Origin: Eubacterium sp. 14-2 | Lineage (GTDB): Bacteria; Bacillota; Clostridia; Lachnospirales; Lachnospiraceae | Assembly: GCF_000403845.2 (NCBI RefSeq) | Contig: NZ_KE159568.1 | Span: forward strand, 372,001-436,000 | DNA: 64,000 nucleotides | Direction: 5' to 3' | In this document: positions 1 to 64,000 of the stretch, one piece after another | How the letters are laid out: the number at the start of each line of letters is the position of its first letter | Numbering within the stretch: position 1 is the first letter of the stretch | Made by a program: the position numbers and the translations under genes | The notes under the pieces: generated by a model | Seen by the model: the letters and a program-made list of their open reading frames with translations, nothing else | What the model was told of the DNA's origin: nothing | Databases searched by the model: none

Positions 1-1902
1 CACGTTGCCTCCGCCGATTACAATGACCCTGCCTTTCATCTTCTGCTCCTGGTCTTCCGCTGCATGATGAAGGAAGTTTACCGCAATGTCAATTCCCTCC
101 GCGTCATTTCCGGGAATCGGCGGAATCCTGCCGCCCTGACAGCCGATGGCAAGATAAAACGCCTGATATCCTTCCTTGCGCAGGTCATCCAGCGTCACGT
201 CTCTGCCCACTTCTACGCCGCATTTTATCTCAACGCCCAGTTCACGGATTACTTCAATTTCCGCCTCAATGATATCTTTTTCCAGTTTATAGGAAGGAAT
301 GCCGTAAGTCATCATTCCGCCCGGCTTCGCATTTTTCTCAAATACTGTGGGCTTATAGCCTCTGGTTGCCAGATAATAAGCGCAGGATAATCCGGCGGGG
401 CCTGCTCCGATAATGGCAATTTTCTGCTCCCACTGAGTCAGCCGGTTAGACGCAATAACCACCGGCGGGATGTATCTGGTTTCTTCCTTAAGATCCTGCT
501 CCGCAATGAATTTCTTAATATCGTCGATGGCCACCGGAGCGTCAATGGTTCCTCTGGTACATGCCATTTCACAGCGTCTGTTGCAGACACGGCCGCAGAT
601 TGCCGGAAACGGGTTGTCTTTTTTAATCAATGCCAGCGCTTCCTGGTATTTGCCCTCTTTTGCCTTGCGGATGTAGCCCTGTACTGCAATATGGGCCGGA
701 CAGGCTGCCTTACAGGGTGCGGTACCTGTCTTATAGCAGTTAATCCGGTTGTTGTCCCGGTAATCTTCATCGTATTTGTCTTTACCCCATACCAGCCTGT
801 CGGGCAGTTCATGTTTGGGATAGCGGACTTCTTTTCCGTTTTTCTTACAGAGTTTCTGTCCCAGCTTCACCGCACCGGCAGGACAGTATTCCACACATTT
901 TCCACAGGCCACGCATTTTTCCTTTTCCACCTTTGCGGTAAATGCGCTTCGGCTCATATTGGGCGTATTAAATAACTGGGAGGTTCTCAACGCGTTGCAG
1001 ATATTCACGTTGCAGTTGCAGATACCGAATATTTTATTTTCTCCGTCAATATTGGTAATCTGATGTACAAATCCGTTGTCTTCTGCTTTACGGAAAATTT
1101 CCATGGCCTCTTCGTATGTAATATCATGGCCCTTTCCTGTCTCCCGGCAGTAGTCTGCAAAATCTCCCACACCGATACACCAGTTCATCTCATCATCGCC
1201 GCAGCCTTCGCCCAGAATCTGGCGGCTGATTCGGCAGGAACACTGGCCCACGCCGATATGTCCTTCGTATTTTTTCAGCCAGTAGGAAATATGTTCCAGG
1301 TCAATGGTTCCATTTTCCATGGAGATGGCCTGTTCCACAGGAATCACGTGCATACCGATTCCGGCTCCTCCCGGCGGCACCATATGGGTAATCCCGTCCA
1401 GGGGGATAAAGGTCATGCGCTCAAAGAAACTGGCCAGCGCCGGATGTTCCCGGAGACGTTTATTGCCTTCCGGCCCTTCTTCCATATTAAAGAGCTCCGC
1501 GGAGCCCGGCACGAACATGGGCAGACAGTATCTGCGGTCTGTGGGCCCAGGAATGGAACCGTAGTGGTCGTAGTTATTGCCGTAGTCATATTCCAGAAGG
1601 CCGATATAGCTCATTTCATCCAGCACTTCCTGAAAATGCTCCCTGTCCTCTTTCTCCACTTTATTCATTTTCCAGAGTTCTTCAACTCTGTAATGGCGGC
1701 GTACTTTCATGGTCAGGGCAATATCTGCCATTTCTTCTGTGACGATTTCCGCCAGTCCCCAGTATTCCGGATCGGCCACTGTCAGTCCTTTCAGCTTGTG
1801 CAGTGCCACGTCGGTAATCTTTCTTCCAAGTTTCATTATTTTTTCACTGGGCGCTTTGTCGCTCATATGAGGCGGGATAACCGCTTTGCTCATTTCCGGC
1901 AT
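1..1902 (-). CDS. Fe-S/FAD pyridine-nucleotide oxidoreductase, 3' end outside window
   Basis: Reading from an ATG at 1902, which has AAGGAGAA about 5 bases upstream, the frame stays open for 634 codons to the window edge, so the C-terminus is missing. Residues 1-320 form an iron-sulfur module with CSCR and CNCNVNIC clusters. A ferredoxin-type CxxCxxCxxxCP motif follows at about 330-341. Next comes a GltD-like cysteine region (CxxxxxxxCxxxCP, about 390-403, then CGRVCNRRCE). A first dinucleotide fold has GAGPAG near 497, and a second GGGN motif sits at the very edge. This is the layout of glutamate-synthase-small-subunit-like oxidoreductases. As the last visible gene of the dehydratase operon, it could pass electrons from NAD(P)H or ferredoxin to the activator; that role is inference. 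The family call is solid, but substrate and partner are unknown. Confidence 0.85.
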   Translation of the reverse strand, partial: MPEMSKAVIPPHMSDKAPSEKIMKLGRKITDVALHKLKGLTVADPEYWGLAEIVTEEMADIALTMKVRRHYRVEELWKMNKVEKEDREHFQEVLDEMSYIGLLEYDYGNNYDHYGSIPGPTDRRYCLPMFVPGSAELFNMEEGPEGNKRLREHPALASFFERMTFIPLDGITHMVPPGGAGIGMHVIPVEQAISMENGTIDLEHISYWLKKYEGHIGVGQCSCRISRQILGEGCGDDEMNWCIGVGDFADYCRETGKGHDITYEEAMEIFRKAEDNGFVHQITNIDGENKIFGICNCNVNICNALRTSQLFNTPNMSRSAFTAKVEKEKCVACGKCVEYCPAGAVKLGQKLCKKNGKEVRYPKHELPDRLVWGKDKYDEDYRDNNRINCYKTGTAPCKAACPAHIAVQGYIRKAKEGKYQEALALIKKDNPFPAICGRVCNRRCEMACTRGTIDAPVAIDDIKKFIAEQDLKEETRYIPPVVIASNRLTQWEQKIAIIGAGPAGLSCAYYLATRGYKPTVFEKNAKPGGMMTYGIPSYKLEKDIIEAEIEVIRELGVEIKCGVEVGRDVTLDDLRKEGYQAFYLAIGCQGGRIPPIPGNDAEGIDIAVNFLHHAAEDQEQKMKGRVIVIGGGNV

Positions 1903-1942
1903 AATGTTCTCCTTTCTTTCTCATCCGATGGATTCGTTTTTC

Positions 1943-2680
1943 TCATCCGATACACGTTCCGTTCTCTGAAGGGGCTCTGTGCAGTTCCTTCAGACCTTCC
2001 ACTTCATCGCAAATCTGCTTCAGACTGCAGGCGTTGCAGTCCATGGAAAGATTTTTCAATACATGGTCAATGGCTCTGGTAATCTGTTCTGCTTTCCGGA
2101 TATATCCTCCCAGTTCTGGCCAGGGAAATTCCTTTCTGGTGATAAAAATCAACTTTACCGCTTCCACTTTCGGATTCCTGTGATACGCTGTCAGAAACAT
2201 ACTGCCCACCTGGGCAAAGCCCAGTCCTTTTTCCAGGGCCTGTCTGCCCACCCGTACCGCCTCCCGCTCCTGGGAAGCGGAAACCCGCATCATAAATCCT
2301 TCCGGAAACAGGCGGTATCTGGTGTATTCTGTTTTCCGTACCTCATTGTAAAGCTCATTTCCTTCTCCCAGACTTCCCTGTTTCATGCGAACCGCTGCAA
2401 TTCTGGCATAGGGCCGGTCTTTACGGATTTCTTTCAGATCTTCTCCGTACAGTAAAATTTCATCTTCCGGCACCAGTTCTTTATCCATGGTAAGAATGGT
2501 ACTCCCCAGAGCCGGCAGTGTCCCTTTGCCCAGCTCATAAGCCATATCGCTGCGGAGAATCATGGCCTCCCTGCCCGCATCCTTCCAGCTGCTGCCTTTC
2601 TCCTTATTCAGCCTCCGGACAGGATATGTCTCCAGTCCGGCCAGCAGTTCTCTCAGGATGGGATCATACAGCTTCATCAT
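1943..2680 (-). CDS. Protein with acetyl-CoA-synthase-like C-terminal Cys motif
   Basis: A 245-residue soluble protein whose ATG overlaps the stop of the small upstream gene by one base (TAATG), implying translational coupling. The body has no motif I can name with certainty. The C-terminus (about 215-235) reads DCNACSLKQICDEVEGLKE, a CxxCx5C pattern. It resembles, from memory, a segment of the acetyl-CoA synthase/CODH beta subunit; that resemblance is unverified. At 245 residues it is far shorter than ACS and lacks a recognisable A-cluster. A CooC-type metal-insertion ATPase starts the same operon, so a metal or Fe-S site here is plausible. Best described as a conserved accessory protein of the dehydratase operon with unknown function. 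Confidence 0.7.
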   Translation of the reverse strand: MMKLYDPILRELLAGLETYPVRRLNKEKGSSWKDAGREAMILRSDMAYELGKGTLPALGSTILTMDKELVPEDEILLYGEDLKEIRKDRPYARIAAVRMKQGSLGEGNELYNEVRKTEYTRYRLFPEGFMMRVSASQEREAVRVGRQALEKGLGFAQVGSMFLTAYHRNPKVEAVKLIFITRKEFPWPELGGYIRKAEQITRAIDHVLKNLSMDCNACSLKQICDEVEGLKELHRAPSENGTCIG

Positions 2681-2859
2681 TACAGTTTACGCTCCCGTTT
2701 CACCCGGTCATGCCACTTTTCCAGATAAGGCTCTGCTGCCGCAGTCAGCTTCATATCCAGATTAAAAAAATATATGGTAAAGGAAATTACAAAAAACAAA
2801 ACAGCAGACACTGCGGCCGCTTTTACTGTTTTTACCGCTGCTTTTCTGATATATGTCAT
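2680..2859 (-). CDS. Small single-pass membrane protein, 59 aa
   Basis: The ATG at 2859 overlaps the activator stop (ATGA) and its TAA overlaps the next ATG (TAATG), so this short frame is locked between two real genes; this is the main reason to believe it. The protein has a basic N-terminus (MTYIRKAAVKTVKAAA), one hydrophobic segment at about residues 15-33 (VSAVLFFVISFTIYFF) and a charged C-terminal tail ending VKRERKL. This predicts one membrane helix with the N-terminus inside. I do not recognise the family. Position suggests it anchors or assists the activator, the downstream Cys-motif protein or the oxidoreductase at the membrane, which is inference. Confidence 0.7.
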   Translation of the reverse strand: MTYIRKAAVKTVKAAAVSAVLFFVISFTIYFFNLDMKLTAAAEPYLEKWHDRVKRERKL

Positions 2860-3662
2860 ATTCTGTCCCCCTTATGCATTCCCTTCTGCCTTGCAAATTC
2901 CGCCGCCCCAAGGGCTCCGATTAACTGAGGGTCAACGGGCAGTTCAATGACTTTCAGTTTCAGCACTTTTTCAATGGCGGCTTTCAGCCCGTCGTTTTTG
3001 GCGCAGCCTCCTGTCAGGGTAATTCTGTCCACCGCTCCTGCCTTTTTGGCCATAACAAAGCACCGTTTGGCCACGGACAGTTCAATGCCGGCCGCAATCT
3101 CGTCCATGGGTTTTCCTTCTCCCACCAGGGAAATTACTTCGCTCTCTGCAAACACTGTACACTGGGAGGTGATGGGAATAACGTTTTCTGCTTTCAGGGA
3201 CAGCCTGGAAAACGCCGGCAAATCCATTTCAAAGGCCTTTGCCATGGCTTCAAAAAAACGCCCGGTTCCTGCCGCACATTTGTCATTCATGGCAAAATTC
3301 TGCACGGTTCCGTCGGTATCCACCCCAATCCCCTTTACATCCTGTCCTCCAATGTCAATGATGGATCTTACCGTAGGGTCCGCCACATGAACGCCCATGG
3401 CATGACAGCTTATCTCGGAAATATTTTCATCGGCAAAGGGGACTTTATTTCTTCCATATCCGGTTCCCACCAGGTAAGCCAGGTCTTCGGCGCTCTTAAG
3501 TCCTTCTACCTGCGCAATGGCTTCATCCAATGCCGCCTGCGCACTCAGCACAGAATTGATGCGGCTTTTCAGGGTGACGTCTGCCGCTATTTTTCCGGTC
3601 TCATCTATAATCACACATTTGGTATAGGTGCTGCCTGAATCGCAGCCTCCAAAATATTTCAT
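2856..3662 (-). CDS. 2-hydroxyacyl-CoA dehydratase activator (BcrA/HgdC-type ATPase)
   Basis: A 268-residue ASKHA-fold ATPase, the normal length for HgdC/FldI-type activators. The N-terminus shows the phosphate-binding motif GCDSGSTYTKC. Other landmarks are IDIGGQDVK (about 103-110) and two cysteines, Cys129 in NDKCAAGTGRFFE and Cys168 in SQCTVFAESE, which in the family bind one [4Fe-4S] cluster across a homodimer. A final GGCAKN/GALGAAEFA region completes the nucleotide site. In this family ATP hydrolysis drives a single low-potential electron into the partner dehydratase or reductase, whose two subunits are encoded directly upstream. Its stop overlaps the start of the small membrane protein gene. 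Family and role are confident; the acyl-CoA substrate is not identifiable. Confidence 0.93.
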   Translation of the reverse strand: MKYFGGCDSGSTYTKCVIIDETGKIAADVTLKSRINSVLSAQAALDEAIAQVEGLKSAEDLAYLVGTGYGRNKVPFADENISEISCHAMGVHVADPTVRSIIDIGGQDVKGIGVDTDGTVQNFAMNDKCAAGTGRFFEAMAKAFEMDLPAFSRLSLKAENVIPITSQCTVFAESEVISLVGEGKPMDEIAAGIELSVAKRCFVMAKKAGAVDRITLTGGCAKNDGLKAAIEKVLKLKVIELPVDPQLIGALGAAEFARQKGMHKGDRI

Positions 3663-3755
3663 ATTCCTGTCCTTTCTGTCTCATGACTGTTTCCCGGCCT
3701 GTGTTCCGGCCATGTCTGCAGGAAAAACTTTCACTGCAAAGCGGCTCCCTTCCTT

Positions 3756-5309
3756 TTACCAGGAAGAAGCATCGTCAATTTCTTCCAGGCTGGGATCCAG
3801 AGGCTCTTCCCTCAGCACGCTTCTCATATAGCGGTTTACGTCCTGTCTGAGGCTCGCCCTCGGCACCACACGGGGGTCCATCAAATCATGGACTGCCCAA
3901 ATCAGCCGGATTCCGTGCTCTCTGGCCTGTTCTTCAAACAGTCCGTGCATTCCGTCCAGAGCTTTGCAGCTCATATGTTCCCAGAGAATCACCATATCTG
4001 CATGAAACTGCTCACAAAATCTCCACAGATCATCCAAAAGCACTTTATATCCTCCATGGGTACGGTTGCGCATAATCATATTTTCGTAGAGATGGGCCAT
4101 ATCGTAAATGGCCTGTTCCGGGTCGTCTTCGGAAATCATTTTCGTGGACACCAGGCTCAGCATATCCACCAGCGGCAGAATTCCCCAGCAGTTCTGCAGC
4201 CAGGGCAGAAAATCCGTGTAATACTGGGCCTGCACGCCCCAGATTATGGCCCGGTGACGGTATTGGGGCACAATCATTTCTTTCTTATTATATGAGTCCA
4301 TGGCCAGTCTGGTAATTTTCTTATCCGCCTCCAGAAAGGCCGGTACTTTTCCGCCGATGGCCATATAAACTGTCTCGGTGTACAGCGCCAGATTGGCCCC
4401 GATAACCTGGGGATATTCCGTGGTGCTCAGATCCAGCCATTCCATCCGTTCCCTGGTTTCTGCGTTAAACCGTTTCGCACATTCAAAATAAGCGTCCCAG
4501 TCCCAGGTTTCTCCGGTACAGTCCTCAATAAATTTAATGGCATTGCGGATTTCCTGGGCCGCATATTCCTGCACTCCTTCTTCCGTATGGCGGATGGGAG
4601 CCGCCAGCTGGAAGCATGGTATGCCATGTTCTCCTTCCAGACGTCTTGCCACCACGCCATTTCCCATCAGGCTGCCATCGCATGTGGTATTGCACTGAAT
4701 GGCACAGGCGCCGAATATGGGATAGTCGTCGTCAATGGACACCCCCACTTCTGCCTCCGGCATGGGGCATACATCTCCTGACAGTCCGTATTCCTGGGCC
4801 ACATCTATGTAATGGCACACTGCGTCCTGCCGCAGCAGCACGCTCACATACACCGCGGGAATCTCCCGGCCCACACCAATGAGGTTGGGAAAACCGCACA
4901 GAAGATGGGACATTTCATTTTCATCCAGAATCACAAGTTTCCTGGAAAATTCCTGATCATTTCCGGTATTTTTATCGGCACGAAACATGTTTGCCATCAG
5001 TTTTGCAATGTCTTCCACCACCAGATCGTATTCCGTATGGGCAATCCGAAGCTGATTTCCCCGGAGTCCGGCGGTATGCCGGTCCACCATCATGGGAACT
5101 GCCAGATAATTCAGCATCCAGCGGTAACGGAAAAATGCCTTTACATTATTTTTATTCAGCATAAATTTTCCCAGTACGCCCATGGTATGAAGCCAGCGGC
5201 TGTAATCGTAAAGAGTATCTTTTACGCCCCTCCATTCCCGGCGTTTTCGGACCTTTTTTCCAGGCTGGTACAAATCTCCCAGCCGTTCGCTTCCGATTTT
5301 CCTGCCCAT
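3756..5309 (-). CDS. 2-hydroxyacyl-CoA dehydratase family large subunit
   Basis: A 517-residue protein of the HgdA/BcrB-type family, partner of the 399-residue subunit encoded immediately upstream; stop and start share base 5309. The N-terminus is basic. Cysteines that could bind the [4Fe-4S] cluster appear in the GACAIQCNTTCDG region and in HLLCGFP, and the C-terminal half has family-like VILWEHMSCKALDGMHGLFE and IRLIWAVHDLMDPR segments. The heterodimer takes an electron from the ATP-driven activator and performs a radical dehydration or ring reduction on a CoA thioester. The subunit is longer than classical HgdA (about 480), mainly through the N-terminal extension. Which reaction is catalysed cannot be told from sequence alone. 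Confidence 0.87.
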   Translation of the reverse strand: MGRKIGSERLGDLYQPGKKVRKRREWRGVKDTLYDYSRWLHTMGVLGKFMLNKNNVKAFFRYRWMLNYLAVPMMVDRHTAGLRGNQLRIAHTEYDLVVEDIAKLMANMFRADKNTGNDQEFSRKLVILDENEMSHLLCGFPNLIGVGREIPAVYVSVLLRQDAVCHYIDVAQEYGLSGDVCPMPEAEVGVSIDDDYPIFGACAIQCNTTCDGSLMGNGVVARRLEGEHGIPCFQLAAPIRHTEEGVQEYAAQEIRNAIKFIEDCTGETWDWDAYFECAKRFNAETRERMEWLDLSTTEYPQVIGANLALYTETVYMAIGGKVPAFLEADKKITRLAMDSYNKKEMIVPQYRHRAIIWGVQAQYYTDFLPWLQNCWGILPLVDMLSLVSTKMISEDDPEQAIYDMAHLYENMIMRNRTHGGYKVLLDDLWRFCEQFHADMVILWEHMSCKALDGMHGLFEEQAREHGIRLIWAVHDLMDPRVVPRASLRQDVNRYMRSVLREEPLDPSLEEIDDASSW

Positions 5310-6508
5310 TACCTCTCACCTCCCCTGTTCTTCCGGAGTTTTTTGATTTCAATGCTCTCCACAAAGGCCTGTACCCGTGTGCGAAGCTGGCCGGAACTGC
5401 CCACCGCATAGGGCCGGTCCACAGAAAGTACCGGATACCCGTATTCTTCCCGCAGTACATGGGTTCCCACCATACGCTCGTAAGCCCAGTAATCACAGAA
5501 TTTCATCTGCTCGTAAATAATCCCGTCCGCATGGTATTCTCTGGCCAGTTTATCCACATAAGCCCGGCGTTCTTCTATTTTCTCCCGGTTCATATAGCGG
5601 GCGCAGGCGCTGATATACATATAATGGCGGCACACCTGGGTTACAATATCCTCACTGTCATTTAAGGGGATCACCTCTCTGCCCGGCAATGCTCCAAAGC
5701 AGAAACGGTCTGCCACCACCAGCGCTCCCGCCTCTTCAATGAGTTTTATCATATCCACATCATCAATCTCAGAACCTGCCACCACCACTCTGGCCCGGAA
5801 CCGTTTCCTGTCATCCGGCTCTCTGTTCTTTAACTCCTCCAGAGTTTCTTCCAGTTTATCCACCAGCATGTCTTTCGGGCACACATAGGAAGCCAGTGTG
5901 AGTATATGGTATTCATATCCTGTAATCCGGGGATTTTCTTCCTTGCGGAAATCCCCGATTTCCGTGAGCAGCCGGCAGACCTTATTGTGGTTCTCCACTG
6001 CTTTTCTCAGAGCTTCTTCTGAAATATCAATGCCATATGCCTCCCGGAGGGGCTTAAGAATCTTGCTTCTGCACTCTGACACATACACTGACAGGCCGTT
6101 GTCGTCAGCTTTCATGGGAATTTCCATATAACGGTAGAAAAACTTCTCTTTGGACATGGTCTTCAGAAGTTCCATGTTCTCCACTGCACGGTTAATCATG
6201 GAACAGGCATCCGGAGCAATCAGACCGTCCAGAAACTGGTAACCGCCCTCAATGGCCCGCTCCAGCAGCGCTCTGCTGTATTCGCACAGAAAGCTGGTCA
6301 TATAGTAGGTTCCCATATCCATGGAACCTGTCCGGGGCGCACGGAGCCGGACGGTAAAAACCCCCGGCAGTTCCAGCAGCACTTCCGGCACCAGGCTGCA
6401 CACAGTTCCGATACAGACTCTTCCCTCCTCCTGGGCTTTGCGGACCAGCCCGTTATTGGCTTCATCCAGCAACCGTTCAAATTCATATAAATATTTTAAA
6501 TCTTTCAT
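5309..6508 (-). CDS. 2-hydroxyacyl-CoA dehydratase family small subunit
   Basis: A 399-residue protein of the HgdB/BcrC-type family. The start at 6508 follows AAAAAAGGAGGGTAC, a strong ribosome site. Visible landmarks are the TGSMDMG segment near residue 60, APDACSMINRAVENM near 100, where the Cys is a likely Fe-S ligand, and MKFCDYWAYE near 345, equivalent to the family QxxFCD motif. These are the usual three-cysteine pattern that leaves one iron free for the substrate. It overlaps the larger subunit by one base, which fits a stoichiometric heterodimer. The short gap to the CooC-like gene (41 bases) puts it in the same operon. Substrate unknown. Confidence 0.9.
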   Translation of the reverse strand: MKDLKYLYEFERLLDEANNGLVRKAQEEGRVCIGTVCSLVPEVLLELPGVFTVRLRAPRTGSMDMGTYYMTSFLCEYSRALLERAIEGGYQFLDGLIAPDACSMINRAVENMELLKTMSKEKFFYRYMEIPMKADDNGLSVYVSECRSKILKPLREAYGIDISEEALRKAVENHNKVCRLLTEIGDFRKEENPRITGYEYHILTLASYVCPKDMLVDKLEETLEELKNREPDDRKRFRARVVVAGSEIDDVDMIKLIEEAGALVVADRFCFGALPGREVIPLNDSEDIVTQVCRHYMYISACARYMNREKIEERRAYVDKLAREYHADGIIYEQMKFCDYWAYERMVGTHVLREEYGYPVLSVDRPYAVGSSGQLRTRVQAFVESIEIKKLRKNRGGER

Positions 6509-6549
6509 GTACCCTCCTTTTTTCAGATTTTCGTAAAATAATTTTCCCC

Positions 6550-7311
6550 CTAAGATAAAATATGTATCTTTTCCAGGGCTTCCCGGATACCCCGGACAAT
6601 GGGCGCATCCTCAGGCAGGTAAAATACGTTCTCGCCTTTTAAATCGAATTCTGCCAGGGCTGCATCATCCGGTATTCTGGCCAGAACCGGAAGATCGCCC
6701 ACATCCATGTAAGAAGCTGTTTCCAGATTGGGCAGACGATTGAAAATCACGCCCGCATCCTCGTACATCACAAGCTCATCCGCTACCTTTTTGATGGTCT
6801 GCACCACCTGAGTCCCTTTTCTGCTGGAATCTGTAACCAGAAGCAGATGGGTTACCTTCTCCATCACCCGCCGGTTAATCTGTTCAATTCCTGCTTCTCC
6901 GTCAATCACAATATAGTCAAAGTTCCCGGAAAGGATCCCTATCACTTCTTTCAGATAACCATTGATTTTACAGTAACATCCTGCCGCTTCCGGCCTTCCT
7001 ATGGCTATAAAGGAAAATCCGTCCTGTTCCACCAGTGCGTCAAAAATCCGATACCTTGCTTCTCCCAGAAGTTCAATGGCTCCCGCGGCGTCACCTCGTT
7101 TCGCCTGGTCCACTACCTCTCTGCGGATATCATCCACCGTCACTTCCGTTTCCAGGCCCAGGGCCGTGGAAAGTCCCACTGCCGGGTCTGCATCAATGGC
7201 CAGTATCTTTTTTTCAGGAAAAGCAGATACCAGCACTTTCACCATTGCAGCCGCCAGAGAAGTTTTTCCTACGCCTCCTTTTCCGGCCACTGCCAGAATT
7301 TTTGCAGCCAT
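6550..7311 (-). CDS. CooC/AcsF-type MinD-family ATPase
   Basis: A 253-residue deviant-Walker ATPase. The P-loop is AGKGGVGKTS at about residues 9-18, followed by LAIDADPAVGL (switch I-like) and YIVIDGEAGIEQ (Walker B). A CxC pair (GCYC, near 112-115) matches the metal-binding cysteines of CooC, which helps insert nickel into CO dehydrogenase or ACS. It is the first gene of the dehydratase operon, with ribosome site AAAAGGAGGGGTGTT and its own promoter upstream. No CO dehydrogenase is visible. Here it may serve Fe-S or nickel loading for the dehydratase or for the Cys-motif protein downstream; that is inference. Family call strong, client protein unknown. Confidence 0.88.
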   Translation of the reverse strand: MAAKILAVAGKGGVGKTSLAAAMVKVLVSAFPEKKILAIDADPAVGLSTALGLETEVTVDDIRREVVDQAKRGDAAGAIELLGEARYRIFDALVEQDGFSFIAIGRPEAAGCYCKINGYLKEVIGILSGNFDYIVIDGEAGIEQINRRVMEKVTHLLLVTDSSRKGTQVVQTIKKVADELVMYEDAGVIFNRLPNLETASYMDVGDLPVLARIPDDAALAEFDLKGENVFYLPEDAPIVRGIREALEKIHILS

Positions 7312-7364
7312 AACACCCCTCCTTTTCTGAAAAATTCCTCTGCAGGGTATACTATTCTACTTTT

Positions 7365-7394
7365 ATTTTACCAGGTAAGTTCTCTTTATGTAAA
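7365..7394 (-). promoter_or_regulatory. Sigma-A-like promoter of the dehydratase operon
   Basis: On the minus strand TTTACA (7394-7389) and TAAAAT (7370-7365) are separated by 18 bases. They lie about 55 bases upstream of the CooC-like ATG. A near-palindrome overlaps the -35 box. Confidence 0.6.
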
Positions 7395-7401
7395 TTGACA
7401 T
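7388..7401. promoter_or_regulatory. ATGTAAATTGACAT near-palindrome, putative operator
   Basis: ATGT-N6-ACAT with 12 of 14 symmetric positions, lying on the -35 element of the operon promoter. The position fits a repressor or a CRP/FNR-like regulator. No regulator can be assigned. Confidence 0.35.
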
Positions 7402-7478
7402 AATCTCAAAAGTGTACAAAATACAGGATATTAATTGTGAACTTTACAATTATTCGGAATTGGAGGCTTTGATTTCTC

Positions 7479-7538
7479 AAAAAGCCATCGTGTAAGAACA
7501 GACGTGTGTAAATACCTCTTCTGTACGATGGCTTTTTT
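7479..7538. terminator. Bidirectional hairpin terminator
   Basis: The arms AAAGCCATCGT (7481-7491) and ACGATGGCTTT (7525-7535) are exact complements around a 33-base loop. A T run follows on both strands (TTTTTT on plus, TTTTT on minus). A third partial copy, GCCATCGTGC, lies at 7544-7553. Confidence 0.6.
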
Positions 7539-7600
7539 CTTTTGCCATCGTGCGGCAGATAATACGAAATGTGATTGCCTGTCGTTTCGACAAAGGGAAG

Positions 7601-7668
7601 TTTTTTATCTTATAGGAAAGACCTTGCCACGCTAAAGTGTGAAAGTATCTTTCCTATAAGACAAAAAA
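7601..7668. repeat. Palindromic repeat copy 1
   Basis: Long imperfect hairpin. The outer arms CTTATAGGAAAG and CTTTCCTATAAG enclose an inner pair around CCACGCTAAAGTGTG, and T and A runs flank it. It is nearly the reverse complement of the element at 10190-10256. It could act as a terminator on either strand or be an end of a mobile element. Confidence 0.75.
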
Positions 7669-7914
7669 TAATATGCGCTCTCGCACAAGAGGTAAGATAT
7701 TGCTTCGCAATTGTGCTAAAACGCGATACGTTCAGCATACTGCGTATACTCTGACGCACCGCAAATGGCGCAGCAAAATGTGCAAGCCCCTCATGAGTGA
7801 GGGGTTAGGGGAGTTGAAGTGGGCTTGCCCACTTTGTTCTATAAGCCATTTATTCGCTTTCCTCATTTTGTAATAAATATAATCTAACATCCCACTCTCC
7901 ATGCTCATACCGCT

Positions 7915-8100
7915 CTAAACGATTCCAATATACAATCTTACGAATGCAAAATCAAAACGGCTGACGGATTCTCCTGTCACAGGTTCCGCAAGCCGTATAC
8001 TCGTATATTCTGCTTCCATGCACGATAACATTTCCCTGTCCCGTATATCAGCAAGATTCTTCAGAATATCTGTATGAGGATATAAATATGGATCTTTCAT
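7915..8100 (-). pseudogene. Truncated Fic-family toxin remnant
   Basis: A 61-codon frame beginning MKDPYLYPHTDILKNLADIR, preceded by AAGGACAATATT. It resembles the N-terminus of gut-Firmicutes Fic proteins that pair with VbhA antitoxins, a match made from memory. It stops long before any Fic core: no HxFxxGNGR motif is present. The frame ends FDFAFVRLYIGIV, and a neighbouring frame continues as a different protein-like tail to 7850, so a frameshift or recombination junction probably lies near 7940. The antitoxin-like gene sits 10 bases upstream, as in intact modules. AMPylation activity is not expected. Confidence 0.6.
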
Positions 8101-8110
8101 AATATTGTCC

Positions 8111-8281
8111 TTATTCTTTCATCTTATATTTTTTGTCTAAAACTTTACGCATATCCTCTGTAGTCATCTCTCCACGACTTTCTTTTTCAATTAATTCTTT
8201 AAATTCCGGGGATGGTTCTAACCCGTCTACTTTAATCATACCTAATGCATAATCCCATTTTTTATCTGTACTGACCAGCAT
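8111..8281 (-). CDS. VbhA-like antitoxin
   Basis: A 56-residue protein. I place the start at the ATG at 8281 because GGGAG lies 8 bases upstream; an in-frame TTG at 8296 lacks such a site. The C-terminal half reads GLEPSPEFKELIEKESRGEM followed by TTEDMRKVLDKKYKMK. This is the helix pair with the GE(I/M)TTED signature of short VbhA-type antitoxins, which place an inhibitory helix in the active site of Fic toxins. The cognate toxin downstream is truncated, leaving an orphan antitoxin that may still be translated. The family call is by pattern memory, without a search. Confidence 0.6.
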   Translation of the reverse strand: MLVSTDKKWDYALGMIKVDGLEPSPEFKELIEKESRGEMTTEDMRKVLDKKYKMKE

Positions 8282-8324
8282 AAAATCAACTCCCAAATTT
8301 TATTTTTGTATATTCTACCATACT

Positions 8325-8658
8325 CTATAAAAAATATCCATTATCACTTTTATAGCACATATTAAAACCCCTGCAAATGGCATTCCCACACCACTTACAA
8401 GGGTTCTCATTCTTATGGTTATTCGCCTGTTTTCGACAAATTTTTACCGATTCATACTTTTTAACGGCACAGAAGCAAAGTTTTCAATTTCCATCCTATA
8501 TATTTCTCTGCAATATTCGCCTGTTCCAGCAGCTTCCCTTTGTACCAGTCAATATCCAATGCCTGTTGCTTTACTTTATCCGTCAAACTCTTTTTATTTG
8601 ATAACCAAAGGCTTTGCTGTATTTTTACAACAGGATTTTGCAACGGGATTGCGCTCAT
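8325..8658 (-). pseudogene. Frameshifted remnant of an unidentified protein
   Basis: Two adjacent minus-strand frames read as one protein split by a +1 shift near 8465. The first (8658-8461) contains SLTDKVKQQALDIDWYKGKL and ends at LLLCR. The second continues KKYESVKICRKQANNHKNEN, then PCKWCGNAICRGFNMCYK, to a stop at 8325. The joined composition is protein-like with a CxxC/C cluster that could be a zinc finger. I do not recognise the family. Location between a truncated Fic gene and a palindromic repeat fits mobile-element decay. Confidence 0.4.
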
Positions 8659-8671
8659 ACCGGATGCACCT

Positions 8672-8711
8672 AAAAAGGACTGCCTCTGAAATATATTTTC
8701 AGGACAGTCCT
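8672..8711 (-). terminator. Rho-independent terminator of the HPr-LacI operon
   Basis: On the minus strand AGGACTGTCC pairs with GGCAGTCCT and the stem extends through CTGAAA/TTTCAG. A TTTTT run follows. It lies 37 bases beyond the LacI-family gene. Confidence 0.8.
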
Positions 8712-8747
8712 CTGTCTGCTAAATTTTTATTCTATTTCAGCATTTTT

Positions 8748-9740
8748 TCAGGCAGACCATTCCTCACCGAAACCGTCTACAATACGGTACCCCAGCTTCA
8801 CCTCCTGTAGGGCCGCTTCTCTTTTTTCCATCAGATCAAGCAGCATCCGGGCGGCAATTTCCCCGCTTTTCTCATAAAAATACTGAACGGTAACCAGAGG
8901 CGGCATCGTTACTTTTGCCAGTTCAGAACCACCGTGTCCGGCCACCAGCATCTGGTCCGGAACTTTTATTTTATGCTGGCAGAGATACTGCATGGCTCCT
9001 GCCGCCATAGTATCCGTTGCGCAGATAATTCCGTCCAGATTACCGCATTTTTCCAACAGCTCGCCTGCCTTTTCCCGGCCGGAATCAAAGGAAAAATCGG
9101 CGATCACCACATTTTCAGCCAGTTCTCTGCAGCCGAAATCCTGCACCGCATCCTGGAATCCTCTGCACCTCTCCTCTCCTGCCGCTTTATCCTGCATCCG
9201 GGCGCTGATATATCCCAGCTTCTTTCTTCCCTTTTCCCAGAAAAAACGTGTAAGGTCATAAGCGGCATGGTAATCATCATGGTAAACGCAGCAATAGCCT
9301 TTCAGCTTCTGGCCTGCGATTACAACCGGAACATCTATGTTCTTCAACTCACGCTTATGCTCCGGCGTCAGCACCGTAGCTGCAAATATCACACCATCCA
9401 CCTGCTTTTCATGAAAGGCGGACAGATAATCCAGCTCTTTCTGCGGCTCGCTTCGGGTTACTGCCAGAAGCAGACGGAACTCCGTCTCATCCAGTACGGA
9501 AAGAAGGCCGTCCACAAGTTTTCCAATGGCAGAAGAAGCTACCTTCGGTACAATCACGCCCACCATTTTCGTTTTCCTGGTCCTGAGGGTCTGAGCCTGT
9601 ACCGAAGGCCGGTAGCCTGTTTCCTCTACCACCCTGCGGATAGCCTGGCGCTTCTCTTCTGAAATATAACCATTGTTAAAATAGCGCGAAACTGCTGCCC
9701 TGGATACTCCGGCCAGTTCCGCAATCTCTGCAATATTCAT
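8748..9740 (-). CDS. LacI-family transcriptional repressor
   Basis: A 330-residue LacI/GalR protein of standard length. The start at 9740 follows AAAAAGGAGCAGTTCGG. Residues 1-50 form the helix-turn-helix and hinge (IAELAGVSRAAVSRYFNNGY, then RRVVEETGYRPS). Residues 58-328 form the periplasmic-binding-protein-like sensor domain with VGVIVPKVAS, VDGVIFAATV and IICATDTMAAGAM landmarks. It is cotranscribed 15 bases after the HPr-like gene. Two related operator-like palindromes flank the shared promoter, which suggests autoregulation. No sugar transporter or glycosidase is adjacent, so the effector and main regulon are not visible here. Confidence 0.93.
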   Translation of the reverse strand: MNIAEIAELAGVSRAAVSRYFNNGYISEEKRQAIRRVVEETGYRPSVQAQTLRTRKTKMVGVIVPKVASSAIGKLVDGLLSVLDETEFRLLLAVTRSEPQKELDYLSAFHEKQVDGVIFAATVLTPEHKRELKNIDVPVVIAGQKLKGYCCVYHDDYHAAYDLTRFFWEKGRKKLGYISARMQDKAAGEERCRGFQDAVQDFGCRELAENVVIADFSFDSGREKAGELLEKCGNLDGIICATDTMAAGAMQYLCQHKIKVPDQMLVAGHGGSELAKVTMPPLVTVQYFYEKSGEIAARMLLDLMEKREAALQEVKLGYRIVDGFGEEWSA

Positions 9741-9755
9741 CCGAACTGCTCCTTT

Positions 9756-9980
9756 TTAACAGATGAAAGACATTATTTTTTCTTTAATAGCCGAATCCTC
9801 CGAATCGTATTTCAGACACAAAGGGCCTGAAAAATCCAGTGCCATTACTCCCAGAATTGATTTGGCGTCCACAATTCTCTGGCCGGAACCCAAATCGAAA
9901 TTAGCATCACATTTGTCAATAATGTTCACAAACTGTCTGATCTGTTCCACATCACGAAATCTTACATTCACCTGCTGCAT
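9756..9980 (-). CDS. HPr-like protein lacking the phosphorylatable histidine
   Basis: A 74-residue HPr-fold protein with strong ribosome site GGGAGGAATACTT. The second half, SGQRIVDAKSILGVMALD, aligns with the HPr SGKxxNxKSIxGVMxL region. The serine equivalent to Ser46, target of HPr kinase, is kept. The active-site region that normally reads HARPA is replaced by KCDANFDLG, so His15 is missing. That points to a Crh-like regulatory role rather than PTS phosphotransfer. It shares an operon with a LacI-family repressor, and Crh/HPr-Ser-P is a corepressor of the LacI-family protein CcpA, so direct partnership is an attractive but untested inference. Confidence 0.8.
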   Translation of the reverse strand: MQQVNVRFRDVEQIRQFVNIIDKCDANFDLGSGQRIVDAKSILGVMALDFSGPLCLKYDSEDSAIKEKIMSFIC

Positions 9981-10049
9981 AAGTATTCCTCCCTGAATCT
10001 CCTATCCTGGTTTTGTTAAGAATTTTTCTGATACATTTTCCGGAAATTA

Positions 10050-10063
10050 TGTTATCGGTTTTA
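10050..10063. promoter_or_regulatory. Operator-like palindrome, promoter-proximal
   Basis: TGTTATCGGTTTTA (reverse complement TAAAACCGATAACA) lies just downstream of the -10 box and shares AAACCGAT with the site at 10147-10160. This is a good roadblock position for the LacI-family protein. Confidence 0.5.
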
Positions 10064-10073
10064 TGTTGGTACT

Positions 10074-10102
10074 ATAATACTATTTCATATTTTTCCTGTA
10101 AA
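10074..10102 (-). promoter_or_regulatory. Sigma-A promoter of the HPr-LacI operon
   Basis: TTTACA (10102-10097) and TATTAT (10079-10074) on the minus strand with an exact 17-base spacer. They lie about 95 bases upstream of the HPr-like ATG. Confidence 0.75.
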
Positions 10103-10146
10103 TAGTCAGTTTTAACAATTCTTTCATACTTTTTTGTGCAAAATAC

Positions 10147-10160
10147 TGAAACCGATTTCA
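10147..10160. promoter_or_regulatory. cre/LacI-type operator
   Basis: TGAAACCGATTTCA matches the CcpA cre consensus TGWAANCGNTNWCA at every defined position. It sits about 85 bases upstream of the predicted transcription start. The centre-to-centre distance to the downstream site is 97 bases, suitable for looping. Confidence 0.6.
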
Positions 10161-10189
10161 CATTTGAACAGAACAAGTGCGCATCATTG

Positions 10190-10256
10190 TTTTTTGTCTT
10201 ATAGGAAATACTTTCACACGTTAGTGTGACAAGGTATTTCCTGTAAGATAAAAAAA
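10190..10256. repeat. Palindromic repeat copy 2 (inverted relative to copy 1)
   Basis: TTTTTTGTCTTATAGGAAA ... CCTGTAAGATAAAAAAA, nearly the reverse complement of 7601-7668 including the inner TTTCACAC...GTGTGACAAGG pairing. A separate terminator hairpin abuts it. Confidence 0.75.
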
Positions 10257-10277
10257 GAATCCTGCAATGCAGGATTC
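10250..10277 (-). terminator. Rho-independent terminator after the histidine kinase
   Basis: Perfect 10-base stem GAATCCTGCA / TGCAGGATTC with a T7 tract on the minus strand. It lies about 150 bases beyond the kinase stop. Confidence 0.8.
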
Positions 10278-10424
10278 TTTGCCTGAGTTAAGTCCTTTCT
10301 GCGGCATATTCATACCCGCCGCAGTTACATTTTCCATTCGCACAGATCGCCGGGGCAAGGCCTGCCTCAGCGACCTGGATTTTCAGAGCGTTTTTCGCGT
10401 ATCATTCCAGAACAACAGAGAAAG

Positions 10425-11738
10425 CTACGCCCTGTTCTCCATACAGCAGGGAATATTCAGCAGAATTCTGGTCACGAACGCTCCGTTTTGCAGTTCAAAA
10501 TCTGTTTCTCCATCATAACGGGAAGCTGCTTTCATTATACTGGGCACTCCCAGTCCTGTGCCTTTTTCTGATGTGGGCAGCCCCTTATGAAAATTCACGT
10601 TTCCGGCACTTGTATTGGAAAACCGGATAACCACTTTATTTCCTTTCCGGGCAATATAGATACTGATTTCCTGATGGGACACTCCCGAAGATTCGCAGCC
10701 ATGAATTGCATTTTCAAAGGCATTGGCAAGAATCGCAATCCAGTCAATATCCCGGATCGCAGGCTGTTCCCCTATTTTCACATCCATATATACCTGAATA
10801 CCCCGGCTCCTGGCCTTCCTGGCATAAACGGAAAGTATACTGTTGACCGCCCGGTTTCTGGAAATATATTTTATTTTCTGATTCTCTATATCCTCATCAT
10901 ACTGATTCAGATACTCCAGAAGTTCTTCAATTTCTCCTTTTTGCGCATATTCCTTGATGAGAAGGGTGTGGTGACGCACATCATGACGGATTCTGGCCGC
11001 TTCCATTTCCGACTCTCTCATAAGCTCCATCTGCCGGTACAGAAGCTGCTCATTAATTTCCAGAAGTTCTTTCTCCCTCTGATAATAATGCTCCTGCCCA
11101 AGATGGATATACAAATGGAGAATTGTATATTGCAGAATTCCTACCATAAACAAAGTCACAAATGCACGCACCATATTAAATATGGAAAAACCCTGCAGAT
11201 TCGGCCAGTAAGCCACCACCGCCCCAATCATAACCGAAATAAGAAGGGTTACCGAACTGAACAGATCCATTTCTTCCATCAGAAAATCCACTCCGTCCAG
11301 AAACTGCCGCCGCAGCTTTTTCCAGGTAAATACAAGAACTATCACAGTGCAGACAAACCTGACCAGAATGTCCACCCATACATTTGCGTCAAACCACCAG
11401 CGTGCCACATCCACGCCGCAGAAAACACATACTGACAGCAGATAAAACGACACCGCCATTTTATACAGAGACAGATAGACTCTGTCGCTGCTCATCAGTC
11501 CACAGAAAAGTCCGGTAACAACAATAGATGAAAGACCGGCAAATTTTACAAAACTCTCTGGTGCATTAAGATACCAGAGGCTGTAACCTGTAACAGTAAG
11601 ACACCCGAAAATCACATAGCATCCGATGGTTTTTTTCATTAAATACCTGGGCCGGTCCAACATCAGAAAAAAACTCATCATCAGTCCCATACTCATGGCA
11701 TTGCGCAAAACAGCAATCCAGAATGAACCTCCCAGCAT
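10425..11738 (-). CDS. AgrC-like GHKL sensor histidine kinase, orphan
   Basis: A 437-residue membrane kinase. Residues 1-210 contain about six hydrophobic segments typical of peptide-sensing HPK10/AgrC sensors. A coiled-coil linker covers about 215-250, and the phospho-acceptor box RHDVRHH puts His252 in place. The GHKL ATPase domain follows with the N-box around NAFENAIHGC (Asn343) and a G-box KGTGLGVPSI near 393. The ribosome site GGGAGGAATTAAGGT and a promoter at 11777-11804 give it its own transcription unit. No response regulator and no AgrB/AgrD pair lies beside it, so its partner is elsewhere. It is one gene away from the biosynthetic cluster, but a regulatory link is speculation. Confidence 0.9.
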   Translation of the reverse strand: MLGGSFWIAVLRNAMSMGLMMSFFLMLDRPRYLMKKTIGCYVIFGCLTVTGYSLWYLNAPESFVKFAGLSSIVVTGLFCGLMSSDRVYLSLYKMAVSFYLLSVCVFCGVDVARWWFDANVWVDILVRFVCTVIVLVFTWKKLRRQFLDGVDFLMEEMDLFSSVTLLISVMIGAVVAYWPNLQGFSIFNMVRAFVTLFMVGILQYTILHLYIHLGQEHYYQREKELLEINEQLLYRQMELMRESEMEAARIRHDVRHHTLLIKEYAQKGEIEELLEYLNQYDEDIENQKIKYISRNRAVNSILSVYARKARSRGIQVYMDVKIGEQPAIRDIDWIAILANAFENAIHGCESSGVSHQEISIYIARKGNKVVIRFSNTSAGNVNFHKGLPTSEKGTGLGVPSIMKAASRYDGETDFELQNGAFVTRILLNIPCCMENRA

Positions 11739-11776
11739 ACCTTAATTCCTCCCTGAAATAAGCAATTTTTCGATAT

Positions 11777-11804
11777 GATATACCATAATCTGCCCTTATT
11801 TCAA
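11777..11804 (-). promoter_or_regulatory. Putative promoter of the histidine kinase gene
   Basis: TTGAAA (11804-11799) and TATATC (11782-11777) on the minus strand with a 16-base spacer. An overlapping TATCAT at 18 bases is an alternative -10. Confidence 0.5.
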
Positions 11805-11926
11805 GAATTTTGGTATGCTTTGCACTTTTTTGGGTATTGTTTGCAAAGACTCTGTCCGTACATTCGACAAGTTTCTGCCTGTTACTGACTTATCTTTCCC
11901 GCACTTCCCTGAAACTATTCCATTTT

Positions 11927-13333
11927 CTATTCTTTTCCATTCCAGCAGTAAGTACAGAGCTTACATCTGTCCAGCCCCGTGGCATCCAGCATATCGTCCA
12001 GCCGGTTAAACCGCAGTGAAGTAAAGCCCTGTTCCTTACACATCTCTTCTACCATTTTTTCATATCTTTCTGACTCCGGATCCGCATACTCCGCCAGGAT
12101 TTCTTCCGTCACGTTTCCATTTTCCAGCTTGTCAATAACCCGGCGGGAAAACAAATCCATATCCGAGGTGGAACGGGAGAAGTTCAGATATTTGCATCCA
12201 TATAAAATAGGCGGGCAGGCAGGACGGACATGCACCTCTGTTGCCCCGCTCTGATAAAGAAATTCCACCGTCTCCCGAAGCTGAGTCCCTCTTACAATGG
12301 AATCATCAATCAAAATCATACGTTTCCCCTGAATCAGGTCTTTCACCGCCAGCAGCTTCATCCTGGCAATCAGGTCACGTTTGCTCTGGATGGTGGGCAT
12401 AAAAGACCTGGGCCAGGTGGGCGTATATTTGATAAAAGGCCTGGTAAAAGGTATACCGGATTCATTGGCATATCCGATAGCATGAGGAACGCCGGAATCC
12501 GGAACTCCTGCCACGATATCCGGTTTCACATCATCACGTTTTGCCATTTTCTCTCCGCAGCGGTAACGCATCTGCTCCACATTCATCCCCTCATAAGAGC
12601 TGGCGGGATATCCATAATATACCCAGAGAAAGGTGCAGATTTTCATTTCACTTCCAGGCTCCGACAGCGTAATACATTCTTTATCCGTTACCAGGACAAT
12701 CTCCTCCGGCCCCAGTTCCTTATAATCAGAATATCCCAGATTGTGATAAGCAAAATTTTCAACAGAAATACAGAATGCGTCTTCTTTTTTTCCAATCACC
12801 ACCGGAGTTCTGCCGTATTTATCCCTGGCAGCGTACAGTCCTTTCTGATTCATCAGAATCAGGGACAGAGAACCTTCCACAGAATCCAGTGCATAGCGAA
12901 TTCCTTCAATGAGATTTTCCTTCTGATTAATCAGAGCCGCCACCAGCTCCGTGGCATTGATTTCTCCGCCGCTCTGCTCCATAAAATGGGAGTGGCCTCC
13001 TTCAAACAGCTGATTCAGCAGCTGGTCACTGTTATCTATTCTTCCTACTGTAGTAATCGCATAAGTTCCATGGTGGGACCGTATCATCAATGGCTGAGGT
13101 TCATAATCTGAAATACATCCAATTCCGAACCATCCTTTCATCTCACTGACGTCCTTGTCAAACTTTGTCCGAAAGGGAGCGTTCTCAATATTGTGGATTG
13201 CCCGATTAAAGCCTTTTTCACTATATACTGCCATTCCGCCCCGTCTTGTTCCAAGATGAGAGTGATAGTCAATGCCAAAAAACAAATCAAATACGCAATC
13301 CTGCTGTGATGCCACGCCAAAAAAACCGCCCAT
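11927..13333 (-). CDS. PurF-like amidophosphoribosyltransferase paralogue without N-terminal Cys
   Basis: A 468-residue homologue of glutamine PRPP amidotransferase, the first enzyme of purine synthesis. The N-terminal Ntn-hydrolase domain (1-235) keeps GTRRGGMAVY, SGGEINATEL and ARDKYGRTP motifs. The C-terminal PRTase domain has the PRPP loop MILIDDSIVRGTQ at 339-351. Cysteines for an Fe-S cluster appear as CPP (about 377) and CKLCTYC near the end. The start MGGFFG puts Gly where catalytic Cys is expected (MCG); the nearest Cys is residue 13. The start is firm, with GAGG 8 bases upstream. It therefore may be ammonia-dependent or have another role. It is separated from the cluster by 233 bases with its own promoter, so probably not part of it. 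Confidence 0.85.
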   Translation of the reverse strand: MGGFFGVASQQDCVFDLFFGIDYHSHLGTRRGGMAVYSEKGFNRAIHNIENAPFRTKFDKDVSEMKGWFGIGCISDYEPQPLMIRSHHGTYAITTVGRIDNSDQLLNQLFEGGHSHFMEQSGGEINATELVAALINQKENLIEGIRYALDSVEGSLSLILMNQKGLYAARDKYGRTPVVIGKKEDAFCISVENFAYHNLGYSDYKELGPEEIVLVTDKECITLSEPGSEMKICTFLWVYYGYPASSYEGMNVEQMRYRCGEKMAKRDDVKPDIVAGVPDSGVPHAIGYANESGIPFTRPFIKYTPTWPRSFMPTIQSKRDLIARMKLLAVKDLIQGKRMILIDDSIVRGTQLRETVEFLYQSGATEVHVRPACPPILYGCKYLNFSRSTSDMDLFSRRVIDKLENGNVTEEILAEYADPESERYEKMVEEMCKEQGFTSLRFNRLDDMLDATGLDRCKLCTYCWNGKE

Positions 13334-13435
13334 TTTTTCATCCTCTTTCTTTCTGTCCTGCTTTCTGCCGCTTCCTGCCGCAGATTAATGTTGCAATTCC
13401 CGCAGTTTTCCACGGGGTATTTTATTTCAGGCATT

Positions 13436-13465
13436 ATTATACATGGTTTTCCCACCATTATGCAA
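13436..13465 (-). promoter_or_regulatory. Sigma-A promoter of the PurF-like gene
   Basis: TTGCAT (13465-13460) and a perfect TATAAT (13441-13436) on the minus strand with an 18-base spacer. It implies a roughly 95-base leader. It marks an independent unit beyond the end of the biosynthetic cluster. Confidence 0.75.
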
Positions 13466-13522
13466 TCATTTACTGATATATTTTTGCAAAAATCCCGGCG
13501 GTTTGGGGATCGGACAGCGGCT

Positions 13523-13582
13523 GCGGGCGAAAACAAAGGGATAAATCCGCCCGCTGACCTGTTTTTTTATAAACTCAGGTCA
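13523..13582 (-). terminator. Possible terminator structure at the end of the cluster
   Basis: Two tandem hairpins overlap and follow the AsnB stop: TGACCTG/CAGGTCA (13582-13555) and GCGGGCG/CGCCCGC (13554-13523). The T tract normally expected is missing, so this is a weak call. Confidence 0.35.
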
Positions 13583-15417
13583 AATATATCGTAGAATGCA
13601 CTCACTGTCAGGACAATAATAAGATAATCCGTATCAAAGGGGAGGTTAAGCCTGAATCCTTCTGTCTGATATCTGCGCTTCAGCGCCTCCACATAATCCC
13701 AGTTAAATATCCCCTGTCCTTTTATGCTTTTTTCAGACAGAAGGGTTTCCACATATTCATCTTTACACTTCAGCAGCTCTGAAACTCCCGGCGCAACAAA
13801 GGCAAACTTCGTGCGGGATATGATTTCATCCGGCACAATTCCCCGCGCCATCTTTTTTACAATGTACTTTTCATTCAAGCTGCTGTCCAGTTTATACCTG
13901 GAAGGCATTCTGACTGCCAGATCCAACACATTGATATCCAGAAACGGATATCTGGCTTCTATTGCGTTTGCAAAGGTCATCCGATCTCCGTGGTCAGCCA
14001 GCAGATGTTCCGGCAGCCGCAGCTTATAATCAGCATAGCTGCGCTTTTGCTGCTCATCCAGATTTCTAATCACTCCTGGTTTCAGGACAGGCCGGCCCAC
14101 AGCGGTAAACTCCTTTAAGGACGCCCCGACATCTTTCGAATAAATCTGAGGCTTTATGTTTTCCAGCTCTGTCAGAGAACGTTCATAGAAGAAATCAGGA
14201 TCTCCGTACACCACATCATTTACCGCTTTTTCTTCGTCTGTTAATATCATCCCCCGTTCTTTCTTCCTGGCAGCGTCAAATTTGTATCCCACATAACCTG
14301 AAAAAAATTCATCTGCGCCTTCTCCGGTAAGCACAGCCTTTACACCTGTTTCATGAACCATTTCCGAAAGGGCCATTGACGCTGTATTATACGTTTCACG
14401 CAAAGGCGTTTCCCCATGGTATATTACCGGTTTAAAATACCGGGCCATATCCTGCTGCGTAAACAGTTTCTTATGATGCAGGGATTTTACATTCCTCTGA
14501 ACACAGCGCTGAAACCGCGACTCCGACACGCTTCTGTCCGCAAAATCTATGGAAAATGAATGGTACGGTGTTCTGGCACTTCGGTTTATCAGGCCTGCAA
14601 TCACAGAAGAATCCAGTCCGCCGCTGATATAAAATCCAATGGGCACCTGGGCATGAAGCCTGATCTTCACCGCCTGTTCTATCCTTTCCAGTAAAGATTC
14701 TGCGTAGTAATCTTCGCCCCGGTCCTCTGTTATTTCCGGGTAGCGCACGTCCCAGTATTCCTGCTGCCGGATGGATTTTGCGGTACAAAATTTCATAAAA
14801 TGACCATTTTCCAGGGTATAAATATCCTTAAAAAAAGTATTCGGCGCACGGCATCCGGGAAAAGTCAGCAGCTGATCCACCGCATGCATGTTAAGCCGCC
14901 CTGTTATCCCTGGATATTGCAGAATCGCCTTAATCTCCGAAGCAAAAATAAAGAAACCGTCATACACTGTATAAAAGAAAGGGGCTATTCCAACATGATC
15001 CCTGGCACAGAAGATACTCCTGTCTCTCCTGTCATATATCACAAAGGCAAACTGTCCGTTCAGCCGCTTCACTGCATCTGTGCCATATTCTTCATACAAA
15101 TGCAGAATCACTTCCACATCCACCTCTGTTCTGAATCGGTGCCCCCTGCCTTCAAGTTCTTTTCGCAGTTCCAAAAAATTAAATATTTCACCGTTGCAGA
15201 CGAGAACCAGATCTGAGGTTTCGTTGGTTATGGGCTGCATACCGCCTTCAGGGTCCAGAAAACTCAGCCGTACAAATCCCAGTCCCACACGGGAATCCAT
15301 ATATCTGTCCTGCCCGTCCGGGCCGCGATGAGCCACAGCCTGTATCATGTTGTCCATAATTTCCGGCCTGATACGATTTTCACCCTTCATATCAAATATA
15401 CCAGTTATACCGCACAT
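13567..15417 (-). CDS. asnB: AsnB-type glutamine-dependent amidotransferase
   Basis: A 616-residue class B asparagine synthetase homologue. The start is fixed by the catalytic Cys2 (MCGITGIF) with GGAGAGAAAAA upstream. The glutaminase domain (1-205) has AHRGPDGQ and CNGEIFN. The synthetase domain has the ATP-pyrophosphatase loop SGGLDSS at 265-271 and GEGADEFFSGY near 365. It lies 29 bases after the last NRPS gene and is the final gene of the cluster. Family members make Asn or turn carboxylates of natural products into amides. Because the assembly line has no thioesterase domain and needs a terminus, a tailoring or terminal amidation role is plausible; supply of Asn is the alternative. Confidence 0.9.
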   Translation of the reverse strand: MCGITGIFDMKGENRIRPEIMDNMIQAVAHRGPDGQDRYMDSRVGLGFVRLSFLDPEGGMQPITNETSDLVLVCNGEIFNFLELRKELEGRGHRFRTEVDVEVILHLYEEYGTDAVKRLNGQFAFVIYDRRDRSIFCARDHVGIAPFFYTVYDGFFIFASEIKAILQYPGITGRLNMHAVDQLLTFPGCRAPNTFFKDIYTLENGHFMKFCTAKSIRQQEYWDVRYPEITEDRGEDYYAESLLERIEQAVKIRLHAQVPIGFYISGGLDSSVIAGLINRSARTPYHSFSIDFADRSVSESRFQRCVQRNVKSLHHKKLFTQQDMARYFKPVIYHGETPLRETYNTASMALSEMVHETGVKAVLTGEGADEFFSGYVGYKFDAARKKERGMILTDEEKAVNDVVYGDPDFFYERSLTELENIKPQIYSKDVGASLKEFTAVGRPVLKPGVIRNLDEQQKRSYADYKLRLPEHLLADHGDRMTFANAIEARYPFLDINVLDLAVRMPSRYKLDSSLNEKYIVKKMARGIVPDEIISRTKFAFVAPGVSELLKCKDEYVETLLSEKSIKGQGIFNWDYVEALKRRYQTEGFRLNLPFDTDYLIIVLTVSAFYDIFDLSL

Positions 15418-15446
15418 TTTTTCTCTCCATAAATTCTGTATCCTGC

Positions 15447-18400
15447 TTAAAACATATCATCCAGATCCACGGTCAGATCCTCCTGTATGAAATCCGTCAT
15501 GCCAGGCAGAAGCTCTCCCAGCTTTCTGCTGTCTCCGGTTACAGCTTCCATTACAACAGAACGGAAGTTATTCAGCAGCACTTCTGCAGTCTGCACCGTA
15601 TATAAATCTTTGACGTACTCAAGGGTAAGACAGAGCTGGCCGCTTATAATTTCCGCCTCAAACAAGAGATCCTGATTGCTGGTTCTCACCCCGGTCTCAT
15701 ACCTCTTAAGTCCCTCCATTTTTTCTCCGGTCTCTGTCAGTCCCGTATTCTGCATGATAAAAGTTACATCAAACAGAGGATTTCTCCCCTGTTCCATTCT
15801 GCATTCCGACACCTTTACAATGTCCTCAAACCCGATTTCCTGACGCTCCAGGCAGTCCAGCACCATACTGCGGGACTTTTCCATATAACTATCCGTTTCC
15901 ATATCGTCTTCCACCTGATATCTGAGGGGCAGCGTATTGATAAACAGACCCATGGCATTCATAAAGGCTCCATGCTGTCTGCCCGATACGGGGGTTCCGA
16001 TCACAACATCCTGCTTTCCTGTCATTTTTGCCAGTGTCACCGCCAGCAGAGAACCAAGCAGCATAAAAAGGGTTACATTGTGCCGCACCGCATACTCTGT
16101 AAGAAGCGCATATTCTTCGTCATGAAAGAAAAATCCCACGGAACCGGCTTTATAACTTTTTTTCAGTCCTCTGGGGTAATCAGGCAGGATATACGCAGTA
16201 TCGTGAGGCGGAGCCATTAATTGCCGCCAGAACTTAAGTTTCTGTGCATACTCCTCTGACTTCATCCGTTCCTTCTGATAATATACATAATCTTTATACT
16301 GCAAAAGGTCACTGCTCTGGTATACGCCCATATAGCGGGCATATAATTCAGAAATAAACACCCGCATGGATATCCCGTCTGAAATAATATGATGGAAATC
16401 AACTGCAAGAAACGCCTCTTTTTCCGTATAAATCACACCGATTCTGAAAAGAAACAGCCTGTCCAGCTCATATTCCCCGGCATAATACCCTTCGATAACC
16501 GGATCCGGATTACGATTTCCCGCATCCAAGATATCTATATGGAATTCGGCCGTTTCATGCACATGCTGGACAATTCTGGAATCCTTTACATGAAAGGTTG
16601 TGCGCAGTATCTCATAACGGTCGATCATCCGGGCACACGCTTTTTCCAGACCTGCAATATCAGGCTTTTCCTTCATCTTTGCGCAGAAGGATATATGCCA
16701 GCCTTCCTCTCCCATGCTTGCCGCTGACATGAGATAAATTCTCTTCTGGGCGTCGGACACCATATAATGCTCCTTCTTTTCCACATGGGGTATGACTGTT
16801 TCATCCGCTTTTTCCCTGTGCTCCAGAACAGACGCCATCTGACGGACTGTGGGATACGTGAATATATCACGGACGGAAAAAGCTGCCCCTGAAAATTTGC
16901 TGACTTCCGCAGCCAGACCTGCAGCCAGCAGAGAATGCCCGCCGATTTCAAAAAAATTATCATCTATGCCGATTGCCCTGTCACTGTCCAGAATATCCTG
17001 CCATATTTTTATTAATCCAAGCTGCTTTTCATTTTCAGCGGAGGTTTTCCGGCCTCCTGCCCCGTCACCTGTGATATCCGGCAGCATGGATACATTCAGT
17101 TTCCCGCTTGTGGTCAGGGGAATAGTGTCAATCCGCATGAAAACATCCGGTACCATATACTCAGGGAGCTTTGATCCGACATGATGCTTCAATACGGATA
17201 TATCAATATTTTCGTCCGCAACATAGTAACCTGCCAGCACATCATTTCCGTAACTGTCTTTTCGTCCTGCGGCGGCCGCCTGCAAAACGCCGGGGCAGGA
17301 AGAAATGGTTACCGCAACCTCGTCACACTCTATCCGATGTCCCCTGATTTTTACCTGAAGGTCTTTCCTCCCGATAAATTCCAGCATCCCTTCCCGGTTC
17401 ATGCGGACTATGTCGCCGGTACGGTATATTTTTCCTGTTCCGAAAGGATTGTCGGGAAATTTCTCCGCAGTAAGTTCCGCCTGCCCCAGATAGCCGTACC
17501 CCACGCCCGCACCGGCAATGTACAGCTCTCCCGGAACATTCACAGGCAGACGCCTCATTTTCCCGTCAAGCACATATACCTGCTGATTGGCCAGAGGCCT
17601 CCCAATCAGCACATGTTCTCTGTTGGTCAGTTCGCATATTGTGGACCAGACTGTGGTTTCCGTGGGGCCGTAAACGTTAAAGATCCGCGCTTCGGTACTG
17701 CCTTTCAGTTCCGACAGCAGACTGTCTGAAACAGCCTCTCCTCCCGTCAGTACATATTTCACACTTTTCAGGGAATTGTTCCTGTTTTTACCCGGGAGCA
17801 GCATTTTTATGCCCGATGGGGTCATCTGAACCATATCAACGCTGTTTTCTCTGATGATACGTTCCAGAGCGGAAGGTTCCAGCCTTTCCTCCTCATCTGC
17901 CATTGCAATCGTCATGCCGCATTTTACTGAGAAATACAATTCAAGCCCGAATATATCAAAGGTATAGTCTGTTGTTGAAAGCATGGCCCTGCAGTTACTG
18001 TCCCGGAAAACATCCTCCATGGAACAGATAAAATTATAAATTGCCTTATGGGGAATTATCACTCCCTTTGGCTTTCCTGTTGTGCCCGATGTATAAAGTA
18101 TATAGGCCGGCAGATCAGACCGGGCTTTTGAAATCACAGGCCCAGGAACCTCCCGTTCCTCTGCGGCCTCCGTCCCCGGCGTTATGATTTGCACATGTTC
18201 CGCACCCTCTGCCCCCTCATCTGCTATCATAAAACGCATCCCGCTGTCAGCAATCATGGTATTCCGCCGTTCGGCCGGAAAAGAAAGCCCCAGGGGAACA
18301 TAGGCTCCCCCTGCCTTCATTACTGCAAAAAGCGCTGCCGGAAGCCTGACGGACCGTTTCATCATCACGCCTACCGGTTCTCCCTGTTTTACGCCAAGGG

Positions 18401-19910
18401 ACAGCAGCCGGCCGGCCAGTTTATCTGACAGATCATCCAGCTGTTGAAAGGATAACTGCTGGCCGGAACAGATTACGGCTGTTTTGTCTTTCTGTTCAGA
18501 AGCCGCTGTTTTTAACATGGTGACAATCGTTTCGTCTTCATTATAATCAGCTGCATTGTCATTTACAGCATCCAGCAGATGGTAATCCCTGTCACATGTA
18601 ATGTAAAGATCCTCCAGGAGACAGTCCCCTTCTGTTTCCAGACGGTACAGCATATCGTCAAGCTGTTCCAGAAAACATGCCGCATCCATTTCTGTATATG
18701 CTTTTTCGTTGAACCGAAATGAAAAGGCAATTTCTTCATCCGATGGAAAAATGCTGATATACATATTGCTGTCGGTCTGTTCATAATAATCTGTTTCCAG
18801 TACGGTAAAGGGCAAATCCCCGATATTGTTGATTATTTTTACAAACTGTTCTCCATACGGATAATTTTCAAAGGCAATGATACAGTCAAACAATTCTGCA
18901 GAAAATCCGCTCTGCAGCTCTGAAAGGGAAGCGTCGGCATTTTCCTCCAGGAAATTTATCCCCTCAGCTGTGCGTTTCATCATCTCTGAAAACAATTCTC
19001 CTTCTGCCGCACATGCCCTTAAGGGAAGGGTGTTGATTAACATGCCCGCCATCTGCTCCACACCGCTGACCGGCGCCTGCCTGCCTGATACCACGCTTCC
19101 GATTACAGCATCGGAAGTCTGATTATAAATATGCATTAATTTAAGAATCACAGCGGCAATACAGGAATAAAGGGTACAGCCGAATCCGGAAGCAAAGGCA
19201 CGGATTCCGGCGCAGGTTGCCCTTTTCAGCCTGCCGGTCAGTTCACCGCGATACTCCCCCTCCGACGCCCCCTCACAAAATCCCGGCAAATGTGCTGTTT
19301 CACTGAACCCTTCCAGATACCTGGCCAGCTCCCCGGTGGAAATCTCTCTGCAGCGCTGTTCGCACCAGCGTATGTATGCTCCAAACTGGGGAACCGGAGG
19401 CAGTACAACCGGTTCTGCAGCGGCATATCCTGCCATAAACTCTTTCACAAGGTTTCCAAAGCTCCAGCCGTCAAGGGCAATATGATGAAAACTCCACACC
19501 AGCATGCTTTTGTTTTCAGGCAGCTCTGCCAGGGACAGGCGAAGGGGTATATCTCTTTCCAGATCAAACCCTTTTTTTCTGTCCTGTTCCAGATAGTATG
19601 CGCATACCTGGCTTATGTTTTCCGCGCCTGTATCCTTCAGGTCAACTGTAATCAGTTTCCCCTGCCTGTGCCTGAGAACCACCTGCTGGGGGCATGACAC
19701 TCCCTCACCCACAAATATGGTGCGTAAAATATCATATCGGTCAATCAGTTCCTGATAACATGCCTCTAACTTCTGCTTCTTCGGCCTTCCTTCCACCAGT
19801 ATGGAAAATTGCTCAAAATACTGCGTTGAATTACGATTTCTCAGCCATCCCAGCAGCATCCCCTGCTGTACTGGTGTAAGCGTATATATTTTGGAAATTC
19901 TGTCACTCAT
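15447..19910 (-). CDS. NRPS: C-A(Gly-like)-PCP-C
   Basis: A 1487-residue synthetase starting at 19910 behind AAGGAGACAGGAAAAC. Domains: C (about 8-430, FHHIALDGW with HH at 142-143), A (about 455-945), PCP (about 960-1030, EIGGHSLLA) and a terminal C (about 1045-1475, FHHIISDG). Both C active sites are intact. The specificity residues aligned by eye to GrsA read D-I-L-Q-L-G-V-V-W, close to the Gly code DILQLGLIW. The first C domain has the DCL-like FHHIxLDGW form, fitting the E-type domain that ends the preceding protein. Unusually the protein ends in a C domain with no partner A-PCP downstream and no thioesterase. That C could release the chain onto a free amine, or dock to another protein. 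Confidence 0.93.
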   Translation of the reverse strand: MSDRISKIYTLTPVQQGMLLGWLRNRNSTQYFEQFSILVEGRPKKQKLEACYQELIDRYDILRTIFVGEGVSCPQQVVLRHRQGKLITVDLKDTGAENISQVCAYYLEQDRKKGFDLERDIPLRLSLAELPENKSMLVWSFHHIALDGWSFGNLVKEFMAGYAAAEPVVLPPVPQFGAYIRWCEQRCREISTGELARYLEGFSETAHLPGFCEGASEGEYRGELTGRLKRATCAGIRAFASGFGCTLYSCIAAVILKLMHIYNQTSDAVIGSVVSGRQAPVSGVEQMAGMLINTLPLRACAAEGELFSEMMKRTAEGINFLEENADASLSELQSGFSAELFDCIIAFENYPYGEQFVKIINNIGDLPFTVLETDYYEQTDSNMYISIFPSDEEIAFSFRFNEKAYTEMDAACFLEQLDDMLYRLETEGDCLLEDLYITCDRDYHLLDAVNDNAADYNEDETIVTMLKTAASEQKDKTAVICSGQQLSFQQLDDLSDKLAGRLLSLGVKQGEPVGVMMKRSVRLPAALFAVMKAGGAYVPLGLSFPAERRNTMIADSGMRFMIADEGAEGAEHVQIITPGTEAAEEREVPGPVISKARSDLPAYILYTSGTTGKPKGVIIPHKAIYNFICSMEDVFRDSNCRAMLSTTDYTFDIFGLELYFSVKCGMTIAMADEEERLEPSALERIIRENSVDMVQMTPSGIKMLLPGKNRNNSLKSVKYVLTGGEAVSDSLLSELKGSTEARIFNVYGPTETTVWSTICELTNREHVLIGRPLANQQVYVLDGKMRRLPVNVPGELYIAGAGVGYGYLGQAELTAEKFPDNPFGTGKIYRTGDIVRMNREGMLEFIGRKDLQVKIRGHRIECDEVAVTISSCPGVLQAAAAGRKDSYGNDVLAGYYVADENIDISVLKHHVGSKLPEYMVPDVFMRIDTIPLTTSGKLNVSMLPDITGDGAGGRKTSAENEKQLGLIKIWQDILDSDRAIGIDDNFFEIGGHSLLAAGLAAEVSKFSGAAFSVRDIFTYPTVRQMASVLEHREKADETVIPHVEKKEHYMVSDAQKRIYLMSAASMGEEGWHISFCAKMKEKPDIAGLEKACARMIDRYEILRTTFHVKDSRIVQHVHETAEFHIDILDAGNRNPDPVIEGYYAGEYELDRLFLFRIGVIYTEKEAFLAVDFHHIISDGISMRVFISELYARYMGVYQSSDLLQYKDYVYYQKERMKSEEYAQKLKFWRQLMAPPHDTAYILPDYPRGLKKSYKAGSVGFFFHDEEYALLTEYAVRHNVTLFMLLGSLLAVTLAKMTGKQDVVIGTPVSGRQHGAFMNAMGLFINTLPLRYQVEDDMETDSYMEKSRSMVLDCLERQEIGFEDIVKVSECRMEQGRNPLFDVTFIMQNTGLTETGEKMEGLKRYETGVRTSNQDLLFEAEIISGQLCLTLEYVKDLYTVQTAEVLLNNFRSVVMEAVTGDSRKLGELLPGMTDFIQEDLTVDLDDMF

Positions 19911-19956
19911 GTTTTCCTGTCTCCTTGTCTCAAACTTGCTTCTTATATCATCTGTA

Positions 19957-22900
19957 TCAGTCTGTTATTCTGCTTACTGCATTTTCCAGGTACTTCAGGT
20001 CATCCATACTCAGATAACGATTATTATAATCACCCGGTGTTTCCGTGACTGTTTTCTTTTCAACGCAGTGGTCTGTAATTTCCTTCAGGGATTCCTTCAG
20101 TATGCCCGCCAGTTTCCCGGCAGCCTCCGCACCTGCGGCTTTGCTGTCGCAGGTGATGTCCAGGATAAGATGTCCTGATTTCATCCCTGCGTTCACTTCC
20201 AGCACAAAGGGCATTTTCTCATTGGTATCATTCCAGAGTCCGCTCATCTCTTCGTCTGTGTCAAAGGCTCCTTTTTCTTCCTCCCCGTCAAAACTGCCCA
20301 TATAATTAAACAGTATATCTTCAGGAGCAGACAGGCCTTCTGCTGCCAGCCTGTCCCGCGCATACATATAACATGCGCCGTTCCAGGGAACCAGCAGAGA
20401 CTGGTCTTTTACCTGAATAATTACTTTTTCCATATCACAGCCTTCCGTATGAAATACCAGGGGATACTCTGCTGCCAGCCATCCCACAGACTGAGACAGA
20501 TCAAGGGAGGGAAGCCCGGAAAGCCTCATATCATGTTCACAGAAAACACAGATATTGTGGATTCCGTATATTTTATATACCCCCATTACCAGTGCGCACA
20601 ACAGCAAATGTTCCACGCTGGTTCCGTATGCCCTGCAGGCCCCGCCCAGAACTGCATCTGTAAGTTCCCGGTCTGCTGTCAGGCGTTCGGTAACTGCCTG
20701 CGCATACGTCCCCCGTTCTCTGCCGCCAAAGACAGACTGGCATCCTGCAAGATATTTTCTGTAATACCGGTAATGGTCCTGATGGCTGCCTTCTGCAAAA
20801 AGACGCTCCATCACCTGTGAATATGTTTTAAAGGAACCGGTCTCAACAATTGCTTCCGGTTTCCGGCCGCCGGCAAAGGATGTATACGCGCGGTAAATAT
20901 CCCCGGCCAGCTGACGGAAAGACACAGAATCAACCACCAGATGGCTGGCTGCCAGTATCAGTCTGTCATGGGTTCCGTCGTATGACAAAGTTCCTCCAAA
21001 ATTAATTCCGCTCTGAACAGACACCTGACGATTCAGCCATTCTGCCGCTTCCCAGGCTGCCATCTCACTTCTGCCGCATATCCAGTGTACCTCAGAGCCT
21101 TCTTCGTAATGCTGCAGTTCTCCGGTAAACACAAGCTGCAGAGAACTGTAGGATTCCGCCACAAACCCAACTGCCTGTTTCAGTATTTCTTCATCCAGTT
21201 TATATGTAAAAATCAGCGTCAGGTTCTGGTTCCAGCCGGAATGTTTCAAATCAAAGGCTGAAATATATTTTTTCTGCATGGGGGTGAGGGCAAATTCCCC
21301 TGTTCTGTCAGACTGGTCCACCCGTGAGACCGGCCGGGCGGTTCTTGCAATCTCCCCGATGGTACCGGCGGCATAAATACTCTGAACGTCTGTGGAATAC
21401 CCGAACTGCCTGAGTGTGGAGGCCAGCTGTATGGCTCTGATGGAGTCTCCTCCCAGGCCAAAAAAAGTATCATTCATATTGATTTCATTAAGGCCCAGGA
21501 GCCGGCTCATGGAAGCTGCCACCGCCAGTTCGGCCGGGCTTTCTGCCCTTCTGATTTCAGAGGCGGCCGGCGCCTGCTGCGGAACCGGCAAAGCCTTACG
21601 GTCAATCTTTCCGTTGTTATTGTGAGGCATTTCTTCCAGCCGCATCAGGACAGAGGGCAGCATACAGGAAGGCAGCCTGTCCTCCAGCCATTTCATGATT
21701 CTGTGATCCATTTCTCCTGTTTCACTGGTATAGTAACAGCAGATGTATCCGGAATCCCCGCTGCCGCAGACTGTTGCAGCAGCTTCCCGGACGCCATCGC
21801 AGCTCTCTGCCACCATGGCTATTTCATTCAGTTCAATTCGAAATCCCCTGAGCTTAATCTGATGGTCTTTCCGTCCATGAATACAGAGCGTACCGTCCTC
21901 CATAAAGTGGCCAAGATCCCCGGTGCGGTACATCCTGCCGTATTCCGGTCTGAAGGGATTTCTGCCAAAGGCTTTCCTGGTCTGTTCCGGGTCGTTGATG
22001 TAACCATGGCCCACACCCGGACCGGACACGACGATTTCCCCATGGACTCCCACCGGGCAAAGCTGGTCATCTTCATCCAGAATATAAATTGCAAGGTTCT
22101 GAATGGTTTTTCCCACAGGAACGCTGTTTCGCTCCAGCTTATCTTTTATCACATAGTGGGTGATATCATCGGAAGCCTCGGTAGGTCCGTACGCATTTAC
22201 CACAGGTATGTCCGGAAACAGGGTAAGCCAGCGGTTCACAAGGCCCACGCTTACCACATCACCGGTGACCAGAAGATATCTCAGCTTATGAAAATCTGCC
22301 GGGCGGCCGTTCATGGAATCCAGCACTGCCAGCAGATATGCCGGCACCACTTCGAGAATGCTTACCTTCTGCTCTGTCACTTTTCTGACAAACATGTCAG
22401 CATCCACAATATGTTCCTCATCAAATATTACTGCTTTTCCGCCCACCATAAGAGGGCAGAAAAACTGCCATATGGAAATATCAAAGCAGGGAGATGCGGT
22501 AACAGCCATAACATCCCTGTGAGATAACCCCAGATCATTTATTTTGGCGCTGATATGATTGGTCATTCCTCCGTGAGCAACCACCGCGCCTTTGGGCCGG
22601 CCGGTGGAGCCAGAGGTAAAGATAATATAAGCCGGCCGCTCCTTACTGTATTCGGCCACGGTCACCGTCCTGGCAGGATATGACAGATCAAGATAAATCA
22701 GCCTGTCACCTGTCACTTCAGCAAGTTCTTCTTCCGGACTGTCACTGCAGACTGCAATACATGACGCCTCTGACATTTCAAAAATGTTCCGGATGCGTTC
22801 CAGAGGATAGTCCACCCCTGCCGGAACGTATACGGCACCTGTTTTCCAGAGGGCAGTCACAGCTGCGATCAGCTCCGGTGATCTTTTGATGCGAAGAACA

Positions 22901-25900
22901 ACTGCGGTTCCTTCCTGTATTCCGTAATCTGCAAACTGACAGGCGATCCTGTCCGACATGGCATTAAGCTCTGCATAACTTATATGCCGGTTTCCGTATA
23001 TGAGGGCAGTACGCTCAGGATATTTTTTTACCGCCCGCAGGAAAGAGGGAATAACGCCGTCTTCCCAGGTAAGGCTGACCCTGTTCCCGCAGAATGTATC
23101 CAGCAGACGTTTCTTTTCTGTTTCGCTGACCACTGACGCTTCACTTACCGATAATTTTTCCGGCCCCGCCATTCTGTGAATGATGTTTCTGACATACTCT
23201 GCAAACCGCTGAACGGTATTTTCCCGGAACAGATCCGTACTGTATTCGAAACAGCAAAGATACTTTCCGTCCCGCTCGATTGTTTCCATCATCAGGTCAC
23301 AGTGGGCTGTATTGCGCAAAAACTCTGTGCTTTCAGCGTGTAAATCTCCCAGATCCATCTGCAGCTTTGGTGAAATTACATCTGTAATTTCAATATCGCC
23401 CTTTAAATTCTGAAAGGTATACATGACACGATACAGTGGCTCTCTGGCCAGACAGGTGACTCCATCCCCTTCACGGGCAAGCCTGTCACTGTCTGCTCCG
23501 GAATACGTGATACCGTCCATACAGCATTTATGTACATTTCTGACAAGCTGCTCCAGCTCCATCCCTCCCTCTGTTCTCAGTCTTATGGGAAGGGTTTCCA
23601 CAAACATTCCGATCACGCCGGAAAGTTCATGTCTCTTTCGTCCTGCAAAGGGCACTCCGATTACAATATCATTCTGTCCGCTGAACTTGCGCAGGGCCAG
23701 GAAAAAAGCAGTGAGTAAAAACGACCCCGGCGTTACCCCGGCTCTGGCCGCATGTTTTTTTATCTCAGAAGAAACAGCCTCATCCAGGGTAACCATCGTT
23801 ACCGCACCTTTTCCGGTGTTAGAGGCAGCCTCGTAATCCCCGGGCAGATTAAGGGCCTGGATCTCGTCCGCAAACTGGCTCTGCCAGTATCTGCGGCAGG
23901 GCGCAATTACACTTTCAGGCAAATCAGCCAAATTGTACGCATAATCTGTGTATTCCAGTTCCGGACGCGTCACCTCACCGCCCATATAATATGCGGTAAA
24001 TCGTTCAAACAGCAGAGCCATGGAATATCCGTCGGCCGCTATATGATGTGTTCCGGCCAGAATATATCCATGTTCCTCTCCATCCTTCACAAGGGTAATT
24101 CTCAAAAGCCTGCCCTCCGAAAGATCAAAGGGCCTGTGAAAAGAATGAATCATGGCCTCCAGAGAATCCCTGTCCACCCTCTCTTCCATTTCAATACAGT
24201 TAAATTCACAGCCGCCGGGACACACAGACTGAACAGGCTGTGCATCAACCACCGTATATTTCGTCCGTAAAGAAGGGTTATCCTGCACTGTCTGATGAAA
24301 GGCTTTTTCTATCCTTTCCCGGTCTGCGATTCCATTCAGTTCCAGCACAATGATAAAATTATATGTCAAAATTTCAGGATTCAGCATACATGCGCTGTAG
24401 ATTTGTTTCTGAGAGAAAGACAATGGATAATATTCCATCTCCGGCGCCTTTTCCAGCACATTTTCTTCCCTGTCATTTTGAGTAACTGCCGCCGCCAGGG
24501 ACCGTATGGAAGGCGCTTCGGCTGCCTTTAAAAAGTCAGCTTTATATCCGAACCGTTTTTCCAGCTGATTCACAAGGGAAATGGCCATAAGGGAATCGCC
24601 GCCCAGTTCAAAAAAGCTGTGGTCTATATGGACTTCCTCCAGGCCCAGCGTTTCCCGAAAGACCTGGCCGACTGCTCTCTCACAGGGGGTATAACTGTGA
24701 TCCGGCCTGCCTGTGAGCCCCCTGTCATCTGCTTCTGTCCATACGTCATTTTCATCCGAATCGTCTCCTGGTACTTTGCCCAAAACAAAGCCTTTTATAT
24801 CCGCAATCACTTCCTCTTCACTGCAGATACGGATATTCCAGGTGGTATGCCCTTCTGTATGAGCTTCCTGTGCCACTTCTGCATGGACATGTTCCGGAAG
24901 ATTTCCATAAAGGATTATGGTTTCACATTCTTTCAGGCACCAGCCGGTATTTTCCTTCATTCCCAGCACGTCAGACAGGGTCTCAAGCATATCGGGATGA
25001 AAATGATGCAGCTCCATATCCCCGGAGTATCTCTGATCCAGTTTCAGCTCAATTTTACATTCCCGGCCTTCCTCTGTCAGATGATAATGCCAGCGCCTTC
25101 CTGCCTCTCTGGTAAAACACTGTTTCTCCTGTTCCGGAATCTGTACTTTTTCACGGGCAGATAAAGCCGGAACAGCCTCTGCTTCTGCCAGTTTTACGGT
25201 CCTGCCATCTTTCAGGGAAACTGCCGAAAGCTCCATGGCAATGCCATCCTCCCGCTTCACAGCTACCGTGTTGATTCTCCCGGTTTTCTCTTTGCTGACC
25301 GTATGCTCCACCCGTATATTTTTTATGAGAACAGCCTCCTTTGGATAGTATATCTCTGCTGTCTGGCAGATCATCTCAAGGAGCGACAGAGCGGAAATAC
25401 TGCCCCCGGCAAAACGCCAGCTTCGGGGATCCAGGACCGTTTCATACATATCTTCTTCATTTCCTGAATAAATTACCCTTCCGGTTACCGGGTGGTGCGG
25501 AATTTTTTCGGGGCTGTCCGCCCATCTTCTGTTTAATTCAAAGGGATAGCCCGGCAGTGAGACCTTTACTCCGCCGGGGAACAGGCTGCCCGCATCCGGC
25601 AGGCTGCCTGCAGCATATTCTGCACAGACACGGGCCCAGGGTTCAGAGAACCCGGTATTTTTTTCCGTTCTTTCCGAATAAAAACACCCTTCCGGAAGCT
25701 CTTTACCTGAGAGAACAGCTTCCCGCAGGCCTTTCAGCCGCAGAACCATCTGTTCTTTGTCCGAACCATACACGCCGGCCCGTAAGTTATGGTGCATCCG
25801 CCCCTTATAAGCTGTAAAACAGATATCCTCAAGGTCTGCATCACCCTTTTGCATTCTGTGGGCATAACGGAGCAGAAGTTCCGTCAGCGAATGTACGTTT

Positions 25901-27330
25901 CTGGCAGACAGCAGCAGGGGATAACTGCCCTCTCTCACCCTGACGGGACCCTCGCAGGGTTCCGGACGCCCAAGCACAACGTGCACGTTGGTTCCACTGA
26001 TGCCAAAGCTGTTTACTCCAATCAGGGCTTCTCTGTCCTTCGGATCTAACACCAGTTTCTCATCCGCAATAAACAGCGGCGTATTCACCAGGTCCATATG
26101 GATGCCTGGGGAGGAAAAGCGGCCCACAGGAGGCACTTCTCCCGTATTCAGGGCCTGAGCCGCTTTTATCATTGAAATAACACCGGACGCCCCTGTGGTA
26201 TGTCCGATATTGCATTTTACCGTTCCAAGGCCGCAAAACTGTTTACGGTCCGTATAGTTTGCCAGGGACTGGGATATGCTCTTAACCTCAATGGCATCGC
26301 CGATTGCAGTCCCTGTCCCGTGGGCCTCAAAATATCTGAAATTTTCCGGCTGAATGGAAAAACGTTTCCAGGTACTGTCCATAAGGTCCGACTGTGCGTT
26401 GACGTCCAGGGCTGTAAGGGAGGCAGAGGCGCCGTTACTGTTTGCTCCGTTTCCCCGTATCAGTGCATATACCCTGTCTTTTGAGGCTGCAGCCGTACCT
26501 GCTCTTTTGAGTACCACAACGCCTGCGCCTTCTCCCCAGACAGTACCGTCTGCCCTCTCGTCAAAGGGGGAAATCACATATTCCGGAGATTCCATAAAAG
26601 TAATGCGTTCTGTTACCAGCGGCATAAGATTCAATGCGGCGCCACAGACAATGGCACAGTCAATCTCTTTTTTCCGGAGAGCCTCACATGCCATGTGCAC
26701 GCCCAGAAGACCGGACGTACAGGCACTGTCAATCACCATTCCGGGACCATTCAGTCCCAGAAAATACGCAATACGTGCAGGAATCATACTGGCAGCCGCG
26801 CCGATAAATCCGGTTCCGTCCATTTCCTGCATAAAATCATTGTAACCTGGCTCTCCAAGCTGTGCATTGCCCACATACACTGCTGTTTTCATCCCTTCAT
26901 CCGGCACATATCCGGCGTCTTCCAGCGCCTCAAAAGCGCACATCATAAACAGGCGCTGTATGGGATGCATTTTCTTTGCTTCTGCTGCTGACAGGCCGAA
27001 AAAACTTTCATCAAAAAGACTGATATCGTCAAGGTATCCCTGAATCTGGTATGGATCGTCGGTTTCGCAGAACTCATCCGGCAGCCAGTGGGCAATTTCC
27101 TTTCTGCGTGTTTCCGGAAATTCCCGTACAGAGTCGGTTTTATTAAGCAGATTGCATCTGAACTGCCTGAGATTATCGGCCTGGGGACAGCGCAATGCCA
27201 TTCCCACCACCGCAACCGGCTCTCTGTTTTCCGCGCCATCTGACAATTCAGCAAGCAATTCCGAACCGGTCTTTACATCCAGTCTGTTCTCTTTTATTTC
27301 ATTAAGAATATGCAGCTTTAGTTTTTCCAT
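19957..27330 (-). CDS. Hybrid PKS-NRPS: KS-DH*-ACP-C-A(diamino acid-like)-PCP-E
   Basis: A 2457-residue hybrid. An N-terminal helical linker (1-30) precedes the KS (about 37-455, DSACTSG with Cys204, HGTGT, NIGH). A DH-like fold (about 615-850) lacks both catalytic motifs: WRFAGGSISALS replaces HxxxGxxxxP and HPDMLE replaces HPxxLD. There is no KR and no AT. Then ACP (FELGGDSLMA), C (THHIAADGYS), A, PCP (GLGGDSIRA) and an E-type domain. The A code reads D-I-W-E-L-T-A-D-D, of the DIWEL type that I associate from memory with diamino acids such as Dab. With the SbnA/SbnB genes in the cluster, Dap is the best guess. The E domain is divergent (SHLVVDSVSFR, EHDMR, SVGWLAAEYP, FNYMGSF) but keeps the second His and the Glu. 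The KS would extend a peptide with malonate, leaving a beta-keto group. Confidence 0.92.
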   Translation of the reverse strand: MEKLKLHILNEIKENRLDVKTGSELLAELSDGAENREPVAVVGMALRCPQADNLRQFRCNLLNKTDSVREFPETRRKEIAHWLPDEFCETDDPYQIQGYLDDISLFDESFFGLSAAEAKKMHPIQRLFMMCAFEALEDAGYVPDEGMKTAVYVGNAQLGEPGYNDFMQEMDGTGFIGAAASMIPARIAYFLGLNGPGMVIDSACTSGLLGVHMACEALRKKEIDCAIVCGAALNLMPLVTERITFMESPEYVISPFDERADGTVWGEGAGVVVLKRAGTAAASKDRVYALIRGNGANSNGASASLTALDVNAQSDLMDSTWKRFSIQPENFRYFEAHGTGTAIGDAIEVKSISQSLANYTDRKQFCGLGTVKCNIGHTTGASGVISMIKAAQALNTGEVPPVGRFSSPGIHMDLVNTPLFIADEKLVLDPKDREALIGVNSFGISGTNVHVVLGRPEPCEGPVRVREGSYPLLLSARNVHSLTELLLRYAHRMQKGDADLEDICFTAYKGRMHHNLRAGVYGSDKEQMVLRLKGLREAVLSGKELPEGCFYSERTEKNTGFSEPWARVCAEYAAGSLPDAGSLFPGGVKVSLPGYPFELNRRWADSPEKIPHHPVTGRVIYSGNEEDMYETVLDPRSWRFAGGSISALSLLEMICQTAEIYYPKEAVLIKNIRVEHTVSKEKTGRINTVAVKREDGIAMELSAVSLKDGRTVKLAEAEAVPALSAREKVQIPEQEKQCFTREAGRRWHYHLTEEGRECKIELKLDQRYSGDMELHHFHPDMLETLSDVLGMKENTGWCLKECETIILYGNLPEHVHAEVAQEAHTEGHTTWNIRICSEEEVIADIKGFVLGKVPGDDSDENDVWTEADDRGLTGRPDHSYTPCERAVGQVFRETLGLEEVHIDHSFFELGGDSLMAISLVNQLEKRFGYKADFLKAAEAPSIRSLAAAVTQNDREENVLEKAPEMEYYPLSFSQKQIYSACMLNPEILTYNFIIVLELNGIADRERIEKAFHQTVQDNPSLRTKYTVVDAQPVQSVCPGGCEFNCIEMEERVDRDSLEAMIHSFHRPFDLSEGRLLRITLVKDGEEHGYILAGTHHIAADGYSMALLFERFTAYYMGGEVTRPELEYTDYAYNLADLPESVIAPCRRYWQSQFADEIQALNLPGDYEAASNTGKGAVTMVTLDEAVSSEIKKHAARAGVTPGSFLLTAFFLALRKFSGQNDIVIGVPFAGRKRHELSGVIGMFVETLPIRLRTEGGMELEQLVRNVHKCCMDGITYSGADSDRLAREGDGVTCLAREPLYRVMYTFQNLKGDIEITDVISPKLQMDLGDLHAESTEFLRNTAHCDLMMETIERDGKYLCCFEYSTDLFRENTVQRFAEYVRNIIHRMAGPEKLSVSEASVVSETEKKRLLDTFCGNRVSLTWEDGVIPSFLRAVKKYPERTALIYGNRHISYAELNAMSDRIACQFADYGIQEGTAVVLRIKRSPELIAAVTALWKTGAVYVPAGVDYPLERIRNIFEMSEASCIAVCSDSPEEELAEVTGDRLIYLDLSYPARTVTVAEYSKERPAYIIFTSGSTGRPKGAVVAHGGMTNHISAKINDLGLSHRDVMAVTASPCFDISIWQFFCPLMVGGKAVIFDEEHIVDADMFVRKVTEQKVSILEVVPAYLLAVLDSMNGRPADFHKLRYLLVTGDVVSVGLVNRWLTLFPDIPVVNAYGPTEASDDITHYVIKDKLERNSVPVGKTIQNLAIYILDEDDQLCPVGVHGEIVVSGPGVGHGYINDPEQTRKAFGRNPFRPEYGRMYRTGDLGHFMEDGTLCIHGRKDHQIKLRGFRIELNEIAMVAESCDGVREAAATVCGSGDSGYICCYYTSETGEMDHRIMKWLEDRLPSCMLPSVLMRLEEMPHNNNGKIDRKALPVPQQAPAASEIRRAESPAELAVAASMSRLLGLNEINMNDTFFGLGGDSIRAIQLASTLRQFGYSTDVQSIYAAGTIGEIARTARPVSRVDQSDRTGEFALTPMQKKYISAFDLKHSGWNQNLTLIFTYKLDEEILKQAVGFVAESYSSLQLVFTGELQHYEEGSEVHWICGRSEMAAWEAAEWLNRQVSVQSGINFGGTLSYDGTHDRLILAASHLVVDSVSFRQLAGDIYRAYTSFAGGRKPEAIVETGSFKTYSQVMERLFAEGSHQDHYRYYRKYLAGCQSVFGGRERGTYAQAVTERLTADRELTDAVLGGACRAYGTSVEHLLLCALVMGVYKIYGIHNICVFCEHDMRLSGLPSLDLSQSVGWLAAEYPLVFHTEGCDMEKVIIQVKDQSLLVPWNGACYMYARDRLAAEGLSAPEDILFNYMGSFDGEEEKGAFDTDEEMSGLWNDTNEKMPFVLEVNAGMKSGHLILDITCDSKAAGAEAAGKLAGILKESLKEITDHCVEKKTVTETPGDYNNRYLSMDDLKYLENAVSRITD

Positions 27331-27357
27331 CGTTTATTCACCTTAATATACTTTTCT

Positions 27358-28605
27358 CTACGTTGCACTACCTTGTTTCTTCTTTTTTTCCAGTATTTTT
27401 ACCATGCATAGTATTGCGGCGCTGAAGCATGCCAGGGACGCCAGTACAGGCCATATTACACGAATCCCGTACTGTTCCATAATAAATCCCATGCATATGG
27501 GGCCGATTGCGTAACCTGCGCCCGTTACGATTTTTATCCATGCCGCAAAACGTCCGAACATGGACGCCGGAGCATACTCCGCAAAATATGCGCTGGAATT
27601 AGGGGTATTCAGAATATCAGCAAGGGACCAGAGCACAGTTGAAACAATGTTTACCCACAGAACCCTTCCAAAATACAGCATCCCGAAACCGGTGCCCAAC
27701 AGCCCACATGCCAGCAGTACCATATCCGTTTTTTTCCTGCCGGCAGTCAGCCGGCTCACAGTCCCTGTCAGGGTCACGATTGTAAGGGAATTTACGCCCA
27801 GGATGATTCCATAATATGTTGTGCCCTTTGCAGCGCCAAATACGCTGTTCAAATGCAGCGGCAGAGAATAATTGTTCTGAGAAAGCACAATGGAAAACAG
27901 CATACAGGAAACGCTGAACAACAGTAACACCGGATTTTTTATCAGCTGTCCCACAAGGCCGCCCTTTACGGGCGTTTCGCCATCACTGTCACTGTCTTTT
28001 AATCCGCAGGCTGGCTGCTCTGATTCTGCCGGTCTGTCATCCACACATTTCAGAAACAGGATAACGGAAAGCAGTTTAATCAGCCCTTCAAAGCAAAATA
28101 TCAGTGTAACATACCTGGAAAAAAAGGCAGCGCCAATCAGGCCTGAAAACAGGTTTCCCACATTCATTCCCACGAAAAACAAAGAAAGGGACTCATTCAG
28201 ATTATCTTCGCTGGCAGCAGCAAAGATGGTGGCGTTATATACGGGTATTGTGGCCGCTACGAACATGGCATTTAATATAAACAGCCAGGGCGACCAGTTT
28301 TTATCCAGCACAAAAGCATTGATCACAGTTACTGCGGCAGCCAGCAGCTGAAACAGAACGAACACCTGCTTCTTTCCCCATATATCAGCCAGTTTTCCGC
28401 CCAGCAGCGACCCTGGGAGAAAAGCCATTCCTGCAAGAGATACAAAAATCCCGCTGAGCTGTGAACGGATTCCCAGATTGGCGGTCAGAAATACTGACAT
28501 AAACGGCGTCATATAATTCCCGATATTAACCGTTAAAGTAATCAGAAAAATTCCCCGCACAGGTCCCGGCACCCTTCCAAATCCCAGCTTATTGGCCCAG
28601 TTCAT
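27358..28605 (-). CDS. MFS exporter
   Basis: A 415-residue, twelve-helix major facilitator protein. The ATG shares one base with the stop of the preceding NRPS gene (TAATG), so expression is coupled to the assembly line. Visible landmarks are the loop between helices 2 and 3 (GSLLGGKLADIWGKKQ, the family GxLaDrxGrk motif), a central cytoplasmic loop of about 25 charged residues around 195-225, and a basic C-terminus ending in KILEKKKKQGSAT. Export of the cluster product is the natural inference; the sequence does not distinguish it from uptake of a precursor. Confidence 0.9.
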   Translation of the reverse strand: MNWANKLGFGRVPGPVRGIFLITLTVNIGNYMTPFMSVFLTANLGIRSQLSGIFVSLAGMAFLPGSLLGGKLADIWGKKQVFVLFQLLAAAVTVINAFVLDKNWSPWLFILNAMFVAATIPVYNATIFAAASEDNLNESLSLFFVGMNVGNLFSGLIGAAFFSRYVTLIFCFEGLIKLLSVILFLKCVDDRPAESEQPACGLKDSDSDGETPVKGGLVGQLIKNPVLLLFSVSCMLFSIVLSQNNYSLPLHLNSVFGAAKGTTYYGIILGVNSLTIVTLTGTVSRLTAGRKKTDMVLLACGLLGTGFGMLYFGRVLWVNIVSTVLWSLADILNTPNSSAYFAEYAPASMFGRFAAWIKIVTGAGYAIGPICMGFIMEQYGIRVIWPVLASLACFSAAILCMVKILEKKKKQGSAT

Positions 28606-31600
28606 TATATTTCCACCCTGTAATCCTTTCCGAATATACTGCAGTCAATCCTGTCCGGATAAACCGGCAGGGAATAGGTAATTGCAATATGTTCTCCATC
28701 CCGGCGGACAACCGCCATATTTCTGTTCATGTTCAGTTCTGTCCCCACCTTTGCCTCAGGATTTTCTTCTGGCCCTGTCCCCTGATAGTTAATCACTATA
28801 AATTGCCTGAGCGCCAGCCTGCGGAGGAATTTCACCCATTTTTCTCCTTTTAACCTGGTTTCCTTTCCCATCAGCACCCCACCGATACTTATGCCTGACC
28901 GGGCCAGCAGCTTTCTGCTTTCTTCAAAGGCTTTCGCAAATCCCTGCGTACATGCTGTGTCTGCCACCATGGGTACAACATCCGTAAAAGCACCTATCGC
29001 TGAAAACCCAACGCTGCTTTCCTCTCCCCGGCCATGATACAGCATCCATACCGGCAGCTTTTCCATATGATAAAGTCTGCCAAACACTGAGGCAATATGG
29101 GACGCTGCCTGATCGATAACCTCCATTTCATTCAACGAGCCTTTCAGGAAACAGGTACAGGTAACCCTCAGGCTGCCTTTTTCCATTTTCCCCGCTGTTT
29201 TGGCCAGCTGAGCCGACAATTCGCAGAATTCATCCATATGGATCTGCTGTGGGTCAAAGGGGAGAAGCTCCGTCTGCTGTCTTCCGGGAGCTGCCATCCT
29301 GCCTTCCAGCGCCTGCACCATGGCCAGTGACAGGGCCTTTCCGCTGTACAGATCATAAAATGCATGATGGATATACAAAAGAACCCGGTGGCTTCCGGCT
29401 TCTGTCCGGACAATCAGCATTCTGAAGGGCGTATTGCCGGACGGTCTGACAGAACACAGTTCCTCCCTGTACAAGGCCAGCTGTGTATTTTTCTGCTGGC
29501 TGCCCAGCCCTGACAGATCTCTGTAGGGTATTTCCTGTTCTTCCAGAGCCATGCAGCGGAAAATATGCCCTCTGGCTGTGTATCCGCTGCTCAGGGCCGG
29601 CTGTTCTTCCATCACCTGATGCATGGCCCGGCAGATCTGCCGCCTGCTGTAACAGCCTTCTATCGGGATTTCATCAAAGCAATACTGCTCATCCATCCTG
29701 ATATAGTAATACTGGGCCGGGAGCAGTTCCTGGCTCTGGGCGCCGGGGGCTTTTTTCTGTACCGGCATCGGCGGAAATTCCAGACTGCCGGCTGCGGGGC
29801 CGGTCTGATTTCTCCATACAATCTGTGATATTCCTCCTCTTACCTCTCCACAGCCGCGCAGCACTTCCAGAATCTGTTCTTCTGTGTCCCCATCATATTC
29901 CAGGTCTGCCTGAATCACAAAACCTGAATCACCCGGAACCATCTGAACCTTCCCATCCATGATGTTTTTTAATCTTTCGTTTACATATCCGGAATCGGCA
30001 TCATCTTTTTTCCTGGCTTCTGACTTCTCCAGCATCTTCGATAAGGTGAGACTTTCAAATACGTCATTTATCGTAACGTGAAATCCCTGTTCCTGAGCCT
30101 CCCTGACCATCTGAATGGCCAGAATGGAATTTCCTCCCAGCGACCAGAAATTATCCCTCAGCGAAACAGTCCTGCAATGGAGAATATTCTGCCATAACGC
30201 TGCCAGCTTCTTTTCTTCTTCGGTTTCTGGCAGATCAGCTGTCTGTTCTACTGTTTTGCTGCTGCACAGCAACGCCAGCTTATCTCTGTCAAGTTTTCCG
30301 TTTACATTCTCCGGAAAATGATCAACTCTGATGACTGTCTCCGGAATCATATAGGCAGGCAGGCGCTCTGCAAGGTAATCCAGAAGATCTCTGCCCGCCT
30401 CCCTGTCACATATATAAGCGCCGAACAGAACACTCTGGCCTGATGGAGAAGTATATACGCCTGCTGCAAAATCAGAAACCATTCCTGAACTTACGGCACA
30501 GCGTTCAATTTCTTCCGGCTCAATCCGATAGCCTCTGATTTTCACCTGTTTGTCCAGACGGGAAATAAAATATATGTTTCCATCCGGCCGAAGTACCCCG
30601 CAGTCACCTGAGCGGTACATTCTCTCGCCGGTAAAGGGATCCCGGCAAAATACCCTTGCATTTTCTTCCGATAAATTCAGATACCCTCTGGATACCCCCG
30701 GACCGGATATGCATATCTCTCCTGGAATATCAAAGCCGCAAAGCCGGCCGGCCTCATCCATGACATATACGTTATATCCGTACAGCGGACGCCCCACCGG
30801 TACTCTCTCATAGGAAACGGAAGGGTCATATTCATGGTATGTGGCGGCAATGGTGGTTTCCGTGGGCCCATAGGAATTCAGGACTCTTGCGTGTTCCGCC
30901 AGCTTTTTTGCACAGTGCACCGTAAACACATCTCCGCCGATAACAATACATTCTGGCGTATCCGATGTTATGGCTTCCCCCAGCACTTTTGCATACTGAG
31001 GGCTTGTACTCATGTAATTCACATCCTGGCAGTTTATGATGGCGGTTATCCTGTCCAGATCAAACATTTCTTCCTTTGACACCATCACCAGTCTGCCTCC
31101 CGACAGAATGGTGCCAAAGATTTCTTCCACTGAAACATCAAAAGATATGGAGGCCATCTGAAGCATTGTAAAATCTTCCCTCTTTACGACATAATCCATA
31201 AATGCCCGGATATAAGTCATCAGATTTTCATTTGTAATCTCCACTCCTTTTGGATACCCTGTGCTGCCGGAAGTGTATATGACATATGCCGGACAGCTGC
31301 CTGTAACCTCCGGCAGATCCACCGTTTCTCCCTGAGGGTTCTCAGAAATACTCCGGACAGATATGACTCTGACGCCTTCCATCTGTACCGGAACGGAATC
31401 ATCCGACAAAGCGATAACTGCTCCGCAGTCATTCAGAATATACCTGATCCGCTCCATGGGAAGGCAGGCGTCAACAGGCACATAAGCGGCTCCCAGTTTC
31501 AGCACGGCAAGGGCTGCGGCCACCATCTCAATTGTATGAGATGCAATCACTCCCACATAACTGCCTGTCTTTACATTTTCAGAAACAAGGGCTGCGGCCA

Positions 31601-34600
31601 CACGGTCTGACATCAGATCCAGCTGACCGTAGGTTACAGAATTTTCACCCCTTATCACAGCAGTCTGATTTCTTTTTTTCAGGGCAGTGTTTTTAAACCA
31701 GCTGCAGACCGATGCAAAGGGAAGTTCTTCTTTCCCTTCACACTGGCTGTAGTCCAGTATGCAAAGCCTTTCTTCCTGGGACACGCAGGTAACAGCTCCA
31801 ACGGTATCCGTTATGTTTCTGCTGCAGAAATCATACAGCATATAAAGATAATGTTTCAGCATATATTCCGCATTTTCATCATCGTATAGACCCGTACAGT
31901 ATTCCAGCACAATTTCAGTCTCTTTTTCATCCGGAACAAGCTCAAACGTCATATCATATGCAGATACCCCCTGATCAAAGGAGAGCAGCTCAAACTCCCC
32001 CGTCTGCCTGGTTCTGCGCTGTTCCTGATAAACAAACATAAAATCAAATAAGGGATTGCGGCCTGCCTCACGAGGAATCTGAAGCATTTCCACAACCAGT
32101 TCAAAGGAAAGTGTCTGATGGCGCAGATCTCTATAAACGGAATCGTGCAGACGCCCTGTAAAATCAGAAATGGATTCCTCCGGATCTACGGTATTGCGCA
32201 GAGCAACCGTATTTACAAACATTCCCAGCATGTCCTGTTCCTGCAGAGAATTACGTCCGTTTGCCACAGTACCGACTGTTATGTTTCTGCTGCCGGAGTT
32301 TTTATAAAGCAGGAGATAAAAGACAGCTAACAGCACCACGAATTCCGTTGTATTACATAAGCCTGCTTTTTCTTTTATCATTGCCCGCAGTTTTTCATCA
32401 ATCACATCTTTCCGTTTGCGTCCTCTGTGTGAAAATACAGCGGGACGCTGACGGGCCGCAAAAATTTCAACCGGAGATGAGGGGCCGCCCAGCCGCCTGT
32501 TCCAGTATTCCCTGTCTGCCTCCATAGCTCCGTCTGCAATCTGTTTCTTCTGCCATACTGCAAAATCCCGGTACGAGATCCTTTCCTGGTGCCTGCCGGG
32601 AAACATTATATTTTCGTATATTTCAGACATTGCAAGATCCAGAGAACGCCCGTCAATAATGATATGATGTACATCAGTCACCAATATCCGGGTTCCATCC
32701 CCCATTGTTACAACCCCGGCCCGCAGCAGCGGGGCCTGCGCCAGATCAAAGGGCCTGCGAAACTCTTTCACCGCCTGTTCCACCCCGGTACCCTCACACT
32801 TTATACGTTCCAGGGTAAAAGGCACCTCGTCTGCAATTTTCTGCCTGACTTCCCCCTCTGCTGAAAAAAAGGATGTTCTGAAAATTTCATGTTCCTCTGT
32901 CAGCTGTTTAAAAGCCCCTTCGATCTGTTCTTCTGTTATTTTTCCTGTGCGGAACACACGGGTAATATTATAAAGCACCGATTCTGCGTCCATTTGCTGC
33001 CGCAGGAAAATTCTCCGCTGAGCCAGAGCAGCCGGATAATCATCCGCCTTCGGGGCAGGAGGAATTTCCCTGCCTGCGGCCCCGTTTTCCTGATCTGTTT
33101 CAATCATTGCAGCCAGTTCCCGCAATTCCATGGTCCTGTTGGAAAAAATATCTGCCGCCCCGATACAGCACCCTGTTTTCTCGTTGATACGATTCACAAA
33201 ACGCATAATATTGACAGAGCTTATTCCCAGGCGGAACAGATTATCTGTCATACTTACACTGTTTTTATGAAGCAGTTCACAGCATAATTCACAAAGCATC
33301 TTCTCCTCAGGAGTTTCCGGCGCCACGGTTTCACGTCCTTTTCCCCGTGCTCTTTCACTCAGCTCACGGTAATCGGTTTTTGCATTGTCATTTACAGGCA
33401 GCCCGTCTGTGAGTATTTCTATCACGCCGGGAACCATATATTCAGGCAGCCTCTGTGCCGCCTCGGCCATAATCTTATGTACGTCTGCCTCTGCCTGTCC
33501 GGATACCGGCTGTACAAACCCGTACAGCAGTTCTTCTTCCTCCACAAATACAACTGCTGAACGCCGGACCAGGGCAGATGCATCCAGTGCGCTCTCAATC
33601 TCCGACAGCTCAATACGGTGACCCCGTATCTTAATCTGCCGGTCCGTTCTTCCAACGACCTCTATCTCACCTGTGGATAAGACTCTTCCGCGGTCACCTG
33701 TTTTATAGACAATATCTCCTTCTTTCTGTGAAAAGGGATTGAGAATAAACCTGCCCTCGTTCTGTGCCTCATCCAGGTATCCAAGGGAGCGGTACGGCGT
33801 CCTTATCCATACCTCTCCATACCGGGAATTACTGCATATTTTTCCATTTTGATCAACGATTACCGCCCTGGCTCCCGGTATGCATGTTCCAACCGGTATC
33901 ACATCATATTCCAGATCCGCCGGTGTAATTCTGTGGTACAGTTTTGCCAGAGTGGTTTCCGTGGGGCCGTAAAGATTAATCAGTTCCATACGCCCGCCAA
34001 ACAGTTCCATCCAGTCCTTTATCAGAGAAGAATGAAGGAGTTCTCCTGCTAAAAATATGTGTTTTAAGGAGGGCAGCCTCCGGGTATCCAGTTTTGCGGC
34101 GGAAATGATACTGAACATGCCGGGCGTGCAATGAAGCAGACTGACACCTTCCTCTTCCATCCAGCGGACAGCCTCTTCGGGACACAGTATCTGCTTTCGG
34201 CCGGCAGGAATGCATATGGTACCTCCCACGCTCATGGGTACCAGCACATCCCGCAGAAAAGGATCATGGCAGGGAGGCGTAAACTGGGCCGCCCGCAGGT
34301 CTTCCCCAAATCCAAACTCACTGATTTCCCATTTTATAAAATGAGCCAGTCCCTTTTCCTGTCCTGCAATTCCTTTGGGCTGACCTGCAGTGCCTGAGGT
34401 AAAATAAACGTATGCCTCTGAAGAGCTGTCCGTATCTGCCCAGTAATCCCCGGCCTCCTTGTCTGTGAACGTTCCGTCCCCTGTTACCACCGGTATCTTT
34501 GGCATGATTTCCCTGCAGAGGGGCAGCCACTTCCCGTCACACACCCCGGCGGACACCTGCGCGGCATCCAGCATGGCCTTTATGCGTCTGCGGGGAAATT

Positions 34601-34871
34601 TTGGATCCACCGGCATATAGGAAAATCCAAATTTTATACAGGTAAGCAGACTCAGAATGTGAATCCGGGGCAGATCCGAGATACAGGCCACCCGGTCCCC
34701 GGCTTTCACATGCATTCGCTCCAGTTCCTTTCCCAGCCCATTGGCAAAGGCATTCCCTTCCCGGTAGGTAACTCCTCTGCCGCCTGCGGTAAAAAGTGTA
34801 TGTTCCCCCCTGTTTTTGAAACTGTCTTCTATCAGACCTCGTAACGTATACTCCAAAATTTTTCCTCCCAT
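28605..34871 (-). CDS. NRPS: A-PCP-C-A(Lys-like)-PCP-degenerate E-like domain
   Basis: A 2088-residue synthetase that begins directly with an A domain (1-505), so it must take its C domain from the end of the preceding protein. PCP1 (about 525-592) has the unusual LGISSVN in place of LGGDS, with Ser552 kept. C follows (about 612-1045, VHHIIIDG), then A2 (about 1070-1560) and PCP2 (LGGNSILA). A1 reads D-P-R-H-F-A-L-L-A, which I cannot assign. A2 reads D-V-E-S-V-G-S-I-A, similar to the Lys code DAESIGSVC as I remember it. The last ~430 residues look like an epimerization or condensation fold with broken motifs: IHHAFYDL for HHxxxDG, LYHGRGEE for EGHGRE, VINYQG for FNYLG. It also has an unfamiliar ~90-residue lead-in. 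The domain may be inactive or have a new role. Confidence 0.9.
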   Translation of the reverse strand: MGGKILEYTLRGLIEDSFKNRGEHTLFTAGGRGVTYREGNAFANGLGKELERMHVKAGDRVACISDLPRIHILSLLTCIKFGFSYMPVDPKFPRRRIKAMLDAAQVSAGVCDGKWLPLCREIMPKIPVVTGDGTFTDKEAGDYWADTDSSSEAYVYFTSGTAGQPKGIAGQEKGLAHFIKWEISEFGFGEDLRAAQFTPPCHDPFLRDVLVPMSVGGTICIPAGRKQILCPEEAVRWMEEEGVSLLHCTPGMFSIISAAKLDTRRLPSLKHIFLAGELLHSSLIKDWMELFGGRMELINLYGPTETTLAKLYHRITPADLEYDVIPVGTCIPGARAVIVDQNGKICSNSRYGEVWIRTPYRSLGYLDEAQNEGRFILNPFSQKEGDIVYKTGDRGRVLSTGEIEVVGRTDRQIKIRGHRIELSEIESALDASALVRRSAVVFVEEEELLYGFVQPVSGQAEADVHKIMAEAAQRLPEYMVPGVIEILTDGLPVNDNAKTDYRELSERARGKGRETVAPETPEEKMLCELCCELLHKNSVSMTDNLFRLGISSVNIMRFVNRINEKTGCCIGAADIFSNRTMELRELAAMIETDQENGAAGREIPPAPKADDYPAALAQRRIFLRQQMDAESVLYNITRVFRTGKITEEQIEGAFKQLTEEHEIFRTSFFSAEGEVRQKIADEVPFTLERIKCEGTGVEQAVKEFRRPFDLAQAPLLRAGVVTMGDGTRILVTDVHHIIIDGRSLDLAMSEIYENIMFPGRHQERISYRDFAVWQKKQIADGAMEADREYWNRRLGGPSSPVEIFAARQRPAVFSHRGRKRKDVIDEKLRAMIKEKAGLCNTTEFVVLLAVFYLLLYKNSGSRNITVGTVANGRNSLQEQDMLGMFVNTVALRNTVDPEESISDFTGRLHDSVYRDLRHQTLSFELVVEMLQIPREAGRNPLFDFMFVYQEQRRTRQTGEFELLSFDQGVSAYDMTFELVPDEKETEIVLEYCTGLYDDENAEYMLKHYLYMLYDFCSRNITDTVGAVTCVSQEERLCILDYSQCEGKEELPFASVCSWFKNTALKKRNQTAVIRGENSVTYGQLDLMSDRVAAALVSENVKTGSYVGVIASHTIEMVAAALAVLKLGAAYVPVDACLPMERIRYILNDCGAVIALSDDSVPVQMEGVRVISVRSISENPQGETVDLPEVTGSCPAYVIYTSGSTGYPKGVEITNENLMTYIRAFMDYVVKREDFTMLQMASISFDVSVEEIFGTILSGGRLVMVSKEEMFDLDRITAIINCQDVNYMSTSPQYAKVLGEAITSDTPECIVIGGDVFTVHCAKKLAEHARVLNSYGPTETTIAATYHEYDPSVSYERVPVGRPLYGYNVYVMDEAGRLCGFDIPGEICISGPGVSRGYLNLSEENARVFCRDPFTGERMYRSGDCGVLRPDGNIYFISRLDKQVKIRGYRIEPEEIERCAVSSGMVSDFAAGVYTSPSGQSVLFGAYICDREAGRDLLDYLAERLPAYMIPETVIRVDHFPENVNGKLDRDKLALLCSSKTVEQTADLPETEEEKKLAALWQNILHCRTVSLRDNFWSLGGNSILAIQMVREAQEQGFHVTINDVFESLTLSKMLEKSEARKKDDADSGYVNERLKNIMDGKVQMVPGDSGFVIQADLEYDGDTEEQILEVLRGCGEVRGGISQIVWRNQTGPAAGSLEFPPMPVQKKAPGAQSQELLPAQYYYIRMDEQYCFDEIPIEGCYSRRQICRAMHQVMEEQPALSSGYTARGHIFRCMALEEQEIPYRDLSGLGSQQKNTQLALYREELCSVRPSGNTPFRMLIVRTEAGSHRVLLYIHHAFYDLYSGKALSLAMVQALEGRMAAPGRQQTELLPFDPQQIHMDEFCELSAQLAKTAGKMEKGSLRVTCTCFLKGSLNEMEVIDQAASHIASVFGRLYHMEKLPVWMLYHGRGEESSVGFSAIGAFTDVVPMVADTACTQGFAKAFEESRKLLARSGISIGGVLMGKETRLKGEKWVKFLRRLALRQFIVINYQGTGPEENPEAKVGTELNMNRNMAVVRRDGEHIAITYSLPVYPDRIDCSIFGKDYRVEI

Positions 34872-34883
34872 AGCTGTTCCTTC

Positions 34884-37800
34884 TTATTCAAGGCTGTCGT
34901 TAAAATCTCCCGCCATATCTTCCTCATTTCCGTAAATATCTGCCACAGAAGCAGTTTCTGTCACCTGTTCTAACAGTTGTACATAGCGCTTTGCCATATG
35001 TTTCATATCCCGTTCAGGATACTGATTCGAGTCAAAGCGAAACGTCATTCTATACGTTTCCCCCGGTACTATTTTCACACTGAGGGCCAGCACTGACTGC
35101 TCAAAATAGCTTCCGTCAGAAATATGCATCTGTTTATAATCCTGCTCTGTTTTTGACATATCCAGGCCCCCTGTAACAGGATAATTCTCAAAGACCAGTG
35201 CGTGCTCGATGATTGCAGGAGACAGGCCGGAGCACTGAGCAATATCCGAAATGGACAGATACACATGGCCGCTGGCCTCTGCGTTGCTTTTACGGATCCT
35301 GCTGACAAGCTGCAGGAATTTTTCTTCCCGGTCCGGGGTCACACGCATGGGAATGGTATTAATAAACAGTCCCAGCATCTGCCCCATTCCCTCAATCTGA
35401 GGGTCTCTTCCTGAAACAACACAGCCAAATACCACATCATCCCCTGCATATTCTGCCAGCAGCAATGCCCATACTGCCTGAAATACCATGCTTTCCGTAG
35501 CCCTTGCCGCTTTTGCCACAGCAGACAGTTTCCTGATTACGTCTTTTTGAAGGTCCGTAACTATACCGGCCTGACGGTACGGCTCTGACGAATTTTTATG
35601 GAAGGGCAGTTCCACAGCACCATCCAGCCCCTTCAGGCACTCTTTCCAATATTGAAGGGATTCATATCTGTTCTTCCTGAAACACTGTCTGATATACTCA
35701 GAATAAGTATACTGCTCCCTGAGCACCGGCTGCTTCCCGGATGCCAGATCATGATAACAGTCAAATATCTCATTCAGCACCATGCTCAGGCACCAGCCGT
35801 CCAGTATGATATGATGGAAGCTGATCATCATATAATGACAGTCTTCTGCAAACCGGATCAGCCTCATCCTTATCAGCTGCCCGTGAAAAATATCAAACCC
35901 TGCGGCCCTGTCACGGGCCAGCAGCCTCTCTGCCGCTTCTTTACTGTCTCCGTCACATTCTGTCAGCTCAAAATCCGGCCGGCCATGTTCTTCTACGATC
36001 TGTACCGGTTCGCTGAGTCCCTCCGCTGCGAAAAATGTCTTAAATACATCATGTGCTTCTGTGACAGCTGCAAAACTTCGTTCCATGGCCTCTTCATTGA
36101 GACTTCCGTTTAACAGAAAGGAAAACCGCTCATAATACATGGAAGGGTCTTTTTTAAGAGATACCACCGTCAGGATATTCTTCTGCATGGGGGACAGTGC
36201 GTACACCTTCGACGGCCGCCCGTATTTTCGGACAAGCTGTTCCAGTTCAGCCGCTGACAAACCGTTTTCTCCGTAATCTGAGGGCGTAAGTATGTGTTCT
36301 GCATGAGCCAGCGCATTTGCGGCATTGCTCAGGCTCTCCAGAAAGGCTGTCCCAAACATCTCAATTGCCTGCTTCTCATATGCAGGCGTATAATCCAGAA
36401 CTATCATAATGCTTTCCTTAAGCTGAAACACATTAATTTCCAGGTTATACTGTACTGGGTTCTCCTCAGAACAGCAGGTGCCATTAATATCACTGACAAT
36501 CTCAAACAGACTTCCCTGCCGGCTGAAATCTCCCATATAGTTCACCAGTATATCTGAGTCACAGAGATCTGCCCCCATCTGCCTGAGAATGCCATAATCA
36601 AAACCGCCTGCCGGGATACGCCTGATCTTTTCTTTTGTATCAGCCAGCCTGTCCAGTATGCCGCCCTCTGTCCGGGGCAGGGCAAAAGGATACACTGTGG
36701 TAAACCATCCTGCTGTCCGTGCCGCGCATAACTGCGATGATATTTCCTCACGTCCATGTGATTCCAGCATAACATATCCCGGATTTTCAATGCCGCTGTA
36801 TGCTGCCGCTTCGGCCACCGCACACAGAACAACTTCGTTTATGGTAAGTTTTCTTATTCTGCTTATATGCTCTGCCAGAAGGCTGCACGTTGCTTCATCC
36901 GCCTTAAGGATCTGCCTCTTTCTGTCTCTGCACAGATATTTCACTTCACGGGAACAGGGCCTGCATACCGACGACCAGTAAGGGAGCTGATCCCATACAA
37001 GGCCGCTCTCTGCTCTGTCTGCCACCCCCTGGCACCAGTCCCTGTAAGAAGTTGTTTTCGGCGGAAGCGCATATGACTCTCCACCTGTTTCTTCAATGTA
37101 CAGTCCCTCCAGATCCTCCAGAATGATTCTCCATGATACGCCGTCACAGATAAGATGATGGGCGATCAGCATAAGCACATCTTCCTCCGGCGTATGGATA
37201 ACCATACAGACAAACATGACGCCGGTTCTGATGCACAGCCTGCTGTGTCCGTCATTGAGCAGTTCCGTCAGAGCCTTGTGGTCTCTGCTGTCCAGTGTGT
37301 GTTCCAGCAGCAGAAAATGTTTTTCCCCCTGGTAAGGCCTGCACACCTGTTCATCCGGCGTTTCTTCCGGAAAGATCATACGCAGTGCGTCATGATGGCG
37401 TACCAGCCGGTTCAGAGCCCTGTCCATTGCACTGGCAGATATCTTTTCCCGGCAGAAGCACACAACCTCCTGATTATACCAGTCCACATTGGGCATATCC
37501 CGGCTCAACAGTTCTTTTTGTATGGGAAGAAGGGGCGCGCTGCCTGTCACTTCCTCCCAGTCCGGCGAAATGCGGCCCCCTTTCAGCCGAAGGGCCATTT
37601 CCCTTATGGAAGAACATTCATACAGACTCTGAATACTCAGGGAATATCCAAGCTCCCGCAATTTTGACGATAACTGTATTGCCTTAATGGAATCTCCTCC
37701 TGTGCGGAAGAAATCATCTTCCACACTGATATTCTTTCTGCCCAGAATCTGTGACACCGCCTGAACCAGTATGGTTTCTTCCTCTGTCCTGGGCATGACA

Positions 37801-40800
37801 CATTCAGAAGAATCCTCTGTTTCTATTACAGGGAGGGCCTTTCTGTTGAGCTTTCCGTTCCCGGTAACGGGAAGCTGTGACAGCTGCATGACTGCAGCGG
37901 GAACCATATAGTCCGGCAGTTCGTATTTTAATTTTTCCCTGAATCGGCCCACATCAACGGTATCATCTGACACAATGTATGCACAGAGATATTTGTCTCC
38001 GTTCCTGTCACTGGCTGCTGTCACCACTGCAGTTTTGATTTCTTCCATCCCACAGATCACACGTTCAATTTCCGCGGGTTCAATTCTGAAACCGCGTATT
38101 TTCACCTGCTCGTCCAGCCTTCCCAGATACTCAATGTTTCCGTCCGGCATCCAGCGGGCCAGATCGCCGGTGAGATACATCCGGCCGCTGCCAAAGGGAT
38201 TGGGCACAAACCGCTTTGCAGTAAGTTCATCCAGATTCCGGTACCCGCCTGCAACACCCACGCCTGTAATACAGAGTTCGCCGGGAACTCCGGGGCCGCA
38301 CAAAGCAGAACCATTCATAATATAGATACGGATATTATCAATGGGTTTTCCAATGGGAAGTATTTCCTGGTGTTCCAGACAGTCCCAGGCTGTTACGTCT
38401 ATGCTTGCTTCTGTGGGCCCGTAGAAATTGGCCAGCCGCACCCTGCGGTTGCCGGGGGATAACAGTCTGTAAAAGAGGCTGGCATGTTCCCTTTTAAGGG
38501 CTTCGCCGCTGGCAAATACATGTTTCAGGGAGCGCAGTTTTTCCACACTTTCCGGGACAGCGCTCAAATAGGTCAGAAACGCATTGAGCATGGAGGGAAC
38601 AAAATGCATCACCGTGATTCCATGCTTCTCCACGGCACTGCATATCATTTCCGGATCCCGTTCTCCTCCCGGCTCCAGAAGAACCACTTTTGCCCCCACA
38701 AGGCTCCACCATATAATTTCCCAGACGGATACGTCAAAGGTATATGTGGTTTTCTGAAGGATTGCATCGCCGGCACCAATGGGATAGCGTCTCTGCATCC
38801 ATTCTATCCGGTTGACAAGTCCGCGGTTATGGCACATTACCCCTTTGGGACGCCCCGTTGTACCGGATGTGTAGATCATATAGGCAAAGTTTTCCGGCCC
38901 TGCCGCCTGAGGCAGATTGCCGCTCCTGCGTTCCCTTAATTCGTCCAGGTAAATTATTCTGACGTTATCATACTCTTTCTTTTTCCCGTCATTCTGGAGG
39001 AGCATAACAGCAGCGCCGCTGTCTTTGAGCATAAATGCAGTCCGTTCTTTTGGGTAAGAAGGTGAAATGGGCAGGTACGCCGCTGCGCATTTTAAAATAC
39101 CGAAAATGCCGATTATCATTTCAATACATCTTTCAGATCTGACCGCCACAAAATCATCGGGCTTCACGCCTGCTTCACGCAGCCTCATTCCCAGGGCGTT
39201 TGCTCTCTCATTTAATTCCTGATAAGTGATGAAGTCCTCACGGTATTCCACTGCAACGGCTTCCGGCGTTTTTTTTGCCTGCCGTTCAAAAAGGGAAATG
39301 ACTGTCTGATCCTGTGAATACGGATAATCCGTATTGTTAAATACTTCCGTCACAAGTTTTTTCTCTTCCTCTGAAATCACCGATATATCGAATAATCCCG
39401 TTTCTTTTCCGGCTGTAAACTGGCGTACCACACGCAGATAGCTTTCTGCAAAACGCCTGGCATCCCTGTAATCAAAAATATCAGCGTTATACTCAAAATT
39501 ACATGAAAATCCTTCCTCACGCTCAATCACTTCAAGGGTCAGGTCAAGTTTTGCTATCTGCTTCCTGTAGGCCACGCTTCTGATGCTTACCTTATCAACC
39601 ATCACTTCAATCCGCGGAGTGGCAACATCCGTGATCTCTATCTCGCCGCCGGTATTCTGGAATGCAAACATTACATCAAACAGGGGATTGCGGCCGGTAT
39701 CTCTGCCCTGTGAAATCTCGCCCATCAGTTCGGAAATTCGGTAACTGCTGTTTTTCATTCCTTCCACATACCGTTCTTTTGAATTTTCCAGAAATTCTCT
39801 GACTGACATACGGTTTTCAGGCGCCAGACGTATCGGCAGGGTGTTCACAAACATCCCGATCACATTTTCAAGCTCACTGTTTTCCCGGCCGGCATAGGGA
39901 ACTCCAATCACGATATCATCCTGCCTGGAGTATTTTGCGAGCATTACCGCAAACCCGCACAGCAGTACAAGCCCCACCGTGGCATTTTCTGATTTTGCCA
40001 GCTCCTTTACTTCTCCTGCCAGAAGGGGCGGGATCTCAAATTCCAGCAGCCCGCCTCTGCCGCTTTTTACCGAAGGGCGCTTCTTTCGTGCCGGAAGCTC
40101 CAGAACTGGTATTTCATCGGAAAACTGTCTGTGCCAGTATTCTTTCGCCAGCCGAAAGGCCTCATCCTCCCGGCCAAGGGACCATACCGCAAAATCCACA
40201 TAATTTACGGAAGGAACCGTTACTTCCAGCCCGGAATACGCTTTTATAAATTCACGCAGCAGCACAGACATTGCATAGCCGTCTGCCGCAATATGGTGGA
40301 CGTCCACGGTAATATAACCGTGCTGTTCCCGGTCCTGAATCAGCATGGTCCGCAGCAGCATCCCTCCTGACATGTCAAAGGGACGTACAAATTTCCTCAC
40401 CGTATTTTCCAGCTCATCGGGTTTCAGCTCATGGTCGTATTGCAGCACTTCCAGTCTGTAATCGGAACCGTCGCATATTTCCTGACGCGCCCCTTCCTCT
40501 GTCACATAGAATTTCGTTCTCAGAGACGGACTGGCAGAAATCACCTGACGAAAGGCATTTTCCATGCGGACAGCTTCAATTTTTCCGTTCAGCTCCAGGG
40601 TAACCGGCATATTATAAACAATACTTTCATTGTCAAAACTCTGAATGGCATAGATTCTTCGCTGTTCTCCGGAAAGGGGATAATTCTTTCTGACAGGAGC
40701 GGCCGGAATCCTAAACGCCGTATTCTTATGAGCCTCATCAATGCGTTCTGCCAGTTTGCGTATGGTATTAAATTTAAAAAGTGACGACATATCCATTTTT

Positions 40801-43800
40801 TTATGGAACATATCGCTTATTTTATTGGCCATACTGATTGCCATGACAGAATCGCCGCCCGCCTCAAAAAAGCTGGTATCTATATCCACCCTTTCAGCTC
40901 CGAGAACATGGTACCAGATTTCCGCCAGCTTAAGCTCGCTCTCCGTGTAGCAGCCGTCTGCCCGGCCTGTCAGCTTCAGTTTTGCATGTTTTGTCTGTAC
41001 GGTCTTTGACGCCTTAATTCCTGCAATCCTGGAACGTATCTGCCGGGACAGAGCCAGCTTCATATCACCCAGCAATTCAAAACTATAATTTAAGGAAGCC
41101 GGACAATATACACCCCCTGCTCTGCTCCTGACAGCAAGCAGATGTTCCATGGCCTGTTCCGGCGTCATTACATGAAAGACGGAATCATAATCTGCAGCGT
41201 TCCCGGCAGCCATGCCAACCTGCGTAACAGCAGGCAGGACCAGGGATATGATTTTAAGCCGGTCGTCTGACATCCGGCCTGCAAATGCATTCATATATGC
41301 ATTCGCCGCTGAATATGCACCCTGCCCAGGGGTTCCAATCAGCCCTGACACGGAAGAAACCAGTATCAGGCTCCCGGCTCCGGTGTCTTTTGCGAACCGA
41401 TACAGATTCTGTACCCCCAGGATTTTTGGATTCATCACTTCCACAGCCTTTTCTTCTGTATAGTCCCCTAAAAACTGTCCATCAGCAATTCCTGCAAGAT
41501 GGTAAATACAATCGGGGAAAATATTGTCTTTTTTCAGGATATGGCAAAGAGCCTCCATCTGTGTTCTGTCACTGACATCAGCAGAATAATCTTTTATCAC
41601 AGTCCCTGTACGGCGGGCAGTCTGCTCCAGCTGTCCGGAGTGTATTCCTCTCCTGCTTGTCAGTATCAAAACCTGGGCCTGTGAACACAGTTTTTCCGCC
41701 AGTTCTCCGCCCAGGCCGCCGGATGCTCCTGTAATCATACAGATACCGCCTGATTTTTCCCTGTGCTCCTGGGGCTGCAGTGTCCGTACGCTCAGCTGCG
41801 GGCGCATACGCGCCTCCGGGCAGACCGCCCATTCTGTCTCGTTCCCGCAGATTATTTCCGAAAGGACGCGGTCTGTATCCGTTTCTTTGCAGACAATAAT
41901 ATGGCGGCAGCAGACCTCAGGCATTTCATTGCCTGCGCTGCGCACCAGTGCTCCCACAGAAGCCGCTGCTGTGGAATCACAGGATTCTGTCACCGATACC
42001 ACCGTCAGGGTTCTGACAGAAGGACTGCCTGCAGCGGCAGACGCTGCGGCAAATACAGGCAAAATCACCCTGTCTCTTTCTGCCTGTGCATCTTTGCTCT
42101 GCTCTGGCAGTAAAAGGACAACATCCTCTGTACCTGCAGCTTCTATGGCATCTGCAATTTCCTGCCTGCTGCCTGCCACAGCAAATCCGCGGCTGCCTGG
42201 CAGCAAGGCTGCGATTTCTTCACAGTAACGGTCTGCCGCAGGCATAATACAGCAGCAGTTTTCCAATAACGGCCGATCCGTTTCCCGGATTTCTTCCATG
42301 CTGACCCATTCCAGAAAACAGTCCTCCTGAGGGGAAATACTTTTAAGGCCATCCACTTTCTTAACCACATAGCCCCAAACATCTGCCAGAGGCCCCTCTT
42401 CATCGTATATCCCAATGTCATAGCTTTTTGCCTCGTCAGATGAAAGGTCCAGGTTTTCTCTTATATCACAGGAGATATCTCCGCCGAATTCCCGGTAAAT
42501 GCGTATGCTTCCGATATGAAACGGAAGATAATCTCCCTCCTGCAGAAATGCCAGACCGTTCAGGGCAAGATCCAGCATTGCCGGATGAAGGGGATGGCGT
42601 TTCAGGTCGCTGGCATATGCCTTCCCCAGTTTTATATGTATTCTGCACCGGTTATCTTCTCTTTCAAATGTGTCCACACAGTCCCAGCGGGGTCCATACA
42701 CAATCTTTCCACCGGTAAAATCATTTGCATTAAACCAGGATTTTCCCAAAACCGGTGCGGCTGCTTCGGAATGTTTTGGCTTATTGCATGGAAGAACCCT
42801 GGCCCCTGCAACGGGAACCCATCTGCGGTCATACTCAGACTCATACGTCCCTTCCGCCTCCGCCAGAATCTGTACCTCTGTTTCCTCACCGATTTTTTCT
42901 GTCCTTACAATGATTTCTCTTTTGCTGCACACTGTCAGCAGTCCTGTCAGGACAAATTCTTTTATTTCAACGGGCCCGTGATATTGCTTCTGGCCTGCAA
43001 GGTAAATCAGCTCAAGTATTGCGGAAGCCGGCATTGTGGGTTTTTCCATTACAGTATGCTCATTGATATACCATTTGTTTTTTGTCATGGTCAGACGCCG
43101 CTGCTCTTTTCCATGCCCCCAGGAAATCACTTTTCCATTCTGTATCCATGCATGTCTGCTGTCCGGACGGATTCTGTGCTCTCGTTTGTTCATCCTGACA
43201 GAAGAAGGCCGGCGCTTCTCAGATGCTGCCTTTTGGGTTTTGCAGGCGTCAAGTATAACATGAACATTTGTTCCGCTGATACCGAAACTGTTGACAGCAA
43301 TATGAAACTCTTCTCCTTCAGGGATTTTTATATGCTCATCACACACATAAAGGGGAGAATTGCAGAAATCAGTAAAACCGTTGGGCTCCTCGAATCCCGG
43401 CATGGGCGGTATCTGGCCATGATACAGCGACAATGCGCATTTCATCAGGGCCACAATGCCCGATGCAGCCACAAGATGCCCGATATTCTTTTTACAGGTT
43501 CCGATTGCGCAAAACTGTCGGCGTTTTGTATATTCTGACATGGCCTCGGAGATACTTCTTATCTCTATGGGATCTCCGATCTGCGTCCCGGTTCCATGGG
43601 CTTCAAAGTAACCTATCTTTTCCACATCTGTTCCGAAACGTTTCCACACGCCTGCCATCAGCTCTTTCTGGCGCAGCATGTCAGGGGTGGTTATGCCATT
43701 GGACGTACCATCGTTATTTGTGCCGTTTGCGCTGATAACAGCATAGATCCTGTCACCGTCATTACACGCATCCTGATACCGTTTGAGCATAACAGCACAG

Positions 43801-44606
43801 ACCCCCTCGCCCCAGACTGTGCCGTTGGCACGGGAATCAAAGGGATGTATCTCACTGTCCGGGGATTCAAGGATCACAACTCTGTCTTTTGCGAGAGGAA
43901 ACAGATTAATCGCCGATCCGCAGACCACATTGGCTTCCGTCTCTCCTCTGCGCAGGCTCTCGCAGGCCTGGCTGACTGCCAGAAGACCTGAGGAGCACGC
44001 CGCATCAATCACTGCGCAGGGGCCTGTGAATCCCATCCTGTATGCCAGCCTGGAGGGCAGTACGCTCCCTGTATTTCCAATGAACCCTGTACCGTCTGTT
44101 ATCTCCATGAAATCAGAATAACGCGGTTCTCCCAGCCGGGCGTTTGCAGTACAGACACTGACATTTTTTCCTGACAGAGATCCGTCCCCATATCCGGCGT
44201 CGTGAAGGGCTTTCCAGGAACATTCCAGCACAAGCCTCTGCAGGGGACTCATTTTATCGCCTTCTGCGTCTGAAAGACCGAAAAAAGCAGGATCAAAGCC
44301 TGTCACATCTTCCAGATATCCCTGACGCTGATAAGCCTCATCATCATCCGTCAGTTCCTGAGGCAGAAAGTCATCGGTAAACGCGCGCCTTCTGTCGGGA
44401 AATTCACGGACGGAGGTAATCTTACAGGACAGATTCTGCCAGAAATCATCGTATCTGTCAGCCTGCGGAAGTATGGCTGCCATCCCGATAATCGCTATGG
44501 GCTCATGGGCCGGGCCATGGAGAGCCTCCAGCATTTCCTTCCCGTCCGCCCTGTCAATCCGCCCTTCATAAATTTCATTTAAAATATATGTTTTCAGCTT
44601 ACTCAT
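34884..44606 (-). CDS. Hybrid PKS-NRPS: KS-DH-KR-ACP-C-A(Ser-like)-PCP-E-C
   Basis: The largest gene, 3240 residues. I use the ATG at 44606 (AAGGGGAAA just upstream); the frame extends to 44780 but overlaps the previous gene and has no ribosome site. Domains: N-terminal helical linker; KS (about 35-455, DAACSSG Cys204, HGTGT, NIGH); DH (about 510-755, HTVMEKPTMP with Gly replaced by Glu, HPAMLDLALN); KR (about 955-1185, GASGGLG, YSAAN); ACP (Ser1253); C (HHIAADG); A; PCP (TGGDSIKA); E (HHLICDGVSWR, ESHGREE, RTAGWFTTVYP, NYMGDF, all intact); and a second C (FHHIILDGW). No AT. The A code D-V-W-H-F-S-F-I-D is close to the EntF Ser code DVWHFSLVD. D-Ser is therefore expected. The last C works with the A domain starting the next protein. 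Confidence 0.93.
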   Translation of the reverse strand: MSKLKTYILNEIYEGRIDRADGKEMLEALHGPAHEPIAIIGMAAILPQADRYDDFWQNLSCKITSVREFPDRRRAFTDDFLPQELTDDDEAYQRQGYLEDVTGFDPAFFGLSDAEGDKMSPLQRLVLECSWKALHDAGYGDGSLSGKNVSVCTANARLGEPRYSDFMEITDGTGFIGNTGSVLPSRLAYRMGFTGPCAVIDAACSSGLLAVSQACESLRRGETEANVVCGSAINLFPLAKDRVVILESPDSEIHPFDSRANGTVWGEGVCAVMLKRYQDACNDGDRIYAVISANGTNNDGTSNGITTPDMLRQKELMAGVWKRFGTDVEKIGYFEAHGTGTQIGDPIEIRSISEAMSEYTKRRQFCAIGTCKKNIGHLVAASGIVALMKCALSLYHGQIPPMPGFEEPNGFTDFCNSPLYVCDEHIKIPEGEEFHIAVNSFGISGTNVHVILDACKTQKAASEKRRPSSVRMNKREHRIRPDSRHAWIQNGKVISWGHGKEQRRLTMTKNKWYINEHTVMEKPTMPASAILELIYLAGQKQYHGPVEIKEFVLTGLLTVCSKREIIVRTEKIGEETEVQILAEAEGTYESEYDRRWVPVAGARVLPCNKPKHSEAAAPVLGKSWFNANDFTGGKIVYGPRWDCVDTFEREDNRCRIHIKLGKAYASDLKRHPLHPAMLDLALNGLAFLQEGDYLPFHIGSIRIYREFGGDISCDIRENLDLSSDEAKSYDIGIYDEEGPLADVWGYVVKKVDGLKSISPQEDCFLEWVSMEEIRETDRPLLENCCCIMPAADRYCEEIAALLPGSRGFAVAGSRQEIADAIEAAGTEDVVLLLPEQSKDAQAERDRVILPVFAAASAAAGSPSVRTLTVVSVTESCDSTAAASVGALVRSAGNEMPEVCCRHIIVCKETDTDRVLSEIICGNETEWAVCPEARMRPQLSVRTLQPQEHREKSGGICMITGASGGLGGELAEKLCSQAQVLILTSRRGIHSGQLEQTARRTGTVIKDYSADVSDRTQMEALCHILKKDNIFPDCIYHLAGIADGQFLGDYTEEKAVEVMNPKILGVQNLYRFAKDTGAGSLILVSSVSGLIGTPGQGAYSAANAYMNAFAGRMSDDRLKIISLVLPAVTQVGMAAGNAADYDSVFHVMTPEQAMEHLLAVRSRAGGVYCPASLNYSFELLGDMKLALSRQIRSRIAGIKASKTVQTKHAKLKLTGRADGCYTESELKLAEIWYHVLGAERVDIDTSFFEAGGDSVMAISMANKISDMFHKKMDMSSLFKFNTIRKLAERIDEAHKNTAFRIPAAPVRKNYPLSGEQRRIYAIQSFDNESIVYNMPVTLELNGKIEAVRMENAFRQVISASPSLRTKFYVTEEGARQEICDGSDYRLEVLQYDHELKPDELENTVRKFVRPFDMSGGMLLRTMLIQDREQHGYITVDVHHIAADGYAMSVLLREFIKAYSGLEVTVPSVNYVDFAVWSLGREDEAFRLAKEYWHRQFSDEIPVLELPARKKRPSVKSGRGGLLEFEIPPLLAGEVKELAKSENATVGLVLLCGFAVMLAKYSRQDDIVIGVPYAGRENSELENVIGMFVNTLPIRLAPENRMSVREFLENSKERYVEGMKNSSYRISELMGEISQGRDTGRNPLFDVMFAFQNTGGEIEITDVATPRIEVMVDKVSIRSVAYRKQIAKLDLTLEVIEREEGFSCNFEYNADIFDYRDARRFAESYLRVVRQFTAGKETGLFDISVISEEEKKLVTEVFNNTDYPYSQDQTVISLFERQAKKTPEAVAVEYREDFITYQELNERANALGMRLREAGVKPDDFVAVRSERCIEMIIGIFGILKCAAAYLPISPSYPKERTAFMLKDSGAAVMLLQNDGKKKEYDNVRIIYLDELRERRSGNLPQAAGPENFAYMIYTSGTTGRPKGVMCHNRGLVNRIEWMQRRYPIGAGDAILQKTTYTFDVSVWEIIWWSLVGAKVVLLEPGGERDPEMICSAVEKHGITVMHFVPSMLNAFLTYLSAVPESVEKLRSLKHVFASGEALKREHASLFYRLLSPGNRRVRLANFYGPTEASIDVTAWDCLEHQEILPIGKPIDNIRIYIMNGSALCGPGVPGELCITGVGVAGGYRNLDELTAKRFVPNPFGSGRMYLTGDLARWMPDGNIEYLGRLDEQVKIRGFRIEPAEIERVICGMEEIKTAVVTAASDRNGDKYLCAYIVSDDTVDVGRFREKLKYELPDYMVPAAVMQLSQLPVTGNGKLNRKALPVIETEDSSECVMPRTEEETILVQAVSQILGRKNISVEDDFFRTGGDSIKAIQLSSKLRELGYSLSIQSLYECSSIREMALRLKGGRISPDWEEVTGSAPLLPIQKELLSRDMPNVDWYNQEVVCFCREKISASAMDRALNRLVRHHDALRMIFPEETPDEQVCRPYQGEKHFLLLEHTLDSRDHKALTELLNDGHSRLCIRTGVMFVCMVIHTPEEDVLMLIAHHLICDGVSWRIILEDLEGLYIEETGGESYALPPKTTSYRDWCQGVADRAESGLVWDQLPYWSSVCRPCSREVKYLCRDRKRQILKADEATCSLLAEHISRIRKLTINEVVLCAVAEAAAYSGIENPGYVMLESHGREEISSQLCAARTAGWFTTVYPFALPRTEGGILDRLADTKEKIRRIPAGGFDYGILRQMGADLCDSDILVNYMGDFSRQGSLFEIVSDINGTCCSEENPVQYNLEINVFQLKESIMIVLDYTPAYEKQAIEMFGTAFLESLSNAANALAHAEHILTPSDYGENGLSAAELEQLVRKYGRPSKVYALSPMQKNILTVVSLKKDPSMYYERFSFLLNGSLNEEAMERSFAAVTEAHDVFKTFFAAEGLSEPVQIVEEHGRPDFELTECDGDSKEAAERLLARDRAAGFDIFHGQLIRMRLIRFAEDCHYMMISFHHIILDGWCLSMVLNEIFDCYHDLASGKQPVLREQYTYSEYIRQCFRKNRYESLQYWKECLKGLDGAVELPFHKNSSEPYRQAGIVTDLQKDVIRKLSAVAKAARATESMVFQAVWALLLAEYAGDDVVFGCVVSGRDPQIEGMGQMLGLFINTIPMRVTPDREEKFLQLVSRIRKSNAEASGHVYLSISDIAQCSGLSPAIIEHALVFENYPVTGGLDMSKTEQDYKQMHISDGSYFEQSVLALSVKIVPGETYRMTFRFDSNQYPERDMKHMAKRYVQLLEQVTETASVADIYGNEEDMAGDFNDSLE

Positions 44607-44637
44607 CTGTAATTTCCCCTTTATCTCCAAATACCTG

Positions 44638-47600
44638 TTATAAATACTCCGCTGCTTCCTCCACACTGATTTCTCCGGCTGCAAGCATTTCAAGAATATC
44701 TTCTGCATTTTTATTACTGTTCTTATTGCTTTCTTCCGCAGTTTTATCTTCACGGTTTTTCGGACTGTTTTTTTCGTCAAAATATTTGCTCAGTTTAAAT
44801 ACCGTTGAATAGGAAAATATATCTGTTATATCAAATTTTCCCGGATATTCATTTTCCAGTTCTCTCACAAGATAAGATGCCAGAATGGAATTTCCGCCCA
44901 GGTCGTTAAAATTCGCATATATGTCAATTTCATCCGCCTCCAGCACGTCTGCCCATATTTCAGCAAACCTTATTTCCGAAGGGGTATAGGCATTGTCCGG
45001 CCTTCCCGTCAGCTTTACCTGCCTTTTCTTTGCCGGGTTCTTTCTTCCGCTGGCCGGATACCCCAAATGCCATTCCTTCAGCTTACGTCCCACAGCCGTT
45101 TTCTCCAGAATCTGTCCATGGGGAGTATCCAGAATATCAGGATTCCACTGTCCGATTATCATCTGATTTTTTTCTGACATGGCTGCTGAATCAAATACGG
45201 CAACTGCCTGCTCTGAAGATATGGACTTCATAAACGTATCTGTGTCAAATCCGAGATCTTTTGCCATTCCCGTATCGCTCCAGGAAGGCCAGCATATGGA
45301 ACGGACTCTGCACCGGCAATCTGATTTCGCCCAGGCAAATCCGTTTAAAAAGGCGTTGGCCGCCGAATAGTCACACTGGCCCGGAATCCCGGTTATGGAA
45401 GCAATGGAAGACATAAGATACATCTGCCTGGCTTCTTCTGAAAAAACCTCATACAGCAGCCTGGTTCCGGTTATTTTGGGCTCAAGAACACGGATAAACT
45501 GTTCTTCTGTTTTGCCTGCGGCTGCTCCGGCGCCGGCAACGCCCGCACAGTGGACAATAACTGATATATTTCCCACTTTTTTATGAATTCTGTCTGCCGC
45601 ATCTCTTAAAGCTGTAATGTCGCACACGTCGCCCTTATAACAGGAAATTTCCGTACCGCAGGCTTCCGCCTCTCTGCAGAGACGGTCAAATGCCTTCCGC
45701 TGAATTTCAGAAAGCTGTGTTACATCACGCCGGGACAGGATACTGACAGAGGCGGCGCCTCCGGAAACAAAATACCGGGCCATGCACATTCCAATTCCGC
45801 CGAATCCTCCTGTTATAAGAATGTTTTTATTTCTTACCTCCGGCCGTTCAGAACATTTTTCCACGGGAACAAAGGTTTCCACATAAATCCTGTCCTGTCT
45901 GACAACATACTCATCCAAATCACTGTGGGTAAAAAGAGGTTCCACTGTTTCAAAAGACGAGTCTTCATCCACATCCAGGAAAACACATGAACTGAATGGA
46001 ATTTCAGATAACCCGGAACGCAGCAGTGAAAAATCTGATGCAGTTCCCGGCGATATTTTGCCAGAACCTCCGACTTTATGGGCCCCTGTGCCCCAGACAG
46101 CAATCCTGCAGGGGCGGTTTATTTTCCTGCCGGACAGCTGAAGGAATTTAAGCAGAAGAACCTTCCTTTGAATCTCATCACCGGAAGTATTTTCGCCGAT
46201 TTCCAGGACCATCAGTTCCGGGTCATTCCAGATACGGTCCCCCTTTGTGAGAAAATCTTCCAGCTGCGTCACAACCACCTGGTTACCCCCGGCGGCCAGC
46301 CCCTGCTCCAGGCGGCGCAGGCCCAGGGAACCGCCCTTTTCCGTCCGGATATATAAAACCCTTTTTGAAGTCCTTTCCCCGCTCCTGTGAACCTTATTTT
46401 CAGCGACCCATTCCGGACAATGCAGCATGGTTTTTCTTCCGGCAGAAAAACGTCCGATATTCTGAACCTTTTTCACCATATATCCCTCCACCTGCATACA
46501 CAGCCTGCCTGTGCTGTTGTAAATCAGGAGATCGTAAGAAATAATCTGATCCGTTTTTTCTTTCTGTACCTGGAACCTGGTATAAGATTCTCTGTCAACA
46601 GGCCCAAAAACACGGATACTATTGTATTTGTAAGGCAGGTGCGGCTCTCCCGAAGTAAGGGCCAGGGCATTGACAGCCATGTCCAGCAGGGACGGATGCA
46701 GATACATAATCTGAAAATCTTCTGCCAATTCCTCCGGCGCCTGAACCCGCGCCCAGCAGGTATCCTCATCCTGCTTCAGTAATCCGATGGAAAGGGTATT
46801 CCATCTGGGCCCAAACTCTATAAAGCCCTTTGCCAGTTCTGACTGGTCAATGGGTACATAATCGGCATGTTTCGGTATCCCGGCAGGTTCTGTCTCTTCT
46901 GCCGGATCAGAAGTCCGTCCGCACAGATGAACCACTGCCTGCCCGTGAGATTCTTTTATTCCCGTAAGGCTGTCCACAGAACAGATTGTTATTTCATAAG
47001 AACCGTCATCCTGCAGCCTGGCGGTGGTCTCCACCACCGTCGGATGATCTGCACATGCCCTTATGGGCTGCAGTAATTCCAGTCCGCAGATCTGGAGTAT
47101 CCTGTCCTCCAGACGGTCTTTCATCATCTCATGAATGATCTCAATATATGCTGTTCCGGGAAGCACATGTTCTCCCAGCACCTTATGGTCACTGATTACC
47201 GGATTGCTCTCAGACGTAAGGGTTGTCACACACTTAAATACCTTATGGCTTTCCTTTTGAATATCATCTGCCAGCCAGTGAGGTTCTCTTTCGGTTCCCC
47301 CCTGTTTCACTGCAGACATATTCTGTGAAAACCAGCAGGAAACGGGATTTTTAGGCGGCGTGGGCAATGAAACCACACCACCGTCAAAATCTCTGTAAAC
47401 TTCGCTCCAGTCAACCTCTTCTCCTTCCAGATACCTTTTTACTGCCGGCCCGTAACTGCCGGCCAGCTCCAGCTTTGCATCATCCGGCGCTTTCGTCCAT
47501 ATGCCCTCTGCATGTCTGCCCCGCACAAACAGTCTCAGTTTGTCTTTCAAATCCTTTTTGCTTTCCGCATAAATGACAACACGTTCTTTTTCATGTTCCC

Positions 47601-49125
47601 GCCTTACATTCTGGGTATAACAGACGTCTTTCATGGAAAATCTTTCACAGTCAGCTTTCAGAAGAACCTCCGCCCAGCGGAGCAGAGCTTCCCGGTCTGC
47701 CCCCGAAAGTGTAAATATTCCCGCACCGTCATCGGCCCTGGAAGGATATTCCTCCAGAATAACATGACAGTTGGTTCCGCTGAATCCAAATGCGCTTACG
47801 CCCACTCTCATTACCGTATCTTTCGATACTTTTGCCGCTTTATCCACAACATACACGGGAGAAGAAGTAAAGTCTGTTTTTCGGTTGGGCGTGTCAAAAA
47901 ACAGTGTGGGCGGAATACACCTGTGGCGGAGCATAAGGCAGGCCTTCAGCACAGAGGCGACTCCGGCCCCTTCATACAGATGCCCGATATTGCTTTTCAC
48001 ACTTCCGATTCCGCAAAACTGCCTGCGTTTCGTATAACGTCCTGCCGCTGCTGCAATCGCCTCTGTCTCAATGGGATCTCCCAGACGAGTACCTGTTCCG
48101 TGGGCTTCGATATAGCTTATCTCATCGGGAGTTAATCCCGCTCTGTCCCAGGCGTCCTGCAAAAGGCTGGTCTGGGATTCAACATTGGGAACGGTAATGC
48201 CGGATGTTGCACCGTCCTGATTGACGGCGCTGCTTCTGATTACCGCAATAATGCCGTCATGGCTTTCCAGCGCAACTCTGAGGGGCTTTAATACCACAGC
48301 CCCCGCACCTTCGCCCATACCGGTTCCGTCTGAATCATCACTGAATGTACGGGTAAACCCATCCCCTGATTCCATGCCCAGCCGCACCTGCCCCTCCACG
48401 GGAAGCAGATTTATTTTAATGCCTCCAACCACCGCCATATCGCAGTCTTTTCTCAGGGAATCGCAGGCTGTATGCAACGCTGTCAGAAAGGAGGAACAGG
48501 CTGTATCAATCAACATACACGGTCCCTTCAGATCCAGATAATAGGAAAGCCTGCCAGGTATAATGGCTGCAAGATTTCCGGGAATGCTCAGGGCACTTTC
48601 GTCAGGCTGTATTTCATTTACCAGTGAGCCATACGTTGTGCGCAGATCATCAGAATGTCCCACAAACACTCCCACTTTCTGCTTTTTCACAGAACAGGGC
48701 GGATATCCGGCGTCCAGCAAAGCATCATACATTACCTCAAGCATGATTCTCTGAACAGGCGCCATGGTTGACGCCTCCCGCTTTGACAGGCCGAACAGCC
48801 GGTAATCAAACAAATCTGTCCCGCTGAGAAATGCCCCGTTCAGATATTCCCCGCGGATTTTCTTTGCAGATTTATACATATCCATTGCGGCTCTGCGGTC
48901 CCTGGGAAAATCACCGGTCAGATTCACTCCCTGTTCAATGATATCCCAAAAATCCTCAAGGGTCTGACAGGAGGGGAATTTTCCGCTCATGCCGATAATG
49001 GCAATTCTGTCGTCTTCTCTTCTGCTGTCTGCTTTTAACTGCCTGAGTAATTCTATTCCTGTATTTTTTTCAATCTTTCCTGCTGCAGTCTGCTCCAATA
49101 TTACCTGATAAAGCTCTTTTCCCAT
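44638..49125 (-). CDS. Trans-AT PKS module: KS-DH-KR-ACP
   Basis: A 1495-residue AT-less module. I prefer the ATG at 49125: GGAGG ends 7 bases before it, while the ATG at 49131 lies against the GGAGG. An N-terminal helix motif (KELYQVILEQTAAGKIEK) precedes the KS (about 40-458, DTACSSF Cys210, HGTGT, NIGH). DH (about 615-888) has HKVLGEHVLP and LHPSLLDMAVN, with Asn where Gln or His is usual. KR (about 1100-1290) has GGFGGIG, SSIASITG and YSAANAF. ACP (about 1382-1450) has LGGNSIL. A Lys/Asn/Glu-rich C-terminal linker ends in a short helix, DILEMLAAGEISVEEAAEYL, resembling the N-terminal linkers of the other KS proteins. It should produce an alpha,beta-unsaturated unit. 28 bases separate it from the upstream module. 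Confidence 0.93.
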   Translation of the reverse strand: MGKELYQVILEQTAAGKIEKNTGIELLRQLKADSRREDDRIAIIGMSGKFPSCQTLEDFWDIIEQGVNLTGDFPRDRRAAMDMYKSAKKIRGEYLNGAFLSGTDLFDYRLFGLSKREASTMAPVQRIMLEVMYDALLDAGYPPCSVKKQKVGVFVGHSDDLRTTYGSLVNEIQPDESALSIPGNLAAIIPGRLSYYLDLKGPCMLIDTACSSFLTALHTACDSLRKDCDMAVVGGIKINLLPVEGQVRLGMESGDGFTRTFSDDSDGTGMGEGAGAVVLKPLRVALESHDGIIAVIRSSAVNQDGATSGITVPNVESQTSLLQDAWDRAGLTPDEISYIEAHGTGTRLGDPIETEAIAAAAGRYTKRRQFCGIGSVKSNIGHLYEGAGVASVLKACLMLRHRCIPPTLFFDTPNRKTDFTSSPVYVVDKAAKVSKDTVMRVGVSAFGFSGTNCHVILEEYPSRADDGAGIFTLSGADREALLRWAEVLLKADCERFSMKDVCYTQNVRREHEKERVVIYAESKKDLKDKLRLFVRGRHAEGIWTKAPDDAKLELAGSYGPAVKRYLEGEEVDWSEVYRDFDGGVVSLPTPPKNPVSCWFSQNMSAVKQGGTEREPHWLADDIQKESHKVFKCVTTLTSESNPVISDHKVLGEHVLPGTAYIEIIHEMMKDRLEDRILQICGLELLQPIRACADHPTVVETTARLQDDGSYEITICSVDSLTGIKESHGQAVVHLCGRTSDPAEETEPAGIPKHADYVPIDQSELAKGFIEFGPRWNTLSIGLLKQDEDTCWARVQAPEELAEDFQIMYLHPSLLDMAVNALALTSGEPHLPYKYNSIRVFGPVDRESYTRFQVQKEKTDQIISYDLLIYNSTGRLCMQVEGYMVKKVQNIGRFSAGRKTMLHCPEWVAENKVHRSGERTSKRVLYIRTEKGGSLGLRRLEQGLAAGGNQVVVTQLEDFLTKGDRIWNDPELMVLEIGENTSGDEIQRKVLLLKFLQLSGRKINRPCRIAVWGTGAHKVGGSGKISPGTASDFSLLRSGLSEIPFSSCVFLDVDEDSSFETVEPLFTHSDLDEYVVRQDRIYVETFVPVEKCSERPEVRNKNILITGGFGGIGMCMARYFVSGGAASVSILSRRDVTQLSEIQRKAFDRLCREAEACGTEISCYKGDVCDITALRDAADRIHKKVGNISVIVHCAGVAGAGAAAGKTEEQFIRVLEPKITGTRLLYEVFSEEARQMYLMSSIASITGIPGQCDYSAANAFLNGFAWAKSDCRCRVRSICWPSWSDTGMAKDLGFDTDTFMKSISSEQAVAVFDSAAMSEKNQMIIGQWNPDILDTPHGQILEKTAVGRKLKEWHLGYPASGRKNPAKKRQVKLTGRPDNAYTPSEIRFAEIWADVLEADEIDIYANFNDLGGNSILASYLVRELENEYPGKFDITDIFSYSTVFKLSKYFDEKNSPKNREDKTAEESNKNSNKNAEDILEMLAAGEISVEEAAEYL

Positions 49126-49158
49126 TCCCATCCTCCATTTTCATCCGCCATCAGAAAC

Positions 49159-52100
49159 TTACATTTTTTCCAGAAGGCTGATGGCGTCGTCAATATTTCG
49201 TACGCCAGATGTTTTATTATCCCCGGACTTTTGCACAAGATTTTCATATATATAGCCGGAAAGCCCTGAAACGGTGGGATACACAAACATCTGCGACATC
49301 ATCACCGCCCCCGGATAAGCCTCCTCGATACTTTCATGTATGCGGGAAAGGGTAATGGAATCCATTCCCGACTCAAGAAGATTGTCCTCATCCCCTATAC
49401 TTTCAAGCCCCGTAACATCCATAATGCATTCCACTATGGTTCTGCGCACCTCCTCAGCAGAACTTACAGACGCCGCCTTTTCCGGTTTCGTTTTTTCTAC
49501 AGCATGTCCGGAACTATCCATTAAAATATTCACAGAAAGCCTGGCATCCATATGGTCCCTTAACCGGTGGGAACATATTTTTCCTGCAACTGTCAGGGGT
49601 TCGCTGCCACAGAGCAGAACAGGCAGGATTTCCATGGCCTTTTCTGCGGTCATATCATCCATCAGCCCCATATATCCTGTAAAATGATTATCTCTGGCCA
49701 TGCCCGCATCGCTCCAGGCAGTCCAGTCCACGGAACATGCAGGTATCCCTTTTGCACGCAGCCGGGAAACACAGACATCCATAAAGTAATTCCCCACGGA
49801 ATACTGCCCCTGCCCTGGTATATCAGCCAGCGTCATAGCCGAAGAAGACAGCATAAGGAAATCCATTCCCTGACAGCAGCTGCTGTTGCGTATCGCCCGT
49901 TCTATATTTAACAGGCCGTCTGTTTTCGGTGAAATGACATTGGTACTGTGGACGGTATTTACATTCCGAAGCAGGGCTCCGCCGGCGCTGCCGGCACAGT
50001 GTACCATACCCCCAACCCGAAGGGAACGTTCCTCAAGATACCTGAACAGCTTTTCAACGCTCCAGGCGCTGCAGATATCGCACTGCACTGTCTGAAGTTC
50101 ACAATGATATTCCGAAAGCTGTGAAGCAAGTTTTCTGTATTTTTCGGGATGCTCATGGCGCTGTGCCGCAATGATCAGACGCGCCCCGTTTCTGGCAAGA
50201 TAAAGGGCTGTGGCAGAGCCGATTCCCCCCAGTCCGCCCAGCAATACATAACACTTATCCTCTTTCACACTGTAAATGCTGTTGTTTACTCTGAGGGGCT
50301 CCAGCTGTTTTACAAATGCACTGCCGTTTCTGACCGCAATATGTTTACTGAAAGTTTTACCGCAGTTTTCTGCAACCCATACCATGCTTTCCGGCGCTCT
50401 GTCGATATCAATAACCGATACTCCCGCAAAAGCAAATTCACAGCGCAGGGCGCCGCTCAGCGCACAGGGATAGAGCATGGTATAATCTGTTTCCTTCCCC
50501 GGATACGCATCCACAGTCAGTCCCCGGCTGACAAATATCAGCCGTACGGAACGGATGGTACCGTCCTTTTCCAGCATACGGGCCAGTTCCAGTATCAGTT
50601 CTGCATAAGTTTCCGACTCCTTCACCTGCAGCGCGGTATCTTCTTTAATATATTCTGCGCACAGCAGCAGTCCGGTGCAGCTGTGTTTTCGCATCATATC
50701 ATATACAAGCCCGGCATTTGCAAACTCAGGCTCCACATGAGGAAGTTCTCCGCAGACGCCGCATAAGACAGCACGATTTTCTTCCGTGCATATCAGCAAT
50801 ACATCCTCAGGCACCTGTTTTCCATCTGCTTCGTATGCTCTGTACCTGATGGTGTTCAGGCTGTCCCTGACCACCGCCGCCAGGCTGTCTGTAAACCAGT
50901 GTCTTTTTTCCTCCCGTCCTGTGGGCGGCATATGAAGCCGCTGCACCTGCTGTTTGCCCCGGCTTCGTTTCTGTTCTGCTGTCAGATAAGAGGGTATGGC
51001 AGAAGCCGCTTTACGCAGCTCTCTTATCAGTTCCCTGTGACTTCCTGCCTCAATGCAGACGCTCCGGTCAGACTGGTCTCTTTCTGTTATCAGGGCTTTA
51101 GAAAGTTTACTCAGACTCACCTTCCTGCCTGAACCATGCTCCAGCCAGTCTGCAAAATCCAGCAGTGTTTTCGAAAGGGCCCTATCAGACCGGGCCGAAA
51201 ACACAAATCCGCTGTTTTTTTCCTCATCACCGGTTTCTTCCGTCTCCGGCGGAGATTTTAATATCACATGGCAGTTGGTACCGCTGAATCCAAAGGAACT
51301 TACTCCTATGACGGCCTGTTTCGGCAAAGCCAGCGGCCTGTCCGCAATAAAAACCGGTGAGGACACAAAATCAATCATGCGGTTTGGTTCGTAAAAGTTC
51401 CTTATGGGAGGAATCCTGCGGTGCTCCATACATACGATGGCTTTTGCAACGCCTGCAAGCCCCGACGTCTCATATAAATGCCCTATGTTCGTTTTTAATG
51501 ATCCAATGGGACAGAACTGCTTCCCCTTCGTGTATCTTCTCACTGCCCGCTCCAGGGCTGTCAGTTCAACCGGGTCTCCCAGTTTCGTTCCGGTACCGTG
51601 AGTTTCGATGTAATCTATATCCTGGGGACGGACGCCTGCCTCTTTCCAGGCCCTTACAATTACCTCTTCCTGGGCTTCTGCGCTGGGCGCGGTAATTCCC
51701 AGCGTTGCCCCGTCCTGATTGACAGCCGTTCCCGCTATGACAGCATAGACACTGTCATGATCTTCCAGGGCTCTTTCCAGGGGCTTGAGCAGCATACAGA
51801 CCATCCCCTCCCCCAGACCTGTGCCGTCAGCGCTGTCATCAAATGCCTTTGTCACACCGTCAGGAGATTCCATTCCCAGCTCGTAATCCTGTTTCAGGGG
51901 AAACGCAAGCACCCTGGCCGATCCCACAACGGCCTGTTCACAGTCGCCGCACTGCAGTGAACGCACCGCCAGATGCAAAGCGGTAAGAGAGGATGAACAT
52001 GCAGTGTCTACCACAACTGCCGGACCGTGAAAATCGAAAAAGTGGGACACATGACCTGCTATGACAGAAGAAAGATTACCTGTGACAGCCATGGCTTTCC

Positions 52101-52590
52101 GGTCAGAGGGAAGAAGCTGTTTCATGGCCTCCATATACTGGCCTCCGTCTCCGTCGCCTATGTAGCCCACAAATACCCCTGTCCGGCCTGATTTCACCTC
52201 TGAAATCCTGTATCCGGCATTCTCAATGGCTTCCGCTGAGCCGGTAAGCAGCATACGCTGTATCAGGCTCATATAGTCTGCCTCACGGGGCGTACAGCCA
52301 AAGTATGCGGCGTCAAATTTATCTACTTCAGAAAGAAACGACCCTTCGCAGAACTGAGGTTCGTTCTCATTCTGCAGCAATTTATTTCTGTAAATACAGT
52401 CACGTCTCCGGTTCTCCTCCGGGAGACGGACCGTATCGATACTGTTACTGAGCAGCTCCCAGAATCTGTCCGGATTATCGGCAAAGGGCAGTCTGAGCGA
52501 AATGCCGATAATTGCAATGTCTCCGGGGTTAATAAGTTCCTTACGGCCTCCTGCCTGATTCTGTTCTGTAAACAATTCGCTCAAATCCAT
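49159..52590 (-). CDS. Trans-AT PKS module: KS-KR-ACP
   Basis: A 1143-residue AT-less module, probably the first to extend the lipid starter. I choose the ATG at 52590 (GGAAAGGAAACAAAAG upstream). An in-frame ATG at 52629 would overlap the acyltransferase gene without a good site. KS covers about 23-445 (DTACSSS Cys198, HGTGT His331, NIGH His371). A linker of ~330 residues without DH motifs contains the structural half of the KR. KR catalytic part about 780-1010 (LGGLGGIG, SSSAMTL, QYSVGN with Tyr930). ACP about 1048-1140 (LLESGMDSITL, Ser1078). Expected product is a beta-hydroxyacyl-ACP. The absence of the usual KR aspartate after HCAGS suggests A-type stereochemistry, a weak inference. Confidence 0.92.
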   Translation of the reverse strand: MDLSELFTEQNQAGGRKELINPGDIAIIGISLRLPFADNPDRFWELLSNSIDTVRLPEENRRRDCIYRNKLLQNENEPQFCEGSFLSEVDKFDAAYFGCTPREADYMSLIQRMLLTGSAEAIENAGYRISEVKSGRTGVFVGYIGDGDGGQYMEAMKQLLPSDRKAMAVTGNLSSVIAGHVSHFFDFHGPAVVVDTACSSSLTALHLAVRSLQCGDCEQAVVGSARVLAFPLKQDYELGMESPDGVTKAFDDSADGTGLGEGMVCMLLKPLERALEDHDSVYAVIAGTAVNQDGATLGITAPSAEAQEEVIVRAWKEAGVRPQDIDYIETHGTGTKLGDPVELTALERAVRRYTKGKQFCPIGSLKTNIGHLYETSGLAGVAKAIVCMEHRRIPPIRNFYEPNRMIDFVSSPVFIADRPLALPKQAVIGVSSFGFSGTNCHVILKSPPETEETGDEEKNSGFVFSARSDRALSKTLLDFADWLEHGSGRKVSLSKLSKALITERDQSDRSVCIEAGSHRELIRELRKAASAIPSYLTAEQKRSRGKQQVQRLHMPPTGREEKRHWFTDSLAAVVRDSLNTIRYRAYEADGKQVPEDVLLICTEENRAVLCGVCGELPHVEPEFANAGLVYDMMRKHSCTGLLLCAEYIKEDTALQVKESETYAELILELARMLEKDGTIRSVRLIFVSRGLTVDAYPGKETDYTMLYPCALSGALRCEFAFAGVSVIDIDRAPESMVWVAENCGKTFSKHIAVRNGSAFVKQLEPLRVNNSIYSVKEDKCYVLLGGLGGIGSATALYLARNGARLIIAAQRHEHPEKYRKLASQLSEYHCELQTVQCDICSAWSVEKLFRYLEERSLRVGGMVHCAGSAGGALLRNVNTVHSTNVISPKTDGLLNIERAIRNSSCCQGMDFLMLSSSAMTLADIPGQGQYSVGNYFMDVCVSRLRAKGIPACSVDWTAWSDAGMARDNHFTGYMGLMDDMTAEKAMEILPVLLCGSEPLTVAGKICSHRLRDHMDARLSVNILMDSSGHAVEKTKPEKAASVSSAEEVRRTIVECIMDVTGLESIGDEDNLLESGMDSITLSRIHESIEEAYPGAVMMSQMFVYPTVSGLSGYIYENLVQKSGDNKTSGVRNIDDAISLLEKM

Positions 52591-52616
52591 CTTTTGTTTC
52601 CTTTCCGTCTGAACTG

Positions 52617-53858
52617 TCAGTTGACGCACAGTAAATCAGAAAATTCTTCCAGCCCGCCTGCTTCACGCAGAAGCTGGTGTATCCTTATACGCAGTATGTT
52701 TTTACCGGCGCCTTTGGTTGTGATAATGGTTTTCAGTTCTTCCACTGCCGCCCGGGCCGCAGCAGGAGAAGGCTCCATCCTGCCTTCTTCCATGTCGCTT
52801 TTCATTTTCTGAAGTCTTCGGTAGGGTTCAATTACACCCTTCTGATAATCTGCTTCCCTGTCATTTTCATTCTTTATGCATACGGCAATTCCCATGCTCC
52901 GGCGGACTATTCTGGCATAGTCGCAGCCCTTCACCTTTCTGGGAGGAAGGACTGACTGCAGACGCTCCAGATCATGGGCATCGTCTACCGAATACACTTC
53001 CAGTTTCGGTTCATTTCTCAGAATCAGATTTTTCAGAACCGTTCCAGGACCAATTTCAATCACCGTATTCACTCCCATCCTGACCGCGTACTGAACTGTA
53101 TCGGTCCAGCGGACGCTGCTGACCAGCTGTTTTTTCAGCCGGTCTGCTGTCAGTTCAGGCGAACAGTAGGGCCTGGCATCCCAGTTTGAAATAACCGGAG
53201 CTGAAAAATAGTTGAAGTTCATCTCATCAAGCACCGGGGACAGCTGCTCCTGCGCCGGCTTCATATACGGACTGTGAAACGCCCCGCTGACCTTAAGCCG
53301 CGTGGTCCTGGCCCCCAGCTTCTCAAGAGAACTTAAGACTTCCTCAATGCCTTCTTCCAGTCCGGAAATAATAATCTGTGTGGGCGCATTGTAATTGGAA
53401 ATTACCACCCGGCCATCGGCTTCACAGCTTTCCAGTATCTGCTCCGGGCTGACGCCCTGAACCGCAGCCATTGCACCGCCCTGTGCTTTTGCCATAAACC
53501 TGCCCCGTAAGGTTACGAGATTTACCGCATCTTTAAAATCAATGGCACCGCAGCAGGTCAGGGCGGATATTTCCCCAAGACTGTGGCCTGCAAAAAATAC
53601 AGGGGACAGTTCATAATTCTCTGTAAGCCTTCTGTAAGCAATATATTCTGAAAGCAGCAGCGCTGGCTGTGCGTTGTGAGTAAGGGTCAGTTCATCTTCC
53701 CCGGCCCGTTCACATAACTCAGAAAGATCAAGGCCTGAAATCTCAGACGCTGTTTTAACAAAATACTCCGCCTTATCATAATCTCCACTTAATCTGCCAA
53801 GCATCCCCGTATACTGAGCTCCCTGGCCGGGAAATACCACCATACTTCTTATCTGCAT
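52617..53858 (-). CDS. Discrete trans-acting malonyl-CoA acyltransferase
   Basis: A 413-residue FabD-like protein, TTAAGGAGGGCTTATC upstream. Landmarks: GQGAQYTG (11-18), GHSLGEIS with nucleophile Ser93, and GAFHSPYM (192-199), the His-containing form typical of malonyl rather than methylmalonyl selection. The FabD core is ~290 residues; the remaining ~120 residues form a helical, charged C-terminal extension with no motif I recognise. Since none of the four KS modules in the cluster carries an AT, this single enzyme must load malonate onto all their ACPs. It sits directly before the first KS gene, 12 bases after the thioesterase gene. Confidence 0.93.
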   Translation of the reverse strand: MQIRSMVVFPGQGAQYTGMLGRLSGDYDKAEYFVKTASEISGLDLSELCERAGEDELTLTHNAQPALLLSEYIAYRRLTENYELSPVFFAGHSLGEISALTCCGAIDFKDAVNLVTLRGRFMAKAQGGAMAAVQGVSPEQILESCEADGRVVISNYNAPTQIIISGLEEGIEEVLSSLEKLGARTTRLKVSGAFHSPYMKPAQEQLSPVLDEMNFNYFSAPVISNWDARPYCSPELTADRLKKQLVSSVRWTDTVQYAVRMGVNTVIEIGPGTVLKNLILRNEPKLEVYSVDDAHDLERLQSVLPPRKVKGCDYARIVRRSMGIAVCIKNENDREADYQKGVIEPYRRLQKMKSDMEEGRMEPSPAAARAAVEELKTIITTKGAGKNILRIRIHQLLREAGGLEEFSDLLCVN

Positions 53859-53870
53859 GATAAGCCCTCC

Positions 53871-54584
53871 TTAATAGCATATCCTTTCATCCGGTTCCAA
53901 TCTTTTCTTCCCCTTCAGCTGGGATATGATTCTGTTCATGATATCTTCAAAACTGTCTTTTATAAAAAAATGCCCGCCCTGGTATTCGTAAAAGGTGCAC
54001 GCTTCCCCGGTTTCCCCGGTCCAGCCCTTTCTGTCCTTATACATCTGCTCATCCAGCGTTCCGCTGAATACCGTAACAGGAAGGGAAAGGGGCCGGGGAT
54101 GGGAATAGCGGTAGGTGCCAAGGGCAAGATAATCGGCCTTTATCATGGGCACAAATATATCCAGAATCTGGTGATTTTCCAGCAGCTCCTGGGGTATCCC
54201 GTCAAGCCTCTTTATATGTTCCACAATATCCTTATCTTCCTTTACCGGCGTACAGTTCTTTTCCCAGCAGTCCGGAGCGCACATGCCTGATACAAACAGG
54301 TGTTTTGGCTTTCTGTTTCCGGCTGAAAGGGCATGGGCACATTCAAATGCCGCCAGGGCCCCCATACTGTGACCGAACAGACAGACATCATCTTCCTCCC
54401 CGGATACAATCTGCATCAGACAGTCATGAATCAGATCTGTGAATTCATAAGACAGTTTTTCTCCGAAACGCTTTCCATGTCCGCTGTATTCTATGGGAAT
54501 CACCTCTATCTCGTCTGTACTGTTCCAGAAGTTGTAACAATATGACGCGCCGCCGGCCCAGGGCATACAAAATAATTTCACCAT
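53871..54584 (-). CDS. Type II thioesterase
   Basis: A 237-residue alpha/beta hydrolase of the GrsT/TEII family. The N-terminus FCMPWAGGASYCY is the usual oxyanion and substrate-entry motif. The nucleophile is Ser73 in GHSMG. The catalytic Asp lies in the GTLDEQ region near 180, and the His in the GGHFFI segment near 211. TEII enzymes remove aberrant acyl groups from carrier domains. The gene lies 6 bases after the SbnB-like gene and 12 before the acyltransferase gene. Because no integrated TE domain exists in the visible assembly line, a second role in releasing the product cannot be excluded. Confidence 0.93.
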   Translation of the reverse strand: MVKLFCMPWAGGASYCYNFWNSTDEIEVIPIEYSGHGKRFGEKLSYEFTDLIHDCLMQIVSGEEDDVCLFGHSMGALAAFECAHALSAGNRKPKHLFVSGMCAPDCWEKNCTPVKEDKDIVEHIKRLDGIPQELLENHQILDIFVPMIKADYLALGTYRYSHPRPLSLPVTVFSGTLDEQMYKDRKGWTGETGEACTFYEYQGGHFFIKDSFEDIMNRIISQLKGKKRLEPDERICY

Positions 54585-54590
54585 GTTTTC

Positions 54591-55565
54591 TCATTCCTCA
54601 AGATTTAATCCAATTCCCAGTTCCTCTGCCCTGCGGCAGTAATATGCCGCAACGGCAATGTCAAACACAGCCAGACCCATGGGACAGAATATGGGACTGC
54701 CGGCTTTTTTCAGCCTGGCAAATACATCATTGTCCAAAACATCCGTCATTGTCAGAACATCCCTGCGGGACAGTCCGTACTGCTGATTCCACAGTTCAAT
54801 TACCGTGTTCTCCCGGCAGACTTCTTCCCAGTCGTCAACAATAACCGTATCTTTAAAGTAAGGATAGGTCTCCGGTTTAAAATCTCTCAGTGACACATTC
54901 ATAATCAGTGCGTCCTCTTTGGGCGCCCGGTCAATATAGGGCCTGTCCGCCACCGTACAGCAGATAAAAATATCGGAATTTTCGTACACTTCTTCCCAGC
55001 CGGAGGCCAGCTCAACCTCCGCCCGGCAGGATTTGCGAATCTCCTCCACCGGGATCACCGGACGTTTATCATACAGACGGTATCTGGCCACACGCTCTCC
55101 AAACAGAGCTTCCATCATCAGCATATGATTCTGCCCGATGGGCCCGAAACCTGTAATGCCCACTTCCAGATTCCTGCGGTTATCGTTTCTCAGGTATCGC
55201 TCTATCATAAAGCCGCTTACCGACACTGTCCGCACGATACTCAGAAGCGCCGTATTAATCACTGCTTCCACCGCTCCTGTCCCGGCATTGTTGACAATCA
55301 CAACGCTGCTTGCACGGGGCATTCCTTTCTTAATATTGTCCGGAAAACCTGCGATCCATTTGATTCCTGCCTTTTTCACATCAGCTCCCACATATGCAGG
55401 CATTGCAATAATCCTGTTGGCAGGATTGCCAAATCTCAGATATGGCTTTATGGGCTGGGCATAATCATTCCCGGAAAGGGCTGAAACTGCATTTGCGATC
55501 ACTTCCGTGGTATCATTCCAGTTTAAGCCGATGTTTCTCAGATGCTTTTCATTTAAGTACAACAT
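54591..55565 (-). CDS. sbnB: SbnB-like dehydrogenase for L-2,3-diaminopropionate synthesis
   Basis: A 324-residue ornithine-cyclodeaminase/mu-crystallin-family protein. The Rossmann motif GFGPIG occupies 139-144. The N-terminal substrate region contains KPYLRFGNPANRIIAMPAYV and KWIAGFPDN, which are SbnB-like. In the staphyloferrin B pathway SbnB oxidatively hydrolyses N-(1-amino-1-carboxy-2-ethyl)-glutamate to 2-oxoglutarate and L-Dap with NAD+. It directly follows the SbnA-like gene (37-base gap), and that pairing is what makes the assignment strong. The start has AGGAGAATTGGAACA upstream. The product should supply the diamino-acid A domain of the cluster. Confidence 0.9.
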   Translation of the reverse strand: MLYLNEKHLRNIGLNWNDTTEVIANAVSALSGNDYAQPIKPYLRFGNPANRIIAMPAYVGADVKKAGIKWIAGFPDNIKKGMPRASSVVIVNNAGTGAVEAVINTALLSIVRTVSVSGFMIERYLRNDNRRNLEVGITGFGPIGQNHMLMMEALFGERVARYRLYDKRPVIPVEEIRKSCRAEVELASGWEEVYENSDIFICCTVADRPYIDRAPKEDALIMNVSLRDFKPETYPYFKDTVIVDDWEEVCRENTVIELWNQQYGLSRRDVLTMTDVLDNDVFARLKKAGSPIFCPMGLAVFDIAVAAYYCRRAEELGIGLNLEE

Positions 55566-55602
55566 TGTTCCAATTCTCCTGATGGTTCCAAATTTCCTTT
55601 GT

Positions 55603-56595
55603 TCAGTTCATCCAGAATTCCGCAACTCTGGAAGCAAGCTCTTTCTTCTCTGTTTCAAAATTTTCCGCAACCCATTCATCGTTATATACCGTGCTGGTAT
55701 AACGTTCGCCGCTGTCGGCAAAAACCACGGCTACATTGGGTTTTTTCAGAAAAGTTTTTCCCTGAAAATATTTATGTACTGCCAGATACACAGACCCGGA
55801 GGAACCTCCGATCAGGGTTCCGTGTCTCTTTGTGTATGTTCTGCAGGCACATATGGTATCCAGCTCCCCTACCACCACAACGTCATCTATTCTTGCCTCA
55901 GACAATATCTCCGGCCTTTTGCTTGAGCCAATCCCCGGTATCTTTCTCTTATGGGGGCGTCCGCCGAACACAACGGAGCCTTCCACATCAACAGCCACCA
56001 CCGCCGCATTGGGATACCGTTCCTTGACTCTTTGTGAAACACCTGTTATGGTTCCGCCTGAACTGACTCCCAGAAAAACATAATCCACTGCAAGATCATC
56101 GCATATTTCACTGCCGAGAGATTCATAATACGCCTCCGCCACAAGGGGATTTCCATACTGGCAGGTCCAGTAGTAGCTGCTGTTGTTTTCAATCAATGAC
56201 CGGACCAGACCGATTCTCGTCAGAAGATACCCTCCCCCTTCATCCCGCTCAGTGACTTTTATCACCTTTGAGGCCTGCGAAGTAATCAGATACTCATTGA
56301 CTGCCAGAATATCAGGATCTATGACAATCTCACATTTAAGATTCATTTTTCTGCAGTAGCTGGATAAAGAAATGCCGAAATTACCGGAGGACGATTCTAT
56401 GATGGTGGTATTGGGGTTAATAATTCCCCGCTCCAGCCCTTTGTTCAGTACATGAAACGAAGCTCTGTCCTTCACGCTGCCCGTGGGATTGAAATTCTCA
56501 CATTTCTGAAACAGTGATATCTGTTCCAGTTTCGGTTCCCGAAGCAGTATAAGGGGTGTGTTCCCCACCGCATTAAAAGGTTCTGTTACAATCAA
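55603..56595 (-). CDS. sbnA: SbnA-like PLP enzyme for L-2,3-diaminopropionate synthesis
   Basis: A 330-residue cysteine-synthase-fold enzyme. It starts at a TTG (56595) seven bases after GGAGG. PLP-binding Lys42 lies in NPTGSVKDRAS; the phosphate and substrate loops are SSSGNFGIS (about 68-76) and GVSSGGTITG (about 176-185), with GGSSGS near 267. In staphyloferrin B synthesis SbnA joins O-phospho-L-serine and L-glutamate to give the SbnB substrate. Length and the adjacent SbnB-like gene support this over ordinary cysteine synthase, which would also lack a reason to be in an NRPS operon. Confidence 0.9.
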   Translation of the reverse strand: MIVTEPFNAVGNTPLILLREPKLEQISLFQKCENFNPTGSVKDRASFHVLNKGLERGIINPNTTIIESSSGNFGISLSSYCRKMNLKCEIVIDPDILAVNEYLITSQASKVIKVTERDEGGGYLLTRIGLVRSLIENNSSYYWTCQYGNPLVAEAYYESLGSEICDDLAVDYVFLGVSSGGTITGVSQRVKERYPNAAVVAVDVEGSVVFGGRPHKRKIPGIGSSKRPEILSEARIDDVVVVGELDTICACRTYTKRHGTLIGGSSGSVYLAVHKYFQGKTFLKKPNVAVVFADSGERYTSTVYNDEWVAENFETEKKELASRVAEFWMN

Positions 56596-56631
56596 TTTTT
56601 CCCTCCTTCTCCCCTGTGCCAGAAATCATTT

Positions 56632-59118
56632 TTACAGCTGTTTCAGCAGGTTTGTGAAGGCCAGTACACAGTCATGCAGTATCTCCCTGGCTGTATTTTC
56701 TGAAACAGCAGCTCCATGATTCAGTGAAATCTCCACATCTTCACAGACATTTTCCACTTTAAACATCAGATCCGGTACAACAGCATCTGAGCATTCTCCT
56801 TCTGTCTCCATACATCCAATCAGAAGATTTCTTTCCTCTGCAGACACTGCCTGTTTCAGGGACTCAGCATCCGCAGCCGGAAAATCCGATGCAGCGGCCT
56901 CCATCAGCTTCTGAGTGCTGCTTAAATCTTCCTCGTCAATCTTCATTTCCTTTATTTCTCCGTCCGGGCCCCACAGGTAAACAGAAAACGTACTGATTTC
57001 CATATAACGCACAGCTGAAGCTGCCACGGCTGCACGCAGTGCAGACCGGACCCTTTCCTCTGAAAGGTTTTCTCCCGGGATTTTCAGGGCCGTTTTCTCA
57101 CTGACCGTCACTCTTTCCGTACCATCCGCCCCGGTTCTGTTCCTCTCTTCCTTCCCGGAGACAGAATTTTTATCAAGATATGCGGCCAGAGATCTTATGG
57201 TTGGATGGGAATACAAATCTGAAACCACAATGTCTTTCCCCCAGCGCTCACAGATTTTTTCATGCAGCGCCACCACCTTCAGGGAGTCTGCCCCAAGCCG
57301 GGAAAAATTCTCATCAATATCTATCTCCTGCATGTCCAGTGTCTGCCTGCACAGATCTCTCAGCGCACATTCCGTATCGCTTTCCGCCTCTGGGATTTCC
57401 TGCACTTCATGGCTGCTTTTCTCTGTCAGCTTTTCAAGCTCTGCACAGACTTCTGAATATACCCCGGATGTGTACTGGCTTACATACTTAAAGCGCTGGA
57501 GTTTTCCGCTCATTGTAATATATCTGTCTGTGGTTGGAATAACATGCTCCGTATATAACCCAAAACAGTCATAGATGCATCTGGAAATCAGCCTGGCTGT
57601 TTCGGCAAACTGCTCCAGCGGACGGTCAGACAACACAAAAATCACAATACTGTCACTTTTATCAGCTTTGTCACTGACTCCGCAGGCTACTACCTGCCCT
57701 GTAAGGTGAGGAAATTCTCTTTCCATGCATCTTTCTATGTCGTGGGAATAATAATTGCGTCCATTTGAGAAAATAATGTCCTTGATTCTCCCGGCCACAT
57801 AAAGATTCCCTTCCTTTATAAAACCGATATCTCCTGTTTTATACCATCCGCCGGAATCTAAAACATCAAGGTTTCCATTACACCCGTCGTAATATCCTTC
57901 CGTAATGTTTTTCCCTTTTATCATAATTTCCCCGGCGTAACCATCTGCCAGTTCTCTGCCGCTGCGGTCTCCGATTTTTATGCTGCAGTGCTTCACTGCC
58001 TGACCTTCCGAAATGACTCTGACCGCCTTTGGGGCATCCGGGGCAACAAATTTCACCTGGTCTTCCCATCCCATGGAATCCGCATCAACAGTAAGATAAC
58101 TGTAACCTTCCTCCGGATCCGGAAAAGCCACCGCCAGCACAGCCTCTGCCAGTCCGTACACCGGATAAACAACCTGTCTTTTCAGGCCGAAGGATTTCAT
58201 CACACTGCAGAATTTTTCCACCATATCAACGGAGATTGGTTCTGCCCCGTTAAAGACCAGGCGCAAAGAGGACAAATCTGTTCCGGCTGCCTGTTCCGGG
58301 GATTTTGCCAGCGCCTTAAGAATCAGGCCATAGCCGAAATTTGGCATTCCGGTGATGGTATACTTATATTCTGAGATCAGCTTTAAATAAACGATGGGAT
58401 CACTGACAAAAGCAGCCGGAGGAATCAGACAGTGGGCAAGTCCGTAATAAGTGGGAGCCAGATGAAAGCCCACCATCCCCATATCGTGGGTCAGCGGAAG
58501 CCATGAAATGCCCGAATCGTTATGGTCAATCCGGGCATTGCTGATAATTCCTTCCAGATTGGCGATAATCTGCCCATGCGTCAGTCGTATTCCTTTGGGA
58601 TCAAAGGTGGAACCGGAAGAAAACTGCAGATATGCAATATCCTCAGGAGAAACTTCTTCCGGGTCAGCCGGCTCTGCCTCCGCTTTTAATTCTTCACAGT
58701 TCACAAACCTTTTTGAAATATCCTCCGCCAGTTCCTGCTCTCCCAGCTCTGATACATATCTGACCAGCCTGTCCAGATACACTTCTGTGGTGATAATCTT
58801 AGGGCTTCTCAGTTTGTGCCATATTTTATATATGCGGTAATACTCGGACTCACTGGCTGCCACAGGCACCGGCACAGCCACAATGCCTCCAAGGATACAG
58901 GCCCAGAATGCACAGACAAAACTGCAGTTATCGGGCATCTGGAGAATAACCTCGTCCCCCTTTTCCACTCCCGCAGCATAAAGCTCCTTCAACTGGCGTC
59001 CTGCTCTGTCATACAGTTCATCGTATTTCATTTCCGGACAGTCTCCTGCCTGTTCCACAAATCGAATTCCTCTTCCGCGCCTTCCGGCATTTTTCATTAC
59101 ATCAACTAATGTGTGCAT
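56632..59118 (-). CDS. Fatty-acyl-AMP ligase fused to ACP (lipid loading)
   Basis: An 828-residue loading protein. Residues 1-560 are a FAAL-type adenylation domain: phosphate loop QFSSGSTFDPKGI (165-177), WLPLTHDMGMVG (206-217), YGLAEA, TGD (428-430) and a C-terminal GKLQR with Lys539. An ACP follows (585-650, LGADSLKVV, Ser612). The last ~165 residues have no complete domain; the final 45 resemble the end of a condensation domain. FAALs activate fatty acids as acyl-adenylates and pass them to a carrier protein, so the product probably starts with a lipid chain. A ribosome site (GTAAGGGGGAAAGACA) supports the start. Chain length cannot be read from sequence. Confidence 0.92.
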   Translation of the reverse strand: MHTLVDVMKNAGRRGRGIRFVEQAGDCPEMKYDELYDRAGRQLKELYAAGVEKGDEVILQMPDNCSFVCAFWACILGGIVAVPVPVAASESEYYRIYKIWHKLRSPKIITTEVYLDRLVRYVSELGEQELAEDISKRFVNCEELKAEAEPADPEEVSPEDIAYLQFSSGSTFDPKGIRLTHGQIIANLEGIISNARIDHNDSGISWLPLTHDMGMVGFHLAPTYYGLAHCLIPPAAFVSDPIVYLKLISEYKYTITGMPNFGYGLILKALAKSPEQAAGTDLSSLRLVFNGAEPISVDMVEKFCSVMKSFGLKRQVVYPVYGLAEAVLAVAFPDPEEGYSYLTVDADSMGWEDQVKFVAPDAPKAVRVISEGQAVKHCSIKIGDRSGRELADGYAGEIMIKGKNITEGYYDGCNGNLDVLDSGGWYKTGDIGFIKEGNLYVAGRIKDIIFSNGRNYYSHDIERCMEREFPHLTGQVVACGVSDKADKSDSIVIFVLSDRPLEQFAETARLISRCIYDCFGLYTEHVIPTTDRYITMSGKLQRFKYVSQYTSGVYSEVCAELEKLTEKSSHEVQEIPEAESDTECALRDLCRQTLDMQEIDIDENFSRLGADSLKVVALHEKICERWGKDIVVSDLYSHPTIRSLAAYLDKNSVSGKEERNRTGADGTERVTVSEKTALKIPGENLSEERVRSALRAAVAASAVRYMEISTFSVYLWGPDGEIKEMKIDEEDLSSTQKLMEAAASDFPAADAESLKQAVSAEERNLLIGCMETEGECSDAVVPDLMFKVENVCEDVEISLNHGAAVSENTAREILHDCVLAFTNLLKQL

Positions 59119-59164
59119 TGTCTTTCCCCCTTACCTGAATACATATTTCACATTGTTCTTCGTT

Positions 59165-59857
59165 TCATGATTCCCCAAAGGCTCCCGGCTGAATCACACC
59201 GTCTTTTATATTGATTACTTTGGTACCGTATCCGGCATATTCTGCAGAATGAGTCACCTGAACCACCGTCTTTTCATATTTCTGGCTGACTTCCTTTAAA
59301 AGGCCCATTACATCCGTTCCAGATTTGCTGTCAAGATTTCCCACAGGCTCGTCTGCAAAAATAATTTCCGGATCCATAATAAGGGCCCGTGCAATTGCCA
59401 CTCGCTGCTGCTGCCCTCCTGAGAGCTCACGGGGCGTAAATCTGCGCTTCTCTTCAAGTCCAACAGACTCTAACAGCCCTGCCAGGCGCTCGGTATAATC
59501 ACCGGGCCTGCCATGATCCAGCAGTACCGGCAGCATGATATTATCTTCCACGTTCAGGTTGGGAACCAGATTGTAAAACTGAAAAATAAATCCCACATCC
59601 CTGCGGTGAAACCGGCTTACCTGCCGGTCGCTCATACCGGAAATATCAATACCGTCTATATAAATCTTCCCGGAAGAAGGGCGGTCCAGCGCTCCCAGAA
59701 GGTAGAGCAGGGTACTTTTCCCTGACCCCGACTGTCCCATAATGGATACAAACTCGCCTTTCTGAATTTCAAGATCTATGCCGCGCAATACCTCAACCTC
59801 ACTTTTTCCGGTTTTAAAATTTTTTCTTACTGATTCTGCTACTATAATTCCGCTCAT
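59165..59857 (-). CDS. ABC transporter ATPase, LolD/MacB type
   Basis: A 230-residue ATP-binding subunit with Walker [10 protein letters not shown] (41-49), Q-loop in [10 protein letters not shown], signature [10 protein letters not shown] (145-154), Walker B IIFADE (165-170) and switch His in VTHS (201-204). The QQQ signature and PVGNLDS D-loop are typical of the MacB/LolD branch that drives FtsX-type permeases, and such a permease is encoded 17 bases upstream. In Gram-positives these pairs usually expel or detoxify antimicrobial peptides at the membrane, so self-protection against the cluster product is a fair inference. Confidence 0.95.
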
Positions 59858-59874
59858 ATACCTACATCCTTCTT

Positions 59875-62385
59875 TTATTCATATTTGATTGATTCTATAA
59901 TTTTCATCCCTGACATCTTTATCACCGAACCGGCAGAGGCAAATACGGTGATAAATACCCCGCACAGTATACAGAGCAGTATCTTTCCCGGCGCCAGCTC
60001 CATGGTGAGCCGCAGACCAAGATTTTCCATGATCATGGGCGCCACATACAGAAGGCATATTCCCCCGCATACGCCAGGAAGGGAGCCCATCAGGCCTGTA
60101 AACATGGCTTCCAGAAGGGCTGTGCCGGCAAGCTGCGCCCGGCTCATACCTATGGAACGCTGTACGGCAAAGATCCATTTCTTTTCCATAAAACTTATGA
60201 TGACATTGTTTATCATTCCGGTAACTGCTATCACCAGCACGATCAGGCTGAACAGATCCATAATGGATACTATCTGTCTGTTTGACGCAAGGGACGACTC
60301 CCGGATTTCTTCCAGTGTTCTGACCTGAACCTCCTTACCTGCGGAAACAGCCGATATCCTGTCTTTCATGACAGGAACCTGATTTTCACCTGTATTTTCT
60401 GTCCGGATTAACAATGTGGAATAATTATCATAGTCCATCTGTTCTTTCAGACGGGAACCGGAAACCAGCGCCGCGCTTTCCAGAGTATCGTAAAAACCTG
60501 CCACTTTGTACTCCACATCCCCGTCTCCAAGGGCAAGGGTCAGCTTGTCCCCTGTTTCAAGGTCCATTGCTATCTTAAGGGTAGAGGAAATGAGAATATG
60601 ATTGCCCTGCTTCAGTTTGTTGAGTACCGCCTGTCTGTCTCCCTCATAATGGAGTTCGTAAAAATCCGTATAATCTCCTTCTTCAATTCCATTGAGAACC
60701 GGAATGGTGGTGTTGTACCCTTTGATTTTCACGTTATAGGCCAGATACAGAGAAGTCACCTGTTCCACTCCCTCCGTTCGCTCAATCTCATCCCTGTATT
60801 CACTGTCCAGATCATCGCCCTGTACCTCAATCTGGTATTTGCTGTCAGCAAAAAAATCAGATATTGAAGTGATAAGACTGCTTCCAAAAACGTTTATTAA
60901 CAGGAAAACCGTCATACTTATGGTCAGCAGCCGGACATTATTTATGGTGCAGCTGTTCTCATTCAGATTCTTCAGTGCAATTTCCCCCTCATGTCTGAAA
61001 GCAAAACGAACGAATGGATGAAATGCCAGGCACAGGACTTTCACAATATCATGAACCAGCAGAAGTATCAGGATAATAACAACCACACATGCAAAGGTGC
61101 CGTAATACAGCATCCGGTTCTCCGGCACCATCAGGACTCCGGCAATAACAAGAATCAGAAGTCCAAGTTTTGCCAGAAACAAAGGCCATATGAATTTCAC
61201 TGTTTTGCCATCGTCTTTTTTGCTTTTGATAAGAGCGGAAATGGAATATCGGTTGGATGACAGCACCGGAATCACCGTGCTGACCAGCGCAATCACGATG
61301 GAAAATACAAAGCTCACTGCCAGAAAGACCCAGGAAAATTCCGCATCTGCAACCATTCCTGCCGTGCGCATCCACTCCGGGGAAGAGTAATATACCATGA
61401 CCTGAAGCAGCCCCACCCCTGCGGCGCAGCCAGCCAGGCCCCCCGTAACGGCACATGCTGCAGCCTCCAGCAGCAGTACGGAAACTGTCTGCAGTTTTGA
61501 CGCGCCTGTGCTTCGGAACACGCCGATAATGGGCATACGCTCCAGAACAATTACTTTGAATGATGAATAAATCAGAAAGATACTGATAAAGAATACTGCA
61601 ATTGACATCAGATAAAAGGAAACTGTGATCCTGTCCGTGTATGCTTTGGAAGCGCTTTCACTTAAAAGCTCCGACACGTTCTGCTTTGGCATAATATCAC
61701 TCAGCCGCGCAATTTCCTCTGATACAGACTGCCCTTCATGGAGGGCTATCAAAATACTGTTTACTTTATCTTCTGTTCCGTAAATACGATTCATCCGCTC
61801 TGCGGATACAATTGCCGGTATCCAGGCTCCCGTTTCCGTAAACATACCGTCAGAATACGCAATACCTGCAATGTCAAATTTCTCCTCTTTGCCGTTTATC
61901 TGAATTGTCAGCTGTTCGCCAATGTCAAAACCATAACGGTCAGCCGTCACCCTGCCGATAATAATCTGATTTTCTTCCAGATTATCTTCCGTCCCTGTAC
62001 CTTTTTCCATAAGCACCCGGTTAATTTGGTCAAGCTCAGAAACCTGGTTGTATCCGTGGAGTTTTGTGAGGAAATGTTCCCTGCCCATGGTCATATAGCC
62101 ATTTGCCACAAAGCACTCTGCAGTCCCTTCGTATTCCTCCTCCACCTCTTGCAGACTGTGAGAAGAGAACACGCTGCTTTCTGCTGTATTTCCCCCTTCC
62201 ACCACAATATCCGCCGAACCAAAATCTTTTCTTACCACATTCATATACATTTTTTCCAGATTTCCGGACAGGGACTGTGTACTGAAGAATATGGCGGAAG
62301 ACATGGCTACCGCCAGAACAATAAGCAGCGTTCTTCCTTTTTTCTCCCACATATTTTTTAATACATATTTTAAAATAATTTTCAT
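59875..62385 (-). CDS. FtsX-like ABC permease with two FtsX domains
   Basis: An 836-residue permease. A first membrane helix lies near residues 15-37. A ~220-residue extracellular domain (MacB-PCD-like) leads into a first group of three helices with the FtsX signature (IFLIYSSFKVIVLERMPIIG and FRSTGAS near 285-310). A central helix pair is followed by a second extracellular domain and a C-terminal three-helix group with QRSIGMSRAQLAG. This duplicated plan is standard for Gram-positive MacB-like permeases of about 800 residues. The ATG overlaps the stop of the preceding gene (ATGA), which ties it to the cluster. With the ATPase downstream it forms an exporter or resistance pump; the substrate is inferred to be the cluster product. 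Confidence 0.92.
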   Translation of the reverse strand: MKIILKYVLKNMWEKKGRTLLIVLAVAMSSAIFFSTQSLSGNLEKMYMNVVRKDFGSADIVVEGGNTAESSVFSSHSLQEVEEEYEGTAECFVANGYMTMGREHFLTKLHGYNQVSELDQINRVLMEKGTGTEDNLEENQIIIGRVTADRYGFDIGEQLTIQINGKEEKFDIAGIAYSDGMFTETGAWIPAIVSAERMNRIYGTEDKVNSILIALHEGQSVSEEIARLSDIMPKQNVSELLSESASKAYTDRITVSFYLMSIAVFFISIFLIYSSFKVIVLERMPIIGVFRSTGASKLQTVSVLLLEAAACAVTGGLAGCAAGVGLLQVMVYYSSPEWMRTAGMVADAEFSWVFLAVSFVFSIVIALVSTVIPVLSSNRYSISALIKSKKDDGKTVKFIWPLFLAKLGLLILVIAGVLMVPENRMLYYGTFACVVVIILILLLVHDIVKVLCLAFHPFVRFAFRHEGEIALKNLNENSCTINNVRLLTISMTVFLLINVFGSSLITSISDFFADSKYQIEVQGDDLDSEYRDEIERTEGVEQVTSLYLAYNVKIKGYNTTIPVLNGIEEGDYTDFYELHYEGDRQAVLNKLKQGNHILISSTLKIAMDLETGDKLTLALGDGDVEYKVAGFYDTLESAALVSGSRLKEQMDYDNYSTLLIRTENTGENQVPVMKDRISAVSAGKEVQVRTLEEIRESSLASNRQIVSIMDLFSLIVLVIAVTGMINNVIISFMEKKWIFAVQRSIGMSRAQLAGTALLEAMFTGLMGSLPGVCGGICLLYVAPMIMENLGLRLTMELAPGKILLCILCGVFITVFASAGSVIKMSGMKIIESIKYE

Positions 62386-64000
62386 CTTTTTTCCCCCGAC
62401 TCATTACCCGATGTGGAACATATGTTTTCCGCACACTGCTTTGGATTGTCAATGTGCACCGGAGAAGTAATTATAAAGGTTATGGTATCCGTTCCAGGGC
62501 GCACCACAAAATTTATCAGCTTCATCTGGCCTGCTTCCCGGAATCCGTCAGACTCATACCGTTCTTCACGCATATCTGCCGCATAATGCTGATAATTGTA
62601 AACAATGGCTATGCTGCGCAGATATTCCATCAGTTTCATTCTGGATGAAACGCTGTTTTGTCCGGCCCCTCCATAGCTTTCCAGAACATTGATGCCATTG
62701 CTTTCATAATCTTTTAAATACTGTGAATAGCGTTCGTATTCTTCTGCTCCATCTCCGGAAGCAATAAAAGGTATATAATCTATGAATTCACCAATGGAAT
62801 CATAACAGCTGCAGCTGCCGGTGCGCCGACCGTCACTTATGGTAACAAAAGGCACATCCCACAGTTCAAAATGCTTTCTCATAATTGCCAGAAAGACCTG
62901 AAAAGCCATCCGGGCCATCCGTTCATCCGCTGTAATCCCGGTATGTTCTCGGAGCAAAGGTTTCATATCAACTGTGAATTTCCATACCATGTTTTCCCTG
63001 CCTCTGACCATCCGTTTCAGTTTCCTGCTCCTTAAGGTAAACTCACTGATCTGTTCGCTCAGCTCCTGATGAGCCCCGGCCAGCTTTTGCACATCATCCG
63101 CATATGCAAAACAGGTATATGCTTTTTTGCAGATAACCTCCCCATTCCTTCTGTACTTGTCATAAAAATCCCTTATTTCATCCTCAAAAATTCTGCGGCT
63201 TAATCCGTCAAAGATCATATGATTTGCGGAAAAACAGAGGATGTGCGACGCACAGTTAAACCGTATCAGAGCCACACGCCACTGCAGCCTGCCGCCTGTT
63301 CTGTACTTTGCATGGTAAAACTCAGGGATAATAATTTCATCCATTATCTTATCCTGGCAGGTTTCCTCATACCCGGAAAGGTCAAGCAGGGGGATTTCAA
63401 TATCGGGCACGCCTGAATATTCTCTCCAGTACCCACCCTCCCACAGAATGCACCGCAGCAGAGGCTCCGACTCAATCACCGCTTTCATGGCCCCGTTCAG
63501 CGCTTTCCGGTCCGGCAGTCCATGAAATCCGAGCAATGTCCCGTTATTTTCCGGAATATACTTTCTCACATACTGGGCTGCGGTAAGCGCCCGTTCCGCT
63601 GTCTCTTCTGCAGAAGTTATCCTTTCGCCCATACGCCTGTTCTCTGCTGTCAGACGCTTAACTTCTCTGCGTATTTCATCGGCCGCATACTCTGTTTTTA
63701 AATTCAGAAAAGACGCTGTTTCTTCGCCGTTACCGTCAATTTCGTCCGGAAGGACCACCGCCTCTTCATTCAACGGCCTGATATAGTGCGGGTGCAGGGG
63801 ACTTTCAAAATTTTCCCTTATCATGTCCAGCAGCCCGTCATCCGGTTCTTCCTCCGTAAACATGACATTTATGAAGCCATTCCCCTTATGGACTCTGACA
63901 TATCGTGCATCCTGCCCGGTATGCTCAATTACCATATCTTCAACATCCTGCATGTCATTCTGGCTCATCGACGCTCTAAAGGTTTCAATCAGCCCGGCCA
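62382..64000 (-). CDS. Partial NRPS-like protein: possible A-domain tail plus C-like domain
   Basis: The frame is open to the window edge. The first ATG inside (63968) has no ribosome site, so the true start is probably beyond 64000. The first ~90 visible residues resemble the C-terminal subdomain of an adenylation domain (VEDMVIEHTG, then HPHYIRPLNEE), but with NGE where the catalytic NGK Lys is expected. A coiled-coil-like linker follows (about residues 100-140 from 63968). A condensation-type domain comes next, with NHMIFDG in place of HHxxxDG, keeping the catalytic second His and Asp. It lacks a carrier domain and ends four bases into the permease gene. It may be a freestanding condensation enzyme, for example for attaching or releasing a group; this is inference. 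Confidence 0.7.
   Translation of the reverse strand, partial: AGLIETFRASMSQNDMQDVEDMVIEHTGQDARYVRVHKGNGFINVMFTEEEPDDGLLDMIRENFESPLHPHYIRPLNEEAVVLPDEIDGNGEETASFLNLKTEYAADEIRREVKRLTAENRRMGERITSAEETAERALTAAQYVRKYIPENNGTLLGFHGLPDRKALNGAMKAVIESEPLLRCILWEGGYWREYSGVPDIEIPLLDLSGYEETCQDKIMDEIIIPEFYHAKYRTGGRLQWRVALIRFNCASHILCFSANHMIFDGLSRRIFEDEIRDFYDKYRRNGEVICKKAYTCFAYADDVQKLAGAHQELSEQISEFTLRSRKLKRMVRGRENMVWKFTVDMKPLLREHTGITADERMARMAFQVFLAIMRKHFELWDVPFVTISDGRRTGSCSCYDSIGEFIDYIPFIASGDGAEEYERYSQYLKDYESNGINVLESYGGAGQNSVSSRMKLMEYLRSIAIVYNYQHYAADMREERYESDGFREAGQMKLINFVVRPGTDTITFIITSPVHIDNPKQCAENICSTSGNESGEKR

Follow-up and report, generated by a model that had tools for sequence, protein, structure and literature searches.

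Lipopeptide assembly lines of the bacillomycin D/iturin type make a cyclic heptapeptide, and the head protein of the iturin family is ordered FAAL-ACP-KS-ACP-aminotransferase. N-acyl-D-Asn prodrug lines of the colibactin and zwittermicin type carry an early Asn-activating adenylation (A) domain with an E domain, together with a cleaving peptidase. Plasmid pIVK83 of Staphylococcus epidermidis bears a hybrid line that we take to be the epifadin cluster. In the zeamine line of Serratia plymuthica, the first A domain of Zmn16 has the code DPRHLALLAK, and its residue was predicted to be aminoadipate (PMC3547906). Trans-AT lines of gut anaerobes, one Lachnospiraceae MAG included, have been published already (PMC7930024).

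The locus described here most probably (probability of ~0.85) belongs to the trans-AT PKS/NRPS lipopeptide class and would make and export a lipopeptide; domain scans, an alignment of active sites, a KS tree, and the A-domain codes all support this assignment. An aminotransferase domain, as found in the iturin head protein, is absent from all 18 of its genes. The first A domain behind the lipid is Ser type, not Asn type as in the prodrug lines, and no peptidase was found among the 18 genes save for a weak S33-type match of the type II thioesterase (TEII).

Extent and borders of the operon

The window, by which we mean the whole 64-kb stretch of DNA analyzed, holds most of a minus-strand operon of 18 genes (~54 kb; intergenic gaps of ≤46 bp) that runs from AsnB (13567) to about position 68039 in window coordinates, ~4 kb past the window edge. 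The first-pass annotation had proposed a cluster of at least 50 kb in one direction starting at 13567. Every gene does lie on the minus strand, as do all features given below, and DNA similarity to two sister genomes, both lacking the cluster, ends at 13491, 76 bp beyond the AsnB stop, which places the left end where it had been drawn. Past the edge lie a sixth A domain, on NRPS0 (62382-65741, or 1382-4741 of locus L003), and, upstream of NRPS0, genes for a PPTase (L003:4626-5399) and AccD-AccA (L003:5417-7039). For HYB3, the ATG at 44606 is a likelier start than the TTG at 44780 of the open reading frame list. No clear contrast in DNA composition was found between the cluster and its neighboring genes, and Rfam and tRNA scans gave no match.

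A PurF-like gene at 11927-13333 might have given the cluster another amidotransferase, but this was rejected, because the gene is common in congeners without the cluster (of 28, all cluster free, 18 have it in full length at 67 to 96% and one more has it at 70% over residues 1-364) and is separated from AsnB by a 233-bp gap.

Modules, codes, and accessory genes

Four genes encode KS modules, as read from Pfam matches, active sites, and A-domain codes: PKS1 (49159..52629; KS1-KR-ACP), PKS2 (44638..49131; KS2-DH-KR-ACP), HYB3 (34884..44606; KS3-DH-KR-ACP-C1-A1-PCP-E1-C2, with the Ser-type A1 code DVWHFSFID), and HYB5 (19957..27330; KS4-DH*-ACP-C4-A4-PCP-E4, with the A4 code DIWELTADD read as a diamino acid). 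A Pfam search for AT domains inside these modules, which had been described as free of them, gave no Acyl_transf match in any of the four KS proteins. The single discrete malonyl-type AT proposed in the first-pass annotation lies at 52617..53858 (413 amino acids [aa]), with GHSLG and GAFH motifs and a TIGR00128 (fabD) score above the cut-off. In alignments, the active-site Cys, HGTGT, and NIGH are present in all four KS domains, Tyr/Asn in 3/3 KR domains, and the carrier Ser in 11/11 carrier domains, while the DH of HYB5 (DH*) is degenerate.

The two NRPS genes wholly inside the window are NRPS4 (28605..34871; A2-PCP-C3-A3-PCP-X4, A3 being assigned to a basic residue) and NRPS6 (15447..19910; C5-A5-PCP-C6, with the Gly-type A5 code DILQLGVVW). 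With these, all five full A domains claimed earlier are contained in the window; of NRPS0 (A0-PCP0-X0), only the end of PCP0 and the C-like X0 fall within it (62382..64000). A2 (33342..34871; DPRHFALLA), whose residue the first-pass annotation had listed as unknown, and A0 (DPRHLALLA) have a common rare pocket code, DPRH(F/L)ALLA. Compared with solved structures, A2 matched 77 sequences at E values up to 1e-20, the best 60 of the 77 being generic NRPS or other adenylation domains. X4 (about 28608-29975), compared with X0 and the C profile, is a divergent C-like domain without the DG of HHxxxDG and had no match by sequence to solved structures at E values up to 1. E4 has SHLVVDS in place of HHxxxDG, and its best match is E1. 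The two C domains that follow E domains, C2 and C5, are reciprocal best matches (E = 9e-46), which fits D-accepting C domains. Our literature search found no paper on the A4 code. Together, codes and domain scans agree with the building blocks and order of the lipid-primed product proposed in the first-pass annotation, but neither the A0 residue nor the AsnB step is in that list.

The lipid loader, Dap synthesis, and two exporters named there were also located. A FAAL-ACP gene (56632..59118; Pfam and NCBIfam) supplies the FAAL and ACP expected at the head of a lipopeptide line and, because of the gene order, is inferred to feed PKS1; apart from this gene itself, no open reading frame examined encodes a homologue of its ~170-aa tail. 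SbnA-like (PLP enzyme, 55603..56595) and SbnB-like (dehydrogenase, 54591..55565) genes have the Dap synthesis families TIGR03945 (347.1 bits; cut-off, 349.95) and TIGR03944 (288.9 bits; cut-off, 326.9) as their top NCBIfam matches, yet fall below the curated equivalog cut-offs. Export would involve an ABC ATPase (59165..59857; PF00005) with an FtsX/MacB-type permease (59875..62385; PF02687 and PF12704) and an MFS protein (27358..28605; PF07690). The TEII (PF00975) is at 53871..54584.

AsnB homologues and DxRH A domains

The last gene of the operon (13567..15417) encodes a 616-aa AsnB-like glutamine-dependent amidotransferase (Asn_synthase and GATase_7 domains; TIGR01536 above the cut-off). It follows NRPS6 after a gap of 29 bp, adjoining neither A2 nor A0, and a PADLOC scan of it gave no match. 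In other genomes, an AsnB homologue located 5′ of an A domain, on the same strand and within 1.1 kb, accompanies 21 of 50 A domains with DxRH codes versus 0 of 106 other A domains, with no AsnB within 1.1 kb of the remaining 29. Inside the 22 loci that contain AsnB, the counts are 21/25 and 0/55, respectively, although the 21 pairs cannot be counted as independent (Streptomycetaceae account for 12, and loci L057/L061 and L058/L059 appear to be near copies).

The shared rare code, the aminoadipate prediction for zeamine, and the AsnB pairing together suggest, tentatively and somewhat short of even odds, that the A2 and A0 residues are acidic and side-chain linked, with the free carboxyl amidated by AsnB. 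It is also plausible, if not probable, that AsnB supplies ordinary Asn or Gln and that A2 and A0 activate the alpha-carboxyl, with no iso-linkage. The accompaniment of DxRH A domains by AsnB homologues suits this supply role, and DPRHVSLLAK, 80% identical to DPRHLALLAK, is listed among Asn-activating domains in a comparative analysis (PMC12283262). On the other hand, the usual Asn-type codes, as reported for zeamine (DATKVGEVGK; PMC3547906) and as read in Pseudobacteroides (DLTKIGEVG), differ strongly from DPRH codes.

The R239 codes of McyE (Glu), McyB (MeAsp), and Lys2 and ACV synthetase (aminoadipate) also argue for side-chain linkage, since all sit in domains that activate the distal carboxyl. 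More broadly, and more doubtfully, AsnB with a D[PAV]RH-code A domain might constitute a widespread, unrecognized "isopeptide amide" NRPS cassette, in which the A domain would load an acidic amino acid via its side chain and a dedicated AsnB, acting either on or off the line, would amidate the free alpha-carboxyl; two such residues would be expected for the window cluster. Among the papers listed in searches on asparagine synthetase, isoasparagine/isoglutamine, aminomalonate, and aminoadipate codes, none describes this idea in its title or opening abstract. The main text of the zeamine paper has no occurrence of "asparagine synth" or "amidotransferase" (PMC3547906), which counts against an AsnB step. 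If the pairing does mark amidated isopeptide residues, product predictions would need revising for pair-carrying clusters of Bacteroidota, Streptomycetaceae, and Clostridia.

Proposed assembly and release

In the model that follows, we infer which substrates are used, where NRPS0 acts, how the chain is released, the iso-linkage and amidation, the source of malonyl, the length of the lipid, and the function of the product. FAAL would load a fatty acid onto its own ACP, and the single AT would charge the four AT-less modules with malonyl, which AccD-AccA may help to supply. The KS1-KR step would leave a beta-hydroxyl, and KS2 and KS3, each with DH-KR, would introduce a conjugated diene (R-CHOH-CH2-CH=CH-CH=CH-CO-). 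NRPS additions would then begin with D-Ser (A1 and E1), followed by the acidic residue of A2 and by Lys or Orn from A3. KS4, with its dead DH, would next insert a malonyl unit without reduction, ahead of D-Dap (A4 and E4, with Dap presumably made by SbnA/SbnB) and Gly (A5). The substrate of A2 and A0 would probably be Glu, Asp, or aminoadipate, activated at its side-chain carboxyl, and AsnB would convert the free alpha-carboxyl to the amide.

A second acidic residue is probably added on NRPS0, to which C6, at the end of NRPS6, would pass the chain, and X0 is the likely releasing domain, since no TE-I domain was found in the operon. The NRPS0 gene breaks collinearity, being located upstream of that for FAAL, and X0 is itself divergent (NHMIFDG). 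Both observations would suit NRPS0 as a starter or side activity, with C6 releasing the chain as a free amine or by cyclization, an arrangement that we regard as credible but doubtful. Three observations speak against it: C6, like C5, has an ordinary HHxxxDG and would require an acceptor; an A domain stands first in no proteins other than NRPS0 and NRPS4; and the same C / A(DPRH) pair occurs at HYB3/NRPS4 and in Pseudobacteroides.

The degenerate DH and the missing DG of X4 could point to a decaying or silent cluster. This is improbable, as the operon is apparently intact: all 18 frames are open, without internal stops, across 54 kb, and KS, KR, and carrier sites are complete. The predicted product offers concrete targets for mass spectrometry: besides its dienoyl lipid, it would contain D-Ser, D-Dap, and Gly, together with a basic residue, a beta-keto unit, and either one or two acidic residues.

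KS phylogeny and distribution

A KS tree built by a quick method comprised 73 rows, including the 4 window KS, 14 cis-AT KS, and 44 other AT-less KS. The window KS fell within a set of 41 rows (SH-aLRT, 97) that contains, besides these 4, 31 AT-less and 6 unlabeled KS and none of the 14 cis-AT rows, so that they stand apart from cis-AT KS, as the trans-AT reading would predict. AT-less KS from Clostridia, the bacillomycin D line, and plasmid pIVK83 group with them, while 13 of the 44 AT-less KS from outside the window, including a Bacillus velezensis PKS, fall on the cis-AT side. A cis-AT PKS that recently lost its ATs and now uses the housekeeping FabD is very hard to reconcile with this grouping, for although the operon AT scores as FabD, a separate FabD-like gene (38% identical) is present on contig C1, and the 413-aa operon AT is longer and matches, nearly full length, ATs in open frames of ~410 to 440 aa elsewhere in the class, at up to 43% identity.

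The first-pass annotation had called large trans-AT hybrids uncommon in Lachnospiraceae-like genomes, and of 396 further genomes sampled from the family, only 7 had a KS match at E values up to 1e-80. Neither this sample nor 28 congeners yielded an ortholog of the line, and two pattern-based scans of GTDB gave none. With PKS1 as a single-protein GTDB query, three stretches fit the pattern, and none was a relative. The cluster is thus an orphan among the genomes searched, within a familiar enzyme class.

Comparison with known systems

Pseudobacteroides cellulosolvens ATCC 35603 shares with the window a discrete AT, a TEII-like match, one gene direction, and the order KS-KR-ACP-C (AT-less) / AsnB (54%) / A(DPRHLAMLA) / SbnA (54%) / SbnB (47%). 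It differs in having one KS match in the 81 kb examined versus four, and its first A domain is of the Asn type (DLTKIGEVG), with an E domain behind it. Its DPRH protein contains a PP-loop domain, the cluster includes a glycosyltransferase, and no FAAL-labeled match was found among those examined; a stand-alone AMP-binding protein is present.

Bacillomycin D/iturin-type lines (BamD and BamA) resemble the window line in their discrete malonyl AT and lipid-primed PKS/NRPS, and the BamA KS is in the same AT-less set as the window KS. Their A domains differ, a single KS was present in the stretch examined versus four here, and they are not known to carry Dap genes. Plasmid pIVK83 likewise combines a discrete AT, AT-less KS, and a hybrid line, and two of its KS form an unresolved five-row group with KS3 and KS4 (support, 92). 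Its NRPS gene, however, precedes the PKS genes, and neither Dap synthesis nor AsnB has a gene of its own among the eight annotated features examined. The first A domain of zeamine Zmn16 matches the A0 code at the nine positions read, whereas the zeamine line, unlike that of the window, uses a PUFA-type synthase and a KS-AT-KR-ACP module (PMC3547906).

Extent and integrity of the cluster

All of the genes named in the first-pass annotation were present in the sequence, all on the minus strand (ORF and domain scans). A scan of the adjoining stretch of the contig (L003, where position x corresponds to window 61000 + x) placed the operon start outside the window. There, an AccD-AccA fusion (L003:5417-7039) is the first gene of the operon, followed by a PPTase (L003:4626-5399) and NRPS0 (A-PCP-C-like; L003:1382-4741); an Xre-type regulator on the same strand (L003:7060-7434) lies 20 bp upstream of AccD-AccA. 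From AccD-AccA to AsnB, a glutamine-dependent amidotransferase-like protein, 18 genes with intergenic gaps of -116 to +46 bp span ~54.5 kb (13567 to 68039 in window coordinates), and 233 bp separate AsnB from the next gene. The window corresponds to G000:C2:372001-436000 in a genome of 3.99 Mb.

In transcription order, the assembly line begins with NRPS0 (A0-PCP-X0), an ABC exporter pair, FAAL-ACP-tail, SbnA, SbnB, TEII, and AT, and continues with PKS1 (KS-KR-ACP), PKS2 (KS-DH-KR-ACP), HYB3 (KS-DH-KR-ACP-C1-A1-PCP-E1-C2), NRPS4 (A2-PCP-C3-A3-PCP-X4), MFS, HYB5 (KS-DH-ACP-C4-A4-PCP-E4, its DH degenerate and without the catalytic region), NRPS6 (C5-A5-PCP-C6), and finally AsnB. The KS Cys, HGTGT, and NIGH were intact in 4/4 KS (alignment), the carrier-protein Ser was found in 11/11 carriers and Tyr-Asn in 3/3 KR, and the DH domains of PKS2 and HYB3 have both His and Asp. 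C1 to C6 carry HHxxxDG, while E1 (HHLICDG) and E4 (SHLVVDS) were assigned as E from motifs and their match to each other rather than from a curated E model. C2 and C5, each behind an E domain, were mutual best matches (9e-46), which is what would be predicted of C domains that accept a D residue. The cluster is real, large, and apparently intact.

Genomic surroundings

In the sister genomes G805 and G806, window DNA was matched in blocks (87 to 90%, except for a single 60-bp G806 block at 85%) as far as 13491 and was divergent beyond. The G805 flank reappears in Eubacterium sp. 14-2, first over 121 bp at C2:459956 (79%) and then over a greater length at 514639 (89%), which places the cluster within ~74.5 kb replaced by ~4 kb in G805; the cluster stretch is a variable region. 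Farther out, three tandem large serine recombinases (L004:7107-12247; G000:C2:460107-465247) stand at the edge of block C2:460077-514638, which interrupts a gene that is whole in G805; the block is probably a 54-kb integrative element adjoining the variable region. Another FtsX/MacB protein, paired with an ABC ATPase (L004:16119-19174), lies ~28 kb past the upstream end of the cluster. Elsewhere in the window, a PurF-like protein (11927-13333), distinct from the genome's other PurF homologue (34% identical), has conserved counterparts in 19 of 28 congeners, and 2-hydroxyacyl-CoA dehydratase-type genes (1943-7311; two HGD-D, one BcrAD/BadFG activator, and a CobQ/MinD-type ATPase) adjoin a weak CdhC match.

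Distribution and KS phylogeny

In the 28 congeneric genomes examined, no PKS1 ortholog was found; the PKS of G803 is a different one (39% to PKS1), and the other genus matches were FabF-sized. The proposed rarity of big trans-AT hybrids in the family was supported, with KS matches at E ≤ 1e-80 in 8 of 397 family genomes sampled (own genome included) and a best outside identity of 48%. Two family genomes, G345 and G054, were PKS-rich for the family (35 and 26 KS matches). The best match to the FAAL protein was 33% in a 397-genome family sample, and that to AT outside its own genome was 43% among 391 class genomes. Two GTDB r220 scans, which depend on exact short peptide patterns, returned no orthologous cluster. 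The cluster is an orphan within what could be searched, and its class is already known. Trans-AT lines in gut anaerobes were reported in 2021 from Ruminococcus, Blautia producta, Anaerocolumna, and a Lachnospiraceae MAG (PMC7930024, in the part available).

Each KS from the assembled loci (n = 76) was labeled by whether an AT lies downstream of it within one polypeptide, which gave 14 cis, 50 AT-less, and 12 undecided. A quick-method tree with SH-aLRT support only, of 73 rows after removal of three copies of window KS and with some near-identical rows kept, placed the four window KS inside a 41-row set (SH-aLRT 97) with 31 AT-less, 6 undecided, and 0 of 14 cis KS. This set included the annotated bacillomycin D BamA KS (L133) and the KS of plasmid pIVK83 (L128), whose cluster we take to be that of epifadin. 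The other AT-less rows (13 of 44), which came from a type I PKS of Bacillus velezensis (L127), a plasmid of Streptomyces (L132), and comparison genomes G717 and G278, were on the opposite side of the tree together with cis rows; the window KS therefore belong to an iturin-like/clostridial AT-less group, not to AT-less KS as a whole. Their top identity to any outside KS seen was 50%, and KS1 and KS2 were 46% identical.

A-domain codes and the association with AsnB

Nine-position codes taken from alignment columns were DPRHLALLA (A0), DVWHFSFID (A1), DPRHFALLA (A2), DVESVGSIA (A3), DIWELTADD (A4), and DILQLGVVW (A5). We take A1 to be specific for Ser, A3 for a basic residue (Lys or Orn), A4 for a diamino acid (Dap genes are in the same operon), and A5 for Gly. 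A literature search returned no paper for the A4 code. In the available text of two papers, DPRHLALLAK is tabulated for zeamine Zmn16 as 2-aminoadipic acid, predicted (PMC3547906); a comparative analysis describes this code as alpha-aminoadipic acid specific and also lists an Asn-activating domain with DPRHVSLLAK (PMC12283262).

Querying GTDB with the aligned A0 and A2 sequences yielded 52 loci (matches of 24 to 42% identity) holding 156 A domains that align to A2 over >300 residues, shorter pieces being left out; 50 had R-H at positions 239 and 278. An AsnB homologue (>150 bits; 38 to 54% identical to the window AsnB) lay ≤1.1 kb 5′ on the same strand of 21 of 50 R-H A domains versus 0 of 106 others, the loci having been selected for an R-H A domain, with the other A domains in them as the sole control. 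Among the 22 AsnB-holding loci, the pairing was 21/25 versus 0/55, and at a 300-bp cutoff it was 8/50 versus 0/106. Paired cases span Bacteroidota, Actinomycetota, and Clostridia (locus titles), but 12 of 21 are Streptomycetaceae and some rows resemble near copies, so fewer than 21 pairings are independent. In 12 Streptomyces/Kitasatospora loci (L064, L066, L075, L077, and L081-L088), AsnB precedes an A domain with the code DARHLALMT by 0.7 to 1.0 kb; KS rows from 10 of the 12 were 8 cis-AT and 2 undecided.

R239 in the A-domain codes of McyE, McyB, Lys2, and ACV synthetase accompanies distal-carboxyl activation. Together with the AsnB pairing, this suggests that the DxRH domains may incorporate acidic residues that are joined through their side chain and amidated by AsnB at the alpha-carboxyl, a tentative reading to which we give a probability of about 0.4. 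Against it, AsnB is absent within 1.1 kb of 29 of 50 R-H A domains, the window AsnB sits after NRPS6, and "asparagine synth" occurs nowhere in the main text of the zeamine paper (PMC3547906).

Position of NRPS0, chain release, and comparison with known systems

NRPS0 most likely acts last in the line, since NRPS6 ends in an intact C domain and, besides NRPS4, only NRPS0 starts with an A domain. Domain scans found no TE-I domain in the NRPS proteins. X0 (NHMIFDG) and its paralog X4 (HHAFYDL) are both C-like (21% over a 370-residue match; E about 4e-6), and X0 is the candidate releasing domain.

In the Pseudobacteroides cellulosolvens cluster (L049), the DPRH protein (9992-14140) has a PP-loop domain (SGGKDST, Cys pairs, and a QueC match) between A core and PCP. 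The C-terminal 215 aa of L049:9-1568 form a C-like half domain; similar ones end ORFs adjoining AT/KS genes in seven further loci (L026-L030, L034, and L120), possibly as docking domains at NRPS-to-PKS joints. Gene order in Pseudobacteroides itself runs C, AsnB, A (DPRH), the window counterpart being C6 followed by AsnB. New here are the association of AsnB with DxRH A domains and the presence of two such domains in one line.
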